In this document: positions 1-64,000 of the stretch, in pieces
Layout of the letters: every line of letters starts with the position of its first letter
Position numbering within the stretch: the stretch's first letter is position 1
NCBI RefSeq assembly: GCF_026745355.1
Contig: NC_079208.1
Coordinates: 21,582,955-21,646,954, forward strand
Direction: 5' to 3'
DNA length: 64,000 nt
From: Beta vulgaris subsp. vulgaris
Lineage: Eukaryota > Streptophyta > Magnoliopsida > Caryophyllales > Amaranthaceae
Program-made: the position numbers and the translations under genes
Notes under the pieces: model-generated
The model's database searches: none
Told to the model about the DNA's origin: nothing
The model's input: only the letters and a program-made list of their open reading frames with translations

Positions 1-3000
1 TGAGTTAGCTTTCATTTACCCAAAATAGGTTTTAAAGCATGTGAAGTGACTTTTCTTGACTTTAATGGTTTTATATGTTGTATTTATAGTTATATAAGTC
101 ATAACATGTGGCTAAATACAAAAAACAAATTACATGGAACATGAAAAGCAAAAATCGGCCCGGAATGACCTTTACTTACCCAAAATGGGTTTCATCTTCC
201 CAAAATGGGTTTTTAAGTATATGAATGGCTTTTAGTTGACTCTAATTGTTGTATATACTGTTATTAGAGATAAATATATCCTAACATGTTGCTAAATGCG
301 TGAAACTAAGTACATGGAACATGAAAAGCAAAATTCGGCCCGAATTAGCTTTCATTTACCCAAAATGGGTTTCAAAGCATGTGAAGTGACTTTTCTTGAC
401 TCTAATGTTTTTATATGTTGTAGTTATAGTTATATAAGTCCTAAAATGACGCCAAATACAAAAAATCAAAGTACATGGAACATGAAAAGCAAAAAACGGC
501 CTGGAATGACCTTTACTTACCCAAAATGGGTTTCATCTTCCCAAAATGGGTTCTTAAGTATATGAACTGCTTGTAGTTGACTCTAATGGCTCTATATATT
601 GTTATTAGAGCTAAATATATCCTACAATGTTGCTAAATGCATGAAACTAAGTACATGGAACATGTAAAGCAAAATTTAGCCTGAATTAGCTTTCAGTTAC
701 CGAAAATGGGTTCCAAATCATATGCAGTCATTTTTCTTGTTTCTAATAGTTATATATGTCCTAAAATGTGGCTAAATACAAAAAAAAAAAAATACATGGA
801 ACATGATAACCAAAAAGAGGCCCGGAATGACCTTTACTTACCCAAAATGGTTTTTAACTATACGAATGGATTTTGGTTGAGTCAACTGCTTGTATATGTC
901 GTTATTAGAGCTAAATATGTCCTCACTTATTCCTAAATACGTGAAATTAGGTACATGGAACATAAAACCAAAAATCAACCCGAATTGGCTTTCATTTACC
1001 CAAAATGGGTTTCAAAGCATGTGAAGTGACTTTTTTTGACTCTTCTTGTTTTATATGTTTTATTTATAGTTATATATAAGTCCAAACATGTGGCTAATTA
1101 CAAAAAACAAAGTACATGGAACATGAAAAGCATAAATCGGCCCGGAATGACCTTTAATTACCCAAAATGGGTTTTTAAGTATATGAACGGCTTGTAGTTG
1201 ACTCTAATGGTTTTATATGTTGTTATCAGAGATAAATATGTATTAATATATTGCTAAATGCGTGAAACTAAGGACATGGAATATGAAAAGCGAAATTCGG
1301 CGCGAATTAGCTTTCATTTACCCAAAATGGGTTTCAAAGCATGTGAAGTGACTTTTCTGGACTCTAATAGTTTAATATGTTGAAGTTATATAAGTCCTAA
1401 CATGTGGCTAAATACAAAAAACAAAGTACATGGAACCTGAAAAGCAAAATTCGGGAAAGAATGACCTATACTTACAAAAAATGGGTTTCATCTTCCCAAA
1501 ATGGGTTTTTAACTATATGAATGGCTTTTAGTTCACTTTAATGGTTTTATGTGTTGTTATTAGAGCTAAATATGTCCTAACATGTTGCTATATGCGTTAA
1601 ACTAAGTACATGGAACAGGAAAAGAAAAAAAATCGGCCCAATTGGCTTTCATTTACCCAAAATGGGTTTGAAAGCATGTGAACTGATTTTTCTTGACTCT
1701 TGTGGGTTTATACATTTTAGTTATAGTCATTTAACTCCTATCATGTGGCTAAATGCAAAAAACAAAGAACATGTAACATGAAAAGCAAAAATCTGCCCGG
1801 AATGACCTTTAATTACCCAAAATGGGTTTTATCTTCCCAAAATGGGTTTTAAGTATATGAACAGGTTGTAATTTGACTCTAATGGTTTTATATGTTGTTA
1901 TTAGAGCTAAATATTTCTTAATATATTTCTAAAATCGTGAAACTAAGTACATGAAACATGAAAAGCAAAATTCGGCCCAGAATGACCTTTAATTACCCAA
2001 AATGGGTTTCATCTTCCCAAAATGGGTTTTTAAGTATATGAACGGCTTGTAGTTGACTCTAATGGTTTTATATGTTGTTATTAGAGCTAAATATGTCCTA
2101 AGATATTGCTAAATGCGTGAAACTAAGTACATGGAACATGAAAAGCCAAACTTGACCTGAATTAGCTTTCATTTACCCAATATAGGTTTTAAAGCATGTG
2201 AAGTGACTTTTCTTGACACTAATGGTTTTATATGTTGTATTTATAGTGATATAAGTCCTAACATGTGGCCAAATACAAAAAAAAAGTACATGGAACATGA
2301 AAAACAAAAATCGGCCCGGAATGACCTTTAATTACCCAAAATGGGTTTTTAAGTATATAAACAGCTTGTAGTTGATTCTAATGGTTTTATATGTTGTCAT
2401 TAGAGCTAAATATATCCTAAGATATTGCTAAATACGTGAAACTAAATACGTGGAACATGAAAAGCAAAATTCGGCTCGAATTAGTTTTCATTTACCCAAA
2501 ATGGGTTTCAAAGCATGTGAAGTGAATTTTCTTGACTCTTATGGTTTTATACATTTTAGTTATACTCATTTAACTCCTAACATGTGGCTAAATATAAAAA
2601 ATAAAGTACATAAAAAAGGCCCGGAATGACCTTTCCTTACCCAAAATAGGTTTGATCTTCCCAAAATGGGTTTTTAAGTATATGAATGGCTTTTAGTTGA
2701 CTCTAAAGGTTGTATATGTTGTAATTAGAGCTAAATATGACCTATCATGTTGCGAAATGCGTTAAACTAAGTACATGGAAATGAAAAACAAAAATCGGCC
2801 CAATTGCCTTTGATTCACCCAAAATGGGTTTCAAAGCATGTGAAGTGACTTTTCTTGACTCTAATGGTTTTATTTGCTGTTTTTGTAGTTATATATGTCC
2901 TAACATGTGGCTAAATACAAAAAAAAAGTACATGGAACATGAAAATCCAGAATCGGCCAAAAATGACCTTTAACTTGCCCAAATTGGGTTTCATCTTTCC

Positions 3001-4007
3001 AAAATGGGTTTTAAGTATATGAATGGCTTTTAGTTGACTCTAATGGTTTTATATGCTGTTATTAGAGCTATATATGTCGTAGCATGTTGCTAAATGCATT
3101 AAACTAAGTACATGGAACATGAAAAGGAAAAATCGGCCCGAATTAGCTTTCATTTATCCAAAATGGGTTTCAAAGCATGTGAAGTGACTTTTCTTGATTC
3201 TAATGGTTTTATATGTTTATTTTATTGTTATATATGTCTTAACAGGTGGCTAAATACAAAAAACAAAGTACATGGAACATGAAAATCAAGAATCGGCCAA
3301 AAATGACCTTAAACTTGCCTAAGATTGGTTTCATCTTCCCAAAATGGGTTTTAAGTATATGAAGGGCTTGTAGTTGACTCTAATGGTTTTATATGTTGTT
3401 ATTAGAGCTAAATATGTCCTAAGATATTGCTTAATGCGTGAAACTAAGTACATGGAACATGAAAAACAAAATTCGGCCCGAATTAGCTTTCATTTACCCA
3501 AAATGGGTTTCAAAGCATGTGAAGTGACTTTTCTTGACTCTTATGGTTTTATATGTTTTAGTTATAATTATATAAATCCTAACATGTTGCAAAATACAAA
3601 AAACAAAGTGCATGGAACATGAAAAGTAAAAATCGGTCCGGAATGACCTTTACTAACCCAAAATGGGTTTCATTTTCCCAAAATGGGTTTTTAAGTATAT
3701 GAACGGCTTATAGTTGACTCTAATGGTTTTATTTGTTGTTATTAGAGTTAAATATATCCTAAGATATTATTAAATACATGAAACTAAGTACATGGAAAAT
3801 GAAAAGCAAAATTACGCCCGAATTAGCTTTCATTTACCCAAAATGGGTTTTAAAGCATGTGAAGTGACTTCTCTTGACTCTAATGATTTTATATGTTGTG
3901 TTTATAGTTCTATAAGTCCTAACATGTTGCTAAATACAAAAACTAAAGTACATGGAACATGAAAAGAAAAAATCGGCCCGAAATGACCTTTTCTTTACCC
4001 AAAATCG
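1..4007. repeat. Satellite A array, first block (dimer about 340 bp)
   Basis: Tandem AT-rich repeat running from the window edge. The landmark TACATGGAACATGAAAAGC recurs at about 132, 311, 472, 652, 793, 952 and 1113, giving alternating steps of about 160 and 180 bp, hence a dimer of about 340 bp. The short subunit carries one ACCCAAAATGGGTTT motif followed by CAAAGCATGTGAAGTGAC. The long subunit carries two such motifs separated by CATCTTC and then TTAAGTATATGAA, so the size difference is mostly an internal duplication of about 20 bp. Some long subunits lack the second copy (for example near 1150 and 2330). Short ORFs in it are by-products of the repeat. Subunit length is nucleosome-like, as is common in plant centromeric or subtelomeric satellites; chromosomal position is inferred. 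Confidence 0.93.
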
Positions 4008-4012
4008 GTTTC

Positions 4013-5044
4013 TGATGGAGGTCCATCCATTGATCATCCACTTATGCATATGATAGCTACGACATTAAGGGATATTCTTAATTATTTCATTTCATGTGAT
4101 ACTTTTAGTGAGTCCTTAGTTAGCTTAGTTAATTAATCTTATATGATTAGCTGAGGTATCTATTGTTTTTATTGTTTTGTTATTAACATCATTAGGAGAG
4201 TCATGTAAGCTTTAATTAGTTGATGTTTGTTCGACTAGTTATAGAGGTTAGAGTTGTTGTTTGTTTTCCCTAAAGTCCGAAATAACTATGTAATAAACTA
4301 AGTAGTAAGTTGTAAGTTGTAACTAGCCTAAGTATGTGAAGCAATAGGCGCCTACACTCAAGGAAGTTAGCTAAAGCTGGCTAGCATGAACCTAGACACT
4401 TTGTGCTATGAACTTGGACGTATGAAGTTGGTTATGGAAGTTCCTACAAAAGTGCCGTGCACTTTCAAAAGCTGCATAACTTAGGCGCCACTTCAAACAG
4501 CCACAACAAACTCCTATTCTTATGGGAAGTTGAGAAGATCATGGAGAGGTTAATGAAGAGTGTGGCAACGACATTATGCACGTACTAAGCTCCATATTGC
4601 ACGTCCAAAGTGGTGTTTGAATCACTTAGGACATGATCTCCATGTATTATTTACTAGATTAATGGTACTTACCTAGTTGTTCTTTCTTTCAATTAAGAAA
4701 TAACTTGTATAGATATTGGAACAAATGGAATGAAATGGATATACGAGTTTATGAGAAAACGTGAGTTATTACCTTGCTTTGATTAATAGTTTCATTAATC
4801 TAAGTGCCTTTGCTAACTTAACTATTTTAGCTTGAGTTAAGTAGTGATCTTAGGAACCTTAAGTCTACTTAGTGGTGTATCTATACCTAAGTTGATTTGA
4901 GTTAAGCTAATATCTACTTATTTTCCTTTGTATGTTTTAACTTCTCATAGTCGAAGAATAACCAAGGCATAGTGCAAGCCACAATGCTATTTTCTGTTCG
5001 AATTATAAGTTGTATGATTCGAGTGTTACTCCAATTATATACCA
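4013..5044. mobile_element. Probable solo LTR inserted in satellite A
   Basis: A 1032-bp non-satellite segment splits a satellite monomer. It begins TGATGGAGG and ends TATACCA, and it is flanked on both sides by GTTTC (4008-4012 and 5045-5049). Removing the insert and one GTTTC restores a normal satellite monomer (CCCAAAATCGGTTTC followed by GTCTTCCC). TG...CA ends with a 5-bp duplication are the signature of LTR-retrotransposon integration. No coding region, primer site or second LTR is present, so a solo LTR left by LTR-LTR recombination fits best. The family and the orientation are not recognised. A small non-autonomous LTR element remains possible. Confidence 0.8.
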
Positions 5045-5049
5045 GTTTC

Positions 5050-7420
5050 GTCTTCCCAAAATGGGTTTTTAAGTATATGAATGGCTTTTAATTGACTCCA
5101 ATGGTTCTATATATTGTTATTGGAGCAAAATATGTCCTAACCTATTGCTAAATACATGAAATTAAGTACATGGAACATGAAAAGCAAAAATTGACCCGAA
5201 TTGGCTTTCATTTACCCAAAATGGGTTTCAAAGCATGTGAAGTGACTTTTCTTGACTCTAATGGTTTAATATGTTGTAGTTATAGTTATATAAGTCCTAA
5301 CATGTGGCTAAATACAAAAAAAAGTACATGGAACATGAAAAAAAAATTCGGCCCGGAATGACTTTTACTTACCCAAAATGGATTTCATCTTCCCAAAATG
5401 GGTTTTTGAGTATATGAATGGATTTTAGATGACTCTAATGGTTTTATATGTTTTTTTTAGAGCGAAATATGTCCTAGTATATTGCTAAATGCGTGAAACT
5501 AAGTACATGGAACATGAAAAGCAAATTTCGGCCAGAATTAGCTTTCATTTACCCAAAATGGGTTTCTAAGCATGTGAAGTGACTTTTCTTGACTCGTCTG
5601 GTTTTATATGTTGTATTTATAGTTATATATAAGTCCTAAAATTTGGCTAAATACAAAAAACAAAGTACATGGAACATGAAAAGCAAAAAATCAGACTGAA
5701 ATGACCTTCCCTTACCCAAAATGGATTTCATCTTCCCAAAATGGGTTTTTAAGTATATGAATGTCTTTTAGTTGCCTCTAATGGTTGTATATGTTCTTAT
5801 TAGAGCTAAATATGTCCTACCATATTGCTAAATGCGTGAAAATAAGTACATGGAACATGAAAGTAAAAATCGACCCGAGTTGGCTTTCATTTACCCAAAA
5901 TAGGTTTTAAAGCATGTGAAGTGACTTTTATTGACTCTAATGGTTTTATATGTTGTATTTATAGATATATAAATCATAACATGTGGCTAAATACAAAAAA
6001 AAGTACATGGGACATGAAAATAAAAAATCGGCCCGGAATGACCTTTACTTACCCAAAATAAGTTTCATCTTCACAAAATGGGTTTTTAAGTAGATATGAA
6101 CGGCTTGTAGTTGACTCTAATGGTTGTATATGCTGTTATTAGAGCTAATATTTCCGAAGATGTTGCTAAATGCGTGAAAATAAGTACATGGAATATGAAA
6201 AGCAAAATTCTGGCCGAATTAGCTTTCATTTACCCAAAATGGGTTTCAAAGCATATGAAGTAACGTTTCTTGACTCTAATGGTTTTATAAGTTTTATTTG
6301 TAGTTATATAACTCCTATAATATGGCTAAAGTCAAAAAACAAAGTACATGGAACATGAAATGAAAAAATCGGCACGGAATGACCTTTGCTTACCCAAAAT
6401 GGGTTTCATCTTCCCAAAATGGGTTTTTAAGTATATGCACGGCATGTAGTTGACTCTAATGGTTTTATATGTTGTTATTAGAGCTAAATATGTCCTAAGA
6501 TATTGCTGAATGCGTGAAACTATGTACATGGAACATGAAAAGCAACATTCGGCCCGAACTAGCTTTGATTTACCCAAAATGGGTTTCCAAGCATGTGAAG
6601 TGACTTTTCTTGACTCTTATGGTTTTATATGTTTTAATTATAGTTATATAACTCCTAAAATGTGGCTAAATACAAAAAACAAAGTACATGGAACATGAAA
6701 AGCAAAAATAGGCCCGGAATGACCTTTACTTACCCAAAATGGGTTTCATCTTCCCAAAATGGGTTTCTAAGTATATGAACGGCTTGTAGTTTACTCTAAT
6801 GGTTTTATATGTTGTTATTAGCGCTAAATATGTAATAAGATATTGCTAAATGTGTGAAACTAAGTACATGGAACATGAAAGCAAAATTCGGCTAGAATTA
6901 GCTTTCATTTACCCAAAATGGGTTTCAAAGCATGTGAAGTGACTTTTCTTGACTCTAATGGTTTTATATGTTGTATTTATAGTTATATAAGTCCTAACAT
7001 GTGGCTAAATACAAAAAACAAAGTACATCGAACATGAAAAGAAAAAATCGGCCCGGAATGACCTTTACTTACCCAAAATGGGTTTCATCTTCCGAAAATA
7101 AATTTCTAAGTATATGAATGGCTTTTAGTGGACTCGAATGGTTGTATATGTTGTTATTAGAGCTAAATATGTCCTAATATATTGCTAAATACGTGAAATT
7201 AAGTACATGGAACATGAAAAGCAAAAACCGTCCAGAATTGGCTTTCATTTACCCAAAATGGGTTTCAAAGCATGTGGAGTAACTTTTCTTGACTCTAATG
7301 GTTTAATATGTTTTAGTTATAATTATATAAGTCCTAACATGTGGCTAAATACAAAAAACAAAGTATATGGAACCTGAAAAGCAAAAATCGGGCCAGAATG
7401 ACCTTTACTTACCCAAAATG
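5050..7420. repeat. Satellite A array, second block
   Basis: This continues the same dimeric repeat in the same register and orientation after the solo LTR. It contains the TACATGGAACATGAAAAGC landmark and the paired CCCAAAATGGGTTT motifs. The array stops abruptly at about 7420 in the middle of a long subunit (after ACTTACCCAAAATG), where unrelated retrotransposon-derived sequence begins. Monomers of this block and the first block look equally divergent by eye. Confidence 0.92.
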
Positions 7421-7792
7421 TTATAGATGGTAACGCGACTGCTCCACCATTGATGATTGTCAAGGATACTAAACTAATCCATTTGGTTGGTGATTGTATC
7501 TTCCTTCTTAAACTTGATGAGTTAAATGCTTCTTTCATGGAGGTCTTTAATTTGATTCATTAAGTTCTCTCATTTTCATTGTTGTTCTTTTTTTCCTCGA
7601 ATAAGTTAGGAAATTAGAGTCCTTAAATCCATAGGAGTGTCTTGTTATTTTCCTTTGAGTTATTTCATTTCTACATGTATTTCATGTTAGTTGTGTCGAG
7701 TCGTATTGATTTAATCATGGTCCTTGTAAGCATGACGAATTATTAGCTTAAGCTGTAATGAAATAAGTTAAAAGAAGCTAAGGAAGCACGTC
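7421..7792 (+). pseudogene. Coding-like 3' fragment ahead of the large LTR
   Basis: Immediately after the satellite break an open frame runs for about 45 codons to a TAA at about 7560-7562. It contains PPLMIVKDTKLIHLVGD and ends with FMEVFNLIH. I do not recognise this protein. It is followed by about 230 bp of AT-rich UTR-like sequence and then by the purine-rich stretch AAAAGAAGCTAAGGAAG, just before the LTR start at 7793. The likely reading is the 3' end of the internal region of the retrotransposon whose 3' LTR is 7793-10134, with the purine-rich stretch as polypurine tract. The 5' part was lost at the satellite junction. A captured host-gene exon is the main alternative. Confidence 0.4.
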
Positions 7793-10134
7793 TGTAATAG
7801 CCCTAAGAAGCCCTAACTCAAAACCCTGATTATGTGCTAAAGCATGAGATCGTATTAAAGTAACTACAGAGCAGTCTAACTGTGTATTTCCTATGATATT
7901 ATGTTTTATTAGTTAACTTATATGTTTTACGTAAGTTAATTGACTACTTCATATAGAGTTATAGGATTTTAAGGTTCTAGGTGGAAGATAGTTACTTAAA
8001 CTATCAGTTATGCTAAGTTTCATTTGGTTGTAGTGCTTAAAGTAGATTAGAATACTCTCCAACACCATACGAGGGAAAAAGTAGGTAAGATCTACCATTC
8101 TTATTGGCTAAGAAGACTTTGGAAACCAATAGATAAGTTGAAAAGTCCTTGAGAGCCTTAAACATTAAGATTGTGAAAATCGTATAGAGATTGTTTTATC
8201 GGGTAACGATGACCTTCCAGTTAAAGAGCCTTTCGGGATTGAATCCGAGCTCAGAACCTAACCAAACTTTATATGACATGCTTAAGATGTCTAAAGGTTA
8301 AAATGGTCATTTAAGCCCAAGAATTACGTGGCTTAATAAGGTAAATTGCTTACATAGTAAAACCTGGCCAGCTGAAATTACAGCTCAGACCTATCCTCAA
8401 AGAAAGCTGCTTAGCAGCTACTCAAGTGTCGATCTATCAAAGCCCTTTGTATGCATGATAGCCAACACCAAAGGCTAACACCTCAAGCAAGAATCACCCA
8501 GAAACTCCAAGAAACCGACGTTGCCCAGATCACTTTTCCCTCCTCCTTGGGTACCGCCAGAACAGGCTATAAAAGGTTGTTCTGGGTTTTCGTCTCCTTT
8601 CTCATATTTTCTCCTCTTTGACACCCACTTTTCTCTACATAGAACTCTTCTAAACATCCATACAGAGTTGTACAAGCTTTGGTTCCAACCTTTAGACCAT
8701 AAAATCATATAGAATACCTTGTTCAAAGATCACATAAGTTGCTGTAAGTTCAACAGTTTACATCTCTTATATTTAAGTTTAGTTTTTCATATCTATAAGC
8801 TTGTTGAAACTAATCTTTAGCATTTTATACATTCAGGGGAAGCTGTAGGAGTAGTTAACCAAGTGGATTAAGGAATTTCGTGAGCTTTAAGCATCCTTAG
8901 TTAAGGTACACACTTAGTTTGGTTTAACCTAGAGATTTTTCCACTCTTATAGTTAAGTGATTGTTTCTTTCTTGTGTAAGCATGTTTATGAAATGAATTT
9001 ATGTATGATATGTGTATTATTATGTTATATTGAGTATATTACATAAGTATAACATGCTAAGGTTCATTAGAGATGTTTCAATTGACCTAAACAACACTTA
9101 TACACTAAGTCATTACGATTATGCTTCTAAATGGGATGTGCTTAGTACATGAACTTATATAGTAATTGATAATTGGTAATCTCTTGATGAAATAGATGGT
9201 GGAGTATTATTTAAGTCCCTAAGACATAATTGGTTAAGTTCTATCAAAGTTATTATGTTAAAAACTAGTTTTAAGTATGAAAACCCTAAATCTTCTCAAC
9301 TATCAAAGTAAGGGTAATTGAAAGGAGTTGATAAGAGTTATGAGTATTAAGGATGAGTTGATAATGATTTTGAGTATTGAGGTTTAAAGTATAAACCATT
9401 AAATATCTTATTTTATAAATATGAAAGTGAGGCATGAATAGGCACCCCGAGTTAGGGCGGGTAGTGTCCCTAGCTGTTGCCTTCCAGGAGGGGCTAATCC
9501 CTGGCGTTATAGGACATGTCCGGGTAAGTCTTGCAAGCATAACAATAAAAGGCTGGTGTGACGACCCTCACTAGTTTGGAGACAGCTGGTACTGCGTGGT
9601 ACCCCTCTCCACTGGCGTTCATGCCAAACGATTGATTTTGTGAAACCATAGTAACTAAGTTAAGGGTGATTATCTGTTATTATAACTATGTGTTAGTTTT
9701 CAAAATACACCTAAACTTGTATTTTCTATTATACAGTTGTACTCAGCTTTGCTGATTGTTTTGTCATTCTGTGGCCTGTCACTTAGTTTGATTTTGATGC
9801 AGGTTGGTACGAGGATATGTGATGAAGGTGTTTACTTTTGTAATAGACTTTCAATAATGTGAATTAAGTAATGACATCTATATACATATTTTACATAGTT
9901 AAGCAAGTGATAGACTACTGAACTTTAGTCAGTTTTTGGTGTATGTAACCAAGAGCTCTTATAGGACAGCTTTGTATGCATTAAGTAATGTATAAAGTAT
10001 GTTTTTGAGGTAATTCATATTCTCTTCCTTATAATTTGAGAATGTCATGGTAATAGTCCAAATCTTAGTTTGATAACGCTTCCGTTGTGATTAAACGATG
10101 TTGATTAAGATTAGTGGAGGTTTGGGCTGTTACA
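7793..10134 (+). mobile_element. Large LTR (about 2.3 kb), plus-strand copy
   Basis: This begins TGTAATAGCCC and ends GGGCTGTTACA, so the ends are near-perfect 11-bp inverted repeats. From about 8060 to 10134 it matches, in reverse, the two halves of the minus-strand LTR at 21008-30390. Shared landmarks are the TATA region near 8567, the block with GGCACCCCGAGTTAGGGCGGG near 9440, and the terminal GGGCTGTTACA. Flanking 5-mers differ (ACGTC left, GTTAA right), so it is probably the 3' LTR of a 5'-truncated element and not a simple solo LTR. It lacks the 39-bp minisatellite and the CAA-rich expansion seen in the other copy. Confidence 0.75.
8567..8574 (+). promoter_or_regulatory. TATA box of the large LTR
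   Basis: CTATAAAA lies in a conserved block (GGTACCGCCAGAACAGG just upstream) that is also found in the minus-strand copy near 29301-29310. This is the expected U3/R position for a retrotransposon promoter, leaving about 1.5 kb of R-U5 downstream. Confidence 0.55.
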
Positions 10135-10355
10135 GTTAACTTCATGGTTGCTAGTACGTGCACTCCTAACAGGACTATGAGAGTTTGTACGCCTATTGTC
10201 ACGCATGCCATGTTGCATCATGCGCATCAATTCATCCATGCGTGTGGTTAGGTCTTCAAGCTGCCTATCCTACGCAAGTTTTGGGCTTGCTCAAAGGTTA
10301 GCCCTCTAGGGACTCTCCCTTCTCCACCCTCTCTTCCACCTTGGTCGCTATCCAT
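10135..10355 (-). pseudogene. Ty3/gypsy gag N-terminal fragment
   Basis: Reading the minus strand from the ATG at 10355-10353, the frame opens MDSDQGGREGGEG and continues PRGLTFEQAQNLR. A frameshift near 10265 moves the reading to a frame that contains LTTRMDELMRMMQ, a charged helical stretch like the start of many plant Ty3/gypsy Gag proteins. The fragment is cut at 10135, exactly where the large plus-strand LTR ends. No capsid or zinc knuckle remains. The tRNA-Met primer site and LTR about 300 bp upstream support a retroelement origin. Confidence 0.55.
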
Positions 10356-10651
10356 GCTATAGCCAATCAAAATTTGGCTTGGACGAGCCAAAGCTTGGGC
10401 TCCAAGTAACGAAGAACAATGTGTTTTTTATTAAGTTCTTGGATGTTTTTGTGGATCTTGGATGTTTTTCTTGCACCACTTGACAACTAATTATGATGTC
10501 CTTTCATAAAACTTTGTGAAAATTCAAGAATCTTGAAAAAAAATATTTGATCTTTAAGTGTTTCTTCAAGATCAAACTACTCCCCCTTAGAGGAAAAAAC
10601 ATTTCGAGCAATAGGATGAATGCTCGAGTCCCTTCAATGGATGTCACCAAA
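10356..10651 (-). other. Leader between LTR and gag (minus strand)
   Basis: An untranslated leader of the truncated minus-strand element lies between its primer site and the gag ATG. It is AT-rich, with a CTTGGATGTTTTT-type duplication near 10435-10470. Nothing else is recognisable in it. Confidence 0.5.
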
Positions 10652-10664
10652 GCTCTTGATACCA
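10652..10664 (-). promoter_or_regulatory. Primer binding site, tRNA-Met type
   Basis: The minus strand reads TGGTATCAAGAGC, which is the initiator tRNA-Met primer site TGGTATCAGAGC with one extra A. It lies 2 bp inside the LTR that ends (on the minus strand) at 10667. Confidence 0.75.
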
Positions 10665-10666
10665 GA

Positions 10667-11266
10667 TGATGTATTTAATATACTAAAAGATTAGATAACA
10701 AGTGCGGAAGTTATGAATCTAAGTAACAATGTTCAAACCAATTAAAGAACCAAAGAATCGGATAATTCTTAGATTATTCAATGATAAAGGCATATCCACC
10801 ACAAGGAATAAATCCAAGGGTTTTGAATGTATAAAGGAAGCCACCAACAATCAAGAGAATTTGTATTAAACACTCAAGTTTAAAACTCATGAAAATCTTA
10901 TTAATCACTATATAAAAATTCGAACTACATAAACTCTATTTATACTAGTTTAAACATGCTAATCCTAGTAGGAAACAAATATACTAATCCTAGTAGGAAA
11001 CATAAATACGAACCCTAATAGGCTTGGGACAAATCCCTAAGTCCTATACTCTCTACACTCATTGAATCATGTAAAATCCATCGTTTTAAGAATGTAGGCA
11101 AAACCATGATTCCTAATACAAGTAGAATTAGGAAAGCAATAAATATATGAGTTCTAACAGAACTAGAACCCTCATGACATGTGCCAATCACACGTCACCT
11201 TGGTTGGTTAGCAAGCATGCTACCACCTTAGTAGTCATCCCCATGAAGAGTCATCCATGTACATCA
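10667..11266 (-). mobile_element. 5' LTR of the truncated minus-strand element
   Basis: This 600-bp segment starts TGATGTA and ends TACATCA on the plus strand, a perfect 7-bp terminal inverted repeat. It directly adjoins a primer binding site at 10652-10664, so it is the 5' LTR of an element transcribed leftward. The right flank is ATTGA; the other end of the element is lost, so no duplication can be checked. 11267-11339 is short unassigned sequence before satellite B. Confidence 0.7.
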
Positions 11267-11339
11267 ATTGAGCAAAGGTCTACTGACACATTCTTATATA
11301 CAAGAGCTAGTAAACTTGCATCAACTACTCCTATATCAG

Positions 11340-14300
11340 TTCTTGAATGAAGATGTATCAAAGGAGTTTGAACTAATTCAAGATTTCAATTCTTGGATTA
11401 AGAAAGTTCAAGTTTCACATTAATAGTTGGTTATCAAGATTTTTTGGTTTAGTAATCATATTAAGAATGATGCGGATGCAAAAGCACTTGTTCTACATGA
11501 GCCAATTGACAGTTATGGAGAACATGTGGTTCATTCTTAATGGAAGAAACCAACCTTTGGCATGTGTAGTGACTTGGCTCGAGGAAAACATGAAAGTAAA
11601 GATGCAGTCTTAGCTCAAGCAGGACTTGGTTGCCACAAAGAATCCTAGTTCTGTTTTGATTTACAATTAGTTGTTATATAGAATCCCAGTTTTGTTAAGA
11701 TTTGCTACGGTAGTTATTATTTTACTTAGGTTGTTAAAAATTATAGTTTAGCTAGGATTTAAGATAAGCGTGTGATTAGTTTCATTCTTATCTGGTTAAG
11801 TATTTGTTTTCCAAGTTCTATTAGGATAGGATGTACCCTACATAACGCGATTCATTATGTTGTTAAAAAATTATCTACATTTTTATTTAAAGAATTCAAT
11901 CTTGATTGTTGTTTTGCTTGTGAGGTAATTAATCAAACCATTAAATACTTTTAAGGAGTGATAAGTGTTTAGTGTTAAATAATTTAAATTCAGTAGTGAA
12001 TATGAGGGTGTTTAGATTCTTGTTCTCAAGATTAGGAGTGTTCTTGAATACAGAACTATCAAAGGTGCTTGAATTAATTCAAGATTTCGGTTCTTGGATT
12101 AAGAAAGATCAAGATTCACATTCACAGTTGGTTATTAAGCTTTTTTTCTTTAGTAATCATATTATGAATGATGCGGATCCAAAAGCACTTGTTCTTCATG
12201 AGCCTATTGACTTAGTTATGAAGAACATGAGGTTCAATCTTAATGGAAGAAACAAAACTTTGGCATGTGTAGTGACTTGGCTCGAGGAAAGTATGGAAGT
12301 AAAGAAGGATTCCTAGCTTAAGAAGGACTTGGTTGTGACATAGAATCCATGTTAAGTTTGGATATGTTGTTGGTTGTTACATAGAATCCTAGTTTTGTTA
12401 AGGATTCGTTATAGTAGTTATTATTTTACTTAGGTTGTTAAAAATTATAGTTTAGCTAGGATTTAAGATAGGCGTGTGATTGATTAGTTTCTTATGTGGT
12501 TAAGTATTTGTTTTCCAAGTTGTATTAGGATAGGATGTAGTCTATATAATGCGATTCATTATGTTTTTGATAAGATATCTGCATTTTGTTTAAAGAATTC
12601 AATATTGATTATTGTTTTGCTTGAGAGCTAATTAATCAAACCATTAAAGACATTTAAGAAGTGATAAGTGTTTAGTGTTAAATAACATAAATTCAGAAGT
12701 GAATTTGAGGGTGTTTAGATTCTGGTTCTCAAGATCAGGAGTGTTCTTAAATCAAGAAGTATCAAAGGTGTTTGAATCATTTCAAGATTTCGATTCTTGG
12801 ATTAAGAAAAAAGTTCCAGATTCACATTCATAGTTGGTTATCAAGCTTTTTTTGGTTTAGTAATGGTATTAAGAATGATGCGGATGTAAAAACACTTGTT
12901 CTATATGAGGCTATTGACTTTGGTATGGAGAACATAGGGCTCAATCTTAATGGAAGAAACCAACCTTTGCCATGTGAAGTGACTTGGCCCAAGGAAAGCA
13001 TGGAAGTAAAGGAGTCGTAGCTCAAGCACGACATGGTTGCCGCATAGAAGCCTAGTTCTGTTTACATTTGCAATTAGTTGTTAAATAGAATACTATTTTT
13101 CTTAGGATTTGCTATATATGGTAGTTATTATTTTACTTTGGTTGTCAAAAATTATAGTTCAGTTAGGATTTAAGATAGGCATGTGATTAGTTAGTTTCTT
13201 ATCTGGTTAAGTATTTGTTTTCGATGTTGTATTAGGATATGACGTCGCCTATATAAAGTGATTCATTATGCTGTCAAAAAGATATCTACATTTTTGTTTA
13301 AAGAATTCAATCTTGATTATTGTTTTGCTTGTGAGCTAATTAATCAAACGATTAAAGACTTTTAAGGAGTGATAAGTATTTAGTGTTAAATAACTTAAAT
13401 TCAGGAATGAATTTGAGGGTGTTTAGATTATTGTTCTCAAGATCAGGAGTGTTCTTGAATCAAGAAGTATCAAAGGTGTTGGAATTAATTCAAGATTTCG
13501 ATTCTTGGATTAAGAAAGTTCAAGATTCACATTCATAGTTGGTTATCAAGCTTTTTTGGTTTAGTAATTATATTAAGAATGATGCGGATGCAAAAGCACT
13601 CGTTCTACATCAGCCTATTGACTGTTATGGAGAACATGGGGTTCAATATTAATGGCAGAAACCAAGCTTTAGCATGTGTAATGACATGGCTAGAGCATAG
13701 CATGGAACTAAAGAAGGTGTCCTAGCTCAAGAAGGACTTGGTTGTCACATAGAATTCACATCCTGTTTGGATTTGCTATTGGTTGTTACGTAGAATCCTT
13801 GTTTTTTAAGGATTTGGTATAGTAGTTATTATTTTACTTAGGTTGTTAAAAATTATAGTTTACCTAGGATTTAAGAATCGCGTGTGATTAGATAGTTTTT
13901 TATCTTGTTAAGTATTTATCTTCCAAGTTGTTTTAGGATAGGATGTAGCCTCTATAACGCAATTCATTATGTTGTTAAAAAGACATCTACATTTTTGTTT
14001 AAAGAATTCAATCTTGATTATTGTTTTGCTTATGAGCTAATTAATCAAACCATTAAAGACTTTTAAGGAGTGATAAGTGTTTAGTGTTAAATAACCTAAA
14101 TTCGGAAGTGAATTTGAGGGTGTTTAGATTCTTGTTCTGAAGATCAGGAGTGTTCTTGAATAAAGAAGTATCAAAGGCGTTTGAATTATTTCAAGATTTC
14201 TATTCTTGGATTAAGAAAGTTCAAGATTCACATTCATAGTTGGTTATCAAGCTTTTTTTGGTTTCATAATCATATTAAGAATGTTGCGGATGCAAAGGCA

Positions 14301-15223
14301 CTTGTTCTACATAAGCCTATTGACTTAGTTATGGAGAACATGTGGTTCAATCTTAATGGAAGAAACCAAGCTTTGGCATATGTAGTGACTTGGCTCGAGG
14401 AAAACATGAAAGTAAAGAAGGAGTCCTAGTTCAAGAAGGACTCAGTTGTAACATAGAATCTTAGTTCTGTTTGGATTTGCTATTGGTTGTTACATAGAAT
14501 TATAATTCTGTTAGGATTTGCCATAGTAGTTATTATTTTACTTACGTTGTTAAAAATTATAGTTTGCCTGGATTTAAGATAGGGGTGTGATTAGTTAGTT
14601 TCTTATCTGGTTAAGTATTTTTTTTCCAATTTGTATTAGGATAGGATGTCACCTATATAACACGATTCATTATGTTGTTGAACATATATCTACAGTTTTG
14701 TTTAAATAATTCAATCTTGGATATTGTTTTGCTTGTGAGCGAATTAATCAAACAATTAAAGACTTTTAAGGAGTGATAAGTGTTTAGTGTTAAATAACTT
14801 AAATTCAGAAGTGAATTTGAGGGTGTTTAGATTCCTGTTCTCAAGATCAGGAGTGTTCTTGAATCAAAAAGTATCAAAGGTGTTTGAATTATTTAAAGAT
14901 TTCTATTCTTGGATAAGAAGGTTCAAGATTCACATTCATAGTTGGTTATCAAGCTTTTTTTGGTTTAGTAATCATATTTAGAATGTTGCGGATGCAAAAG
15001 CACTTGTTCTACATGAGTCTATTGACATGGTTATGAGAACACGGGGTTCAATCTTAATGGAAAAAACCAAGCTTTGGCATGTGTAGTGACTTGGCTCGAG
15101 GAAAACATGAAAGTAAAGAAGGAGTCCTAGTTCAAGAAGGACTTAGTTGTCACATAGAATCTTAGTTCTGTTTGGATTTACGATTGGTTGTTACATAGAA
15201 TTCTAGTTCTGTTAGGATTTGCT
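11340..15223 (+). repeat. Satellite B array, left block 1 (about 700-bp LTR-derived monomers)
   Basis: Head-to-tail monomers. The landmark ATAAGTGTTTAGTGTTAAATA recurs at about 11962, 12664, 13375, 14075 and 14778, a step of about 700-710 bp. Each unit is collinear with the LTR of the chromovirus at 23441-29119. It begins near GATGCGGATGCAAAAGC, includes CCTATATAACGCG (the TATA position) and ends GGTTTAGTAATCATATTA. This is joined directly to the next unit start. Strand is given in LTR sense. Left-array units carry an internal duplication of about 40 bp (TTACATAGAATCCTAGTT type) that is absent from the right array. The block starts mid-monomer at 11340. Confidence 0.92.
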
Positions 15224-16000
15224 CACTACTACATTTTTAATCAAAAGCAATGGCTAAAAAAAGCTATTGCGACAACTGTTTTTTATACCGTTGTAGTAGG
15301 ATCATCTATTGCAATGATCCTTTTCAATTTAGGTTCATGGATTGAGCTATTGCAACAACTTTACAATGACTGTCGCATTATGTATATCTATGGCAATGGT
15401 TTAGTGATTGTCGTTGCATTAGATAGAACTATAAATAGGGTCGTTGTAGTAGAGGTTATATATGACGTCTTTAATTAACTAATTGGCGCAAATCTAATTA
15501 ATCAAGTCCCTCTATATTTGTATCCGAAAAGTCAATTTTTTTTTTAAAAAAAACAGTCTCTTGTGCCTGCTTTACTTCGTTGTGAAATAAGAAACAAAAA
15601 CCATCAACACGTAACTGGTCGAATCGAAACACCACGAAAAAAAATCTAATCCCCCACATCTTGCAAGAGGAAGGGTAAGAATTTACGAGATTTCTTCCAA
15701 AATTCTTCCAAATTTCATAAGTATATGCAAAATTCAAGTCTTGAGCACAGCAAGTAGGTGAAATTATTCAAGAAAACTCAAGTAAAGAGACGAAATTCAA
15801 GAAAACCTAACAAAGAGGCGAATTCGGAGTTTCAAAAGTTATGTTCTTCAATTTCAATTGTTATGGAAGTTTTAGTGTCGGTGACTTTTTCAATTTTATA
15901 GTCATGGGGTTTTCGTATTATGCATAGCAGCGAGATTGTTTTCGTGATCTGCATCATATTACTTTCGCTTCTCCTTCAATTCTTGTCTGTGGCTGCCCTC
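15224..16000. mobile_element. Truncated CACTA element terminus in satellite B
   Basis: After GGATTTGCT the satellite is replaced by CACTACTACATTTTTAATC, a CACTA-type terminus. The sequence then contains repeated short motifs (CTATTGCGACAAC, CTATTGCAACAAC, GTCGTTGCATT, GTCGTTGTAGTAG) in both orientations, resembling CACTA subterminal repeats. No opposite CACTA end (TAGTAGTG or similar) and no transposase are present. Satellite resumes at about 16000 with roughly 150 bp of monomer missing. It is therefore a deleted end fragment. The small ORFs inside are not recognisable. Confidence 0.6.
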
Positions 16001-18682
16001 TTTATTTTGCAAGTTCTATTAGGACAAGATGTAGCCTATATAACGCGATTCATTATGTTTTTAAAAAGATATCTACATTTTTGTTTAAATAATTCAATCA
16101 TGATTATTGTTTTGCTTGTGATCTGATTAATAAAACCATTAAAGACTTTTAAGGAGTGATAAGTGTTTAGTGTTAAATAACTTAAATTCAAGAGTGAATT
16201 TGAGGGTGTTTAGATTCTTTTTCTCAAGATCAGAAGTGTTCTTGAAGCAAGAAGTATTGAAGGTGTTTAAATTAGTTCATGATTTCGATTCTTGGATTAA
16301 GAAAAATCAATATTCACATTCATAGATGGTTCTCAAGCTTTTTTGGTTTAGTAATGATATTAAGAATGATGCGGATGCAAAAGCACTTGTTCTACATGAT
16401 CCAATTGACTTGGTTATGGAGAACATGGGGTTCAATCTTACTGAAAGAAACCAAGCTTTAGCCTATGTAACGTGATTCATTATGTTGTAAATAAGATATC
16501 TACATTTTTATTTAAAGAATTCAATCTTGATTATTATTTTGCTTGTGAGCTAATTAATCAAATCATTAAAGACTTTTCAGGAGTGATAAGTGTTTAGTGT
16601 TAAATAACTTAAATTCATGAGTGAATTTGAGGGTGTTTAGATTCTTTTTCTGAAGATCAGGAGTGTTCTTGAATCAAGAAATATCAAAGATGTTCGAATT
16701 AATTCAAGATTTCCATTGTTGGATTAAGAAAGTTCATGATTCACATTCGTAGTTGGTTATCAAGCTTTTTTTTGGTTAGGTGATCATATTAAGAATGATG
16801 CGGATGCAAAAGCACTTGTTCTACATGAGCCTATTGACTTGGTTATGGAGAACATGGGGTTCAATCTTAATGAAAGAAACCAAGCTTTGGCATGTGTAGT
16901 GACTTGGCTAGAGGAAAGCATGTAAGTAAAGAAGGAGTCCTAGCTCAAGAAGGACTTGGTTGTCACATAGAATCCATGTTCTGACTGGATTTGCTATGGT
17001 AGTTATTATTTTACTTAGGTTGTTAAAAATTATAGTTTTGCTAGGATTTAAGATAGGCGTGTGATAAGTTAGTTTTTTGCCTTGTTAAGTATTTGTTTTC
17101 CAAGTTGTATTAGGATAGGATTTAGCCTAAATAACGCGATTCATTAGATTGTTAATAGCATATCTACATTTTCATTTAAAGAATTCAATGTTGATTATTG
17201 TTTTGCTTGTGAGCCAATTAATTAAACCATTACAGACTTTTCAGGACTGATAAGAGTTTAGTGTTAAATAACATAAATTCAAGAGTGAATTTGAGGGTGT
17301 TCAGATTCTTTTTCTCAAGATCATGAGTGTTCTTCAATCAAGAAGTATCAAAGGTGTTTGAATTAATTCAAGATTTTGATTCTTGGATTAAGAAAGATCA
17401 ATAGTCACATTGATAGTTGGTTATAAAGCTTTTTTGGTTTAGTAATCATATTAAGAATGATGCGGATGCAAAAGCACTTGCTCTACATGAGCCTATTGAT
17501 TTGGTTATGAAGAACATGGGGTTCAATATTAATGGAATAAACCAAACTTTGGCATGTGGAGTGACTTGGCTCGAGGAAAGCATGGAAGTAAAGAAGGATT
17601 CCTAGCTTAAGAAGGACTTGGTTGTCACATAGAATCCATGTTATGTTTGGACATGCTATTGGTTGTTACATAGGATCCTAGTTTTGTTAGCATTTCTTAT
17701 AGTAGTTATTATTTTACTTAGGTTGTTAAAATTATAGTTTAGCTAGGATTTAAGATAGGCGTGTGATTAGTTAGTTTCTTATCTGGTTAAGTATATGTTT
17801 TCCAAGTTGTATTAGGATAGGATGTAGCCTATATAACACGCTTCATTATGTTGTTAATAAGATATCCACATTTTAATTTAAAGAATTCAATCTTGATTAT
17901 TGTTTTGCTTGTGAGCTAATTAATCAAATCATTAAAGACTTTTCAGGAGTGATAAGTGTTTAGTGTTAAATAACTTAAATTCAGGAGTGAATTTGAGGGT
18001 GTTTAGATTCTTATTCTCAAGATCAGGAGTGTTATTGAATCAAGAGGTATGAAAAGTGTTTGAATTAATTCAAGATTTCGATTCTTGGATTAAGAAAGTT
18101 CAAGATTCACATTCATAGTTGGTTATCAAGCTTTTTTGGTTTTGTAATCATATTAAGAATGACGCGGATGCAAAAGCACTTGTTCCACATAAGCCAATTA
18201 ACTTTGTTATGGAGAACATGGGGTTCAATCTTCATGGAAGAAACCAACCTTTGGCAGGTGTAGTGACTTGGCCCGAGGATAGAATGGAAGTAATGAAGGA
18301 GTCCTTGCTCAAGCAGGACTTGGTTGCCACATAGAATCCTAGTTATGTTTGGATTTGCAATTAGTTGTTATATAGAATCCTAGTTTTGTTAGGAATTGCT
18401 ATGGTAGTCATTATTTTACTTAGGTTGTTAAAAATTATAGTTTAGATAGGATTTAAGACAGGCTTGTGATTAGTTAGTTTCTTATCTGGTTAAGTATTTG
18501 TTTTCCAAGTTCTATAAGGATAGTATGTAGGCTATATAACGCGATTCATTAAATTTTTAATAAGATATCTACATTTTTGTTTAAATAATTCAATCTTGAT
18601 TATTCTGTTGCTTGTGAGCTGATTAATCAAACTGTTAAAGATTTTAAAGGAGTGATAAGTGTTTAGTGTTAAATAAATTAAA
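16001..18682 (+). repeat. Satellite B array, left block 2
   Basis: LTR-derived monomers continue in the same orientation. Landmark positions are about 16158, 16588, 17250, 17958 and 18656, giving one short unit of about 430 bp (deleted from mid-unit to the TATA region), one of about 660 bp and two of about 700 bp. The TATA position is intact in some units (CCTATATAACGCG near 16031) and changed to CCTAAATAACGCG in others (near 17130). The block ends in the 9-bp target duplication of the foldback element. Confidence 0.9.
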
Positions 18683-19975
18683 GGGTTTTTTCACCAGGTA
18701 CCCCTGTGGTTTTTCAAAATTCATGGGGTACCCCTGGTTTTAAAAAAATGCACAAGGTACCATTATTGTTTCAATAAAATGCACCAAATGCCCTTAATGA
18801 CTAACGATGTCAAGTTTCCGTTAGTCATTAGGGTTAATTAACTCCTCTAATCCTAATTAAACCCTAATTAAGCCATAATTAACTAACTAAACCCTAACTC
18901 TATAACTTGAAACCCTAACCCCACAACCACCACCCAACCACCACCCAACCACCACCACCTCCCTTCCTCCCCCCTAACCCAGCACCCCCCAACAACCCCA
19001 GCCCCCCACCTAGCCCCCCTCCCCATCCCATCCCCCTCACCAGCAACCCCTCTCCGTCGCCGGCAACCACCTCCCTCTCTCCCCGCATTTCCGGCAACCC
19101 CCTGCAGCTGGCCTCCTTCCCCCTTGATTTCCCCAACCCACCACCACCCCTGCCCCAACCCCACGCCTCCCCAACCCCACCCCCACCCCCGACAGCGTAC
19201 CCCCCTCCCCTAGCAACAACAACCACCATTCTTGATTTCAAAAACTGTTTTCAAAATCAATTTCGAAAATGAATTTCAAAAACATTTTTGAAATCATTTT
19301 CGAAAATCAATTTCAAAAACATTTTCGAAAATCAATTTCGAAATCAAGAACCATTTTCGAAAAGGTTTTTGAAAATGGTTTTCGAAAACCTTTTGCGAAA
19401 TCAATTTGCGAAAACCTTTTTAAATCATTTTCGAAATTAGTTTTGAAATCAGTTTTTGAAATCAATAAAATCAATGAAGAAGAAGGAGAGAGAAATTAAG
19501 AACAGCATCTGCGGGGTGGAGGTGGGGAAATTTCGACGAAAAGCGACGGGAATGGGGGAGGGGATGGGGCTGCGAGGGATGGGGGAGCGTGGCTGCCGCG
19601 GGGGTGTGGAAGGGGAGGGGTGATGCAGGGGGTGGGGGGAACGGTGAAGGGTGGGTAAAGGAGGGGAGGAGTGTTGCAGGTGGTGGTGAGTGGGTGGGGG
19701 AGGGGCTGGGGAAGGTAGAAGGGGGATGTAGTGGGTGGGTGGTAGTTAGGGTTAGGGTTTAGGTTGGGGTGGGTGTGGAGGTGTTAGGGTTAGAAGGCTT
19801 AATTAGAGTTAGAGGGCTAATTAGGGTTGATGACTATCGAAAACTTAACATCGTTAGTCATTAAGGGCATTTGGTTCATTTTATTGAAACAATAAGGGTA
19901 CCTAGTGCATTTTTTTAAAACCAGGGGTACCCAATGAATTTTAAAAAACCACAGGGGTACCTGGTGAAAAAACAG
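18683..19975. mobile_element. Foldback Mutator-like element (non-autonomous)
   Basis: A 1293-bp insertion in a satellite B unit. The left end GGGTTTTTTCACCAGG is mirrored by CCTGGTGAAAAAACAG at the right. The terminal inverted repeats extend about 160-170 bp through blocks such as AGGTACCCCTGTGG and CTTAATGACTAACGATGT. It is flanked by TAAATTAAA (18674-18682) and TAACTTAAA (19976-19984), a 9-bp duplication with one mismatch, which is typical of Mutator-like elements. Inside, a C-rich left arm (about 18900-19225) is answered by a G-rich right arm (about 19510-19800), so the whole element can fold back. The centre is the TTTCGAAA-rich segment. There is no transposase; the ORFs in the arms are low-complexity. 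Confidence 0.82.
19230..19480. repeat. TTTCGAAA palindrome cluster in foldback element
   Basis: About 250 bp built from short self-complementary words (TTTCGAAA, TTTTCGAAAA, CATTTTTGAAATC) that recur every 15-30 bp. It forms the loop region between the C-rich and G-rich arms. The apparent ORF of 76 codons at 19269-19499 is a by-product of this low-complexity sequence. Confidence 0.75.
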
Positions 19976-19984
19976 TAACTTAAA

Positions 19985-20889
19985 TTTAGTAGTGAATTTG
20001 AGGGTGTTTAGATTCTTGTTCTTAAGATCATGAGTGTTATTGAATCAACAGGTATCAAAGGTGTTGGAATTGATTCATGATTTCGATTCCTGGATTAAGA
20101 AAGTTCAAGATTCACATTCATAGTTGGTTATCAAGCTTTTTTGGTTTAGTAATCATATTAAGTATAATGCGGATGCAAAAGCACTTGTTCTACATAAGCC
20201 TATTGACTTGGTTATGGAGAACATGGGGTTCAATCTTAATGGAAGAAACCATGCTTTAGCATGTGTAATGACTTGGCTAGATGAAAGCATGAAAGTAAAG
20301 AAGGAGTCCTAGCTCAAGAAGGACTTGGTTGTCACATAGAATCCATGATCTATTTGGATTTGCTATGGTAGTTATTATTTTACTTAGGTTCTTAAAAATT
20401 ATAGTTTAGCTAGGATTTAATATAGGCGTGTGATTAGTTAGTTCTTTGCCTTGTTAAGTATTTGTTTTCCAAGTTGTATTAAAATAATATGTAGCCTAAA
20501 TAACGCGATTCATTATGTTGTTAATAACATATCTACATTTTTGTTTAAAGAATTCAATCTTGATTATTGTTTTGATTATGAGTCAATTAATTAAACCATT
20601 AAAGACTTTTCAGGAGTGATAAGTGTTTAGTGTTAAATAACTTCAATTCAATAGTGAATTTGAGGGTGTTCAGATTCTTCTTCTCAAGGTCAGGAGTGTT
20701 CTTGAATCAAGAAGTATTAAAGGTGTTTGAATTAATTCAAGATTTCGATTCTTGGATTAAGAAAGATCAAGATTCACATTCATCGGTGGTTATCAAGCTT
20801 TTTCGGTTTAGTAATCATATTAAGTATGATGTGTATGCAAAAACACTTGTTCTACATGAGCTTATTGACTTGGTTACGGAGAGCATGGG
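19985..20889 (+). repeat. Satellite B array, left block 3
   Basis: Satellite monomers resume after the foldback element, in the same orientation and register. The next unit landmark is near 20620. Here the TATA position reads CCTAAATAACGCG. The array is cut at 20889 (GAGAGCATGGG) by the CACTA terminus that follows. Confidence 0.9.
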
Positions 20890-21007
20890 CACTGCTACAA
20901 AACTGGCCAAAAAAACTACCTATAGGAGATCGATTGAGGTTACTAACCATTTCTTAAATGTAGGAAACCATTGATTATCTAAAACCAGTCTCTTTAGTTT
21001 AGGTATT
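20890..21007 (+). mobile_element. 5' terminus of a CACTA element
   Basis: CACTGCTACAAAACTGGCC begins directly after GGG in a satellite B unit. It is followed by subterminal words ATAGGAGATCGATTG and GTAGGAAACCATTG. Matching words (ATAGGAGACTGC, ACCGGTTTCC) recur at 38400-38560, on the far side of the nested retrotransposons. The element was therefore split at GTATT (21003-21007). CACTA termini with GGAAACC-type subterminal repeats are typical of plant EnSpm-like transposons. The 3' terminus is not seen in this window. Confidence 0.65.
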
Positions 21008-22359
21008 TGTAACAGCCCGATTTTCCGAGCTGCTAGGTAAATACACTTAAGATCCACTAATCACAATCAATGCTTAATAAGCCTCGGATTAAACATTTAC
21101 TTGCAGTGGAAACATAACCTATAAAACGATCCTGAAACCTGTGGGTTATTGGCCCACAAAACAAAATCCTTTATATAAGCTTCAATTACATTGATATCTC
21201 GACTAATATTCTCAAATATTGTATACAACGAAATATAAATATCTAATCTCAAATACACTATCTAGATACAAACTCAATCCATAAGCTACGACGAAATCTC
21301 TATCTTGCTTCACTTCAGAATCCTGAGCTCACAACACCAAACCTGCAACAATATTTTACTCTGCCACCCACCAAGTGACAGGCCACAGAAATGACAACAC
21401 TATCAGCAAAGCTGAGTACACACTGTGTAATATAAAATACAAGTTTAGGTGTATTTTGAAAACTAACACGTAGTTATAATAACAGATAATCACATTCGAC
21501 TCAGTTATTATAGTTTCACAAAATCAAATCGTTCGGCATGAATGCGAGTGGAGAGGGATACCACGCAGTACCAGCTGTCTCCAAACTATTGAGGGTCGTC
21601 ACCCAGCCTTTTATTGTTATGCTTGCAAGACTTACCCGGACATGTCCTATAACGCCAGGAATTCGCCCTTCCTGGAAGACAACAACTAGGGACTCCACCC
21701 GCCCTAACTCGGGGTGCCTATTCATGCCTCACTTTCATATTTATAAAATAAGATATTTAATGATTCATACTTGAATCCTCAATACTCATAACATAACACC
21801 ATATTCGTCCTTATCTGGTCTTAACTCATATTTGAATCATTTCCTCATTATCATACCAAATAATATTTTGAGAAATATAGTATTTTCAAACGAAATTGAA
21901 CAAAATGATACTTTTATAACCATCCAGTAGAAATTCACAACTAACTCATGGAGATGTATCTATAATCATGGTCATTACCACAAACGATATATGATATCCA
22001 AAATTCAATATAACGCCCACGGGAGCATTTAAATATATTTTGCTGAACCTAAAGGTTACCTCAGCTCTATAACAATTATACGAAACCTCCAATCATCATA
22101 ACTTGATTTCCAATATCATCTTCAATTCTATACGTCTACATAGCCATCCTCCAATAACCACCTCACAGTAACATCAATAATCAATAACCAAACTTAAATA
22201 TTCTAATTATCTTCTTTTAACGCAACCATTATGATAATCAAACTGAATCCCGTAAATAGGAATTAACGAAGTCATTCCATAACTCATAACTCGAGTTCAT
22301 GCATATCAACTCCAACTACGATAATTATTACAGTCTCCCAATTCTAAGATTATGACTTC

Positions 22360-23075
22360 CCTTGCATCATCAACAACGACTATCCAATAAGAACAATACA
22401 ACAACAACATAATAACAACAGCACATACAACAATAATACCACCTCCACCACCAACAATAACTCCAACACCAATAACACAAAATTAAGCATAATAACAGAA
22501 CAACACAACCACAATACAACAGCACAACCAACAACATAAACCACCACCTACTATGTTCATAACAAACCTAAGTAAATCATATTCCCAAATTTATCACTCC
22601 AACTTCTTGAATCATAAAAACAAGATGAACCATATTGTTCTACTGAATACTTTGGATATATATACTTAAACTATAAACCACATGATACTAGCTCTGGACA
22701 CATCATCGTAACCTTTTTAATCATGTCCAAACTAATTCATCTTCTAAACTAGTAAACTATTTTAACTATAACCCACGACAACATTACCACAACAACTAAC
22801 AACAACATAATAAATCCACCACAACCATCACAACTACTCCACAATAGCCACCACAACTACAACAACAACCATAACAACGGCGCAACAACAACAATAGGCA
22901 ACAACATCACAACAACTCCACCACAACCACAATGACAGAACAACAATAACCCAACAACACTACTACAACAGAACAACAACAACAACAACAATAGCAACTC
23001 CACAACAACTTCACCACAACCACCACAACAACTCCACAACAACAATAACATAACAAATCCACCTCAATCATCACA
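22360..23075. repeat. CAA/CCA-rich low-complexity expansion in the large LTR
   Basis: Interspersed (CAA)n, (CCA)n and ACAACAACA stretches, densest at 22780-23050. The matching part of the plus-strand LTR (about 9060-9420) is roughly 1 kb shorter and lacks them. The leucine/cysteine-rich ORFs on the opposite strand are artefacts of the trinucleotide repeat. Confidence 0.8.
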
Positions 23076-23440
23076 ATTACTCCACAAGTCCATGTACTAA
23101 ACACATTCCATTAAGAAGCATAATCATATTACTTAGTGTATAAGTGTTCTTTAGGTCAAATAAAACACCTCTAATGAACCTTAGTATGATATATCCATGT
23201 TACATACTCAATATACACATAATAAAATACACATCATAAGTAAATTCATTTCATAAACATGCTTTACACTAGAAAGAAACAATCACCTAACTATAGGTAT
23301 GGAAATCTCTAGGTTAAAACCAAACTAAGTGTGTACCTTAACTAAGGATGCTTAAAGCCACGAAATTCCTAAATCCACTTGGTTAACTACTCCTACAGCT
23401 TCCCCTGAATGTATAAAATGCTAAAGATTAGTTTCAACAA

Positions 23441-24129
23441 TGATATGATTATTAAACCAAGAAGTCTAATAATCAAGTATGAATATGAATCTTGAAGAAA
23501 AGACTTCAAGAAACTCGAACCAGCTAGTAAGTATTCGAACAAGGATATGGATTTATTCAAGAACACTCCTGAACCTTGAATAAAAACTCTAAACACTCCT
23601 AAAATCACTCCTAAAATTAAGATGTTTAACACTAAGTATTCAACACTCCTGAAGAATAACTAATGGTTTCAATTGCAAGCGTACAAGTACACAATCAAGA
23701 ATAAGTTTAAACACAAAAATCTATAAGTTATTATTGAAGAAAACACCCTTTTATATAGGGTACAACTTATGCTATTCTAACTAGGAAAACATAAACTTAT
23801 CCTACTCCTACTTTACTTTAGACTCCTAATTAGACTCCTAAAGATAACATGTACAAGTCACATGTTTATCTTTTTTAAAACATTAAACATAAAACATAAA
23901 GATAAACATAGCAATCCTAACAGAACTAGGATTCTATGTGACAAGCAAGGAGTAATCCTCTTGAACTAGGATTCCTCTTTACCCCTTTCCACGCCACCAT
24001 CCATCGCCATATCCAAGTCCCATGTTAGCACACAAGCTAAGACTTGGTTCTTGTTCTTGATTTGGAACCCTAAAGTTCCATGGTCAAGTCAATAGGCTCA
24101 TGGTTAAAAGTGCCTTTGCATCCATATCA
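23441..24129 (-). repeat. 3' LTR of the chromovirus
   Basis: 689 bp, ends TGATATG and CATATCA. It pairs with 28426-29119. The TATA-like CCCTATATAA lies at 23751-23760 (minus strand). This LTR is the closest relative in the window of the satellite B monomer, and the similarity runs along the full length. Confidence 0.95.
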
Positions 24130-25271
24130 TTCTCCCCCTCCACAAAAGAATTTGCCCTCAAATTCATCATCATAGTAAGGAGATAGATCACCCACATTGA
24201 AAGTAGCACTTACATTCCCATACTCATCTGGTAAATCAATTTTGTAAGCACTATCTCCAATGACTCCAACAACCTCAAATGGTCCATCAGCTCGAGGCAT
24301 AAGCTTGTTCTTCCTTTTGCTAGGAAACCTCTCTTTCCTCAAATGTATCCATACAAGATCACCAACCTTGAACCTAGGTTGTTTGCGCCCCTTGTTAGCC
24401 CTTGTCTTGTATTGGATGTTCATCTTTTCAATCCTTGCCTTACTTGTTCACAAGTTTTGTTGAATGCTTCTAACCTCTTCTTTGCATCCATGTGTATCTC
24501 ATGTTTAGGCATTGCAACAAAATCAATAGGAAGTAAAGGATTAATACCATACACTACCTCAAATGTGAATGAGATGTAGTAGAAGAATGTGCTCTATTAT
24601 AAGTAAATTCTGCATGAGCAAGCGTTATATCCCAATCCTTTTGAGTCTTACGCACCAATCCCCTTAGCAAAGCTCCCAAAGTGCGATTTGTTACCTCAAT
24701 TTGCCATCTGTTTGAGGATGATGACTTGTACTAAAGAGTAACTTAGTACCTAGCATGCGCCACAAACACCTCCAAAAATGACTTAGGAATTTAGAATCCC
24801 TATCAGATACAATGCTCCTTGGTATTCCATTCAGCTTTATGATCTCTCTAAAGTATAAGTCAGCCACATGTGAGGCATCATCAGTTTTATGCATAGGAAC
24901 AAAGTGAGCCATTTAGAGAAACGATCCACTACCACCATATGCATCTTTCCCTCTTTGAGTTCGAGGCAACCCTACTATAAGTCCATACTCACACTATCCC
25001 ATGGTTGATGAGGAACTGGCAAAGGTGTATAGAGTCCTTTATGGAAAGTACTCTTAGACTTTTGGCAAGTAGCACAATGTGTAACCACCAAGTGAACGTC
25101 TTTTACCATGTGTGGCCAATAGAAGTTTTCTTGTAATGTATCAAGAGTCTTTTTCACTCCAAAATGTCCAGCAACTCCTCCACTATGAACCTCCCTTACT
25201 AGAAGTCTTCTCACACCACACTTAGGCACACATAACTTGTTTCCTTTGAAAAGAAAACCTTCATGTAACAC
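24127..25271 (-). pseudogene. Integrase region of the chromovirus, broken
   Basis: Three frame segments. 25271-24975 holds the N-terminal zinc-binding part (HFGVKKTL, FYWPHM, HCATCQ). 24912-24691 holds part of the catalytic core, including the second aspartate in [10 protein letters not shown] and the HPQTDG motif. At about 24705 a 1-nt loss puts the following glutamate region out of frame. 24423-24127 holds the C-terminal domain with the GPY/F-like module (KVGDLVWIHLRKERF, then DGPFEV) and ends NVGDLSPYYDDEF followed by glycines encoded by the polypurine tract. Gaps between segments contain stops. Integrase would join the cDNA to host DNA; this copy cannot make an intact enzyme. Confidence 0.85.
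24130..24143 (-). promoter_or_regulatory. Polypurine tract of the chromovirus
   Basis: The minus strand reads GTGGAGGGGGAGAA immediately before the 3' LTR start. This is the plus-strand primer site for reverse transcription, and the last codons of the integrase frame overlap it. Confidence 0.85.
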
Positions 25272-25286
25272 ATAAGAACCTTCTTG

Positions 25287-25604
25287 TCAAACCATTTTCT
25301 CCTTGAAATCCACATCTTCATTGTATAACTCCTTTAAATGCTCGAACCCTAGGACTTGTGCATCCACAATAGTTAACAAATAGGAACGCCTAGAAAATGC
25401 ATCTGCTACTATGTTTGTCTTACCTTCTTTATACTTTGAAGAAAATGTGAATGATTGTAGAAACTCCACCCACTTAGCATGTCTATGATTGAGCTTTTGT
25501 TGTCCATGAATGTACTTTAATACTTTTATATCTTCAAATGCTTGTTGTGCTAAGGAAGTCCAAGTAAACTCTCCTTTCTTCATCAATTCTGTGATAGGTG
25601 CCAT
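25287..25604 (-). pseudogene. RNase H remnant, catalytic core deleted
   Basis: This frame continues from RT after a 1-nt shift near 25612. It holds the connection peptide ([23 protein letters not shown]) and then jumps directly to [25 protein letters not shown] and [10 protein letters not shown]. Compared with the plus-strand copy at 43272-43895, about 90-95 residues are missing at the join. The missing part includes the segments that carry the RNase H acidic residues ([12 protein letters not shown] and HSDH in the other copy). RNase H removes RNA from the RNA-DNA hybrid, so this copy is inactive for that step. Confidence 0.85.
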
Positions 25605-27080
25605 GATAGAAGAAAGTTTCTAATGAACCTTCTATAAAAGGATGCCAAACCATGAAAGCTTCGACATTCAGATATATTCTTAGGTGCTATCCAAGTTGAA
25701 ATTGCTTTCACTTTATCAGGATCAACATGTACTCCTTCTTGTGATACAATGTATCCTAAAAACGCCACTTTGTTTACAAGGAACTCACACTTTTCTAGCT
25801 TTCCATAAAGTTTTTGTTCCCTTAGTTTTATGAAGAGTTGGCGCAAGTGAGCCAAATGTTCTTCCACACTCTTGCTATAGATTAGTATATCATCCAAATA
25901 AACAACCACAAATTTATTAAGGAAAGGACGAAGTACCTCATTCATTAGCCTCATAAAGGAACTAGGCGCATTGCATAAGCCAAAGGGCATGAACATCCAC
26001 TCATACAACCCTTGCTTGGTCTTGAAGGCTGTTTTCCATTCATCTCCTTCCCTAATCCTCATTTGATGATAACCACTTCGAAGATGAATCTTAGAAAAGA
26101 ATGAAGCACCATGTAATTCATCCAACATATCCTCCAATCTAGGCATAGGAAACCTATATTTCACTGTTATGTTGTTTACTGTTCTACTATCTATGCACAT
26201 CCTCCATGTTCCATCTTTCTTAGGAACTAACAAAGCTGGCACAACACATGGACTCATACTTTCCCTTACATAACCTCTTTCAATTAGCTCTTCTATTTGG
26301 CGTTGCAACTCCTTAGAAGCCACTGGATCACATCTATGAGCAGGTTTGTTAGGTAATGGTGCGCCAGGAACAAGATCAATAGCATGTTCTATTCCTCTTA
26401 AAGGTGGAAGTCCTTGTGGTAACTCCTCTAGAAAAACATCTTTGAATTCATGCATCAAAGTTTCAAGTTGATCATTATTATGTACCTTGATACTTGTATT
26501 CACTTGCTTCACAACCAAAGCATAAGCATAACCTTCTTCCTCTACTTCATGCTCGAATTCTTTTGCATTAAGGAAATAACTTGGTGTCTTACGTAGTTGT
26601 TTAGGCACCACTTGAGTAGGGTTTAGAGGATGTAATCTAACCCTTTTTGAACCAACCAATACAGAATAGACATTGGTGTCCCCTTCATGAATAACCTTCC
26701 TATCAAATTGCCATGGTCTTCCAAGTAGAAGATGGCATGCACTCATAGGTAATATATCACACCATAGCTCATCTTTATAGCTTCCAATAGAGAATGAAAT
26801 AAGGGCTTGTTTCTTCACTCTCATGCCAGTGCTATCATCCAACCGACTCAACTTGTAGGGTTTAGGGTGTGCCCTTGTGATGAGGTTGAGTTTAGACACC
26901 ACTTCAGCTGTAATAACATTAGTGCAAGAACCACTATCTATTATTACATTACAAAGATACTCACCTACCTTGCATCTAGTATGGAAAAGATTCTCCCTTT
27001 GTGCCATGTTAGGTGTATGATCCACATGTAAGGTGCGCCTAATCACTCCAATAAGCCTTGAATCATCTTTTGCAAAAGCA
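25583..27080 (-). pseudogene. Protease and reverse transcriptase, chromovirus
   Basis: The downstream part of a 723-codon open frame that is continuous with gag. An aspartic-protease motif VIIDSGSCTNVI lies near 26950-26912. RT follows, with PLRGIEHAIDLVPG, SPCVVPALLVPKKDG, the finger/palm stretch WRMCIDSRTVNNIT and the catalytic YLDD at 25900-25889. The downstream FGLCNAPSSFMRLM and LGYIVSQEGV are standard Ty3/gypsy RT blocks. The RT segment appears intact. The frame ends through a shift near 25612 that separates it from RNase H. Gag, protease and RT in one frame is usual for chromoviruses. Confidence 0.9.
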
Positions 27081-28147
27081 TCTTCTTCTTCATCATCTTC
27101 TCCCATGCTTTGCTCCTCTTCAGGGATGAATTCATACATGCTTTCTTCTTCTTGTAAGGCTAAGTATTTCCTCATGGTAAGAGCTTTCTTGGTAGGACAA
27201 TTGCTTGTTATGTGTCCTCTTCCTTGACACTTGAAGCACTTTCTCAATTCCTCAAACTTCTCCTTAGGCACGACCACTTTAGGTTTTTCCATAGTAGTGT
27301 CTTCCTTAGGTGTAAAGCTAGGTTTAGGGTTTTTGGACCACCTTGTGTAGGAAGTAGTAGCTTTTCCTTTTGAATTAGGGTCATACCTAGGTGTGTATGT
27401 TCCCTTAGGTTTCTCTTCCTGGTCATGCTCTTCAAACTTCATAGCTAACTTCGTCACATCCTTGAAAGTATGGTAAGAAGAAACTTCAACTCTCTTAGCT
27501 ATGTGTCTATTCAACCCTTTAATGTACCTTGCTGTTTTGTGCTTCTCTTTCTCCTCTATATCACATATAAGGCCTAGCTTCTCAAACTCCATAGTGTATT
27601 CATGTACACTTAGGCTACCTTGGCTTATTGATGTAAGCCTTATGAACTGCCTTTGTTCATAATATTCCGGCAAAAACTTATCTTTAAGCTTCCCCTTCAA
27701 CTTCTCCCAACTACATGGCTTGGGTTTATTTTTCTTGTCTCTTTGTGCGTGCAATCCTTCAAGCTAAATCCCAGCATATTTCGTGAGCCTTATGGCAGCA
27801 ACTTTGAACTTCTTTCGATCATCAAAGCCCCTATACTCACTTACTTTCTTTAGTTGTCGAATCCACTCCAACAAGTCCTCAAGCTTGCCTTCACAAGTGT
27901 AATCCTCAAGCTTCAATCCTTTATCATCTGGATAGGCGTTCTTGGGTAGTCTTGAATCACCTTCATCCCCTTCATCCCCCGAATGTATGCCTATAAATGA
28001 CACACTATTGGGATTGAGTCTCTTCTTGATTATGTCAGCCATAGCATCTAGGCGTGCGTCTATCCTCTTGGAATGGTTGCTTGCCTCAGTTTGGGCACGA
28101 GCTAACTCACTCATAGCCATAGTTAGCTTGTCCATCTCGGACGCCAT
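27080..28147 (-). pseudogene. Gag of the chromovirus, one internal stop
   Basis: It starts at the ATG 28147-28145, about 270 bp after the primer site. The first 127 codons include a charged helical N-terminus (MASEMDKLTMAMSELARAQ) and the start of the capsid-like region (LLEWIRQLKKVSEYRGF). An in-frame TAG at 27766-27764 interrupts it; the position corresponds to a tryptophan-rich motif in related Gag, so a single G-to-A change is likely. The same frame then continues through HAQRDKKNKPK, EYTMEFEKLGL and a CCHC zinc knuckle, CFKCQGRGHITSNC (27239-27198). Gag packages RNA and forms the particle. The single stop suggests recent decay. Confidence 0.9.
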
Positions 28148-28414
28148 AGTTAAAGTGCCTCCAAGTACCTCCTACACCTTTCTTGATCCTAAAGATTGGA
28201 TCTTGATGCAATCTTGGATGTACAAAGTAGAATCTTGAATGGCCTACCTCTTCTTGAACCTTGTCGTGACAATCTTGAAGAGTCAATATTGGTTCTTGGT
28301 AACCAAAGATCAATTCTTGCAATGTTCGAACCTTTCTTTCTTCTTTTGCCCTTGGATCGTTTTTTCTTTCTTTCTTGCTATGAGAATCCTTTCTATCCTC
28401 TCCTCCCCGGAAAA

Positions 28415-28423
28415 CTGATACCA
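28415..28423 (-). promoter_or_regulatory. Primer binding site, tRNA-Met type
   Basis: The minus strand reads TGGTATCAG, 2 bp after the 5' LTR end. It matches the first nine bases of the initiator tRNA-Met primer site and then diverges (TTTT for AGC). Confidence 0.8.
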
Positions 28424-28425
28424 CT

Positions 28426-29119
28426 TGATATGATTATTAAACCAAGAAGTCTAATAATCAAGTATGAATATGAATCTTGAAGAAAAGACTTCAAGAAACT
28501 CGAACCAGCTAGTAAGTATTCGAACAAGGATATGGATTTATTCAAGAACACTCCTGAACCTTGAATAAGAACTCTAAACACTCCTAAAATCACTCCTGAA
28601 ATTAAGGTGTTTAACACTAAGTATTCAACACTCCTGAAGAATAATTAATGGTTTCAATTGTAAGCATACAAGCACACAATCAAGAATAAGTTTAAACACA
28701 AAAATCTCTAAGTTATTATTGAAGAAAACGCCCCTTTATATAGGGTACAACTTATGCTATTCTAACTAGGAAAACATAAACTTATCCTACTCCTACTTTA
28801 ATTTAGACTCCTAATTAGACTCCTAAAGATAACATGTACAAGTCACATGTTTATCTTTTTTTAAAACATTAAAACATAAAACATAAAGATAAACATAGCA
28901 ATCCTAATAGAACTAGGATTCTATGTAACAAGCAAGGAGTAATCCTCCTTGAACTAGGATTCCTCTTTACCCCTTTCCACGCCACCATCCACGCCAATAT
29001 CCAAGTCCCATGTTAGCACACAAGCTAAGACTTGGTTCTTGTTCTTGATTTGGAACCCTAAAGTATCCATGGTCAAGTCAATAGGCTCATGGTTAACAAG
29101 TGCCTTTGCATCCATATCA
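28426..29119 (-). repeat. 5' LTR of the chromovirus
   Basis: 694 bp, TGATATG...CATATCA, adjoining the primer site. It is nearly identical to the 3' LTR, with small substitutions and 1-2-bp indels. A TATA box (TATATA, 28742-28737, minus strand) lies about 380 bp into the LTR, a normal U3 length. Confidence 0.95.
28736..28745 (-). promoter_or_regulatory. TATA box in the chromovirus 5' LTR
   Basis: The minus strand reads CCCTATATAA. The same position in satellite B monomers reads CCTATATAAC (left array, mostly) or CTAAATAAC (right array), so the arrays inherited this promoter region. Confidence 0.65.
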
Positions 29120-29808
29120 AACAAGCTTATAGATATGAAAAACGAAGCTTAAATACAAGAGGTGTAAACTATTGAACTTACAGCAACTATTGAACCAAAT
29201 CTTGTACTACTTTGTATGGATGTTTATAAGAGTTATATGTATAGAGAATTGGGTGTCCAAGAGGAAGAAATAAGAGAAAAGAGACGAAAATCCAGATAAG
29301 GCTTTTATACTCTGTTCTGGCGGTACCCCCAGGGGAGGGAAACCACTTCTGGGCAAGGTCGGTTTCTTGGAGTTTTTGGGTGATTCTTTCTTGAGGTGTT
29401 AGCCTAAGGTGTTGGATTTCATGCATAAAAAGGTCTTTGAGAGATCGACATTTAAGAAGCTGCTAAGAAGCTTTCTTTGAGCATCGGTCTAAGATGTAAT
29501 TTCAGCTGGCCAGGTTTTACTATGTAAGCAATTTACCCTATTGAGCCACATAATTCTTGGGAATAAATCACCATTTTAACCTTAAGAAATCCCAAGCATG
29601 TCATATATCAAGTTTGGTTAGGTTCTGATCTCGGATTCAACCCCGAAAGGCTCTTTAACTAGAAGTTCATCGCTACCCGATAAAACAATCTCCAAAAGAT
29701 TTTCATAATCTTAATGTTTAAGGCTCTCAAGGACTTTTTAACTTATCTATTGGTTTCCAAACCCTTCTTAGCAAATAAGAATGATGGTTCTTATCCTCTT
29801 TGACATTT

Positions 29809-30350
29809 CTTAACCATTAAGAAAGATAGTGACTTATCCACAAGCTTTCTTAACCACTAAGAATGTTAGTGCTTATCCACAAGCTTTCTTAACCACTGAG
29901 AATGATAGTACTTATCTACAACCTTTCTTAACCATTAAGAATGATAGTACTTATCCACAACCTTTCTTAACCACTAAGAATGATAGTACTTATCCACAAC
30001 CTTTCTTAACCATTAAGAATGATAGTACTTATCCACAAGTTTTCTTAACCATTAAGAATGATGATGCTTATCCACAAGCTTTCTTAACTATTAAGAATGA
30101 TAGTACTTATCCACAAGCTTTCTTAACCATTAAGAATGATGATGCTTATGCACAAGCTTTCTTAAGCATTAAGAATGATGGTACTTATCCACAAGCTTTC
30201 TTAACCATTAAAAATGATGGTACTTATCCACAAGCTTTCTTAACCATTAAGAATGATGGTACTTATCCACAAGCTTTCTTAACCATTAAGAATGATGGTA
30301 CTTAGCCACAAGCTTTCTTAACCATTAAGAATGATGGTCTTATCCACTTT
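29809..30350. repeat. 39-bp minisatellite in the large LTR
   Basis: About 13-14 tandem copies of a 39-bp unit (CTTATCCACAAGCTTTCTTA then ACCATTAAGAATGATGGTA) at the U3 end of the minus-strand LTR. Unit length is a multiple of three, so one frame stays open for 158 codons (29829-30305) as a 13-residue repeat containing YPQAFLTIKND. No such array is present in the plus-strand copy. The frame runs antisense to the LTR and has no start context or other coding support. Confidence 0.92.
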
Positions 30351-30395
30351 TAGCTTTTAAATAATGATTCTTAAAAACAGGGCTATTACAGTATT

Positions 30396-30853
30396 TATTT
30401 GGGCCCATGGCCTGTTCCCCTAAAATATCAGGAAGCCCTCTTCTCAAGGCCTGGGCCTCCTAGGTCAAAAGGGAATTCACCAGCTTTTAGGCAATAAAGC
30501 AACTTTACCTTAAAAAGGTGGAGGCTTCCCTGGGTCTTGGGATGCTCCCCTAAAGGGTTTCGTGTCTGGGAAATCCCCAACAACTATAAATACCAAAAGT
30601 CCCATCAATGAATAGGTATTCAATTCTCACCTAACAAAACCATAGCATCTCTCTCTAGACTGGATTACTTTCTCTCTCTACCTCAATCTCAACTGACTTG
30701 AGCGTCGGAGGGGATTTCCCGGAAAGACCCCCGGGCCAGTTTTTCCTTGTTTTGCAGGATTGGAGACTTCGAGACTCGGGATTCTAACCTAACTCGGGAT
30801 TTGACTCTCACCCTAAACATATTACTCTTTTGACTAGTTTCTAGACAGAAACA
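30396..30853 (+). repeat. 5' LTR of the Tat-like element
   Basis: 458 bp. It differs from the 3' LTR by scattered substitutions (about 3% by eye). It contains CTATAAATAC near 30584-30593 as TATA box and a pyrimidine-rich CTCTCTCTAGACTGG stretch downstream. The first dinucleotide is TA where an LTR normally has TG. Confidence 0.93.
30584..30592 (+). promoter_or_regulatory. TATA box of the Tat-like element
   Basis: CTATAAATA is present in both LTRs (the other copy is near 38101-38109), about 190 bp into the LTR. It is the probable promoter for the sense transcript. Confidence 0.65.
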
Positions 30854-30856
30854 CTT

Positions 30857-30874
30857 TGGCGCCGTCTGTGGGGA
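30857..30874 (+). promoter_or_regulatory. Primer binding site, TGGCGCCG type
   Basis: TGGCGCCGTCTGTGGGGA starts 3 bp after the 5' LTR. This TGGCGCCG type (usually assigned to a non-Met tRNA) is common in plant Tat/Athila-lineage elements; the exact tRNA is not determined here. Confidence 0.8.
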
Positions 30875-30907
30875 TACTACATCTCAAAGTCACGTACCGA
30901 GATCAAC

Positions 30908-32626
30908 ATGGCACCCCGAAGGAAAATCAACCGAGGCTCACTGTCTCGCCAACCCACACCTCTCCAGTCTCACCAACCCAATGTCTTGGTCGAATCCCTG
31001 GCCATAGACAACGAGGAATCGACCCCTCATAACGACGAGCATTTTGCCCCCCGAGAGGACCCAATACCAGTCACGATGGCAGACATCGAACGCATTGCTC
31101 GACAGTTGAACTATAACATGCAGAGGAGTTTACAGGAGCTCATAGCCGGGATTCCCCAGCTCAATCAAAGGGAGCCCCGAGAGATGACCAGGGCAGAGCC
31201 TCGTGGCAGGGATAACCCTCAAACTCACGCTCCTAACCGGAGCGAACAACGAGTGGGAGGAGAGAGATCCCGAGAGGCTCACTCTCAAAGGACACCGAAC
31301 TCGGATGCCAGGCGCATCATAGAAGAGAACCGGAGGCGCAGGGTGGAGCAGGACGCTCGCAACCTCTTGAAAAAGAAGAAAGAGGAAAGGGAGAAGACGC
31401 TCCGAGAAGAGCAGGCTCATTCTCAGACCCCGAGGAGGGAACGAGAGAAATCCCCCGTCGGGTCAAAGAGGACGAGGCAGGAGGATGAAGCGGATTCAGG
31501 GCCTCCTCGGAACAAGGCCAACGCCTTGATAAATGGGGGAGTTCTCAATTTTATGACCCCCTTCAGTCGGGATATCATGGAGGTACCCAACCCGGGAAAG
31601 GTTAAGGTCCCCACCATCGAGCAGTACTCGGGCAGTAGCGATCCCGAGGATCATATGGCGGCCGACAAGGCTCAGATGAGTGTGCAGACGGGATGTGAGG
31701 CCACCTGGTGCTGCTATTTCCCGACGACCCTCAAAGGGTTGGCGCTCAATTGGTTCTCGGGCTTGTCACCTGGTATCATAACCAACTTTTCGGTTCTAGA
31801 GGCATTGTTTCACCAACACTTCATTGCTGGACGTAGGCACAAGAAAACCAGCATCCACTTAATGTCCATTAAGCAACAAGAGCACGAGAGCCTTGCTGAT
31901 TATATCAGACGATTTAATGAGGAGTCACTGAAAATTTCGGATCTTCAGGACGGGGTTGCCTTCACCGCCTTAATGTCAGGACTCTGGCCCAGAAAGTTCA
32001 GATGGTCCCTTGCTGAAAACGAAGTTACCACTTTCACCGAGGCCATGAGTCGGGCTCAGAAATTCATCCAAGCCTCGGACATATGTAAGACTGTCGGGGA
32101 AAAGGCTAAGAAGAAGAAGGATGAACTCCCTTACCGGGAACCAAACAAAAGTGTGAGGAATCACCAACAATTGCTCCGGAGAGTGGCGAACAATGGGAAT
32201 GACCCACGTTTCAACAAAAACAGGCGGGAGATCTACTTGGACCTCAAACACAAGTCGATATTACCCATTCCCCCACCTATCAGAACTTCTTAAGATAGGC
32301 GGGATCAGAGATTATGGTGTGAATACCATCAGGAGTGTGGCGACACCACGAAAGATTGTCGGGAGTTAAAGAAGGCTTTGGATCACCTAGCTGATCAAGG
32401 AAGCTTGAAAAGATACATCAAACATCCCTGGGAGGAAAAGGGGAAGGAGAAAGAAGCAAGAAATGATAGTGACAACACCGACGGGTACGTTGGTGTCATA
32501 GCAGGGGGCCATGCCTCGGGAGGGCCATATGGCCACGCTCGAAAGGCCCATCTTCAAGCAATGACACATCGGGTGTTGGATGTGGAACCTGTGAAGGCGG
32601 GATGCCCGGTAATGACATTCGGGTAG
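30908..32626 (+). pseudogene. Gag of the Tat-like element
   Basis: A 461-codon frame from the ATG at 30908 (ACATGG context). The N-terminus is a long charged, disordered stretch rich in R, E and Q (for example NLLKKKKEEREKTL). The retrotransposon gag domain follows (residues about 240-390: PTIEQYSGSSDPEDHM, LKGLALNWFSGL, SIKQQEHESLADYIRRF). A stop at 32291-32293 ends this frame. The next segment in another frame carries the C-H-C type motif WCEYHQECG followed by TKDC and ELKKALDHLADQGSLKRYI, the usual C-terminal zinc motif of this lineage. Gag is therefore broken by a frameshift just before the zinc motif. Confidence 0.88.
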
Positions 32627-32674
32627 CCTGACCGACACTTACACACCCCCCACGATGACCTATTAGTCATATAA

Positions 32675-33060
32675 ATGAAAATAGCAAACTCTCGGGTGAA
32701 GAGGATCCTTGTTGACAGTGGATCCTCAGCCGACATCATCACACTTGACTGTCTACTCAAATTGAAGTACACCGAGAAGGATGTGATCCCTACCAACCAG
32801 CCGTTGATCGATTTCGGAGGCGGGTCGGTCTACCCTCTCGGTTATGTGAAGCTGGATGTGAGACTTGGGGAAAGAGGAAAGGGAAGGAGTCTACCAGTAG
32901 ACTTCCTAGTTGTTGATACCCGCTACCTTACAATGCTATGATGGGCAGGCCCACCATGAACAAGATAAAGGCTGCCATCTCGGTATACCAGCTGCTGCTC
33001 CAATACGAAACCGATGATAGGCTTGTCGGGAAGATTTATGGGGACCAGCAAACAGCTCAG
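32675..33060 (+). pseudogene. Aspartic protease of the Tat-like element
   Basis: The frame from 32675 contains the catalytic motif VKRILVDSGSSADII and the downstream LPVDFLVVDTRYLTML. The frame is lost at 32939-32941; the continuation GRPTMNKIKAAISVYQLLL is read in the 32938-33468 frame, so there is a short indel at the conserved LGRP motif. The protease would process the Gag-Pol polyprotein. The divergent position relative to Gag (about 50 bp of stops between them) adds to the evidence of decay. Confidence 0.85.
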
Positions 33061-34499
33061 GAGTGTTATATCAACAGCTTCCGAGCCAGGGCACCCGAGG
33101 AGAAGAAGGAAAAGAAGAGAAAGAGAGAGGAACCGGCAAAAACCCCCACGGGACTCGGGGTATACATATCGGAGAACCTCATGTACTATGAACGACCCCG
33201 ACCTGTCGAGGAGGTCGAAGAGGTCGTGATAAAGCCAGAAGTCGGGCATACATTAAGGATTGGCTCAAACCTCAGTCCCGAGATCAGAGATCAATTGATT
33301 CAGACCTTGAAAGAGTTCAAGGATGTATTTGCTTATTCAGCTGCGGACATGCAAGGGCTGAGCCCCGACTTTGCCTCCCATGAACTAAACATCAAGGAAG
33401 GGTTCCGTCCTATCAAGCAAAAGCTCAGGCATCAAGGTCCCGAGAGGAATGCCGCAGCTGCAGAATAAGTGAAGAAGCAACTAGAGGCAGGAATCATCGA
33501 AGAGTGCCAATGTGGTCTTGGTGAAGAAAGCCAGTGGAGCTTGGCGTATGTGCGTCGACTTCACAGACCGAAACAAAGCATGCCCCAAAGACAACCATCC
33601 CCTTCCGAAAATCGACAGGTTAGTCGACTCCACAGCGGGTCACGAGTTGCTCAGCTTCATGGACGCCAATGCGGGATACCATCAGATCCCCACGGCTAAA
33701 AAGGACCGAGCCCATACCGCCTTTGTCATGGCCCAAGGCGTGTACTGCTACAGAATGATGCCCTTTGGGCTAAAGAATGCAGGGGCCACGTATCAAAGAA
33801 CCATAAACAAGGTCTTTGCAGAGCAACTCGGGAGGAACATAGAAGTATATGTGGATGATATGATGGTCAGGAGCAAGAAGAAGAAGGATCACGTAGATGA
33901 TCTGAGGGAGACATTGGCGACACTGAGGCGCCATGGTATGAAACTAAACCCCAAGAAGTGTGTGTTCGGGGTAACTGGCGGTAAGTGTTTGGGATTCCTG
34001 GTAGATGAAAGGGGGATAGAAGCAAACCCCGACAAGATCGATGCAGTGTTAAACATGACTTCACCCAGAAACGTTCGGGAAGTGCAGAGGCTGACGGGGT
34101 GCCTTGCTGCCTTGCGGCGCTTTCTGTCCCGATCAGCCGACAAAAGCTTGCTGTTTTTCAGGGCCCTAAAAAGAAAAGAGTTCGACTGGGACAAGGAGGC
34201 TGAAGAAGCATTTCAGCAATTAAAACAACACTTAGCGACGCTGCCAAAACTCATATCTCCCTTGCCGGGAGAGACTCTTTATATATACCTTTCGGTATCA
34301 GAGCACGCGCTCAGCGCGGTGTTGGTTGCAGAAAGGGAAGCATCTCAATACCCCGTATATTTCATCAGCCATGCATACCGAGGGGTAGAGTCGAGGTATA
34401 GCGAGGCTGAGAAAATGGTGTTCGCTTTGGTGATGGTGAGCAGGAAGTTAAAGCTGTAATTTCAAGCGCATTAGATCATTGTCCTAACCGGACAACCTC
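32938..34499 (+). pseudogene. Reverse transcriptase and partial RNase H, Tat-like element
   Basis: 32938-33468 carries the segment before RT (YETDDRLVGKIYG, FKDVFAYSAADMQGL) and ends at a TAA. 33512-34459 carries most of RT: GAWRMCVDFTDRNKACPKD, MDANAGYHQIPTAKKDRAHT, FGLKNAGATYQR and the catalytic YVDD at 33848-33859. The thumb/connection (KCVFGVTGGKCLGF) and the first half of RNase H (LYIYLSVSEHALSAVLVAE, GVESRYSEAEK) follow. Similarity continues to about 34499 (VLTGQP after a stop) and then ends abruptly. The rest of RNase H and integrase are gone. Motifs fit the Tat/Retand lineage, clearly different from the chromoviruses nearby. Confidence 0.9.
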
Positions 34500-36218
34500 A
34501 AGCCATGATTCGTACAAGGCATTGATCTCCCCGAAGCCCAGGTCCAGGAGGGCCTTGTCATCAGCATCCGTATAGATGGCCTGGACGGCGGCCCTGGCCC
34601 GGGCCATCTTATGAGCTGAAGAGATAGAAGTAAAAGGGACATCAATCCCGAAGGACTCCACTCGGGCGCGTTTCTGAGTCTGCTCGCACTCTACCAGGGC
34701 AACCTCGGGAAAGAACTCAGCTTTCCGTTTGCTGCTCGAGGAGATCCCCGAAGATGCCTTGTCAGAGGCCTTAGAGGCAACGTGGGAAGGCGCCTTAGTT
34801 GCTTTCTCATAAGTTGCTTTCTCGGCAGCCTGGGCCTTCTCCACGTCCCCCTTCAGCTTCTTGGAGCGCACGTGGGGCTTCTTCGCCTTCTTCGAGTCAG
34901 TGTCCTAAAAAGAAAAAGATCAGCAAATTCCCAATGAAAAACAAGCCTAACACGCTATGCACCAAACTGCCTTTGGAGGCGGGGGCACATACATAATCTC
35001 TGCATCCAACTCGGCCATTAGTTTTGCGGCCAGATCAGAGCAGTTGTCGAATCTTTCAGCCATGGCAGGATCAAGTCGGTGTGGGGTATAACTGAAACGA
35101 AGAAAATGTCAAAATTTAGCATACATGAAGTAATCTACACATTAGACAAAGGAATTTACCCTTATAACAGATACTGCTCAAGCCCACGACCGCCAAAAAC
35201 ATCTCGTTCCGAATGTCATGACGAGTGGGTAACCAGTTCGACGGCACATAAGCCAAATCCCCCGAAGCTATTCTCGGGGTAGTAGAAAGATAAACTCCAA
35301 CGACCGCCTCCTCCCGAGACATCTCGGGGACGGTCTGATTTAATCGAAACCTGGGGCCATCCTCGGGAGGCAAGATCGGGATCCCCCAGTCACCACTGGT
35401 GTAAACGTGGTAGAAGGTTCTCCTGAAACCTTTCTGGTTCGAAGGGGGATCACGAACCACCTTGTAACCCGGGCAACATTGAAAACGGAACCATCCCGGG
35501 CCGTGACGCTCGGCGGGGCCAAGCATTAAAGTAAAAGTGTTGCCCCACAAGCGCAAACTCGGGGCCACCCCTAGAAGCTCGCAAACAGCAATAAACCCGT
35601 TTATGGTCAACCAGCTATTCGGGAGTAAGATGGTCAGGGTAAGCTGGTAGCCGTTCAGTAAGTCCTTGATAAAAGGATGTAAAGGAAACCTAAGGCCCAT
35701 CTGCATGCTATGGTGATACGTAGTAACACACCAACAGAAGGAGTCAATACCGACTCTGCACTTTTAGCCCGCACAATGAAATATGGGTCTTGGATCCAGA
35801 ATTTAGTCCGAATATATTTGGCGTTCTTTACCATGAATCTCATGAAAGTGACATCAGGAAAGTAGGTGTGAGGACCACCCTCGGGGTCAAAAAGAGGGGC
35901 CTCCTGTCCAGATATAGTCGGGGCCTCATCCTCGGGCTCTTCGGACACCGTCACCACCTTGTCCGACAAATACTTATCCAAATAACTTGAGCTGTAAGGT
36001 TTATGGGTGAGGGAAACCTCAAAAGGACCGGGAGCAGCCCCCTCATCCTCCTCGCTAAGGGAATCCGAAGGCGTAGAAAGGGGAACAACCTCGGGAATGG
36101 TAGAAGGGTCATCACAGGGAACCCGAGTGCTAACTAAGAAGCCATCTACCCCCCGAATCTCTTCAGATAACCTAATGGGAGGGGAAGCAGATTCACTAGA
36201 ATCCGACTCGGGATCCAT
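34500..36218 (-). pseudogene. Antisense spliced gene of the Tat-like element (gypsy-type ORF)
   Basis: A multi-exon antisense reading. Exon 1 starts at ATG 36218 (MDPESDSSESASPP, acidic) and runs through PDVTFMRFMVKNAKYIRTKF. A frameshift near 35760 leads to MQMGLRFPLHPFIKDLLN, LLPNSWLTINGFIAVCELLG, a block like the plant 'putative gypsy type transposon' family (Pfam Transposase_28, by recall). A GT...AG intron is likely at 35159-35092 and another at 34992-34905. Exon 2 encodes LDPAMAERFDNCSDLAAKL; exon 3 (from 34904) encodes a lysine/alanine-rich helical stretch with SSSKRKAEFF. Splice phases do not all agree, so it is decayed or my donors are off. The 3' end is lost at about 34500, fused to sense RNase H. 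Confidence 0.72.
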
Positions 36219-36445
36219 TCTAAAAGCCTAAAAAACAAAGAAGTAAGAAAAGGAAAGGGACACTAAGAGGCGTACCTTCTCGAGAAAAAACAGTCGGGAT
36301 CGGAAACGGGAATGCGCGCTCGGAGAACTCGGGATCAGAGGGAGCAAAGAGATTCTAGAGAGAAATTCTAGAGGGATTTCAGAGACAGATTTTAGAGAGA
36401 GAATGAAAGTGATTCTGGAGTACAGACAAATTCTCTCTCCACCTC

Positions 36446-36453
36446 TATATATA
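36446..36453 (-). promoter_or_regulatory. TATA box for the antisense gene
   Basis: TATATATA lies in the context GGTTATATATAGAGG on the minus strand, about 230 bp upstream of the antisense ATG at 36218. The transcribed leader that follows is CT/GA-rich. Its placement suggests that the antisense gene has its own promoter inside the element. Confidence 0.55.
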
Positions 36454-36689
36454 ACCCCCATCTCCCCTCCGCGTTGCGACAACCTATGGACCCTCAATGG
36501 GCCCTCAAAAGATTGGGCCAAAACAGAAAAAAAAGGTCCAACTCAAATTCAGGCCCAAAAGTCCAAATGACTAAAAGCCAAAAAGTCAACGGTCAAACTC
36601 CCAACGTCAAACCCTACTCTCAAAAACCTTGACTCCCCCCAATCGTCCCCGAGTAGTATACCCCTACTTGGTCAATCCAAGAGAATCTC

Positions 36690-37330
36690 TAATTGCATAT
36701 GAAGGCTCATTGGCCCCCGAGTTGGGTACCCCTACTTGGTCAGTCGAAGGGGCTCCCATACTTAGCCAAATAATGAGCTAAGTTCAATCATAACCAACTC
36801 GGGATTGCATATGGAGGCTCATTGGCCCCCGAGTTGGGTACCCCTACTTGGTCAATCCAAGGGGCTCCCATACTTAGCCAAATAATGAGCTAAGTTCAAT
36901 CATAACCAACTCTGGATTGCATGTGGAGGCTCATTGGCCCCCGAGTTGGGTACCCCTACTTGGTCAATCCAAGGGGCTCCATACTTAGCCAAATAATGAG
37001 CTAAGTTCAATCATAACCAACTCGGGATTGCATATGAAGGCTCATTTGGCCTTCGAGTTGGGTACCCCTACTTGGTCAATCCAAGGGGCTCCATACTTAG
37101 CCAAATAATGAGCTAAGTTCAATCATAACCAACTCGGGATTGCATATGAAGGCTCATTGGCCTTCGAGTTGGGTACCCCTACTTGGTCAATCCAAGGGGC
37201 TCCCATACTTAGCCAAATAATGAGCTAAGTTCAATCATGACCAACTCGGGATTGCATATGGAGGCTTATTGGGCCCCGAGTTAGGTACCCCTACTTGGTC
37301 AATCCAAGGGGCTCTCGGATTTGGCCAAAA
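36690..37330. repeat. 111-bp minisatellite in the Tat-like element 3' region
   Basis: About six copies of a 110-113-bp unit containing GATTGCATATGGAGGCTCAT, CCGAGTTGGGTACCCCTACT and CCAAATAATGAGCTAAGTTC. Starts are at about 36690, 36801, 36913, 37023, 37136 and 37247, with a partial unit after. Copies are very similar. The array lies between the antisense promoter and the 3' LTR. Confidence 0.92.
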
Positions 37331-37912
37331 TTTGGCTAAGGTAATTCGAGGCCAACTCGGGAATTTGCACGGGCTACCCGAGACCTCCTCCCCAACTCGG
37401 GAAAACACGCTCCCGTGGTATCGCACCACACCCAAGTCGGGCGGAAGATCCTCGAGATTCCTCTTAGCCCACGATTTCGGGGTCGGGATTCAATCTGGGA
37501 AGCTAGGAGCCCCCCATCTCGGGTCGGGAGTCATTCCCCGAGAGTGGAGATCCCCCTCTCCCAGTTGGGACTCGGCCTCCTTAAACGCAGATCATCTACC
37601 CAAGTCGGGATCATCCCCCTCAAGCTGGGATCCGCATCACCCTAGTCGGGACTCAGGTCTCTTGAGGCCGGACTTCATCACGCTCGAGCCAGGGTCGTCC
37701 CGTATCGGGATGCGACACTCTCGGGACGGGAGTCATCTCACATGTCGGGATTGCATAAACTAATCTAAAGCGATTGGATATGGTCTCAGGGTCCCCCAAG
37801 GTTACATCAGAATCCCGTATTCCAAGACAATGGATTATCATGACGAACATTCCGTCAACCAACTGTGCCTTAAGTTCGAAATCCGGCCCCAATTGTTTGA
37901 CGTGGGGCTAAT
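37331..37912. other. TCGGGA-rich spacer before the 3' LTR
   Basis: A non-coding segment in which short words TCGGGA, TCGGGAT and AGTTGGGA recur irregularly (about 15 times in 400 bp), often next to CCCC. The apparent ORF of 164 codons at 37269-37763 follows from this GC-rich low-complexity sequence. The last bases, GACGTGGGGCTAAT, may include a weak polypurine tract just before the LTR at 37913. Confidence 0.6.
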
Positions 37913-38370
37913 TGTTTGGGCCCGTGGCCTGTTCCCCTAAAATATCAGAAAACCCTCTTCTCAAGGCCTATGCCTCCTAGGTCAAAAGGGAATTCACCAG
38001 CTTTTAGGCAATAAAGCAACTTTACCTTAAAATGGTGGAGGCTTCCCTGGGTCTTGGGATGCTCCCCTAAAGGGTTTCTTGTCTGGGAAATCCCCAACAA
38101 CTATAAATACCAACAGTACCATCAATGAACAGGTATTCAATTCTAACCTAACAAAACCAGAGCATCTCTCTCTAGACTGGATTACTTTCTCTCTCTACCT
38201 CAATCTCAACTGACTTGAGCGTCGGAGGGGATTTCCCGGAAACACCCCCGGGCCAGTTTTTCCTTGTTTTGCAGGATTGGAGACTTCGAGACTCGGGATT
38301 CTAACCTAACTCGGGATTTGACTCTCACCCTAAACATATTACTCTTTTGACTAGTTTCTACGCAGAAACA
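37913..38370 (+). repeat. 3' LTR of the Tat-like element
   Basis: 458 bp, begins TGTTTGGGCCCGTGG and ends ACGCAGAAACA. It pairs with 30396-30853. It is flanked on the right by ATATT, matching GTATT on the left with one change. Confidence 0.93.
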
Positions 38371-38690
38371 ATATTTAACTGATAAAAAAAGTTGTTGTCA
38401 AATAGGAGACTGCTTTCAAATAAAACCGGTTTCCTTGAATATTTTATTTTTTTAATTCAATTTTTTTTCAACATAATACAATACTATACGTACATATATA
38501 TTCTTCTTGTGAATAGATAGGAGACTACTTCTAACTTGAACCGGTTTCCTAAAAATATTAATTTTAAAATTTAATATCTTTTTAATAATACTCTCGTGTA
38601 ATATAAGTTTTATACATGATTATATATAGTTTTAAAATTATTTATCCTTTTTAATGCAACAAATACCATAACAAAATAATAACTACCACG
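38371..38690 (+). mobile_element. CACTA subterminal region (continuation)
   Basis: After the Tat-like element the CACTA sequence resumes. Two copies of a block, AAATAGGAGACTGC...AACCGGTTTCC and GATAGGAGACTAC...AACCGGTTTCC, occur near 38400 and 38515. They match ATAGGAGATCG...GTAGGAAACC near 20930. This order is as expected for subterminal repeats of an EnSpm/CACTA element broken by nested insertions at its GTATT site. Confidence 0.6.
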
Positions 38691-41552
38691 TTATCCAGCT
38701 TGAAGCCGCGGCATCGATCCCTAAAACCTCTACTCCCAAAATCCAAATTCTCCCCAAAATCCAAATTCTACCCATAATCCAAAATTTTCCATCACAATTC
38801 CACCTAAATTCCGCTCAATTCTCAATTGAAAAACTGAAAATTTGTCTTTTGCAATTTGATCTTTCAATCACAATACGAAACAATCCTCTCTATTCAGAAT
38901 TTAGTAATTTTTCGACTCAAATTAGTCAGTAAGAAGCGTATATATGATGATGGTTGTTTTTCAATTTCGCTAGTTCCTAATCCTCGAATTTGTAATTCAA
39001 CTTTGTCAATTCTTTTCGCTGTAATCGATCTTGGGGCTTTCACATTGTTCGTCGATTTCAGGTGAATTGACTAACATTAGCTTCGCAATTGTAAAATTCA
39101 TAAAGTTTAAGTTTTTAGTAATCATTGATTTGATCTCTATTGGTTTGTTTAATTTTAGTATTCAGTTTTTGCAAAATTTGCATTGTTTATTGCTGTAGTC
39201 GATTTTATTAAATTTTCGTTACTTAGATAATTACTTGCTTTTAAACCAAAAACAAACCAAAGCAATAAACTGGGTTGCATTGTGTTCTTCCTCAAGTTTG
39301 ATTTGGTAGTTCTTCTAATGGATTCGGCTAGTTAAATGAATTTATGTTAGTTGATGGCGTACTTCATATTTCACTTGGAAATTTTGGTAGTGTCAACTTT
39401 GGGCTCTAGCGACTCTTTGAGCGACTAGTTGTGTGTATAAATCCATTAGCCGAACTTTCTTTGTCAGGAGTGGCAATATTAGATAATAATTTCAATATGA
39501 TGCATATTTGTAACTTGGAGGATGACTTCTCAATCACAATCATAACTCATAAGGCTCAGGTAGACTCTAAATTTATCTTTTTTCCAATCACAGTTGTTAT
39601 TTGTTTTGATTCTTTTGGTGTGTGCTAAATTATGCTGTATGGTGTCTTGCCACTATCAAAATTATGCTAGTGTGATACTAAGGTGGGCGGCATTTCAACA
39701 GTGTTATTTGTTTGCCAATTGATGTCATAACTTGTGTTTAGACACTGATTTTATTGTATTGATTGTGGTTCTGCTTTCTCTAATTATGGCCTTGCTTTGT
39801 TAATTGGTTGATAATATGTGGGTGTTCTGTATATCTTTCTTGTTCTTTTATGGGTGTGACTTGAAATGTGGTAAACACGGCCCAATCTGAAGCACCAAGT
39901 ACACATCATATTTTGTATAGCTGATCTGTTTCACTTTTATAGATGGCGTATGAGCACAATAATAGTCTATCACCAACTATGAAAAGTAACCGTGAAAAGT
40001 AATATATGCACTAAAATTCAGTCTTCAACTATTTTGCATAGCTCACACCAATCTACTACTCCGTTCATGGCCAGCTTACAAATCACTTTCTTTTAATGAT
40101 TTGATCATTGATTAACAAAGCTGCTTATGATATAGTCACTGTAATTGCTTGTCTGTGGATACTGTTGCTATCTTTGTCTGCAGTTCTGCATGCAATTATA
40201 TGGATGGTCATAAAAGGGCCTCAAGAATGGTTTCGACCAAGGCTGAAACTTGAATGAGGCTTATTTGGGTGTCTGTTCAGCTCAACTTGACACTCAAAGA
40301 ATGCTTGTACGTACACATTAGAAATAAGACATAAGTACATGACATAAATATTGCATGTACATAGATCAAGAATCAAGATGATAATTTGGAGAATTCATCA
40401 GAAATAAAATTGAAATTACTTAAGGCAAAAGACTCCAAGATCTAAGAAAGGGGACAGAACATTAAGTAGGAGAAAGCATTATAGTAGTTCAAGGGAAAAA
40501 AAAAGCTAAGTGCAATTCACAAAATCCCTGAAGCAGCAACATCAAGCAAAAGAAAGAAGAAAGATATAATTTGGATTTTGGAGATGTAAATTAAGTTAAA
40601 CAGATAAGCAACATCTTAGGTATCATTTACTAATAAATTTTGGAAACCTCGATTCAGAAGGCTGGCAGTTCACCAACTACGAAGAAATGGTGATCTCATC
40701 AATTGTAAAATCAAACAAGCAAGGGGAGACATAACATAAAACATGGCTAAGACTTCATTGTAATTGCTTATCAGTGGATACTTGTATAGAACTATAGAAG
40801 TGCAAAAGTAAGTCAGCAGTTGACACTATTGAATGCTATATATTCATCTCTCAAACTATATGGCCATATCGCAATTAGGTACTCTACTCCCATTTTCCAT
40901 CTAAATATTTCCAAAAGATTTTACCTGAATTTGCCTATTTTACAACAACAAATTACTTCCTCAAATGCCAAATATTTTTTTTGATTCACTGTATATGAAA
41001 ATGTAAATTGGAAAGTAGGATATTTGAGAATAAAACTCAATTATATCATGAGTTCTGCTAAAACTTCATGTTGTTGTATTATTTATAATTCATGTATCTA
41101 TCTAATTGCTACTACTTCATGCTGCCCACATATAACTCAGCTGTCAATCTAATTGCTATACTTCATGCTCATTTTCGTTGCTTTTGCAACACGCTTCCAA
41201 GAGCATTTTAGGTACAGAATCAAGACATACTCAACATATTCACACATACACTGCGGTACCAAGTGTACTGATAAAAGGCTCCTACAATCTTAGCTAGTTC
41301 TCATGGCATATAGCTCAAACGGAAACAAAATCAACTCTCGATTTACAACTACTTGTATCCTTGATATAAAGAAATTTAAACAAATCCTAAATCACAAAAT
41401 ACATACATAATTAGCATCACATTACAATCAAAAACCTATATTTATGAGTTTAGTTACACCTTAAGGAAACATTGGAAACAAAAATGTATACAAGAGTAAA
41501 AAAGTCGTCAATAAAGGTATATACATCATCATATTGACAGAGAAAGACGCTA
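38691..41552. other. Unassigned AT-rich region, possibly CACTA interior
   Basis: About 2.9 kb without a recognisable protein. 38700-39065 looks like a plant 5' UTR or first exon: repeated CCAAAATCCAAATTC words, then ATTTCAGGTGAATTG at 39056-39070, a plausible donor context. Later T-rich stretches are intron-like. Two imperfect copies of GTAATTGCTTGTCTGTGGATA lie near 40140 and 40757, and a related pair (CTAATTGCTACTACTTCATG type) near 41105 and 41155. The ORFs at 38856-39065 and 39431-39628 match no family I know. The region could be the decayed first part of a CACTA transposase gene. No CACTA 3' end is seen before the next element. Confidence 0.35.
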
Positions 41553-41652
41553 AAGCCCAAACACAATCCCCCCCTAAAACTGAACCTATTCTAAGCCCAA
41601 ACACACTTCTTTTCTTTCTTTCTAGCCTAATTTCATTGTGGTTGTATCAATC

Positions 41653-42437
41653 ATGAGTGGAGGTGAATAAAATCAGTTTAAAAGGGGTATGAACATGAAT
41701 GAACCAAGGTTGGTTGGAGTAGAGAATCAAATAGCCACTTTTTCTGAGCAAATGGCTAATATGATGGCAGTTATGAGAGATGTGGGGTTAAGAGGATCAA
41801 TGAGGAGAGAAAATGTGGAGGATGAAGGTGTAGCTTATGATAATAGTGAGGAGGTTGTCTTTGAGACTTCTAGAACTAGGAGAAGGCCACGAAAAGTTGA
41901 TGACTTTAGAGACATTAAGTTAGAAGTTCTTCATCTAAGCCTTGTTTTAAGAAGAATTCTCCATGCTAAAGAAGCTAAATTGATTCCATCACAAAGGGAT
42001 CAAATCTTTCAAACAAAATGCTTGATTGGAGGGAAGATATGTTCGATGATCATTGATGGAGGGAGCTGCACCAATGTCGCCTCATCTTCTATGGTGGACA
42101 AGCTCAATCATCCTACCTTCCAACATCCAAAACCTTATAAGCTTCATTGGCTTAATGATGGCAATTGTGTGGAGGTAACAAAAAAGCTTTAATTAGCTTT
42201 TCTTTTGGTGATTCTTATAAGGATGAAGTTCTTTGTGATGTTTTACCTATGGATGCATGTCATGTACTATTAGGTAGACCTTGGCAATCTGATAAAGAAA
42301 CTTTGCATAATGGTAGGACTAATACATACACTTTCATGCATAATAAGAAGAAAATTGTGCTTAGTCCTAGTAACCATGGCCGAATCATTTTAAACCAAAA
42401 ACAACACCACCTAAAACACAAAACAAAAAAACCTTAA
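41653..42437 (+). pseudogene. Gag-protease remnant of copy 1, capsid deleted
   Basis: The ATG corresponding to copy 2 is at 41653, but codon 6 is TAA (GAA in copy 2). The frame from the next ATG (41689) reads the Gag N-terminus (MANMMAVMRDVGLRG, RTRRRPRKVDDFRD) and then jumps at about 41930 to HLSLVLRRILHAKEA. In copy 2 about 840 bp lie between these, coding for the capsid region and the zinc knuckle. The protease motif CSMIIDGGSCTNV follows near 42040. The frame shifts near 42180 and continues as KALISFSFGDSYKDE and MDACHVLLGRPWQ to 42437. Confidence 0.85.
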
Positions 42438-42532
42438 TCCTTTCTAAACCTCAATTAGATAAAGCTGTATAAAAGGGGAAGGCTATGTATTTGTTGTTGT
42501 TATTGGATGAAAATGATGAAACCTTTAATTAA

Positions 42533-43369
42533 GTGCACGAAATGGTTAGGCCATTAGTGGTGGAGTTTGGTGATGTTTTTCCTAATGACCTTCCATATGG
42601 TTTACCCCCTAGTAGAGGAATTGAACACCAAAATGACTTGATTCCTGAAGCACCATTACCTAACAAACCAGCTTATAGATGTAATCCTGAAAAAGCTAAG
42701 GAGTTGCAAAAACAAGTTAGTGAATTGTTAGCTAAAGGATTTGTGCAAGAAAGTCTTAGTCCATGTGTTGTGCCTGTTATTTTGGTTCCAAAGAAGGATG
42801 GTTCAATGAGAATGTGTGTAGATTGCAGAGCTATTAACAACATTACAGTTAAGTATAGGTATCCAATACCTAACTTGATGATTTGCTTGATGAATTACAT
42901 GGTTCCACTATATTTTCGAAGATAGACTTGAGAAGTGGTTATCATCAGATTGAATCAAGGAGGGTGATGAATGGAAAACAGTTTTAAAACTAAGAGTGGT
43001 TTGTATGAGTGGCGTGTGATGCCATTTGGATTGAAAAATGCTCCTAGTACTTTCATGAGACTTATGCACGAGGTACTCAGGCCCTTCATTGGTATCTTTG
43101 ATGTTGTTTATTTTGATGATATTCTTGTGTATAGTCAAAGTGAACAGGAACATCTAGTGCATCTCAAGAAGGTTTTCCTTAAACTAAGGGAAAAGAAGCT
43201 TTATGCAAAGATGGAGAAGTGTGAGTTCTTCACTTCAAGCGTGACTTTTCTTGGATTCATAGTGTCATCTAATGGCATTTCTATGGATGAATCTAAGGTG
43301 GAAGCAATCAAGTCTTGGCCAGTTCCCAAATCTATCACTGAGGTTCGAAGTTTCCATGGTCTTTATTAG
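42533..43369 (+). pseudogene. Reverse transcriptase of copy 1, frameshifted
   Basis: 42533-42925 has the segment before RT and the RT fingers: LPPSRGIEHQNDLIPEA, SPCVVPVILVPKKDG, MRMCVDCRAINNIT. A frameshift near 42880 and further damage to about 42970 interrupt the palm. 42971-43369 continues with [16 protein letters not shown] and the catalytic YFDD at 43109-43120, then [19 protein letters not shown]. It ends where a deletion removes the [11 protein letters not shown] region. YFDD differs from YLDD in the minus-strand chromovirus, which shows that these are separate families. Confidence 0.88.
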
Positions 43370-43895
43370 GACTCCAGCAGCACAAGAAGCATTTGAGCAG
43401 TTGAAGAATATGCTTAGTAAGGCTCCTGTTCTAGCCTTACCTGATTTCAAGAAAGTGTTTGAAGTTGAGTGTGATGCTAGTGGCGTGGGCATTGGAGATG
43501 TTTTGCAACAAGGAGGGCATCCCATAGCTTATTTCAGTGAGAAGCTCAATCAATCTAGGCTCAACTACAACACTTATGATAAGGAGTTCTATGCTATTGT
43601 TCGTGCCTTGACTCATTGGACTCATTATCTCAGACCAACTCAATTTGTGCTTCATTCAGATCATCAATCCTTGAAGTACATCAATGGACAACATAAGCTC
43701 ATTCCAAGACATGCAAAATGGGTTGAATTCCTTCAGTCCTTTGATTTTGTTTCAAAATATAACATTGAAGTTTCTAACATTGTTGCAGATGCTTTATCAA
43801 GGAGGCATTCTATGCTTTCTTCATGGAGGCTCGTGTACTTGGCTTTAGTCATCTTAAGATATATTATGAAGATCCAAATTTCTCTTTATTGTTAG
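43370..43895 (+). pseudogene. RNase H of copy 1
   Basis: After the deletion junction (about 43370) the frame reads [16 protein letters not shown], then [28 protein letters not shown] and [14 protein letters not shown]. All RNase H acidic positions that can be judged by eye are present. It continues [16 protein letters not shown] and [13 protein letters not shown] and then shifts into the integrase linker. This copy retains the core lost from the element at 23441-29119. Confidence 0.88.
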
Positions 43896-45215
43896 AAGCA
43901 TGCAAGGATGGATCTCATGGAGCTTATACATTCCAAGATGGCTTTCTTTTTCGAAACAACAAGCTGTGCATCCCTAAATGTTCATTAAGGGATTTGCTAA
44001 TCAAGGAGGTTTATGGAGGAGGACTAGCAGGACACTTTGGCATTAACAAAACTGTTGATGTATTGCGAGAACACTTCTATTGGCCGAAACTTGCAGGAGA
44101 TGTTCATTCACTTCTAGCTCGATGTTCTATATGACAAAAGGCGAAAAGTTCTTTTCATCAAGGACTTTACACGCCGCTTCCTGCTCCAGTTCAACCATGG
44201 GAAGATGTGAGCATGGATTTCATAGTTGCTCTGCCCAGAACTCAAAGGCAAAAAGATGCAATCATGGTGGTGGTAGATAGATTCTCTAAAATGGCTCATT
44301 TCATTCCTTGTAATAAAACTGATGATGCTATTCATGTTGCTGATTTGTTCTTTAAGGAAATAATTAGACTTCATGGAGTGCCAAAGTCTATTGTTTCTGA
44401 TAAAGATGTAAAGTTTCTTAGCTATTTTTGGAAGACGTTGTGGAAGCTTTTAGGTACTAAGTTGCTGTTTAGTACAACTGCTCATCCTCAAACTGATGGC
44501 CAAACTGAAGTGACCAACAGGACCTTGACTATGCTGCTAAGGACACTAGTGAACAAGTCTCAAAGAGATTGGGATCTAAAGCTAGCTCATGCTGAGTTTG
44601 CTTACAATAGATCACCAACTTATGCTACTAAACACTCACCATTCGAGGTAAATTATGGGATTAATCCTTTAAGTCCTATTGATTTACTTCCCTATTGATG
44701 TACATAGTAGCAAGGAAGCTGAAGTGAAAGCAAAAGAAATGAAGCAATTTCATCAACAAATTCGAACCAGAATAGAGAAAGTGAATGAAGCATACAAAGT
44801 TCGAGCAAACAAGCATAGAAGAGAAGTTGTTTACAAGCCTGGTGATCTAGTATGGTTACATCTAAGGAAGGAAAGATTTCCTACAAGGAGGAAGAAGAAG
44901 CTAATGCCACGACGTGATGGACCTTTCAAAGTGCTAGAAAAGATCAACAACAATGCATACAAGATAGAGTTGCCAGATGAATTGGGGAACATATCTGCAA
45001 CGTTCAATGTTGGTGATCTAGCTCCCTCTATTGCAGATGAATCTGAGTTACAAGAAGACCTTTTCGAACCTGAGGAGAATGATGCAGGAGCATCTAGCTT
45101 AAACCAAGGTCTTCTTGTTCAACATGATCACAAGGAGAATATGGTGAAGGAAGTACAATTCATAAGCTTAACTAGCTCGGTTTTCCCTAAAACTCTTCTT
45201 AAGCATCTTAATTAG
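43823..45215 (+). pseudogene. Integrase of copy 1, core open
   Basis: 43823-44134 has the zinc-binding part (GLAGHFGINKTVDVL, HFYWPKLAGDVH, ARCSI) ending at a TGA where a cysteine region is expected. 44207-44698 has an open catalytic core with [29 protein letters not shown] and [14 protein letters not shown], so the D, D and E are all in frame. 44679-45215 is the C-terminal domain (KPGDLVWLHLRKERFP, RRDGPFKVLEKINN, SATFNVGDLAPS) plus a hydrophilic tail ending LLKHLN. It is the best-preserved integrase in the window but is still split between frames. Confidence 0.88.
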
Positions 45216-45440
45216 GTTAATCTTTTGCTAATCTCTTTCTAAGCAATATTAATTAGTACTAACATACCTTAATCGTCATTAAATATTGACAATCAAGTTT
45301 AGTAGGTGATTAACTAGCCTAATTAGGTGTATTAGTTAAGCTAATCAAGTTTAGAGCTTAAGCTATCTTAATTCACTTGTAATCCGATTTTGTAACGCAT
45401 TTACGAGGCTTATTTTTCTGAAATTCTAAGCCACCTCAAG
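45216..45440 (+). other. 3' untranslated region of copy 1
   Basis: An AT-rich stretch with repeated TTAATTAG/CTAATTAGG words, shared with 50740-50985 after copy 2. No coding signal. Confidence 0.5.
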
Positions 45441-46164
45441 CTTAGGATGATCTCTTGGAAGTGTAGAACGATCATGTGAAGTTCACATGGGCAAAGGAGC
45501 TTCATCAAATGAGAAGAGAGTACTTCATAGCAAGGAAAGCAAGCTGCCAGCCCCCAGCCGTCCAGCATGCCTTGACTTTGAAGCTTTTGGGCAATGATCA
45601 TCTCTACTGCAAATGCTTTAAGCTTTTGGAGATATTTAGTTTAAGAAATTTATTTTAATATCCCATTGGTAGTTTTTCTGAATATCAACTTCCAATAGGG
45701 TAGCTTAGCTATTTTGTAGGAGGTGTGCTTTAACAGTTGTAATATTTGTTTCTCTTAATTTATTGTCCTAGTTGGCATAGCAATAATCGTCCAAATGAGC
45801 TGATATTTGGACATGTTGTATACATATATGTTAACGTTGTACTCCTTTTGGAATTAGATCAATCCAGTTGAAATTAAAACTTTTATGACAAGAATACTAA
45901 GCTGTGTGCATAGTGTCTTTTCCGATCAGTTTTGACCTTTTATCAAACCTTTGCTAATTTGATCATCTAAACGTTGATTTGGTGATTGAATCTCAAAGTA
46001 GACTCAAACTAGAAGCTCATTGTTATACTTTGGTCTTGATTAGTGGTACTTGACTTGTTGAAAGTTGGTGGTTGTTCGAATATTTCGAACCGGTTTGATA
46101 CATGCTTCCTATCTTTGTTCTTTCTTAATTTGAATGTTCTTATTGCCTTAATCCATATGCATCA
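45440..46164 (+). repeat. Shared LTR between chromovirus copies 1 and 2
   Basis: The right end is CATATGCATCA at 46164, directly before a primer-like site. The left boundary is not resolved. Candidates are TGATCTCTTGG (45449), TGCCAGCCCCC (45545, after a purine-rich AGCAAGGAAAGCAAGC) and TGATCATCTC (about 45597), giving 570-715 bp. The first part (to about 45790) is repeated at 50980-51330, after copy 2, where it is cut off. One LTR therefore serves as 3' LTR of copy 1 and 5' LTR of copy 2. Confidence 0.65.
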
Positions 46165-46166
46165 TT

Positions 46167-46178
46167 TGGTAACAGATC
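46167..46178 (+). promoter_or_regulatory. Primer binding site, tRNA-Met-like (mutated)
   Basis: TGGTAACAGATC, 2 bp after the LTR end, resembles TGGTATCAGAGC with changes at three positions. It fixes the LTR boundary at 46164. Confidence 0.6.
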
Positions 46179-46333
46179 TAATGGTTGTTTAAGAGCATTC
46201 AAATCCTCCCATAAACACACTAAAAACACTCCTTAAACCCAAACACAACCCCCCCTAAAACCGAACCTATTCTAAGCCCAAACACATTTCTTTTCTTTCT
46301 TTCTAGCCTGATTTCGTTGTGGTTGTATCAATC

Positions 46334-47785
46334 ATGAGTGGAGGTGAAGAAAATCAGTTTAAAAGGGGTATGAACATGAATGAAGCAAGGTTGGTTGGAG
46401 AAGAGAATCAAATAGTCACTTTGTCTGAGCAAATGGCTAATATGATGGCAGTTATGAGAGATGTGGGGTTAAGAGGATCAATGAGGAGAGAAAATGTGGA
46501 GGATGAAGGTGTAGCTTATGATAGTAGTGAGGAGGTTGTCTCTGAGACTTCTAGAACTAGGAGAAGGCCACGAAAAGTTGATGACTTTAGAGACATTAAG
46601 TTAGAAGTTCCTGAATTTGATGGAAACCTTAATCCAGATGTTTATTTGGAGTGGGTTTCAAGATGTGATAGAATTTTTGAACTTAAGGAGTATGATGATG
46701 CTAAAGATTTCAAAGTTGTTGTAGCTAAGCTAAAGGGGTATGCATCCCTTTGGTGGGAGAATGTTGTACTAGCTAGAACTAGAAAGCATAAGCCTAAAAT
46801 CAAGGGTTGGATAAAACTTAAGAAGAAAATGAAAGAGAAGTTTTTGCCTTCCACTTATACTCTTGATTTATATAACCAATTACCTGATTTGTCTCAAGAT
46901 CATAAGGGAATTGAGCATTACATTCATGAATTTGAGAAATTGATGATGAAACTTGATGTTCAAGAGAGGGAGGAACAAACCATGTCACGTTTTCTAGGAG
47001 GATTAGATAAAGACATTAGGAGGAAGGTGGAATTGCAACCTTATTCTACCTTAGATGAACTCTTCAAGTTTGCCTTAAAAGTGGAGAAACATTTAAAGGA
47101 GAAGAAGAAGAAAGCTTTTGTGATAGGAACTTCCTATTCTAAGGGAGGTTCGAATGTTAAAACACCATACACATCTCCTTACACTCCTAAAGGTGATAGT
47201 TCGAAGGTGTTAGATAAAGGGAAGAAAGCGGTGGAAGAATCCTCAAAGAAAGCTGATGTGAAGTGCTTTAAGTGTCATGGTTATGGTCATTATCAAGCTC
47301 AATGCCCAAACAAAAGTGTAATGACTCTACTTGACATTAAAAACATTGAAGAATCACTTGAACTTGAAGGAGACAAAGAAGGTGAAACCGAAGAGGAGGC
47401 CGAGAATGAAGAGGAGTTAGAGGTTGGAGAAGTGACTCAAGGTGAACATCTAAGCCTTGTTTTAAGAAGAGTTCTTCATGCTAAAGAAGCTGAATTGATT
47501 CCATCACAAAGGGATCAAATCTTTCAAACAAAATGCTTGATTGGAGGGAAGATATGTTCGATGATCATTGATGGAGGGAGCTGCACCAATTCGCCTTATC
47601 TTCTATGGTGGACAAGCTCAATCATCTACTTTCCACATCCAAAACCTTATAAGCTTCATTGGCTTAATGATGACAATTGTGTGGAGGTAACAAAACAAGC
47701 TTTAATTAGCTTTTCTTTTGGTGATTCTTATAAGAATGAAGGTTTATGTGATGTATTACCTATGGATGCATGTCATGTACTTTAG
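46334..47785 (+). pseudogene. Gag-protease of copy 2
   Basis: A long open frame from ATG 46334. Gag N-terminus (MANMMAVMRDVGLRG); capsid-like domain (VPEFDGNLNPDVYLEWV, GYASLWWENV, KMKEKFLPSTYTLDLYN, GLDKDIRRKVELQPYSTL); zinc knuckle CFKCHGYGHYQAQC; an acidic linker; and the protease region (CLIGGKICSMIIDGGSCTN). A local double indel after GGSCTN garbles about 15 residues before HPKPYKLHWLND. The frame ends at MDACHVL through a 1-nt deletion near 47783. The motif is DGG where retroviral proteases have DSG/DTG; copy 1 has the same. I believe DGG is common in related plant elements. Confidence 0.88.
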
Positions 47786-48922
47786 GTAGACCTTGGCAAT
47801 CTGATAAAGAAACTTGCATAATGGTAGGACTAATATACACTTTCATGCATAATAAGAAGAAAATTTGCTTAGTCCTAGTAGCCATGGCCGAACCATATTA
47901 AACCAAAAACAACACCACCTAAAACACAAAACAAAAAAACCTTAATCCTTTCTAAACCTCAATTAGATAAAGCTGTAGAAAAGGGGAAGGTTATGTATTT
48001 GTTGTTGTTATTGGATGAAAATGATGAAACCTTAATGAAGTGCACGAAATGGTTAGCCTTTAGTGTGGAGTTTGGTGATGTTTTTCCTATTGATTTCCAT
48101 TGGTTTACCCCTAGTAGAGGAATTGAACACCAAATTGACTTGATTCCTGGGCACCTTACCTAAAAACCAGCTTATAGATGTAATCCTGAAGAAGCTAAGG
48201 AGTTGCAAAAACAAGTTAGTGAATTGTTAGCTAAAGGATTTGTGCAAGAAAGTCTTAGTCCATGTGCTGTGCCTGTCATTTTGGTTCCTAAGAAGGATGG
48301 TTCATGAAATGTGTGTGATTGCGGGCTATTAACAACATTAACAGTAAGTATAGGTATCCAATACCTAGACTTGATGATTTGCTTGATGAATTACATGGTT
48401 CCACTATATTTTCGAAGATTGATTTGAGAAGTGGTTATCATCAGATTAGAATCAAAGAGGGTGATGAATGGAAAACAGCTTTTAAAACTAAGAGTGGTTT
48501 GTATGAGTGGCGTGTGATGCCATTTGGTTTGACAAATGCTCCTAGTACTTTCATGAGACTTATGCACGAGGTACTCAGGCCCTTCATTGGTATCTTTGTT
48601 GTTGTTTATTTTGATGATATTCTTGTGTATAGTCAAAGTGAACAGGAACATCTAGTGCATCTCAAGAAGGTTTTCCTTAAACTAAGGGAAAAGAAGCTTT
48701 ATGCAAAGATGGAGAAGTGTGAGTTCTTTACTTCAAGGTGACTTTCTTGGATTCATAGTGTCATCTAATGGCATTTCTATGGATGAATCTAAGGTGGAAG
48801 CAATCAAGTCTTGGCCAGTTCGTAAATCTATCACTGAGGTTCGAAGTTTCCATGGTTTAGCTTCTTTTTACAGGAGATTTATCAAGAACTTTAGCACCAT
48901 ATTGGCGCCATTGACTGAATGA
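47786..48922 (+). pseudogene. Reverse transcriptase of copy 2, many small indels
   Basis: From 47786 to 48320 the copy-1-like sequence is recognisable but no frame stays open because of repeated 1-2-nt losses. 48319-48741 is open: [54 protein letters not shown] and the catalytic YFDD at 48607-48618. After another shift, 48701-48922 reads [17 protein letters not shown] and [15 protein letters not shown], the part deleted from copy 1. Confidence 0.85.
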
Positions 48923-49440
48923 TTCAAGAAAGGGTCCTTTATTTGGACTCCTGCAGCACAAGAAGCATTTAGCATTGAAGAAATGCTTAGTAAGGCTCCT
49001 GTTCTAGCCTTACCTGATTTCAAGAAAGTGTTTGAAGTGAGTGTGATGCAAGTGGCGTGGGCATTGGAGCTGTTTTGCAAACAAGGAGGGCGTCCCATAG
49101 CCTATTTCAGTGAGAAGTCAATCAATCTAGCTCAACTACCACTTATGATAAGGAGTTCTATGCTATTGTTCGTGCCTTGACTCATTGGACTCATTATCTC
49201 AGACCAGCTCAATTTGTGTTACATTCAGACCATCAAGCCTTGAAGTACATAAATGGACAACATAAGCTCAGTCCAAGACATGCAAAATGGGTGGAATTCC
49301 TTCAGTCCTTTGATTCTGTTTCAAAATATAAAACTGGAGTTTCTAACATTGTTAGATCTTTATCAAGGAGGCATTCTATGCTTTCTCTATGGAGGCTCGT
49401 GTACTTGGCTTTAGTCATCTTAAAGATTGTATTATGAAGT
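48923..49440 (+). pseudogene. RNase H of copy 2, frameshifted
   Basis: Pieces in alternating frames: [19 protein letters not shown] (48983 on), then a shift inside the first catalytic block; IAYFSEKS; and from 49177 [35 protein letters not shown]. The DASG and DKEFYAIV blocks are out of frame. The order matches copy 1. Confidence 0.82.
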
Positions 49441-49455
49441 CCAGATTTCTCTTTA

Positions 49456-50677
49456 TTGTTAGAAGCATGCAAAGAAGGATCTCATGGAGCTTATTCATTG
49501 CAAGATGGCTTTCTTTTTCGAAACAACAAGCTGTGCATCCCTAAATGTTCATTAAGGGATTTGCTAATCAAGGAGGTTCATGGAGGAGGACTAGCAGGAC
49601 ACTTTGGCATTAACAAAACTGTTGATGTATTGCAGGAACACTTCTATTGGCCGAAACTTGCAGGAGATGTTCATTCAGTTCTAACTTCATGTTCTTTTCA
49701 TCAAGGAATTTACACGCCCCTTCTTGTTCCAGATCAACCATGGGAAGATGTGAGCATGGATTTCATAGTTGCTCTGCCTAGAACTCAAAGGCAAAAAGAT
49801 GCAATCATGATGGTGGTAGATAGATTCTCTAAAATGGCTCATTTCATTCCTTGTAATAAAACTGATGATGCTATTCATGTTGCTGATTTGTTCTTTAAAG
49901 AAATAATTAGACTTCATGGAGTGCCAAGTCTATTGTTTCTGATAAAGATGTAAAGTTTCTTAGCTATTTTTGGAAGAACTTGTGGAAGCTTTTAGGTACT
50001 AAGTTGCTGTTTAGTACTACTGCTCATCCTCAAACTGATGGCCAACTGAGTGACCAACAAGACTTAACTATGCTGCTGAGAACATTGGTGAGCAAGTCTC
50101 AAAGAGATTGGGATCTAAAGCTAGCTCATGCTGAGTTTGCTTACAATAGATCACCAACTTATGCTACTAAACACTCACCATTGAGGAAATTATGGGATTA
50201 ATCCTTTAAGTCCTATTGATTTACTTCCATTTCCTATTGATGACATAGTAGCAAGAAGCTGAAGTGAAAGCAAAAGAAATGAAGCAATTCATCAACAAAT
50301 TCGAACCAGAATAGAGAAAGTGAATGAAGCATACAAGTTCGAGCAAACAAGCATAGAAGAGAAGTTGTTTACAAGCCGGTGATCTAGTATGGTTACATCT
50401 AAGGAAGGAGGAAAGATTTCCTACAAGGAGGAAGAAGAAGCTAATGCCACGACGTGATGGACCTTTCAAAGTGCTAGAAAAGATCAACAACAATGCATAC
50501 AAGATAGAATTGCCAGATGAATTGGGGAACATATCTGCAACATTCAATGTTGGTGATCTAGCTTCCTATATTGCAGATGAATCTGAGTTACAAGAAGTTT
50601 CGAATCGAATGATGCAGGAGCATCTAGCTGAAACCAAGGTCTTCTTGTTCAACATGATCACAAGGAGAATATGGTGA
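49456..50677 (+). pseudogene. Integrase of copy 2, frameshifted
   Basis: 49456-49953: zinc region (GLAGHFGINKTVDVLQEHF) and the start of the core ([14 protein letters not shown]). A short deletion at about 49690 removes the CC part of the zinc motif (SSCSFHQGIYTPL reads straight through). The core shifts at 49925 before the second aspartate and again at 50045 in the HPQTDGQ region. 50444-50677 carries the C-terminal GPY/F-like module (RRDGPFKVLEKINNNAYK, SATFNVGDLASY). No intact enzyme is possible. Confidence 0.85.
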
Positions 50678-50979
50678 AGGAAGTACAATTCATAAGCTTA
50701 ATTAGCTCGGTTTTCCCTAAAACTCTTCTTAAGCATCTTAATTAGGTTAATCTTTTGCTAATCTCTTTCTAAGCAAGATTGAGTAGTACTAATGATACCT
50801 TAATAATCATTAAGTATTGATAATCAAGTTTAGTAGGTGATTAACTAGCCTAATTAGGTGTATTAGTTAAGCTAATCATGTTTAGAGTTTAATAAGGTAG
50901 CTTAATTCACTTGTAATCCGATTTTGTAAGGCATTTAGGAGGCTTATAGTTCTGAAATTATAAGCCACCTCAAGCTTAG

Positions 50980-51330
50980 GATGACCTCTTGGATGTGTAG
51001 AAGGACCATGTGAAGTTCACATGGGCAAAGGAGCTTCATCAAATGAGAAGAGAGTACTTCATAGCAAGGAAAGCAAGCTGCCAGCCCCCAACCGTCTAGC
51101 ATGCCTTCACTTTGAAGCTTTTGGGCAATGATCATCTCTACTGCAAATGCTTTAAGCTTTTGGGGATATTTAGTTTAAGAAATGTATTTTAATATCCCAT
51201 TGGTAGTTTTTCTGAATATCAACTTCCAATAGGGTAGCTTAGCTATTTTGTAGGAGGTGTGCTGTAACAGTTGTAATATTTGTTTCTCTTAGTTTATTGT
51301 CCTAATTGGCATATCAATAGTCGTCTAATA
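50980..51330 (+). repeat. Truncated 3' LTR of copy 2
   Basis: This matches 45440-45790 (for example GAGAAGAGAGTACTTCATAG, AGCAAGGAAAGCAAGCTGCC, CCAATAGGGTAGCTTAGC). It stops after ATATCAATAGTCGTC, where satellite B begins in minus orientation. The remaining 370 bp or so of LTR seen at 45790-46164 is absent. Confidence 0.7.
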
Positions 51331-53060
51331 GAAATCTTGAATTAAATCAAACACCTTTGATACTTCTTGATTCAAGAACACTCTTGATCTTGAGAACAAG
51401 AATCTAAACACCCTAAAATTCACTCCTGAATTTAATTTATTTAACACTAAACACTTATCACTCCTGAAAAGTCTTCAATGGTTTAATTAATTGGCTCACA
51501 AGCAAAACAATGATCAAGATTATTGAATTCTTTAAACAAAAATGTAGATATGTTATGAACAATATAATGAATCGCGTTATTTAAGATACATCCTATCCTA
51601 ATACAACTCGGAAAACAAATACTTAACAATGCAAGAAACTAACTAATCACACGCCTATCTTAAAACCAAGCTAAATTATACTTTTTAACAACCTAAGTAA
51701 TGAAATATTAACTACCATAGCAAATCTAAAAAGAACATGGATTCTATGTGACAACCAAGTCCTTCTTGAGCTATGACTCCTTCTTTACTTCCATGCTTTC
51801 CTCTAGCCAAGTCATTACACATGCTAACGATTGGTTTCTTCCATTAAGATTGAACCCCATGGTCTCCATAACCAAGTCAATAGGCTCATGTAGAACAAGT
51901 GCTTTTGCATCCGCATCATTCTTAATATGATTACTAAACCAAGAAGGCTTGATAACCAACTATGAATGTGAATCTTGAACTGACTTTCTAAATCCAAGAA
52001 TGGAAATCATGAATTAATTCAAACACCTTTGAGACTTCTTGATTCAAGAACACTCCTGATCTTGAGAACAAGAATCTAAACACCCTCAAATGCACTACTG
52101 AATTTAATTTATCTAACACTAAACACTTATCACTTCTGAATAGTCTTTAATGGTATAATTAATTGGCTCACAAGCAAAACAATAATCAAGATCGAATTGT
52201 TTAAAGAAAATAGTAGATATGTTATTAACAACATAATGAATCACGTTATTTAGGCTACATCCTAAGCTAATACAACCGGGAAAACAAATACTTAACAAGG
52301 CAAGAAACTAACTAATCACACGCCTATCTTAAAAACTAGCTAAACTATAATTTTTAACAACCTAAGTAAAATAATAACTACCACATCAAATCTAAAAAGA
52401 ACATGGATTCTATGTGACAATCACGTCCTTCTTGAGCTATGACTCCTTCTTTACTTCCATGCTTTCCTCTAGCCAAGTCATTACAAATGCTAACGATTGA
52501 TTTCTTCCATTAAGATTGAACCCCATGGTCTCCATAACCAAGTCAATAGGCTTATGTAGAATAAGTGCTTTTGCATCCGATTCATTCTTATATGATTACT
52601 AAACCAAAAAGGCTTGATAACAAACTATGAATGTGAATCTTGAACTTTCTTAATCCAAGAATCGAAATCTTGAATTAATTCAAACACTTTTGATACTTCT
52701 TGATTCGAGAACCCTCCTGATCTTCAGAACAAGAATCTAAACACCCTCAAATTCAACCCTGAATTTAATTTTTTTAACACTACACGCTTATCACTCCAGA
52801 AAAGTTTTTAATAGTTTAGTTAATTGGCTCACAAGCAAAACAATAATCAAGATTGAATTCTTTAAACAAAAATGTAGATATGTTATTAACGACATAATGA
52901 ATCGCGTTATTTAGACTACATCCTATCCTAATACAACTCGGAAAACAAATACTTAACAAGGCAAGAAACTAACTAATCACACGCCTATCTTAAAACCTAG
53001 CTAAACTATAATTTTTAACAACCTAAGTAAAATAATAACTAACATAGCAAATCTAAAAAG
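51331..53060 (-). repeat. Satellite B array, right block 1
   Basis: LTR-derived monomers in the orientation opposite to the left array. The landmark TTATCACTCCTGAAAAGTCTT and its variants lie near 51466, 52128 and 52788, a step of about 660 bp. The region matching the TATA box reads (plus strand) TTATTTAAGATACATCC, TTATTTAGGCTACATCC and TTATTTAGACTACATCC in successive units, defining subtypes B, C and A. Interrupted at 53060. Confidence 0.92.
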
Positions 53061-54422
53061 AGGGGGGGTGAATTGTAGGTGTAGAAATAAACGTAACTTT
53101 TTGCGGAAATTAAAACTTAAACGAATAAACAAGCTAGAGGAACACAAGGAATTTTTACGAGGAAAAACTTTTTGGGCCCAACAAGAAGAAACAACCTCGA
53201 TCACTAGGGATTTTAAACTCAACTCTTTCACTAATTAGGCCAAACAACTTTGTTACAACCTAATTCTAACTCGAGCCACACCTTGAGTTCCTAAACTCAA
53301 GTTCCTGAGCCACTGTTCCCTTAACATCAATTCCTCTGAACTTCACTCGAAGTTTTCTTACTCAAACAAGCTTTACTCAAAGCCTCTCTCTTACAGAACT
53401 TCACTCAAAGTTCCCTTACCCCAAAAACCAAAATACAATTGATCGAAATAAGCTTAGTGGAATTAGAGTAAGAAAGCAAAGAACAAATGGGTATTATGAG
53501 AGAATGAAGGCACTGACACTCAATTAGTTAAACTCACTTAATTACTTAGTCAGACACACTTTGGAACTTATTTAGACTTCAATATTTATAGTAATAATCA
53601 CAAAGAACGTGGGAGTAAAACTCGATTACATGTTAAGTCCATTAACCTATGATGTTCCTTCCCCTAAGGAACACGTTTCTCATCATGTCCCATGATCCCA
53701 TGATCTCAATATGAACGTGGATATATTTTAGCCACAACTCCTAAGTAATAGGAGTTCCTTGAGCTTTATCCGAAAATCAGTTAGTTATAAAAACAACTTT
53801 ATCATTAAAACTGAATTTTTAATCTTTTAAGAAAATAATATCTTTTAAACAAATTCTTTATAAAACCGGATAATTATTTTCTTTATATTTTCCGAAAAAA
53901 AAATCTTTTCCTTAAACATATTTTCTTTTTAAAACTGATTTTATCATTTAAACTGATTTTAAATTAGTTAAAACTAATTTCCTATAATTTAGGCATGACT
54001 TACTCAATTGCGTAATTGTACCGTTATACTTTTGCACGCCTAAGTCTAGTTCCTTTTATAAACTAAGTTCCTATAACAGATTCGTTTAGTGCCACTTAGT
54101 TTGTTCCTTAGAAAGGAACAAACTCTCATTCTCAAATAAAACTGCCACTGTTCCTTACCATCCTTACTTTGTTCCTTTACACTGGAACTAGAAAATAAAA
54201 CGCCTAGCTTTTATTCTTCTTGATCCAATGCTTGCTCCAGTATCAACTTATAGAAACTTCTTCACTTAGCCTTTGAAATCCTCTCTTGACTTCTTCCTTG
54301 ACTTCGTATTCTCCCAGTTCCTTTAATTGATACCTTAAACATCATACACTTAAATAACTCATTAGTTCACTACTTAGTTTGCATCTTTGTTTCTTTGTCA
54401 TCATCAAAACTAGGGTTCAACA
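53061..54422. mobile_element. Insertion in satellite B, probable LTR-type fragment
   Basis: About 1.36 kb of unrelated sequence from AGGGGGGGTGAATTG to AAAACTAGGGTTCAACA. The G7 tract followed by TGAATTGTAGG could be a polypurine tract followed by an LTR start. Read from the other side, TGTTGAACCCTAGTTTTGATGATG also resembles a plant LTR start, so the class and orientation are unresolved. About 55 bp of the satellite unit are missing at the insertion point and no target duplication is visible. No ORF of note; the interior has AAGTTCCTT/GAACTTAAG-like short words and poly-A/T tracts. Confidence 0.5.
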
Positions 54423-57400
54423 CATGCATTCCTTTAGCCAAGTCATTACACATGCTAACAATTGGTTTCTTCCATTAAGATTGAACCCCATAGTCTCCAT
54501 AACCAACTCAATCGGCTCATGTAGAACAAGTGCTTTTGCATCCGCATCATTCTTAATATGATTACTAAACCAAAAAGGCTTGATAACCAACTATGACTGT
54601 GAATCTTGAAATTTCTTAATCCAAGAATGGAAATCGTGAATTAATTCAAACACCTTTGATACTTCTTGATTCAAGAACACTCTTGATCTTGAGAACAAGA
54701 ATCTAAACACCCTCAAATGCACTACTGAATTTAATTTATATAACACTAAACACTTTATCACTCTTGAATAGTCTTTAATGGTATAATTAATTGGCTCACA
54801 AGCAAAACAGTAATCAAGAATGAATTCTTTAAAGAAAATTGTAGATATGTTATTAACATAATGAATTGTGTTATTTAGGCTACATCCTATGCTAATATAA
54901 CTGGGAAAACAAATACTTAACAAGGCAAGAAACTAAATAATCGCACACCTATCTTAAAAACTAGCTAAACTATAATTTTTAACAACCTAAGTAAAATAAT
55001 AACTACCATAGAAAATCTAAAAAGAACATGGATTCTATGTGACAACCAAGTCCTTCTTGAGCTATTACTCCTTTACTTTCATGCTTTCCTCTAGCCAAGG
55101 CATTAGACATGCTAACGATTGGTTTCTTCTATTAATATTGAACCCCGTGGTCTCCGTAACCAAGTCAATAGGCTCATGTAGAACAAGTGATTTTGCATCC
55201 GCATCATTCTTAATATGATTACTAAACCAAAAAGGCTTGATAACCAACTATGAATGTGAATCTTGAACTTTCTTAATCCAAGAATAGAAATCTTGAATTA
55301 ATTCAAACACCTTTGATACTTCTTGATTCAAGAACACTCTTGATCTTGAGAACAAGAATCTAAACACCCTAAAATTCACTCCTGAATTTAATTTAGTTAA
55401 CACTAAACAATTATCACTCCTGAAAAGTCTTTAATGGTTTAATTAATTGGCTCACAAGCAAAACAATGATCAAGATTATTGAATTCTTTAAACAAAAATG
55501 TAGATATGTTATTAACAACATAATGAATCGCGTTATTTAGGATACATCCTATCCTAATACAACTCGGAAAACAAATACTTCGATCACAATGCAAGAAACT
55601 AACTAATCACACGCCTATCTTAAAACCTAGCTAGATGATAATTTTTAACAACCTAGGTAAATTATTAACTACCATAGCAAATCTAAAAAGAACATGGATT
55701 CTATGTGACAACCAAGTCCTTCTTGAGCTATGATTCCTTCTTTACTTCCATGCTTTCCTCTAGCCAAGTCACTACACATGCTCACGATTGGTTTCTTCCA
55801 TTAAGATTGAACCCCATGGTCTCCATAACCAAGTCAATAGGCTCATGTAGAACAAATGCTTTTCCATCCGATTCATTCTTATATGATTACTAAACCAAAA
55901 AGGCTTGATAAACAACTATGAATGTGAATCTTGAACTTTTTTAATCCAAGAATCGAAATCTTGAATTAATTCAAACACCTTTGATACTTGTTGATTCAAG
56001 AACACTCCTGATCTTGAGAACAAGAATCTAGACACCCTCAAATTCACTCCTGAATTTAATTTATTTAACACTAAACACTTATCACTCCTGAAAAGTCTTT
56101 AATAGTTTAATTAATTGGCTCACAAGCAAAACAATAATCTAATTGAATTCTTTAAACAAAAATGTAGATATGTTAATAACAACATAATGAATCGCGTTAT
56201 TTAGACTACATCCTATCCTAATACAACTCGGAAAACAAATACTTAACAAGGCAAGAAACTAACTAATCACACGCCTATCTTAAAACCTAGCTAAACTATA
56301 ATTTTTAACAACCTAAGTAAAATAATAACTACCATAGCAAATCTAAAAAGAACATGGATTCTATGTGACAACCAAGTCCTTCTTGAGCTATGATCTTTCT
56401 TTACTTCCATGCTTTCCTCTAGCCAAGTCATTACACATGCTAACAATTGGTTTCTTCCATTAAGATTGAACCCCATGGTCTCCATAACCAAGTCAATAGG
56501 CTCATGTAGAACAAGTGCTTTTGCATCCGCATCATTCTTAATATGATTACTAAACCAAAAAGGCTTGATAACCAACTATGAATGTGAATCTTGAAATTTC
56601 TTAATCCAAGAATGGAAATCGTGAATTAATTCAAACACCTTTGATGCTTCTTGATTCAAGAACACTCTTGATCTTGAGAACAAGAATCTAAACACCCTCA
56701 GATTCACTCCTGAATTTAATTTATTTAACACTAAACACTTATCACTCCTGAAAAGTCTTTAATAGTTTCATTAATTGGCTCAAAAGCAAAACAATAATCA
56801 AGATTATTGAATTCTTTAAACCAAAATGTAGATATGTTATTAACAACATAATGAATCGCGTTATTTAGGATACATCCTATCCTCATAAAACTCGAAAAAC
56901 AAATACTTCACAATGCAAGAAACTAACTAATCACACGCCTATCTTAAAACCTAGCTAAATTATAATTTTTAACAACCTAAGTAAATTATTAACTACCATA
57001 GCAAATCTAAAAAGAACATGGATTCCATGTGACAACCAAGTCCTTCTTGAGCTATGATTCCTTCTTTACTTCCATGCTTTCCTCTAGCCAAGTCATTACA
57101 CATGCTCACGATTGGTTTCTTCCATTAAGATTGAACCCCATGGTCTCCATAACCAAGTCAATAGGCTCATGTAGAACAAGTGCTTTTGCATCCGCATCAT
57201 TCTTAATATGATTACTAAACCAAAAAGGCTTGATAACCAACTATGAATGTGAATCTTGAAATTTCTTAATCCAAGAATGGAAATCGTGAATTAATTCAAA
57301 CACCTTTGATACTTCTTGATTCAAGAACACTCTTGATCTTGAGAACAAAATCTAAACACCCTCAGATTCACTCCTGAATTTAATTTATTTAACACTAAAC

Positions 57401-60400
57401 ACTTATCACTCCTGAAAAGTCTTTAATAGTTTAATTAATTGGCTCACAAGCAAAACAATAATCAAGATTATTGAATTCTTTAAACCAAAATGTAGATATG
57501 TTATTAACAACATAATGAATCGCGTTATTTAGGATACATCCTATCCTAATACAACTTGGAAAACAAATACTTAACAATGCAAGAAACTAACTAATCACAC
57601 GCCTATCTTAAAACCTAGCTAAATTATAATTTTTAACACCCTAGGTAAAATATTAACTACCATAGCAAATCTAAAAATAACATGGATTCTATGTGACAAC
57701 CAATCCTTCTTGAGCTATGACTACTTCTTTACTTCCATGCTTTGCTCTAGCCAAGTCATTACACATGCTAATGATTGGTTTTTTCCATTAAGATTGAACC
57801 CCATGGTCTCCATAACCAAGTCAACAGGCTCATGTAGAACAATTGCTTTTGCATCCGCATCATTCTTAATATGATTACTAAACCAAAAAGGCTTGATAAC
57901 CAACTATGAATGTGAATCTTGAACTTTCTTAATCCAAGAATGGAAATCATGAATTAATTCAAACACCTTTGATACTTCTTGATTCAAGAACACTCCTGAT
58001 CTTGAGAACAAGAATCTAAACACCCTCAAATCCACTACTGAATTTATTTTATCTAACACTATACACTTATCACTCCTGAATAGTCTTTAATGGTATAATT
58101 AATTGGCTCACAAGCAAAACAATAATCAAGAATGAATTCTTTAAAGAAAAAAGTAGATATGTTATTAACAACATAAAGAATCGCGTTATTTAGGCTACAT
58201 CCTATCCTAAACAACTGGGAAAACAAATACTTAACAAGGCAAGAAACTAACTAATCACATGCCTATCTTAAAAACTAGCTAAACTATAATTTTTAACAAC
58301 CTAAGTAAAATAATAACTACCATAGCAAATCAAAAAAAACATGGATTCTATGTGACAACCAAGTCCTTCTTGAGCTATGACTCCTTCTTTACTTCCATGC
58401 TTTCCTCTAGCCAAGTCATTACACATGCTAACGATTGGTTTCTTCCATTAAGATTGAACCCCATGGTCTCCGTAACCAAGTCAATAGGTTCATGTAGAAC
58501 AAGTGCTTTTGCATCCGCATCATTCTTAATATGATTACTAAACCAAAAAGGCTTTATAACCAACTATGAATGTGAATCTTGAACTTTCTTAATCCAAGAA
58601 TAGAAATCTTGAATTAATTGAAACACCTTTGATACTTCTTGATTCAAGAACACTCTTGATCTTGAGAACAAGAATCTAAACACCCTAAAATTCACTCCTG
58701 AATTTAATTTATTTAACACTAAACACTTATCACTCCTGAAAAGTCTTTAATGGTTTAATTAATTGGCTCACAAGCAAAACAATAATCAAGAATGAATTCT
58801 TTAAAGAAAAAGTAGATATGTTATTAACAACATAAAGAATCGCGTTATTTAGGCTACATCCTATCCTAATACAACAGGGAAAACAAATACTTAACAAGGC
58901 AAGAAACTGACTAATCACACGCCTATCTTAAAAACTAGCTAAACTATAATTTTTAACAACTTAAGTAAAATAATAACTACCATAGCAAATCTAAAAAGAA
59001 CATGGATTCTATGTGACAACCAAGTCCTTCTTGAGCTATGACTCCTTCTTTACTTCCATGCTTTCCTAGCCAAGTCATTACACATGCTAACGATTGGTTT
59101 CTTCGATTAAGATTGAACCCCATGGTCTCCATAACCAAGTCAATAGGCTCATGTAGAACAAGTGCTTTTGCATCCGCATCATTCTTAATATGATTACTAA
59201 ACCAAAAAGGCTTGATAACCAACTATGAATGTGAATCTTGAACTTTCTTAATCCAAGAATCGAAATCTTGAATTAATTCAAACACCTTTGATACTTCTTG
59301 ATTCAAGAACACTCTAGATCTTGAGAACAAGAATCTAAACACCCTCAGATTCACTCCTGAATTTAATTTATTTAACACTAAACACTTATCACTCCTGAAA
59401 AGTCTTTAATAATTTAATTAATTGGCTCACAAGCAAAACAATAATCAAATTGAATTCTTTAAACAAAAATGTAGATATGTTAATAACAACATAATGAATC
59501 GCTTTATTTAGACTACATCCTATCTAATACAACTCGGAAAACAAATACTTAACAAGGCAAGAAACTAACTAATCACAGCCTATCTTAAAACCTAGCTAAA
59601 CTATAATTTTTAACAACCTAAGTAAAATAATAACTACCATAGCAAATCTAAAAAGAACATGGATTCTATGTGACAACCAAGTCCTTCTTGAGCTATGACT
59701 CCTTCTTTACTTCCATGCTTTCTCTAGCCAAGTCATTACACATGCTAACAATTGGTTTCTTCCATTAAGATTGAACCCCATGGTCTCCATAACCAAGTCA
59801 ATAGGCTCATGTAGAACAAGTGCTTTTGCATCCGCATCATTCTTAATATGATTACTAAACCAAAAAGGCTTGATAACCAACTATGAATGTGAATCTTGAA
59901 ATTTCTTAATCCAAGAATCGAAATCGTGAATTAATTCAAACACCTTTGATACTTCTTGATTCAAGAACACTCTTGATCTTGAGAACAAGAATCTAAACAC
60001 CCTCAGATTCACTCCTGAATTTAATTTATTTAACACTAAACACTTATCACTCCTGAAAAGTCTTTAATAGTTTAATTAATTGGCTCACAAGCAAAACAAT
60101 AATCAAGATTATTGAATTCTTTAAACCAAAATGTAGATATGTTATAACAACATAATGAATCGCGTTATTTAGGATACTCTATCCTAATACAACTGGAAAA
60201 CAATACTTAACAATGCAAGAAACTAACTAATCACACGCCTATATTAAACCTAGCTAAATTAAATTTTTAACACCTAGTAAAATATTAACTACCATAGCAA
60301 ATCTAAAAATAACATGGATTCTATGTGACAACCAAGTCCTTCTTGAGCTATGACTACTTCTTTACTTCCATCCTTTGCTCTAGCCAACTCATTACACATG

Positions 60401-63400
60401 CTAATGATTGGTTTCTTCGATTAAGATTGAACCCCGTGGTCTCCATAACCAAGTCAATAGTCATGTAGAACAAGTGCTTTTGCATCCGATCATTCTTATA
60501 TGATTACTAAACCAAAAAGGCTTGATAACCAACTATGAATGTGAATCTTGAATTTCTTAATCCAAGAATGAAATCTGAAATTAATTCAAACACCTTTGAT
60601 TTCTTGATTCAAGAACACTCTGATCTTGAGAACAAGAATTAAACACCCTCAAATTCACTCCTGAATTTAATTTATTAACACTAAACACTTATCACTCTGA
60701 AATAGTCTTTAATATTAATTAATTGGCTCACAAAGCAAAACTAATCAATGAATTCTTTAAAACAAAATATGTAGATATGTTAACAACATAAGAATCGCGT
60801 TATTTAGACTACATCCTATCCTAATACAACTGGAAAACAATACTTAACAAGGCAAGAAACTAACTAATCACACGCCTATCTTAAAACTCTAGCTAAATAT
60901 AATTTTTAACAACCTAAGTAAAATATTAAACTACCATGCAAATCTAAAAAAACATGGATTCTATGTGACAACCAAGTCCTTCTTGAGCTATGACTCCTTC
61001 TTTACTTCATGCTTTCTCTAGCCAAGTATTAACATGCTAACATTGGTTTCTTCATTAGATTGAACCCCATGGTCTCCATAACAAGTCAATAGGCTCATGT
61101 AGAACAAGTGCTTTTGCATCCGCATATTCTTAATATGATTACTAAACCAAAAGGCTTGATAACCAACTATGAATGTGAATCTTGAATTTCTTAATCCAAG
61201 AATAGAAATCTTTGAATTAATTCGAGCACCTTTGATATTTCTTGATTCAAGAACACTCTTGATCTTGAGAACAAGAATCTAAACACCCTCAAATTCACTC
61301 CTGAATTTAAGTTATTTAACACTAAACACTTATCACTCCTGAAAAGTCTTTAATAGTTTAATTAATTGGCTCACAAGCAAAACAATATCAAGATTATTGA
61401 ATTCTTTAAACCAAAATGTAGATATGTTATTAACAACATAATGAATCGCGTTATTTAGGATACATCCTATCCTAATACAACTTGGAAAACAAATACTTAA
61501 CAATGCAAGAAACTAACTAATCACACGCCTATCTTAAACCTAGCTAAATTATAATTTTAACACCCTACGTAAAATATTAACTACCATAGCAAATCTAAAA
61601 ATAACATGGATTCTATGTGACAACCAAGTCCTTCTTGAGCTATGACTACTTCTTTACTTCCATGCTTTGCTCTAGCCAACTCATTACACATGCTAATGAT
61701 TGGTTTCTTCGATTAAGATTGAACCCCGTGGTCTCCATAACCAAGTCAATAGGCTCATGTAGAACAAGTGCTTTTGCATCCGATTCATTCTTATATGATT
61801 ACTAAACCAAAAAGGCTTGATAACCAACTATGAATGTGAATCTTGAACTTTCTTAATCCAAGAATCGAAATCTTGAATTAATTCAAACACCTTTGATTTC
61901 TTGATTCAAGAACACTCCTGATCTTGAGAACAAGAATCTAAACACCCTCAAATTCACTCCTGAATTTAATTTATTTAACACTAAACACTTATCACTCCTG
62001 AAAAGTCTTTAATAATTAATTAATTGCTCACAAGCAAAACAATAATCAAATTGAATTCTTTAAACAAAAATGTAGATATGTTAAGACAACATAATGAATC
62101 GCGTTATTTAGACTACATCCTATCCTAATACAACTCGGAAAACAAATACTTAACAAGGCAAGAAACTAACTAATCACACGCTATCTTAAAACTAGCTAAA
62201 CTATAATTTTAACAACTAAGTAAAATAATAACTACCATAGCAAATCTAAAAAGAACATGGATTCTATGTGACAACCAAGTCCTTCTTGAGCTATGACTCT
62301 TTTTACTTCCATGCTTTCCTCTAGCCAAGTCATTACACATGCTAACAATTGGTTTCTTCTCATTAAGATTGAACCCCATGGTTCCATAACCAAGTCAAAG
62401 GCTCAAGTAGAAAAGTGCTTTTGCATCCGATCATTCTTAATATGATTACTAAACCAAAAAGGCTTGATAACCAACTATGAATGGAATCTTGAAATTTCTT
62501 AATCCAAGAATGGAAATCGTGAATTAATTCAAACACCTTTGATACTTCTTGATTCAAGAACACTCTTGATCTTGAGAACAAGATCTAAACACCCTCAGAT
62601 TCACTCCTGAATTTAATTTATTTAACACTAAACACTTATATCCTGAAGATCTTTAATAGTTTAATTAATTGGCTCACAAGCAAAACAATAATCAAGATTA
62701 TTGAATTCTTTAAACCAAAATGTAGATATGTTATTAACAACATAATGAATCGCGTTATTTAGGATACATCCTATCCTAATACAACTTGGAAAACAAATAC
62801 TTAACAATCAAGAAACTAACTAATCACACGCTATCTTAAAACCTAGCTAAATTATAATTTTAACACCCTAGGTAAATATTAATACCATAGCAAATCTAAA
62901 AATAACATGGATTCTATGTGACAACCAAGTCCTTCTTGAGCTATGACTCTTCTTTACTTCCATGCTTTGCTCTAGCCAACTCATTCACATGCTAATGATT
63001 GGTTTCTTTCGATTAAGATTGACCCGTGGTCTCCATAACCAAGTCAATAGGCCATGTAGAACAGTGCTTTTGCATCCGATTCATTCTTATATGATTACTA
63101 AACCAAAAAGGCTTGATAACCAACTATGAATGTGAATCTTGAACTTTCTTAATCCAAGAATCGAAATCTTGAATTAATTCAAACACCTTTGATTTCTTGA
63201 TTCAAGAACACTCCTGATCTTGAGAACAAGAATCTAAACACCCTCAAATTCACTCCTGAATTTAATTTATTTAACACTAAACACTTATCACTCCTGAAAA
63301 GTCTTTAATAATTTAATTAATTGGCTCACAAGCAAAACAATAATCAAATTGAATTCTTTAAACAAAATGTAGATATGTTAATACAAATAATGAATCGCGT

Positions 63401-64000
63401 TATTTAGACTACATCCTATCCTAATACAACTCGGAAAACAAATACTTAACAAGGCAAGAAACTAACTAATCACACGCCTATCTTAAACCTAGCTAAACTA
63501 TAATTTTTAACACCTAAGTAAAAAATAACTACCATAGCAAATCTAAAAAGAACATGGATTCTATGTGACAACCAAGTCCTTCTTGAGCTATGACTCCTTC
63601 TTTACTTCCTGCTTTCCTCTAGCCAAGTCATTACACATGCTAACAATTGGTTTCTTCCATTAAGATTGAACCCCATGGTTCCATAACCAAGTCAAAGGCT
63701 CAGTAGAACAAGTGCTTTTGATCCGATCATTCTTATATGATTACTAAACCAAAAAGGCTTGATAACCAACTATGAATGGAATCTTGAAATTTCTTAATCC
63801 AAGAATGGAAATCGTGAATTAATTCAAACACCTTTGATACTTCTTGATTCAAGAACACTCTTGATCTTGAGAACAAGAATCTAAACACCCTCAGATTCAC
63901 TCTGAATTTAATTTATTTAACAAAACTTATCACTCCTGAAAGTCTTTAATAGTTTAATTAATTGGCTCACAAGCAAAACAATAATCAAGATTATTGAATT
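54423..64000 (-). repeat. Satellite B array, right block 2, with dimeric higher-order repeat
   Basis: About fourteen monomers of about 660 bp in minus orientation, continuing past the window edge. Subtypes called from the plus-strand word after TTATTTAG run in the order C, B, A, B, B, C, C, A, B, A, B, A, B, A and then the start of a B. Subtype-linked differences include GATTATTGAATTCTTTAAACC (B) against AAATTGAATTCTTTAAACA (A), and AATGCAAG (B) against AAGGCAAG (A). The last units alternate strictly, giving a dimer of about 1.3 kb. Many single-base gaps occur after about 60100. The 60-62-codon ORFs are produced at each LTR-LTR junction. Confidence 0.92.

Follow-up and report, generated by a model that had tools for sequence, protein, structure and literature searches.

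How does a satellite monomer come to resemble the long terminal repeat (LTR) of a retrotransposon, and which of the two came first? The question is raised by the window, the whole stretch of 64,000 nucleotides analysed here (contig C10:21,582,955-21,646,954; the genome comprises 569 Mb on 20 contigs, nine of them of 55.8-72.5 Mb). Satellite B, a noncoding unit in long head-to-tail array, occupies both sides of a non-satellite region (20890-51326) that holds other repeats, including an intact Ty3/gypsy element, and the original prediction saw in the monomer a tandemly amplified LTR of that element. Our results suggest that satellite B very probably did originate from an LTR and was then amplified, with an LTR subfamily other than that of the window element as its likely source.

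Satellite B and the LTR element in the window

The arrays and their insertions were delimited by nhmmer with a right-array profile; the features on which the argument draws are as follows.

11339-20889, minus relative to the LTR as printed: left satellite B array
about 15209-15997 and 18683-19974: non-satellite insertions in the left array
51327-63999, plus (LTR orientation as printed): right satellite B array
about 53081-54422: insertion in the right array
23441-29119, minus (coding strand): Ty3/gypsy LTR element
23441-24129, minus: 3' LTR of this element, 689 bp
28426-29119, minus: 5' LTR of this element, 694 bp, 97.1% identical to the 3' LTR
28415-28425, minus: primer-binding-site side, AG adjoining the LTR (28424-28425), then TGGTATCAG
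24130-24141, minus: polypurine tract, GGGGGAGAA up to the 3' LTR in element sense
23436-23440 and 29120-29124: the two copies of the target-site duplication AACAA
8078-9787, minus: inverted empty-site copy of the element's surroundings (self blastn; matches 29120-29801, 23074-23440 and 21370-21791)

The right block continues beyond the window to C10:21,666,161, where it ends in mid-monomer 31.9 kb from its start; from the window edge to 21.665 Mb it is known through junction matches only. Whole monomers of the right array measure 646-668 bp, with one exception of 635 bp, and do not contain an internal duplication of ~40 bp that the alignment reveals in most left-array monomers. Among the eight whole left-array monomers measured, six are 701-707 bp long and two, which are without the duplication, 663 bp. 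In a joint alignment identity is about 94% within the right array, 89% within the left and 89% between the two, and window monomers are 85-99% alike. Rfam and ARAGORN gave no matches, and no remnants of an internal region were detected at E<=1e-5 at the array edges searched, namely the right end of the right block and the left end of the C10:21.27-Mb block. Our guess is that satellite B is heterochromatic satellite DNA.

The window element inserted recently. Its empty site is found at 8801-8805, within 8078-9168, with the five target bases common to both flank matches, and its LTRs have diverged by a K2P distance of 0.019, which corresponds to an age of 0.7-1.4 My at rates of 1.3e-8 to 7e-9 substitutions per site per year. 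Gag, RT, the integrase zinc-binding domain and SH3_Tf2-1 score above the Pfam cut-off in separate open pieces and the integrase core below it. We take TGGTATCAG to be a primer site of the tRNA-Met type. The LTR ends read TGATATG...CATATCA, and in relatives that have the CCGCATCA end the element-sense reading is TGATG. The element had been called a chromovirus. Pfam finds no chromodomain in the scanned pieces, the last open piece giving SH3_Tf2-1 only; the primer site and, less clearly, the LTR ends resemble those of the CRM clade, for which the portion of the source cited describes LTR ends of the TGATG...CATCA kind and a primer site for tRNA-Met, together with a group B devoid of both chromodomain and CR motif (PMC3059260). 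In two related elements at 41550-51328, nothing better than E 3.7 was obtained for LTR likeness.

Origin of the monomer and its closest LTRs

That the monomers match the LTR in order and over its full length is borne out by global alignment, in which the 694-bp LTR and the 662-bp right-array consensus align end to end with a score of 420, well above that of shuffled sequence (200 dinucleotide shuffles: mean -36, SD 17.6, maximum 16) and of the reverse complement (-72). Identity is 0.75 in the columns without gaps and 0.66 when all columns count; because the shuffles themselves average 0.66 in ungapped identity (maximum 0.71), the global score and not ungapped identity serves as the yardstick. 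The similarity is collinear yet uneven, ranging from 0.40 to 0.88 in 35-bp bins, and rotating the monomer causes a steady fall in score, so that the phase of the monomer relative to the LTR is fixed. This supports the view that the satellite is built of complete LTRs with no internal region.

Collinear similarity of about 65% would in itself be compatible with the window element, or its close family, being the source. A genome search with a pattern consisting of the monomer end and the polypurine run (up to 2 mismatches) gave 115 matches, and none for the reversed-pattern controls, from which 30 loci were built. LTRs of this family beside a primer-binding site or polypurine tract are present on every one of the nine large contigs, with differences of up to about 37% among them. 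In 9 of the 30 loci the LTR matches the satellite profile with at least 220 bits (best 346); the window element's LTRs score 202 and 214. Related internal DNA between two satellite-homologous LTRs is found in the window element, in L039 (LTRs 86.6% alike) and in L063 (C5:30413300-30420300), whose two 720-bp LTRs are 93.75% alike and both carry the ~40-bp duplication found in most left-array monomers. The LTR L064a, on C2, begins TAATATG after the primer-binding site, like the monomers. Mean identity to 12 monomers is 81% for L064a, 79-80% for L063, 74-76% for L012, L020, L024 and L039b, and 65-66% for the window element's LTRs; the joint alignment puts the LTR at a mean of 64-65% to the monomers.

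A query with 294 bp of an LTR at C5:66.18 Mb, for which 40 of 543 candidates were scored, brought up 36 places on C10 among those 40; the others were the query itself and LTRs at C5:30.414, C5:30.419 and C2:20.155 Mb. With L064a, 59 of the matches listed were the query and 58 places on C10, the full-length ones at 77-82%; scoring covered 9 of 399 candidates, and L063, which stands at 88%, does not appear in the list, so that the list is partial. The genome thus contains LTRs nearer the satellite, of 79-81% identity, some of which share the ~40-bp duplication and the CCGCATCA end. Derivation from the element at 23441-29119 is not borne out: its LTRs reach 65-66% against 79-81% for the others, its family falls outside the satellite's subfamily and the copy itself is a recent arrival, which together make it a highly improbable source. 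Even the nearest full LTRs reach only about 80%, so the parent copy itself is lost or unsampled.

The phylogeny, an unrooted tree of 36 rows (12 window monomers and 24 LTRs hand-picked from the loci, fragmentary copies being left out), recovers the satellite monomers as a single clade (100/100) inside an LTR subfamily that does not include the window element's family. Its sister is L064a (85/82, rising to 98/97 without the two long rows L014 and L037). A constraint that groups the subfamily LTRs to the exclusion of the satellite lowers the log-likelihood by 78 and 74 units and is rejected (p-AU 6e-8 and 6e-9), for an LTR group that was named only after the tree was seen. Judged from these sequences, the satellite appears nested within LTR diversity.

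Being unrooted, the tree alone is also compatible with a root on the satellite branch, as would be required if the satellite existed first and was adopted by the elements as their LTR. It is very hard to reconcile this order of events with LTRs dispersed over all nine large contigs and up to about 37% different, when window monomers are 85-99% alike, with an exact monomer junction that occurs only on C10, or with a seam that holds bases from both outer flanks of an LTR pair (see below), and we regard it as most unlikely. Besides the tree, three observations support the direction from LTR to satellite: the elements are dispersed, the satellite is confined, and the seam is made up of such bases.

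The seam between monomers

The start motif located 29 junctions in the window (17 in the right array, 12 in the left). As had been predicted, the LTR end runs into the next LTR start with a few bases between: by eye, the spacer is 4 bp at 29/29. By script, AGAA (TTCT as printed) is intact at 26 of the 29, namely at 17/17 in the right array and 9/12 in the left. An example is the following.

51919-51922, plus: 4-bp seam, TTCT as printed, AGAA in element sense

In element sense the join reads CATATTA-AGAA-TGATGCGG. Comparison with the window element resolves AGAA into the AG beside the primer-binding site and the AA that precedes the 3' LTR (tract GGGGGAGAA), so that the spacer is of the 2-LTR type, composed of the two outer bases from each LTR end. 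AG also adjoins the LTR in L064a, which ends in TA. The 30 loci include 27 in which AGAA precedes the 3' LTR, a count that is not independent because the loci were found with a pattern containing those bases.

In retroviruses, linear cDNA usually extends two bases past the LTR at either end, and by this rule joined cDNA ends would yield AG followed by AA. The seam may accordingly be read as the product of unintegrated cDNA whose ends, with two extra-LTR bases each, were joined to give LTR-AGAA-LTR. From the sequence of the seam, we consider the chances of such end joining to be roughly even. Joining of LTRs, for example in 2-LTR circles, had been proposed as the route, and the seam fits it; an internal deletion fits equally well. 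Such a deletion, in one chromosomal copy, would join the AG that follows the 5' LTR to the AG lying four bases ahead of the 3' LTR; a 2-bp microhomology would thereby eliminate the internal region at once and leave the identical four bases, with unequal exchange to follow. Deletion is also the model put forward for CRM1TR/CRM4TR of maize in the part of that study cited (PMC3648361). A deletion would need two breakpoints, each no farther than two to four bases from an LTR, although about 4.3 kb of internal DNA lies between the LTRs; with end joining they come to lie there unaided. This is an argument on prior chance and not a test. We favour end joining because it fixes both breakpoints, and hold deletion, which is a rival for this step only, to be a real if lesser possibility.

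A third conceivable way to build the array is insertion of LTRs, repeated or nested, at a single site, and multiple insertion into one site is among the routes to tandem elements listed in the consulted part of a review (PMC12628747). Insertion would be expected to leave a target-site duplication of ~5 bp between copies, such as the AACAA of the window element; the spacer has four bases, the same in 26 of 29 junctions, and they are those flanking the LTRs. We therefore see very little likelihood in this route.

No LTR-AGAA-LTR intermediate that still had internal DNA joined to it came to light in the chromosomes. An exact pattern for LTR-LTR junctions that retain the TG start gave 0 matches, in a search that had no positive control and would miss diverged cases; on this count, diverged cases aside, the satellite seems to have been founded once. 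A series of three LTR copies at C9:45.444-45.447 Mb was considered as an array of this kind and rejected, as other DNA lies between its first two copies (L008).

Amplification on C10 and comparison with known satellites

The exact 35-bp junction has 54 matches in the genome, all on C10:20.889-21.812 Mb. When up to 3 mismatches are allowed there are 170, all on C10 among the 100 listed; reversed-pattern controls gave 0 in both cases. We infer that the junction is absent from C1-C9 from the seeming contig order of the list, which covers 100 of the 170 matches. Among the fetched loci outside L047-L062, fuzzy junctions occur twice, in the array edges L065 and L066. A trimer higher-order repeat is evident in the 13 monomers of the block at C10:21.298-21.308 Mb, where identity is 98.7% at a spacing of three monomers and 89-90% at spacings of one, two, four or five. 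No higher-order repeat is present in the right array within the window (lag means 0.94-0.95, 14 monomers).

These observations are consistent with an origin in four steps. The ancestor, as the evidence supports, would be an LTR of the Ty3/gypsy family present on all nine large contigs, from a subfamily now represented by the copies at C5:30.414 Mb and C2:20.154 Mb and not by the window element. After the putative joining of cDNA ends, a chromosomal head-to-tail pair may have been multiplied by unequal exchange into units of LTR plus AGAA without the internal region. The last step is visible as a pattern, in which the exact-junction arrays are confined to about 1 Mb of C10, with blocks in both orientations: one lineage would have kept the parental ~40-bp duplication and, in one block, formed the ~2.08-kb trimer higher-order repeat, and the other would have lost the duplication and given rise to the right array. 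Taken as a whole, it is a toss-up whether the seam is a fossil of cDNA end joining, with one 2-LTR junction molecule having founded a chromosome-specific satellite that later acquired a trimer higher-order repeat.

If this is true, reverse transcription has by-products from which satellite DNA can arise directly. The origin of new satellites is an open question, and satellite B offers a clear view of satellite birth; relatives of the parent LTR, the seam, sublineages and a higher-order repeat can all be read in one genome, so that cDNA end joining and chromosomal deletion can be tested against each other.

Satellites arising from tandem repeats inside LTR elements were reportedly described by Macas in 2009. 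Such satellites grow from short tandem repeats already within the element, whereas the satellite B monomer is the LTR itself. According to the excerpt cited (PMC7004042) they are retroelement-derived, a trait that satellite B very probably shares.

LTR-derived satellites as such are already established, with CRM1TR/CRM4TR (PMC3648361) and a hop CRM-LTR repeat (PMC12371157) as examples in the sections of those papers used here. Like satellite B, CRM1TR/CRM4TR of maize are tandem repeats from the LTR region of Ty3/gypsy elements; they occupy centromeres or their vicinity, and variants differ from locus to locus. Their unit, as given in the same sections, is part LTR and part UTR, unlike the whole LTR plus four bases of satellite B with its seam at the LTR ends, and short repeats suited to a one-step deletion were not detected by the authors, where satellite B has one of 2 bp (PMC3648361). 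SaazCEN of hop, likewise LTR-linked, is a centromeric repeat embedded within the LTR of a centromere-loving retrotransposon, whereas the unit of satellite B is the LTR as a whole; the hop genome, in the same partial account, also holds chromosome-specific satellites (PMC12371157). In beet, the centromeric satellite pBV adjoins Ty3/gypsy elements (Beetle) much as satellite B does and differs in its description, which gives variants of 327, 329, 385 and 573 bp and no LTR origin in the part of the paper cited (PMC4881148). LTR-derived satellites are also on record in the review, whose mechanisms, in the portion cited, do not include 2-LTR molecules (PMC12628747). A whole-LTR satellite with a 2-LTR seam was not found in the parts examined of PMC3648361, PMC3605345, PMC4881148, PMC2820488, PMC12628747, PMC7004042, PMC12371157, PMC3059260 and PMC11603912, which is weak evidence, as most subscription literature and the BeetRepeats sequences lie outside this set. 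Satellite B is a variant among LTR-derived satellites, distinguished by its whole-LTR unit, its seam and the visible relatives of its parent LTR.

Surroundings of the left satellite B array

The left end of the window (1-7420) is occupied by another satellite besides satellite B, with units of ~160 and ~180 bp and with dimers of 340 bp. The left satellite B array is flanked by a pair of inverted repeats, with arms at 8078-9787 and 21370-29801, one of which carries the window element (the Ty3/gypsy LTR element at 23441-29119) while the other holds the empty site. The array itself is interrupted at 18683-19974 by an insertion that forms a long imperfect palindrome, the identity between its arms being about 69%.

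Other gypsy elements in the window

30392-38370, further gypsy-type element with LTRs of 462 bp
41550-51328, gypsy element in two copies, 93-96% alike

The LTRs of the first element are 96.3% alike (K2P 0.038). It has open frames on the minus strand between 34476 and 36227, and at 36692-37314 it contains a 112-bp tandem repeat. The pol of the paired copies is related to that of the window element; likeness to the window-element LTR was sought in both copies and none was found. The second copy adjoins the right satellite B array.

LTR arrangements elsewhere in the genome

On C9, the locus L008 (45.4428-45.4465 Mb) has repeated LTRs that belong to the window family and are spaced about 1.2 kb; the DNA separating the two copies seen is non-element. 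In two loci on C10, L060 and L061 (21.745-21.747 Mb), the unit is larger, at about 1.47 kb, and positions 291-358 of the satellite B profile are repeated within it. At the C2 locus L064 (2743-3976), a primer-binding site is followed head to tail by a full LTR and then by a partial LTR beginning at profile position ~201; this stretch is a dispersed LTR-LTR partial tandem.
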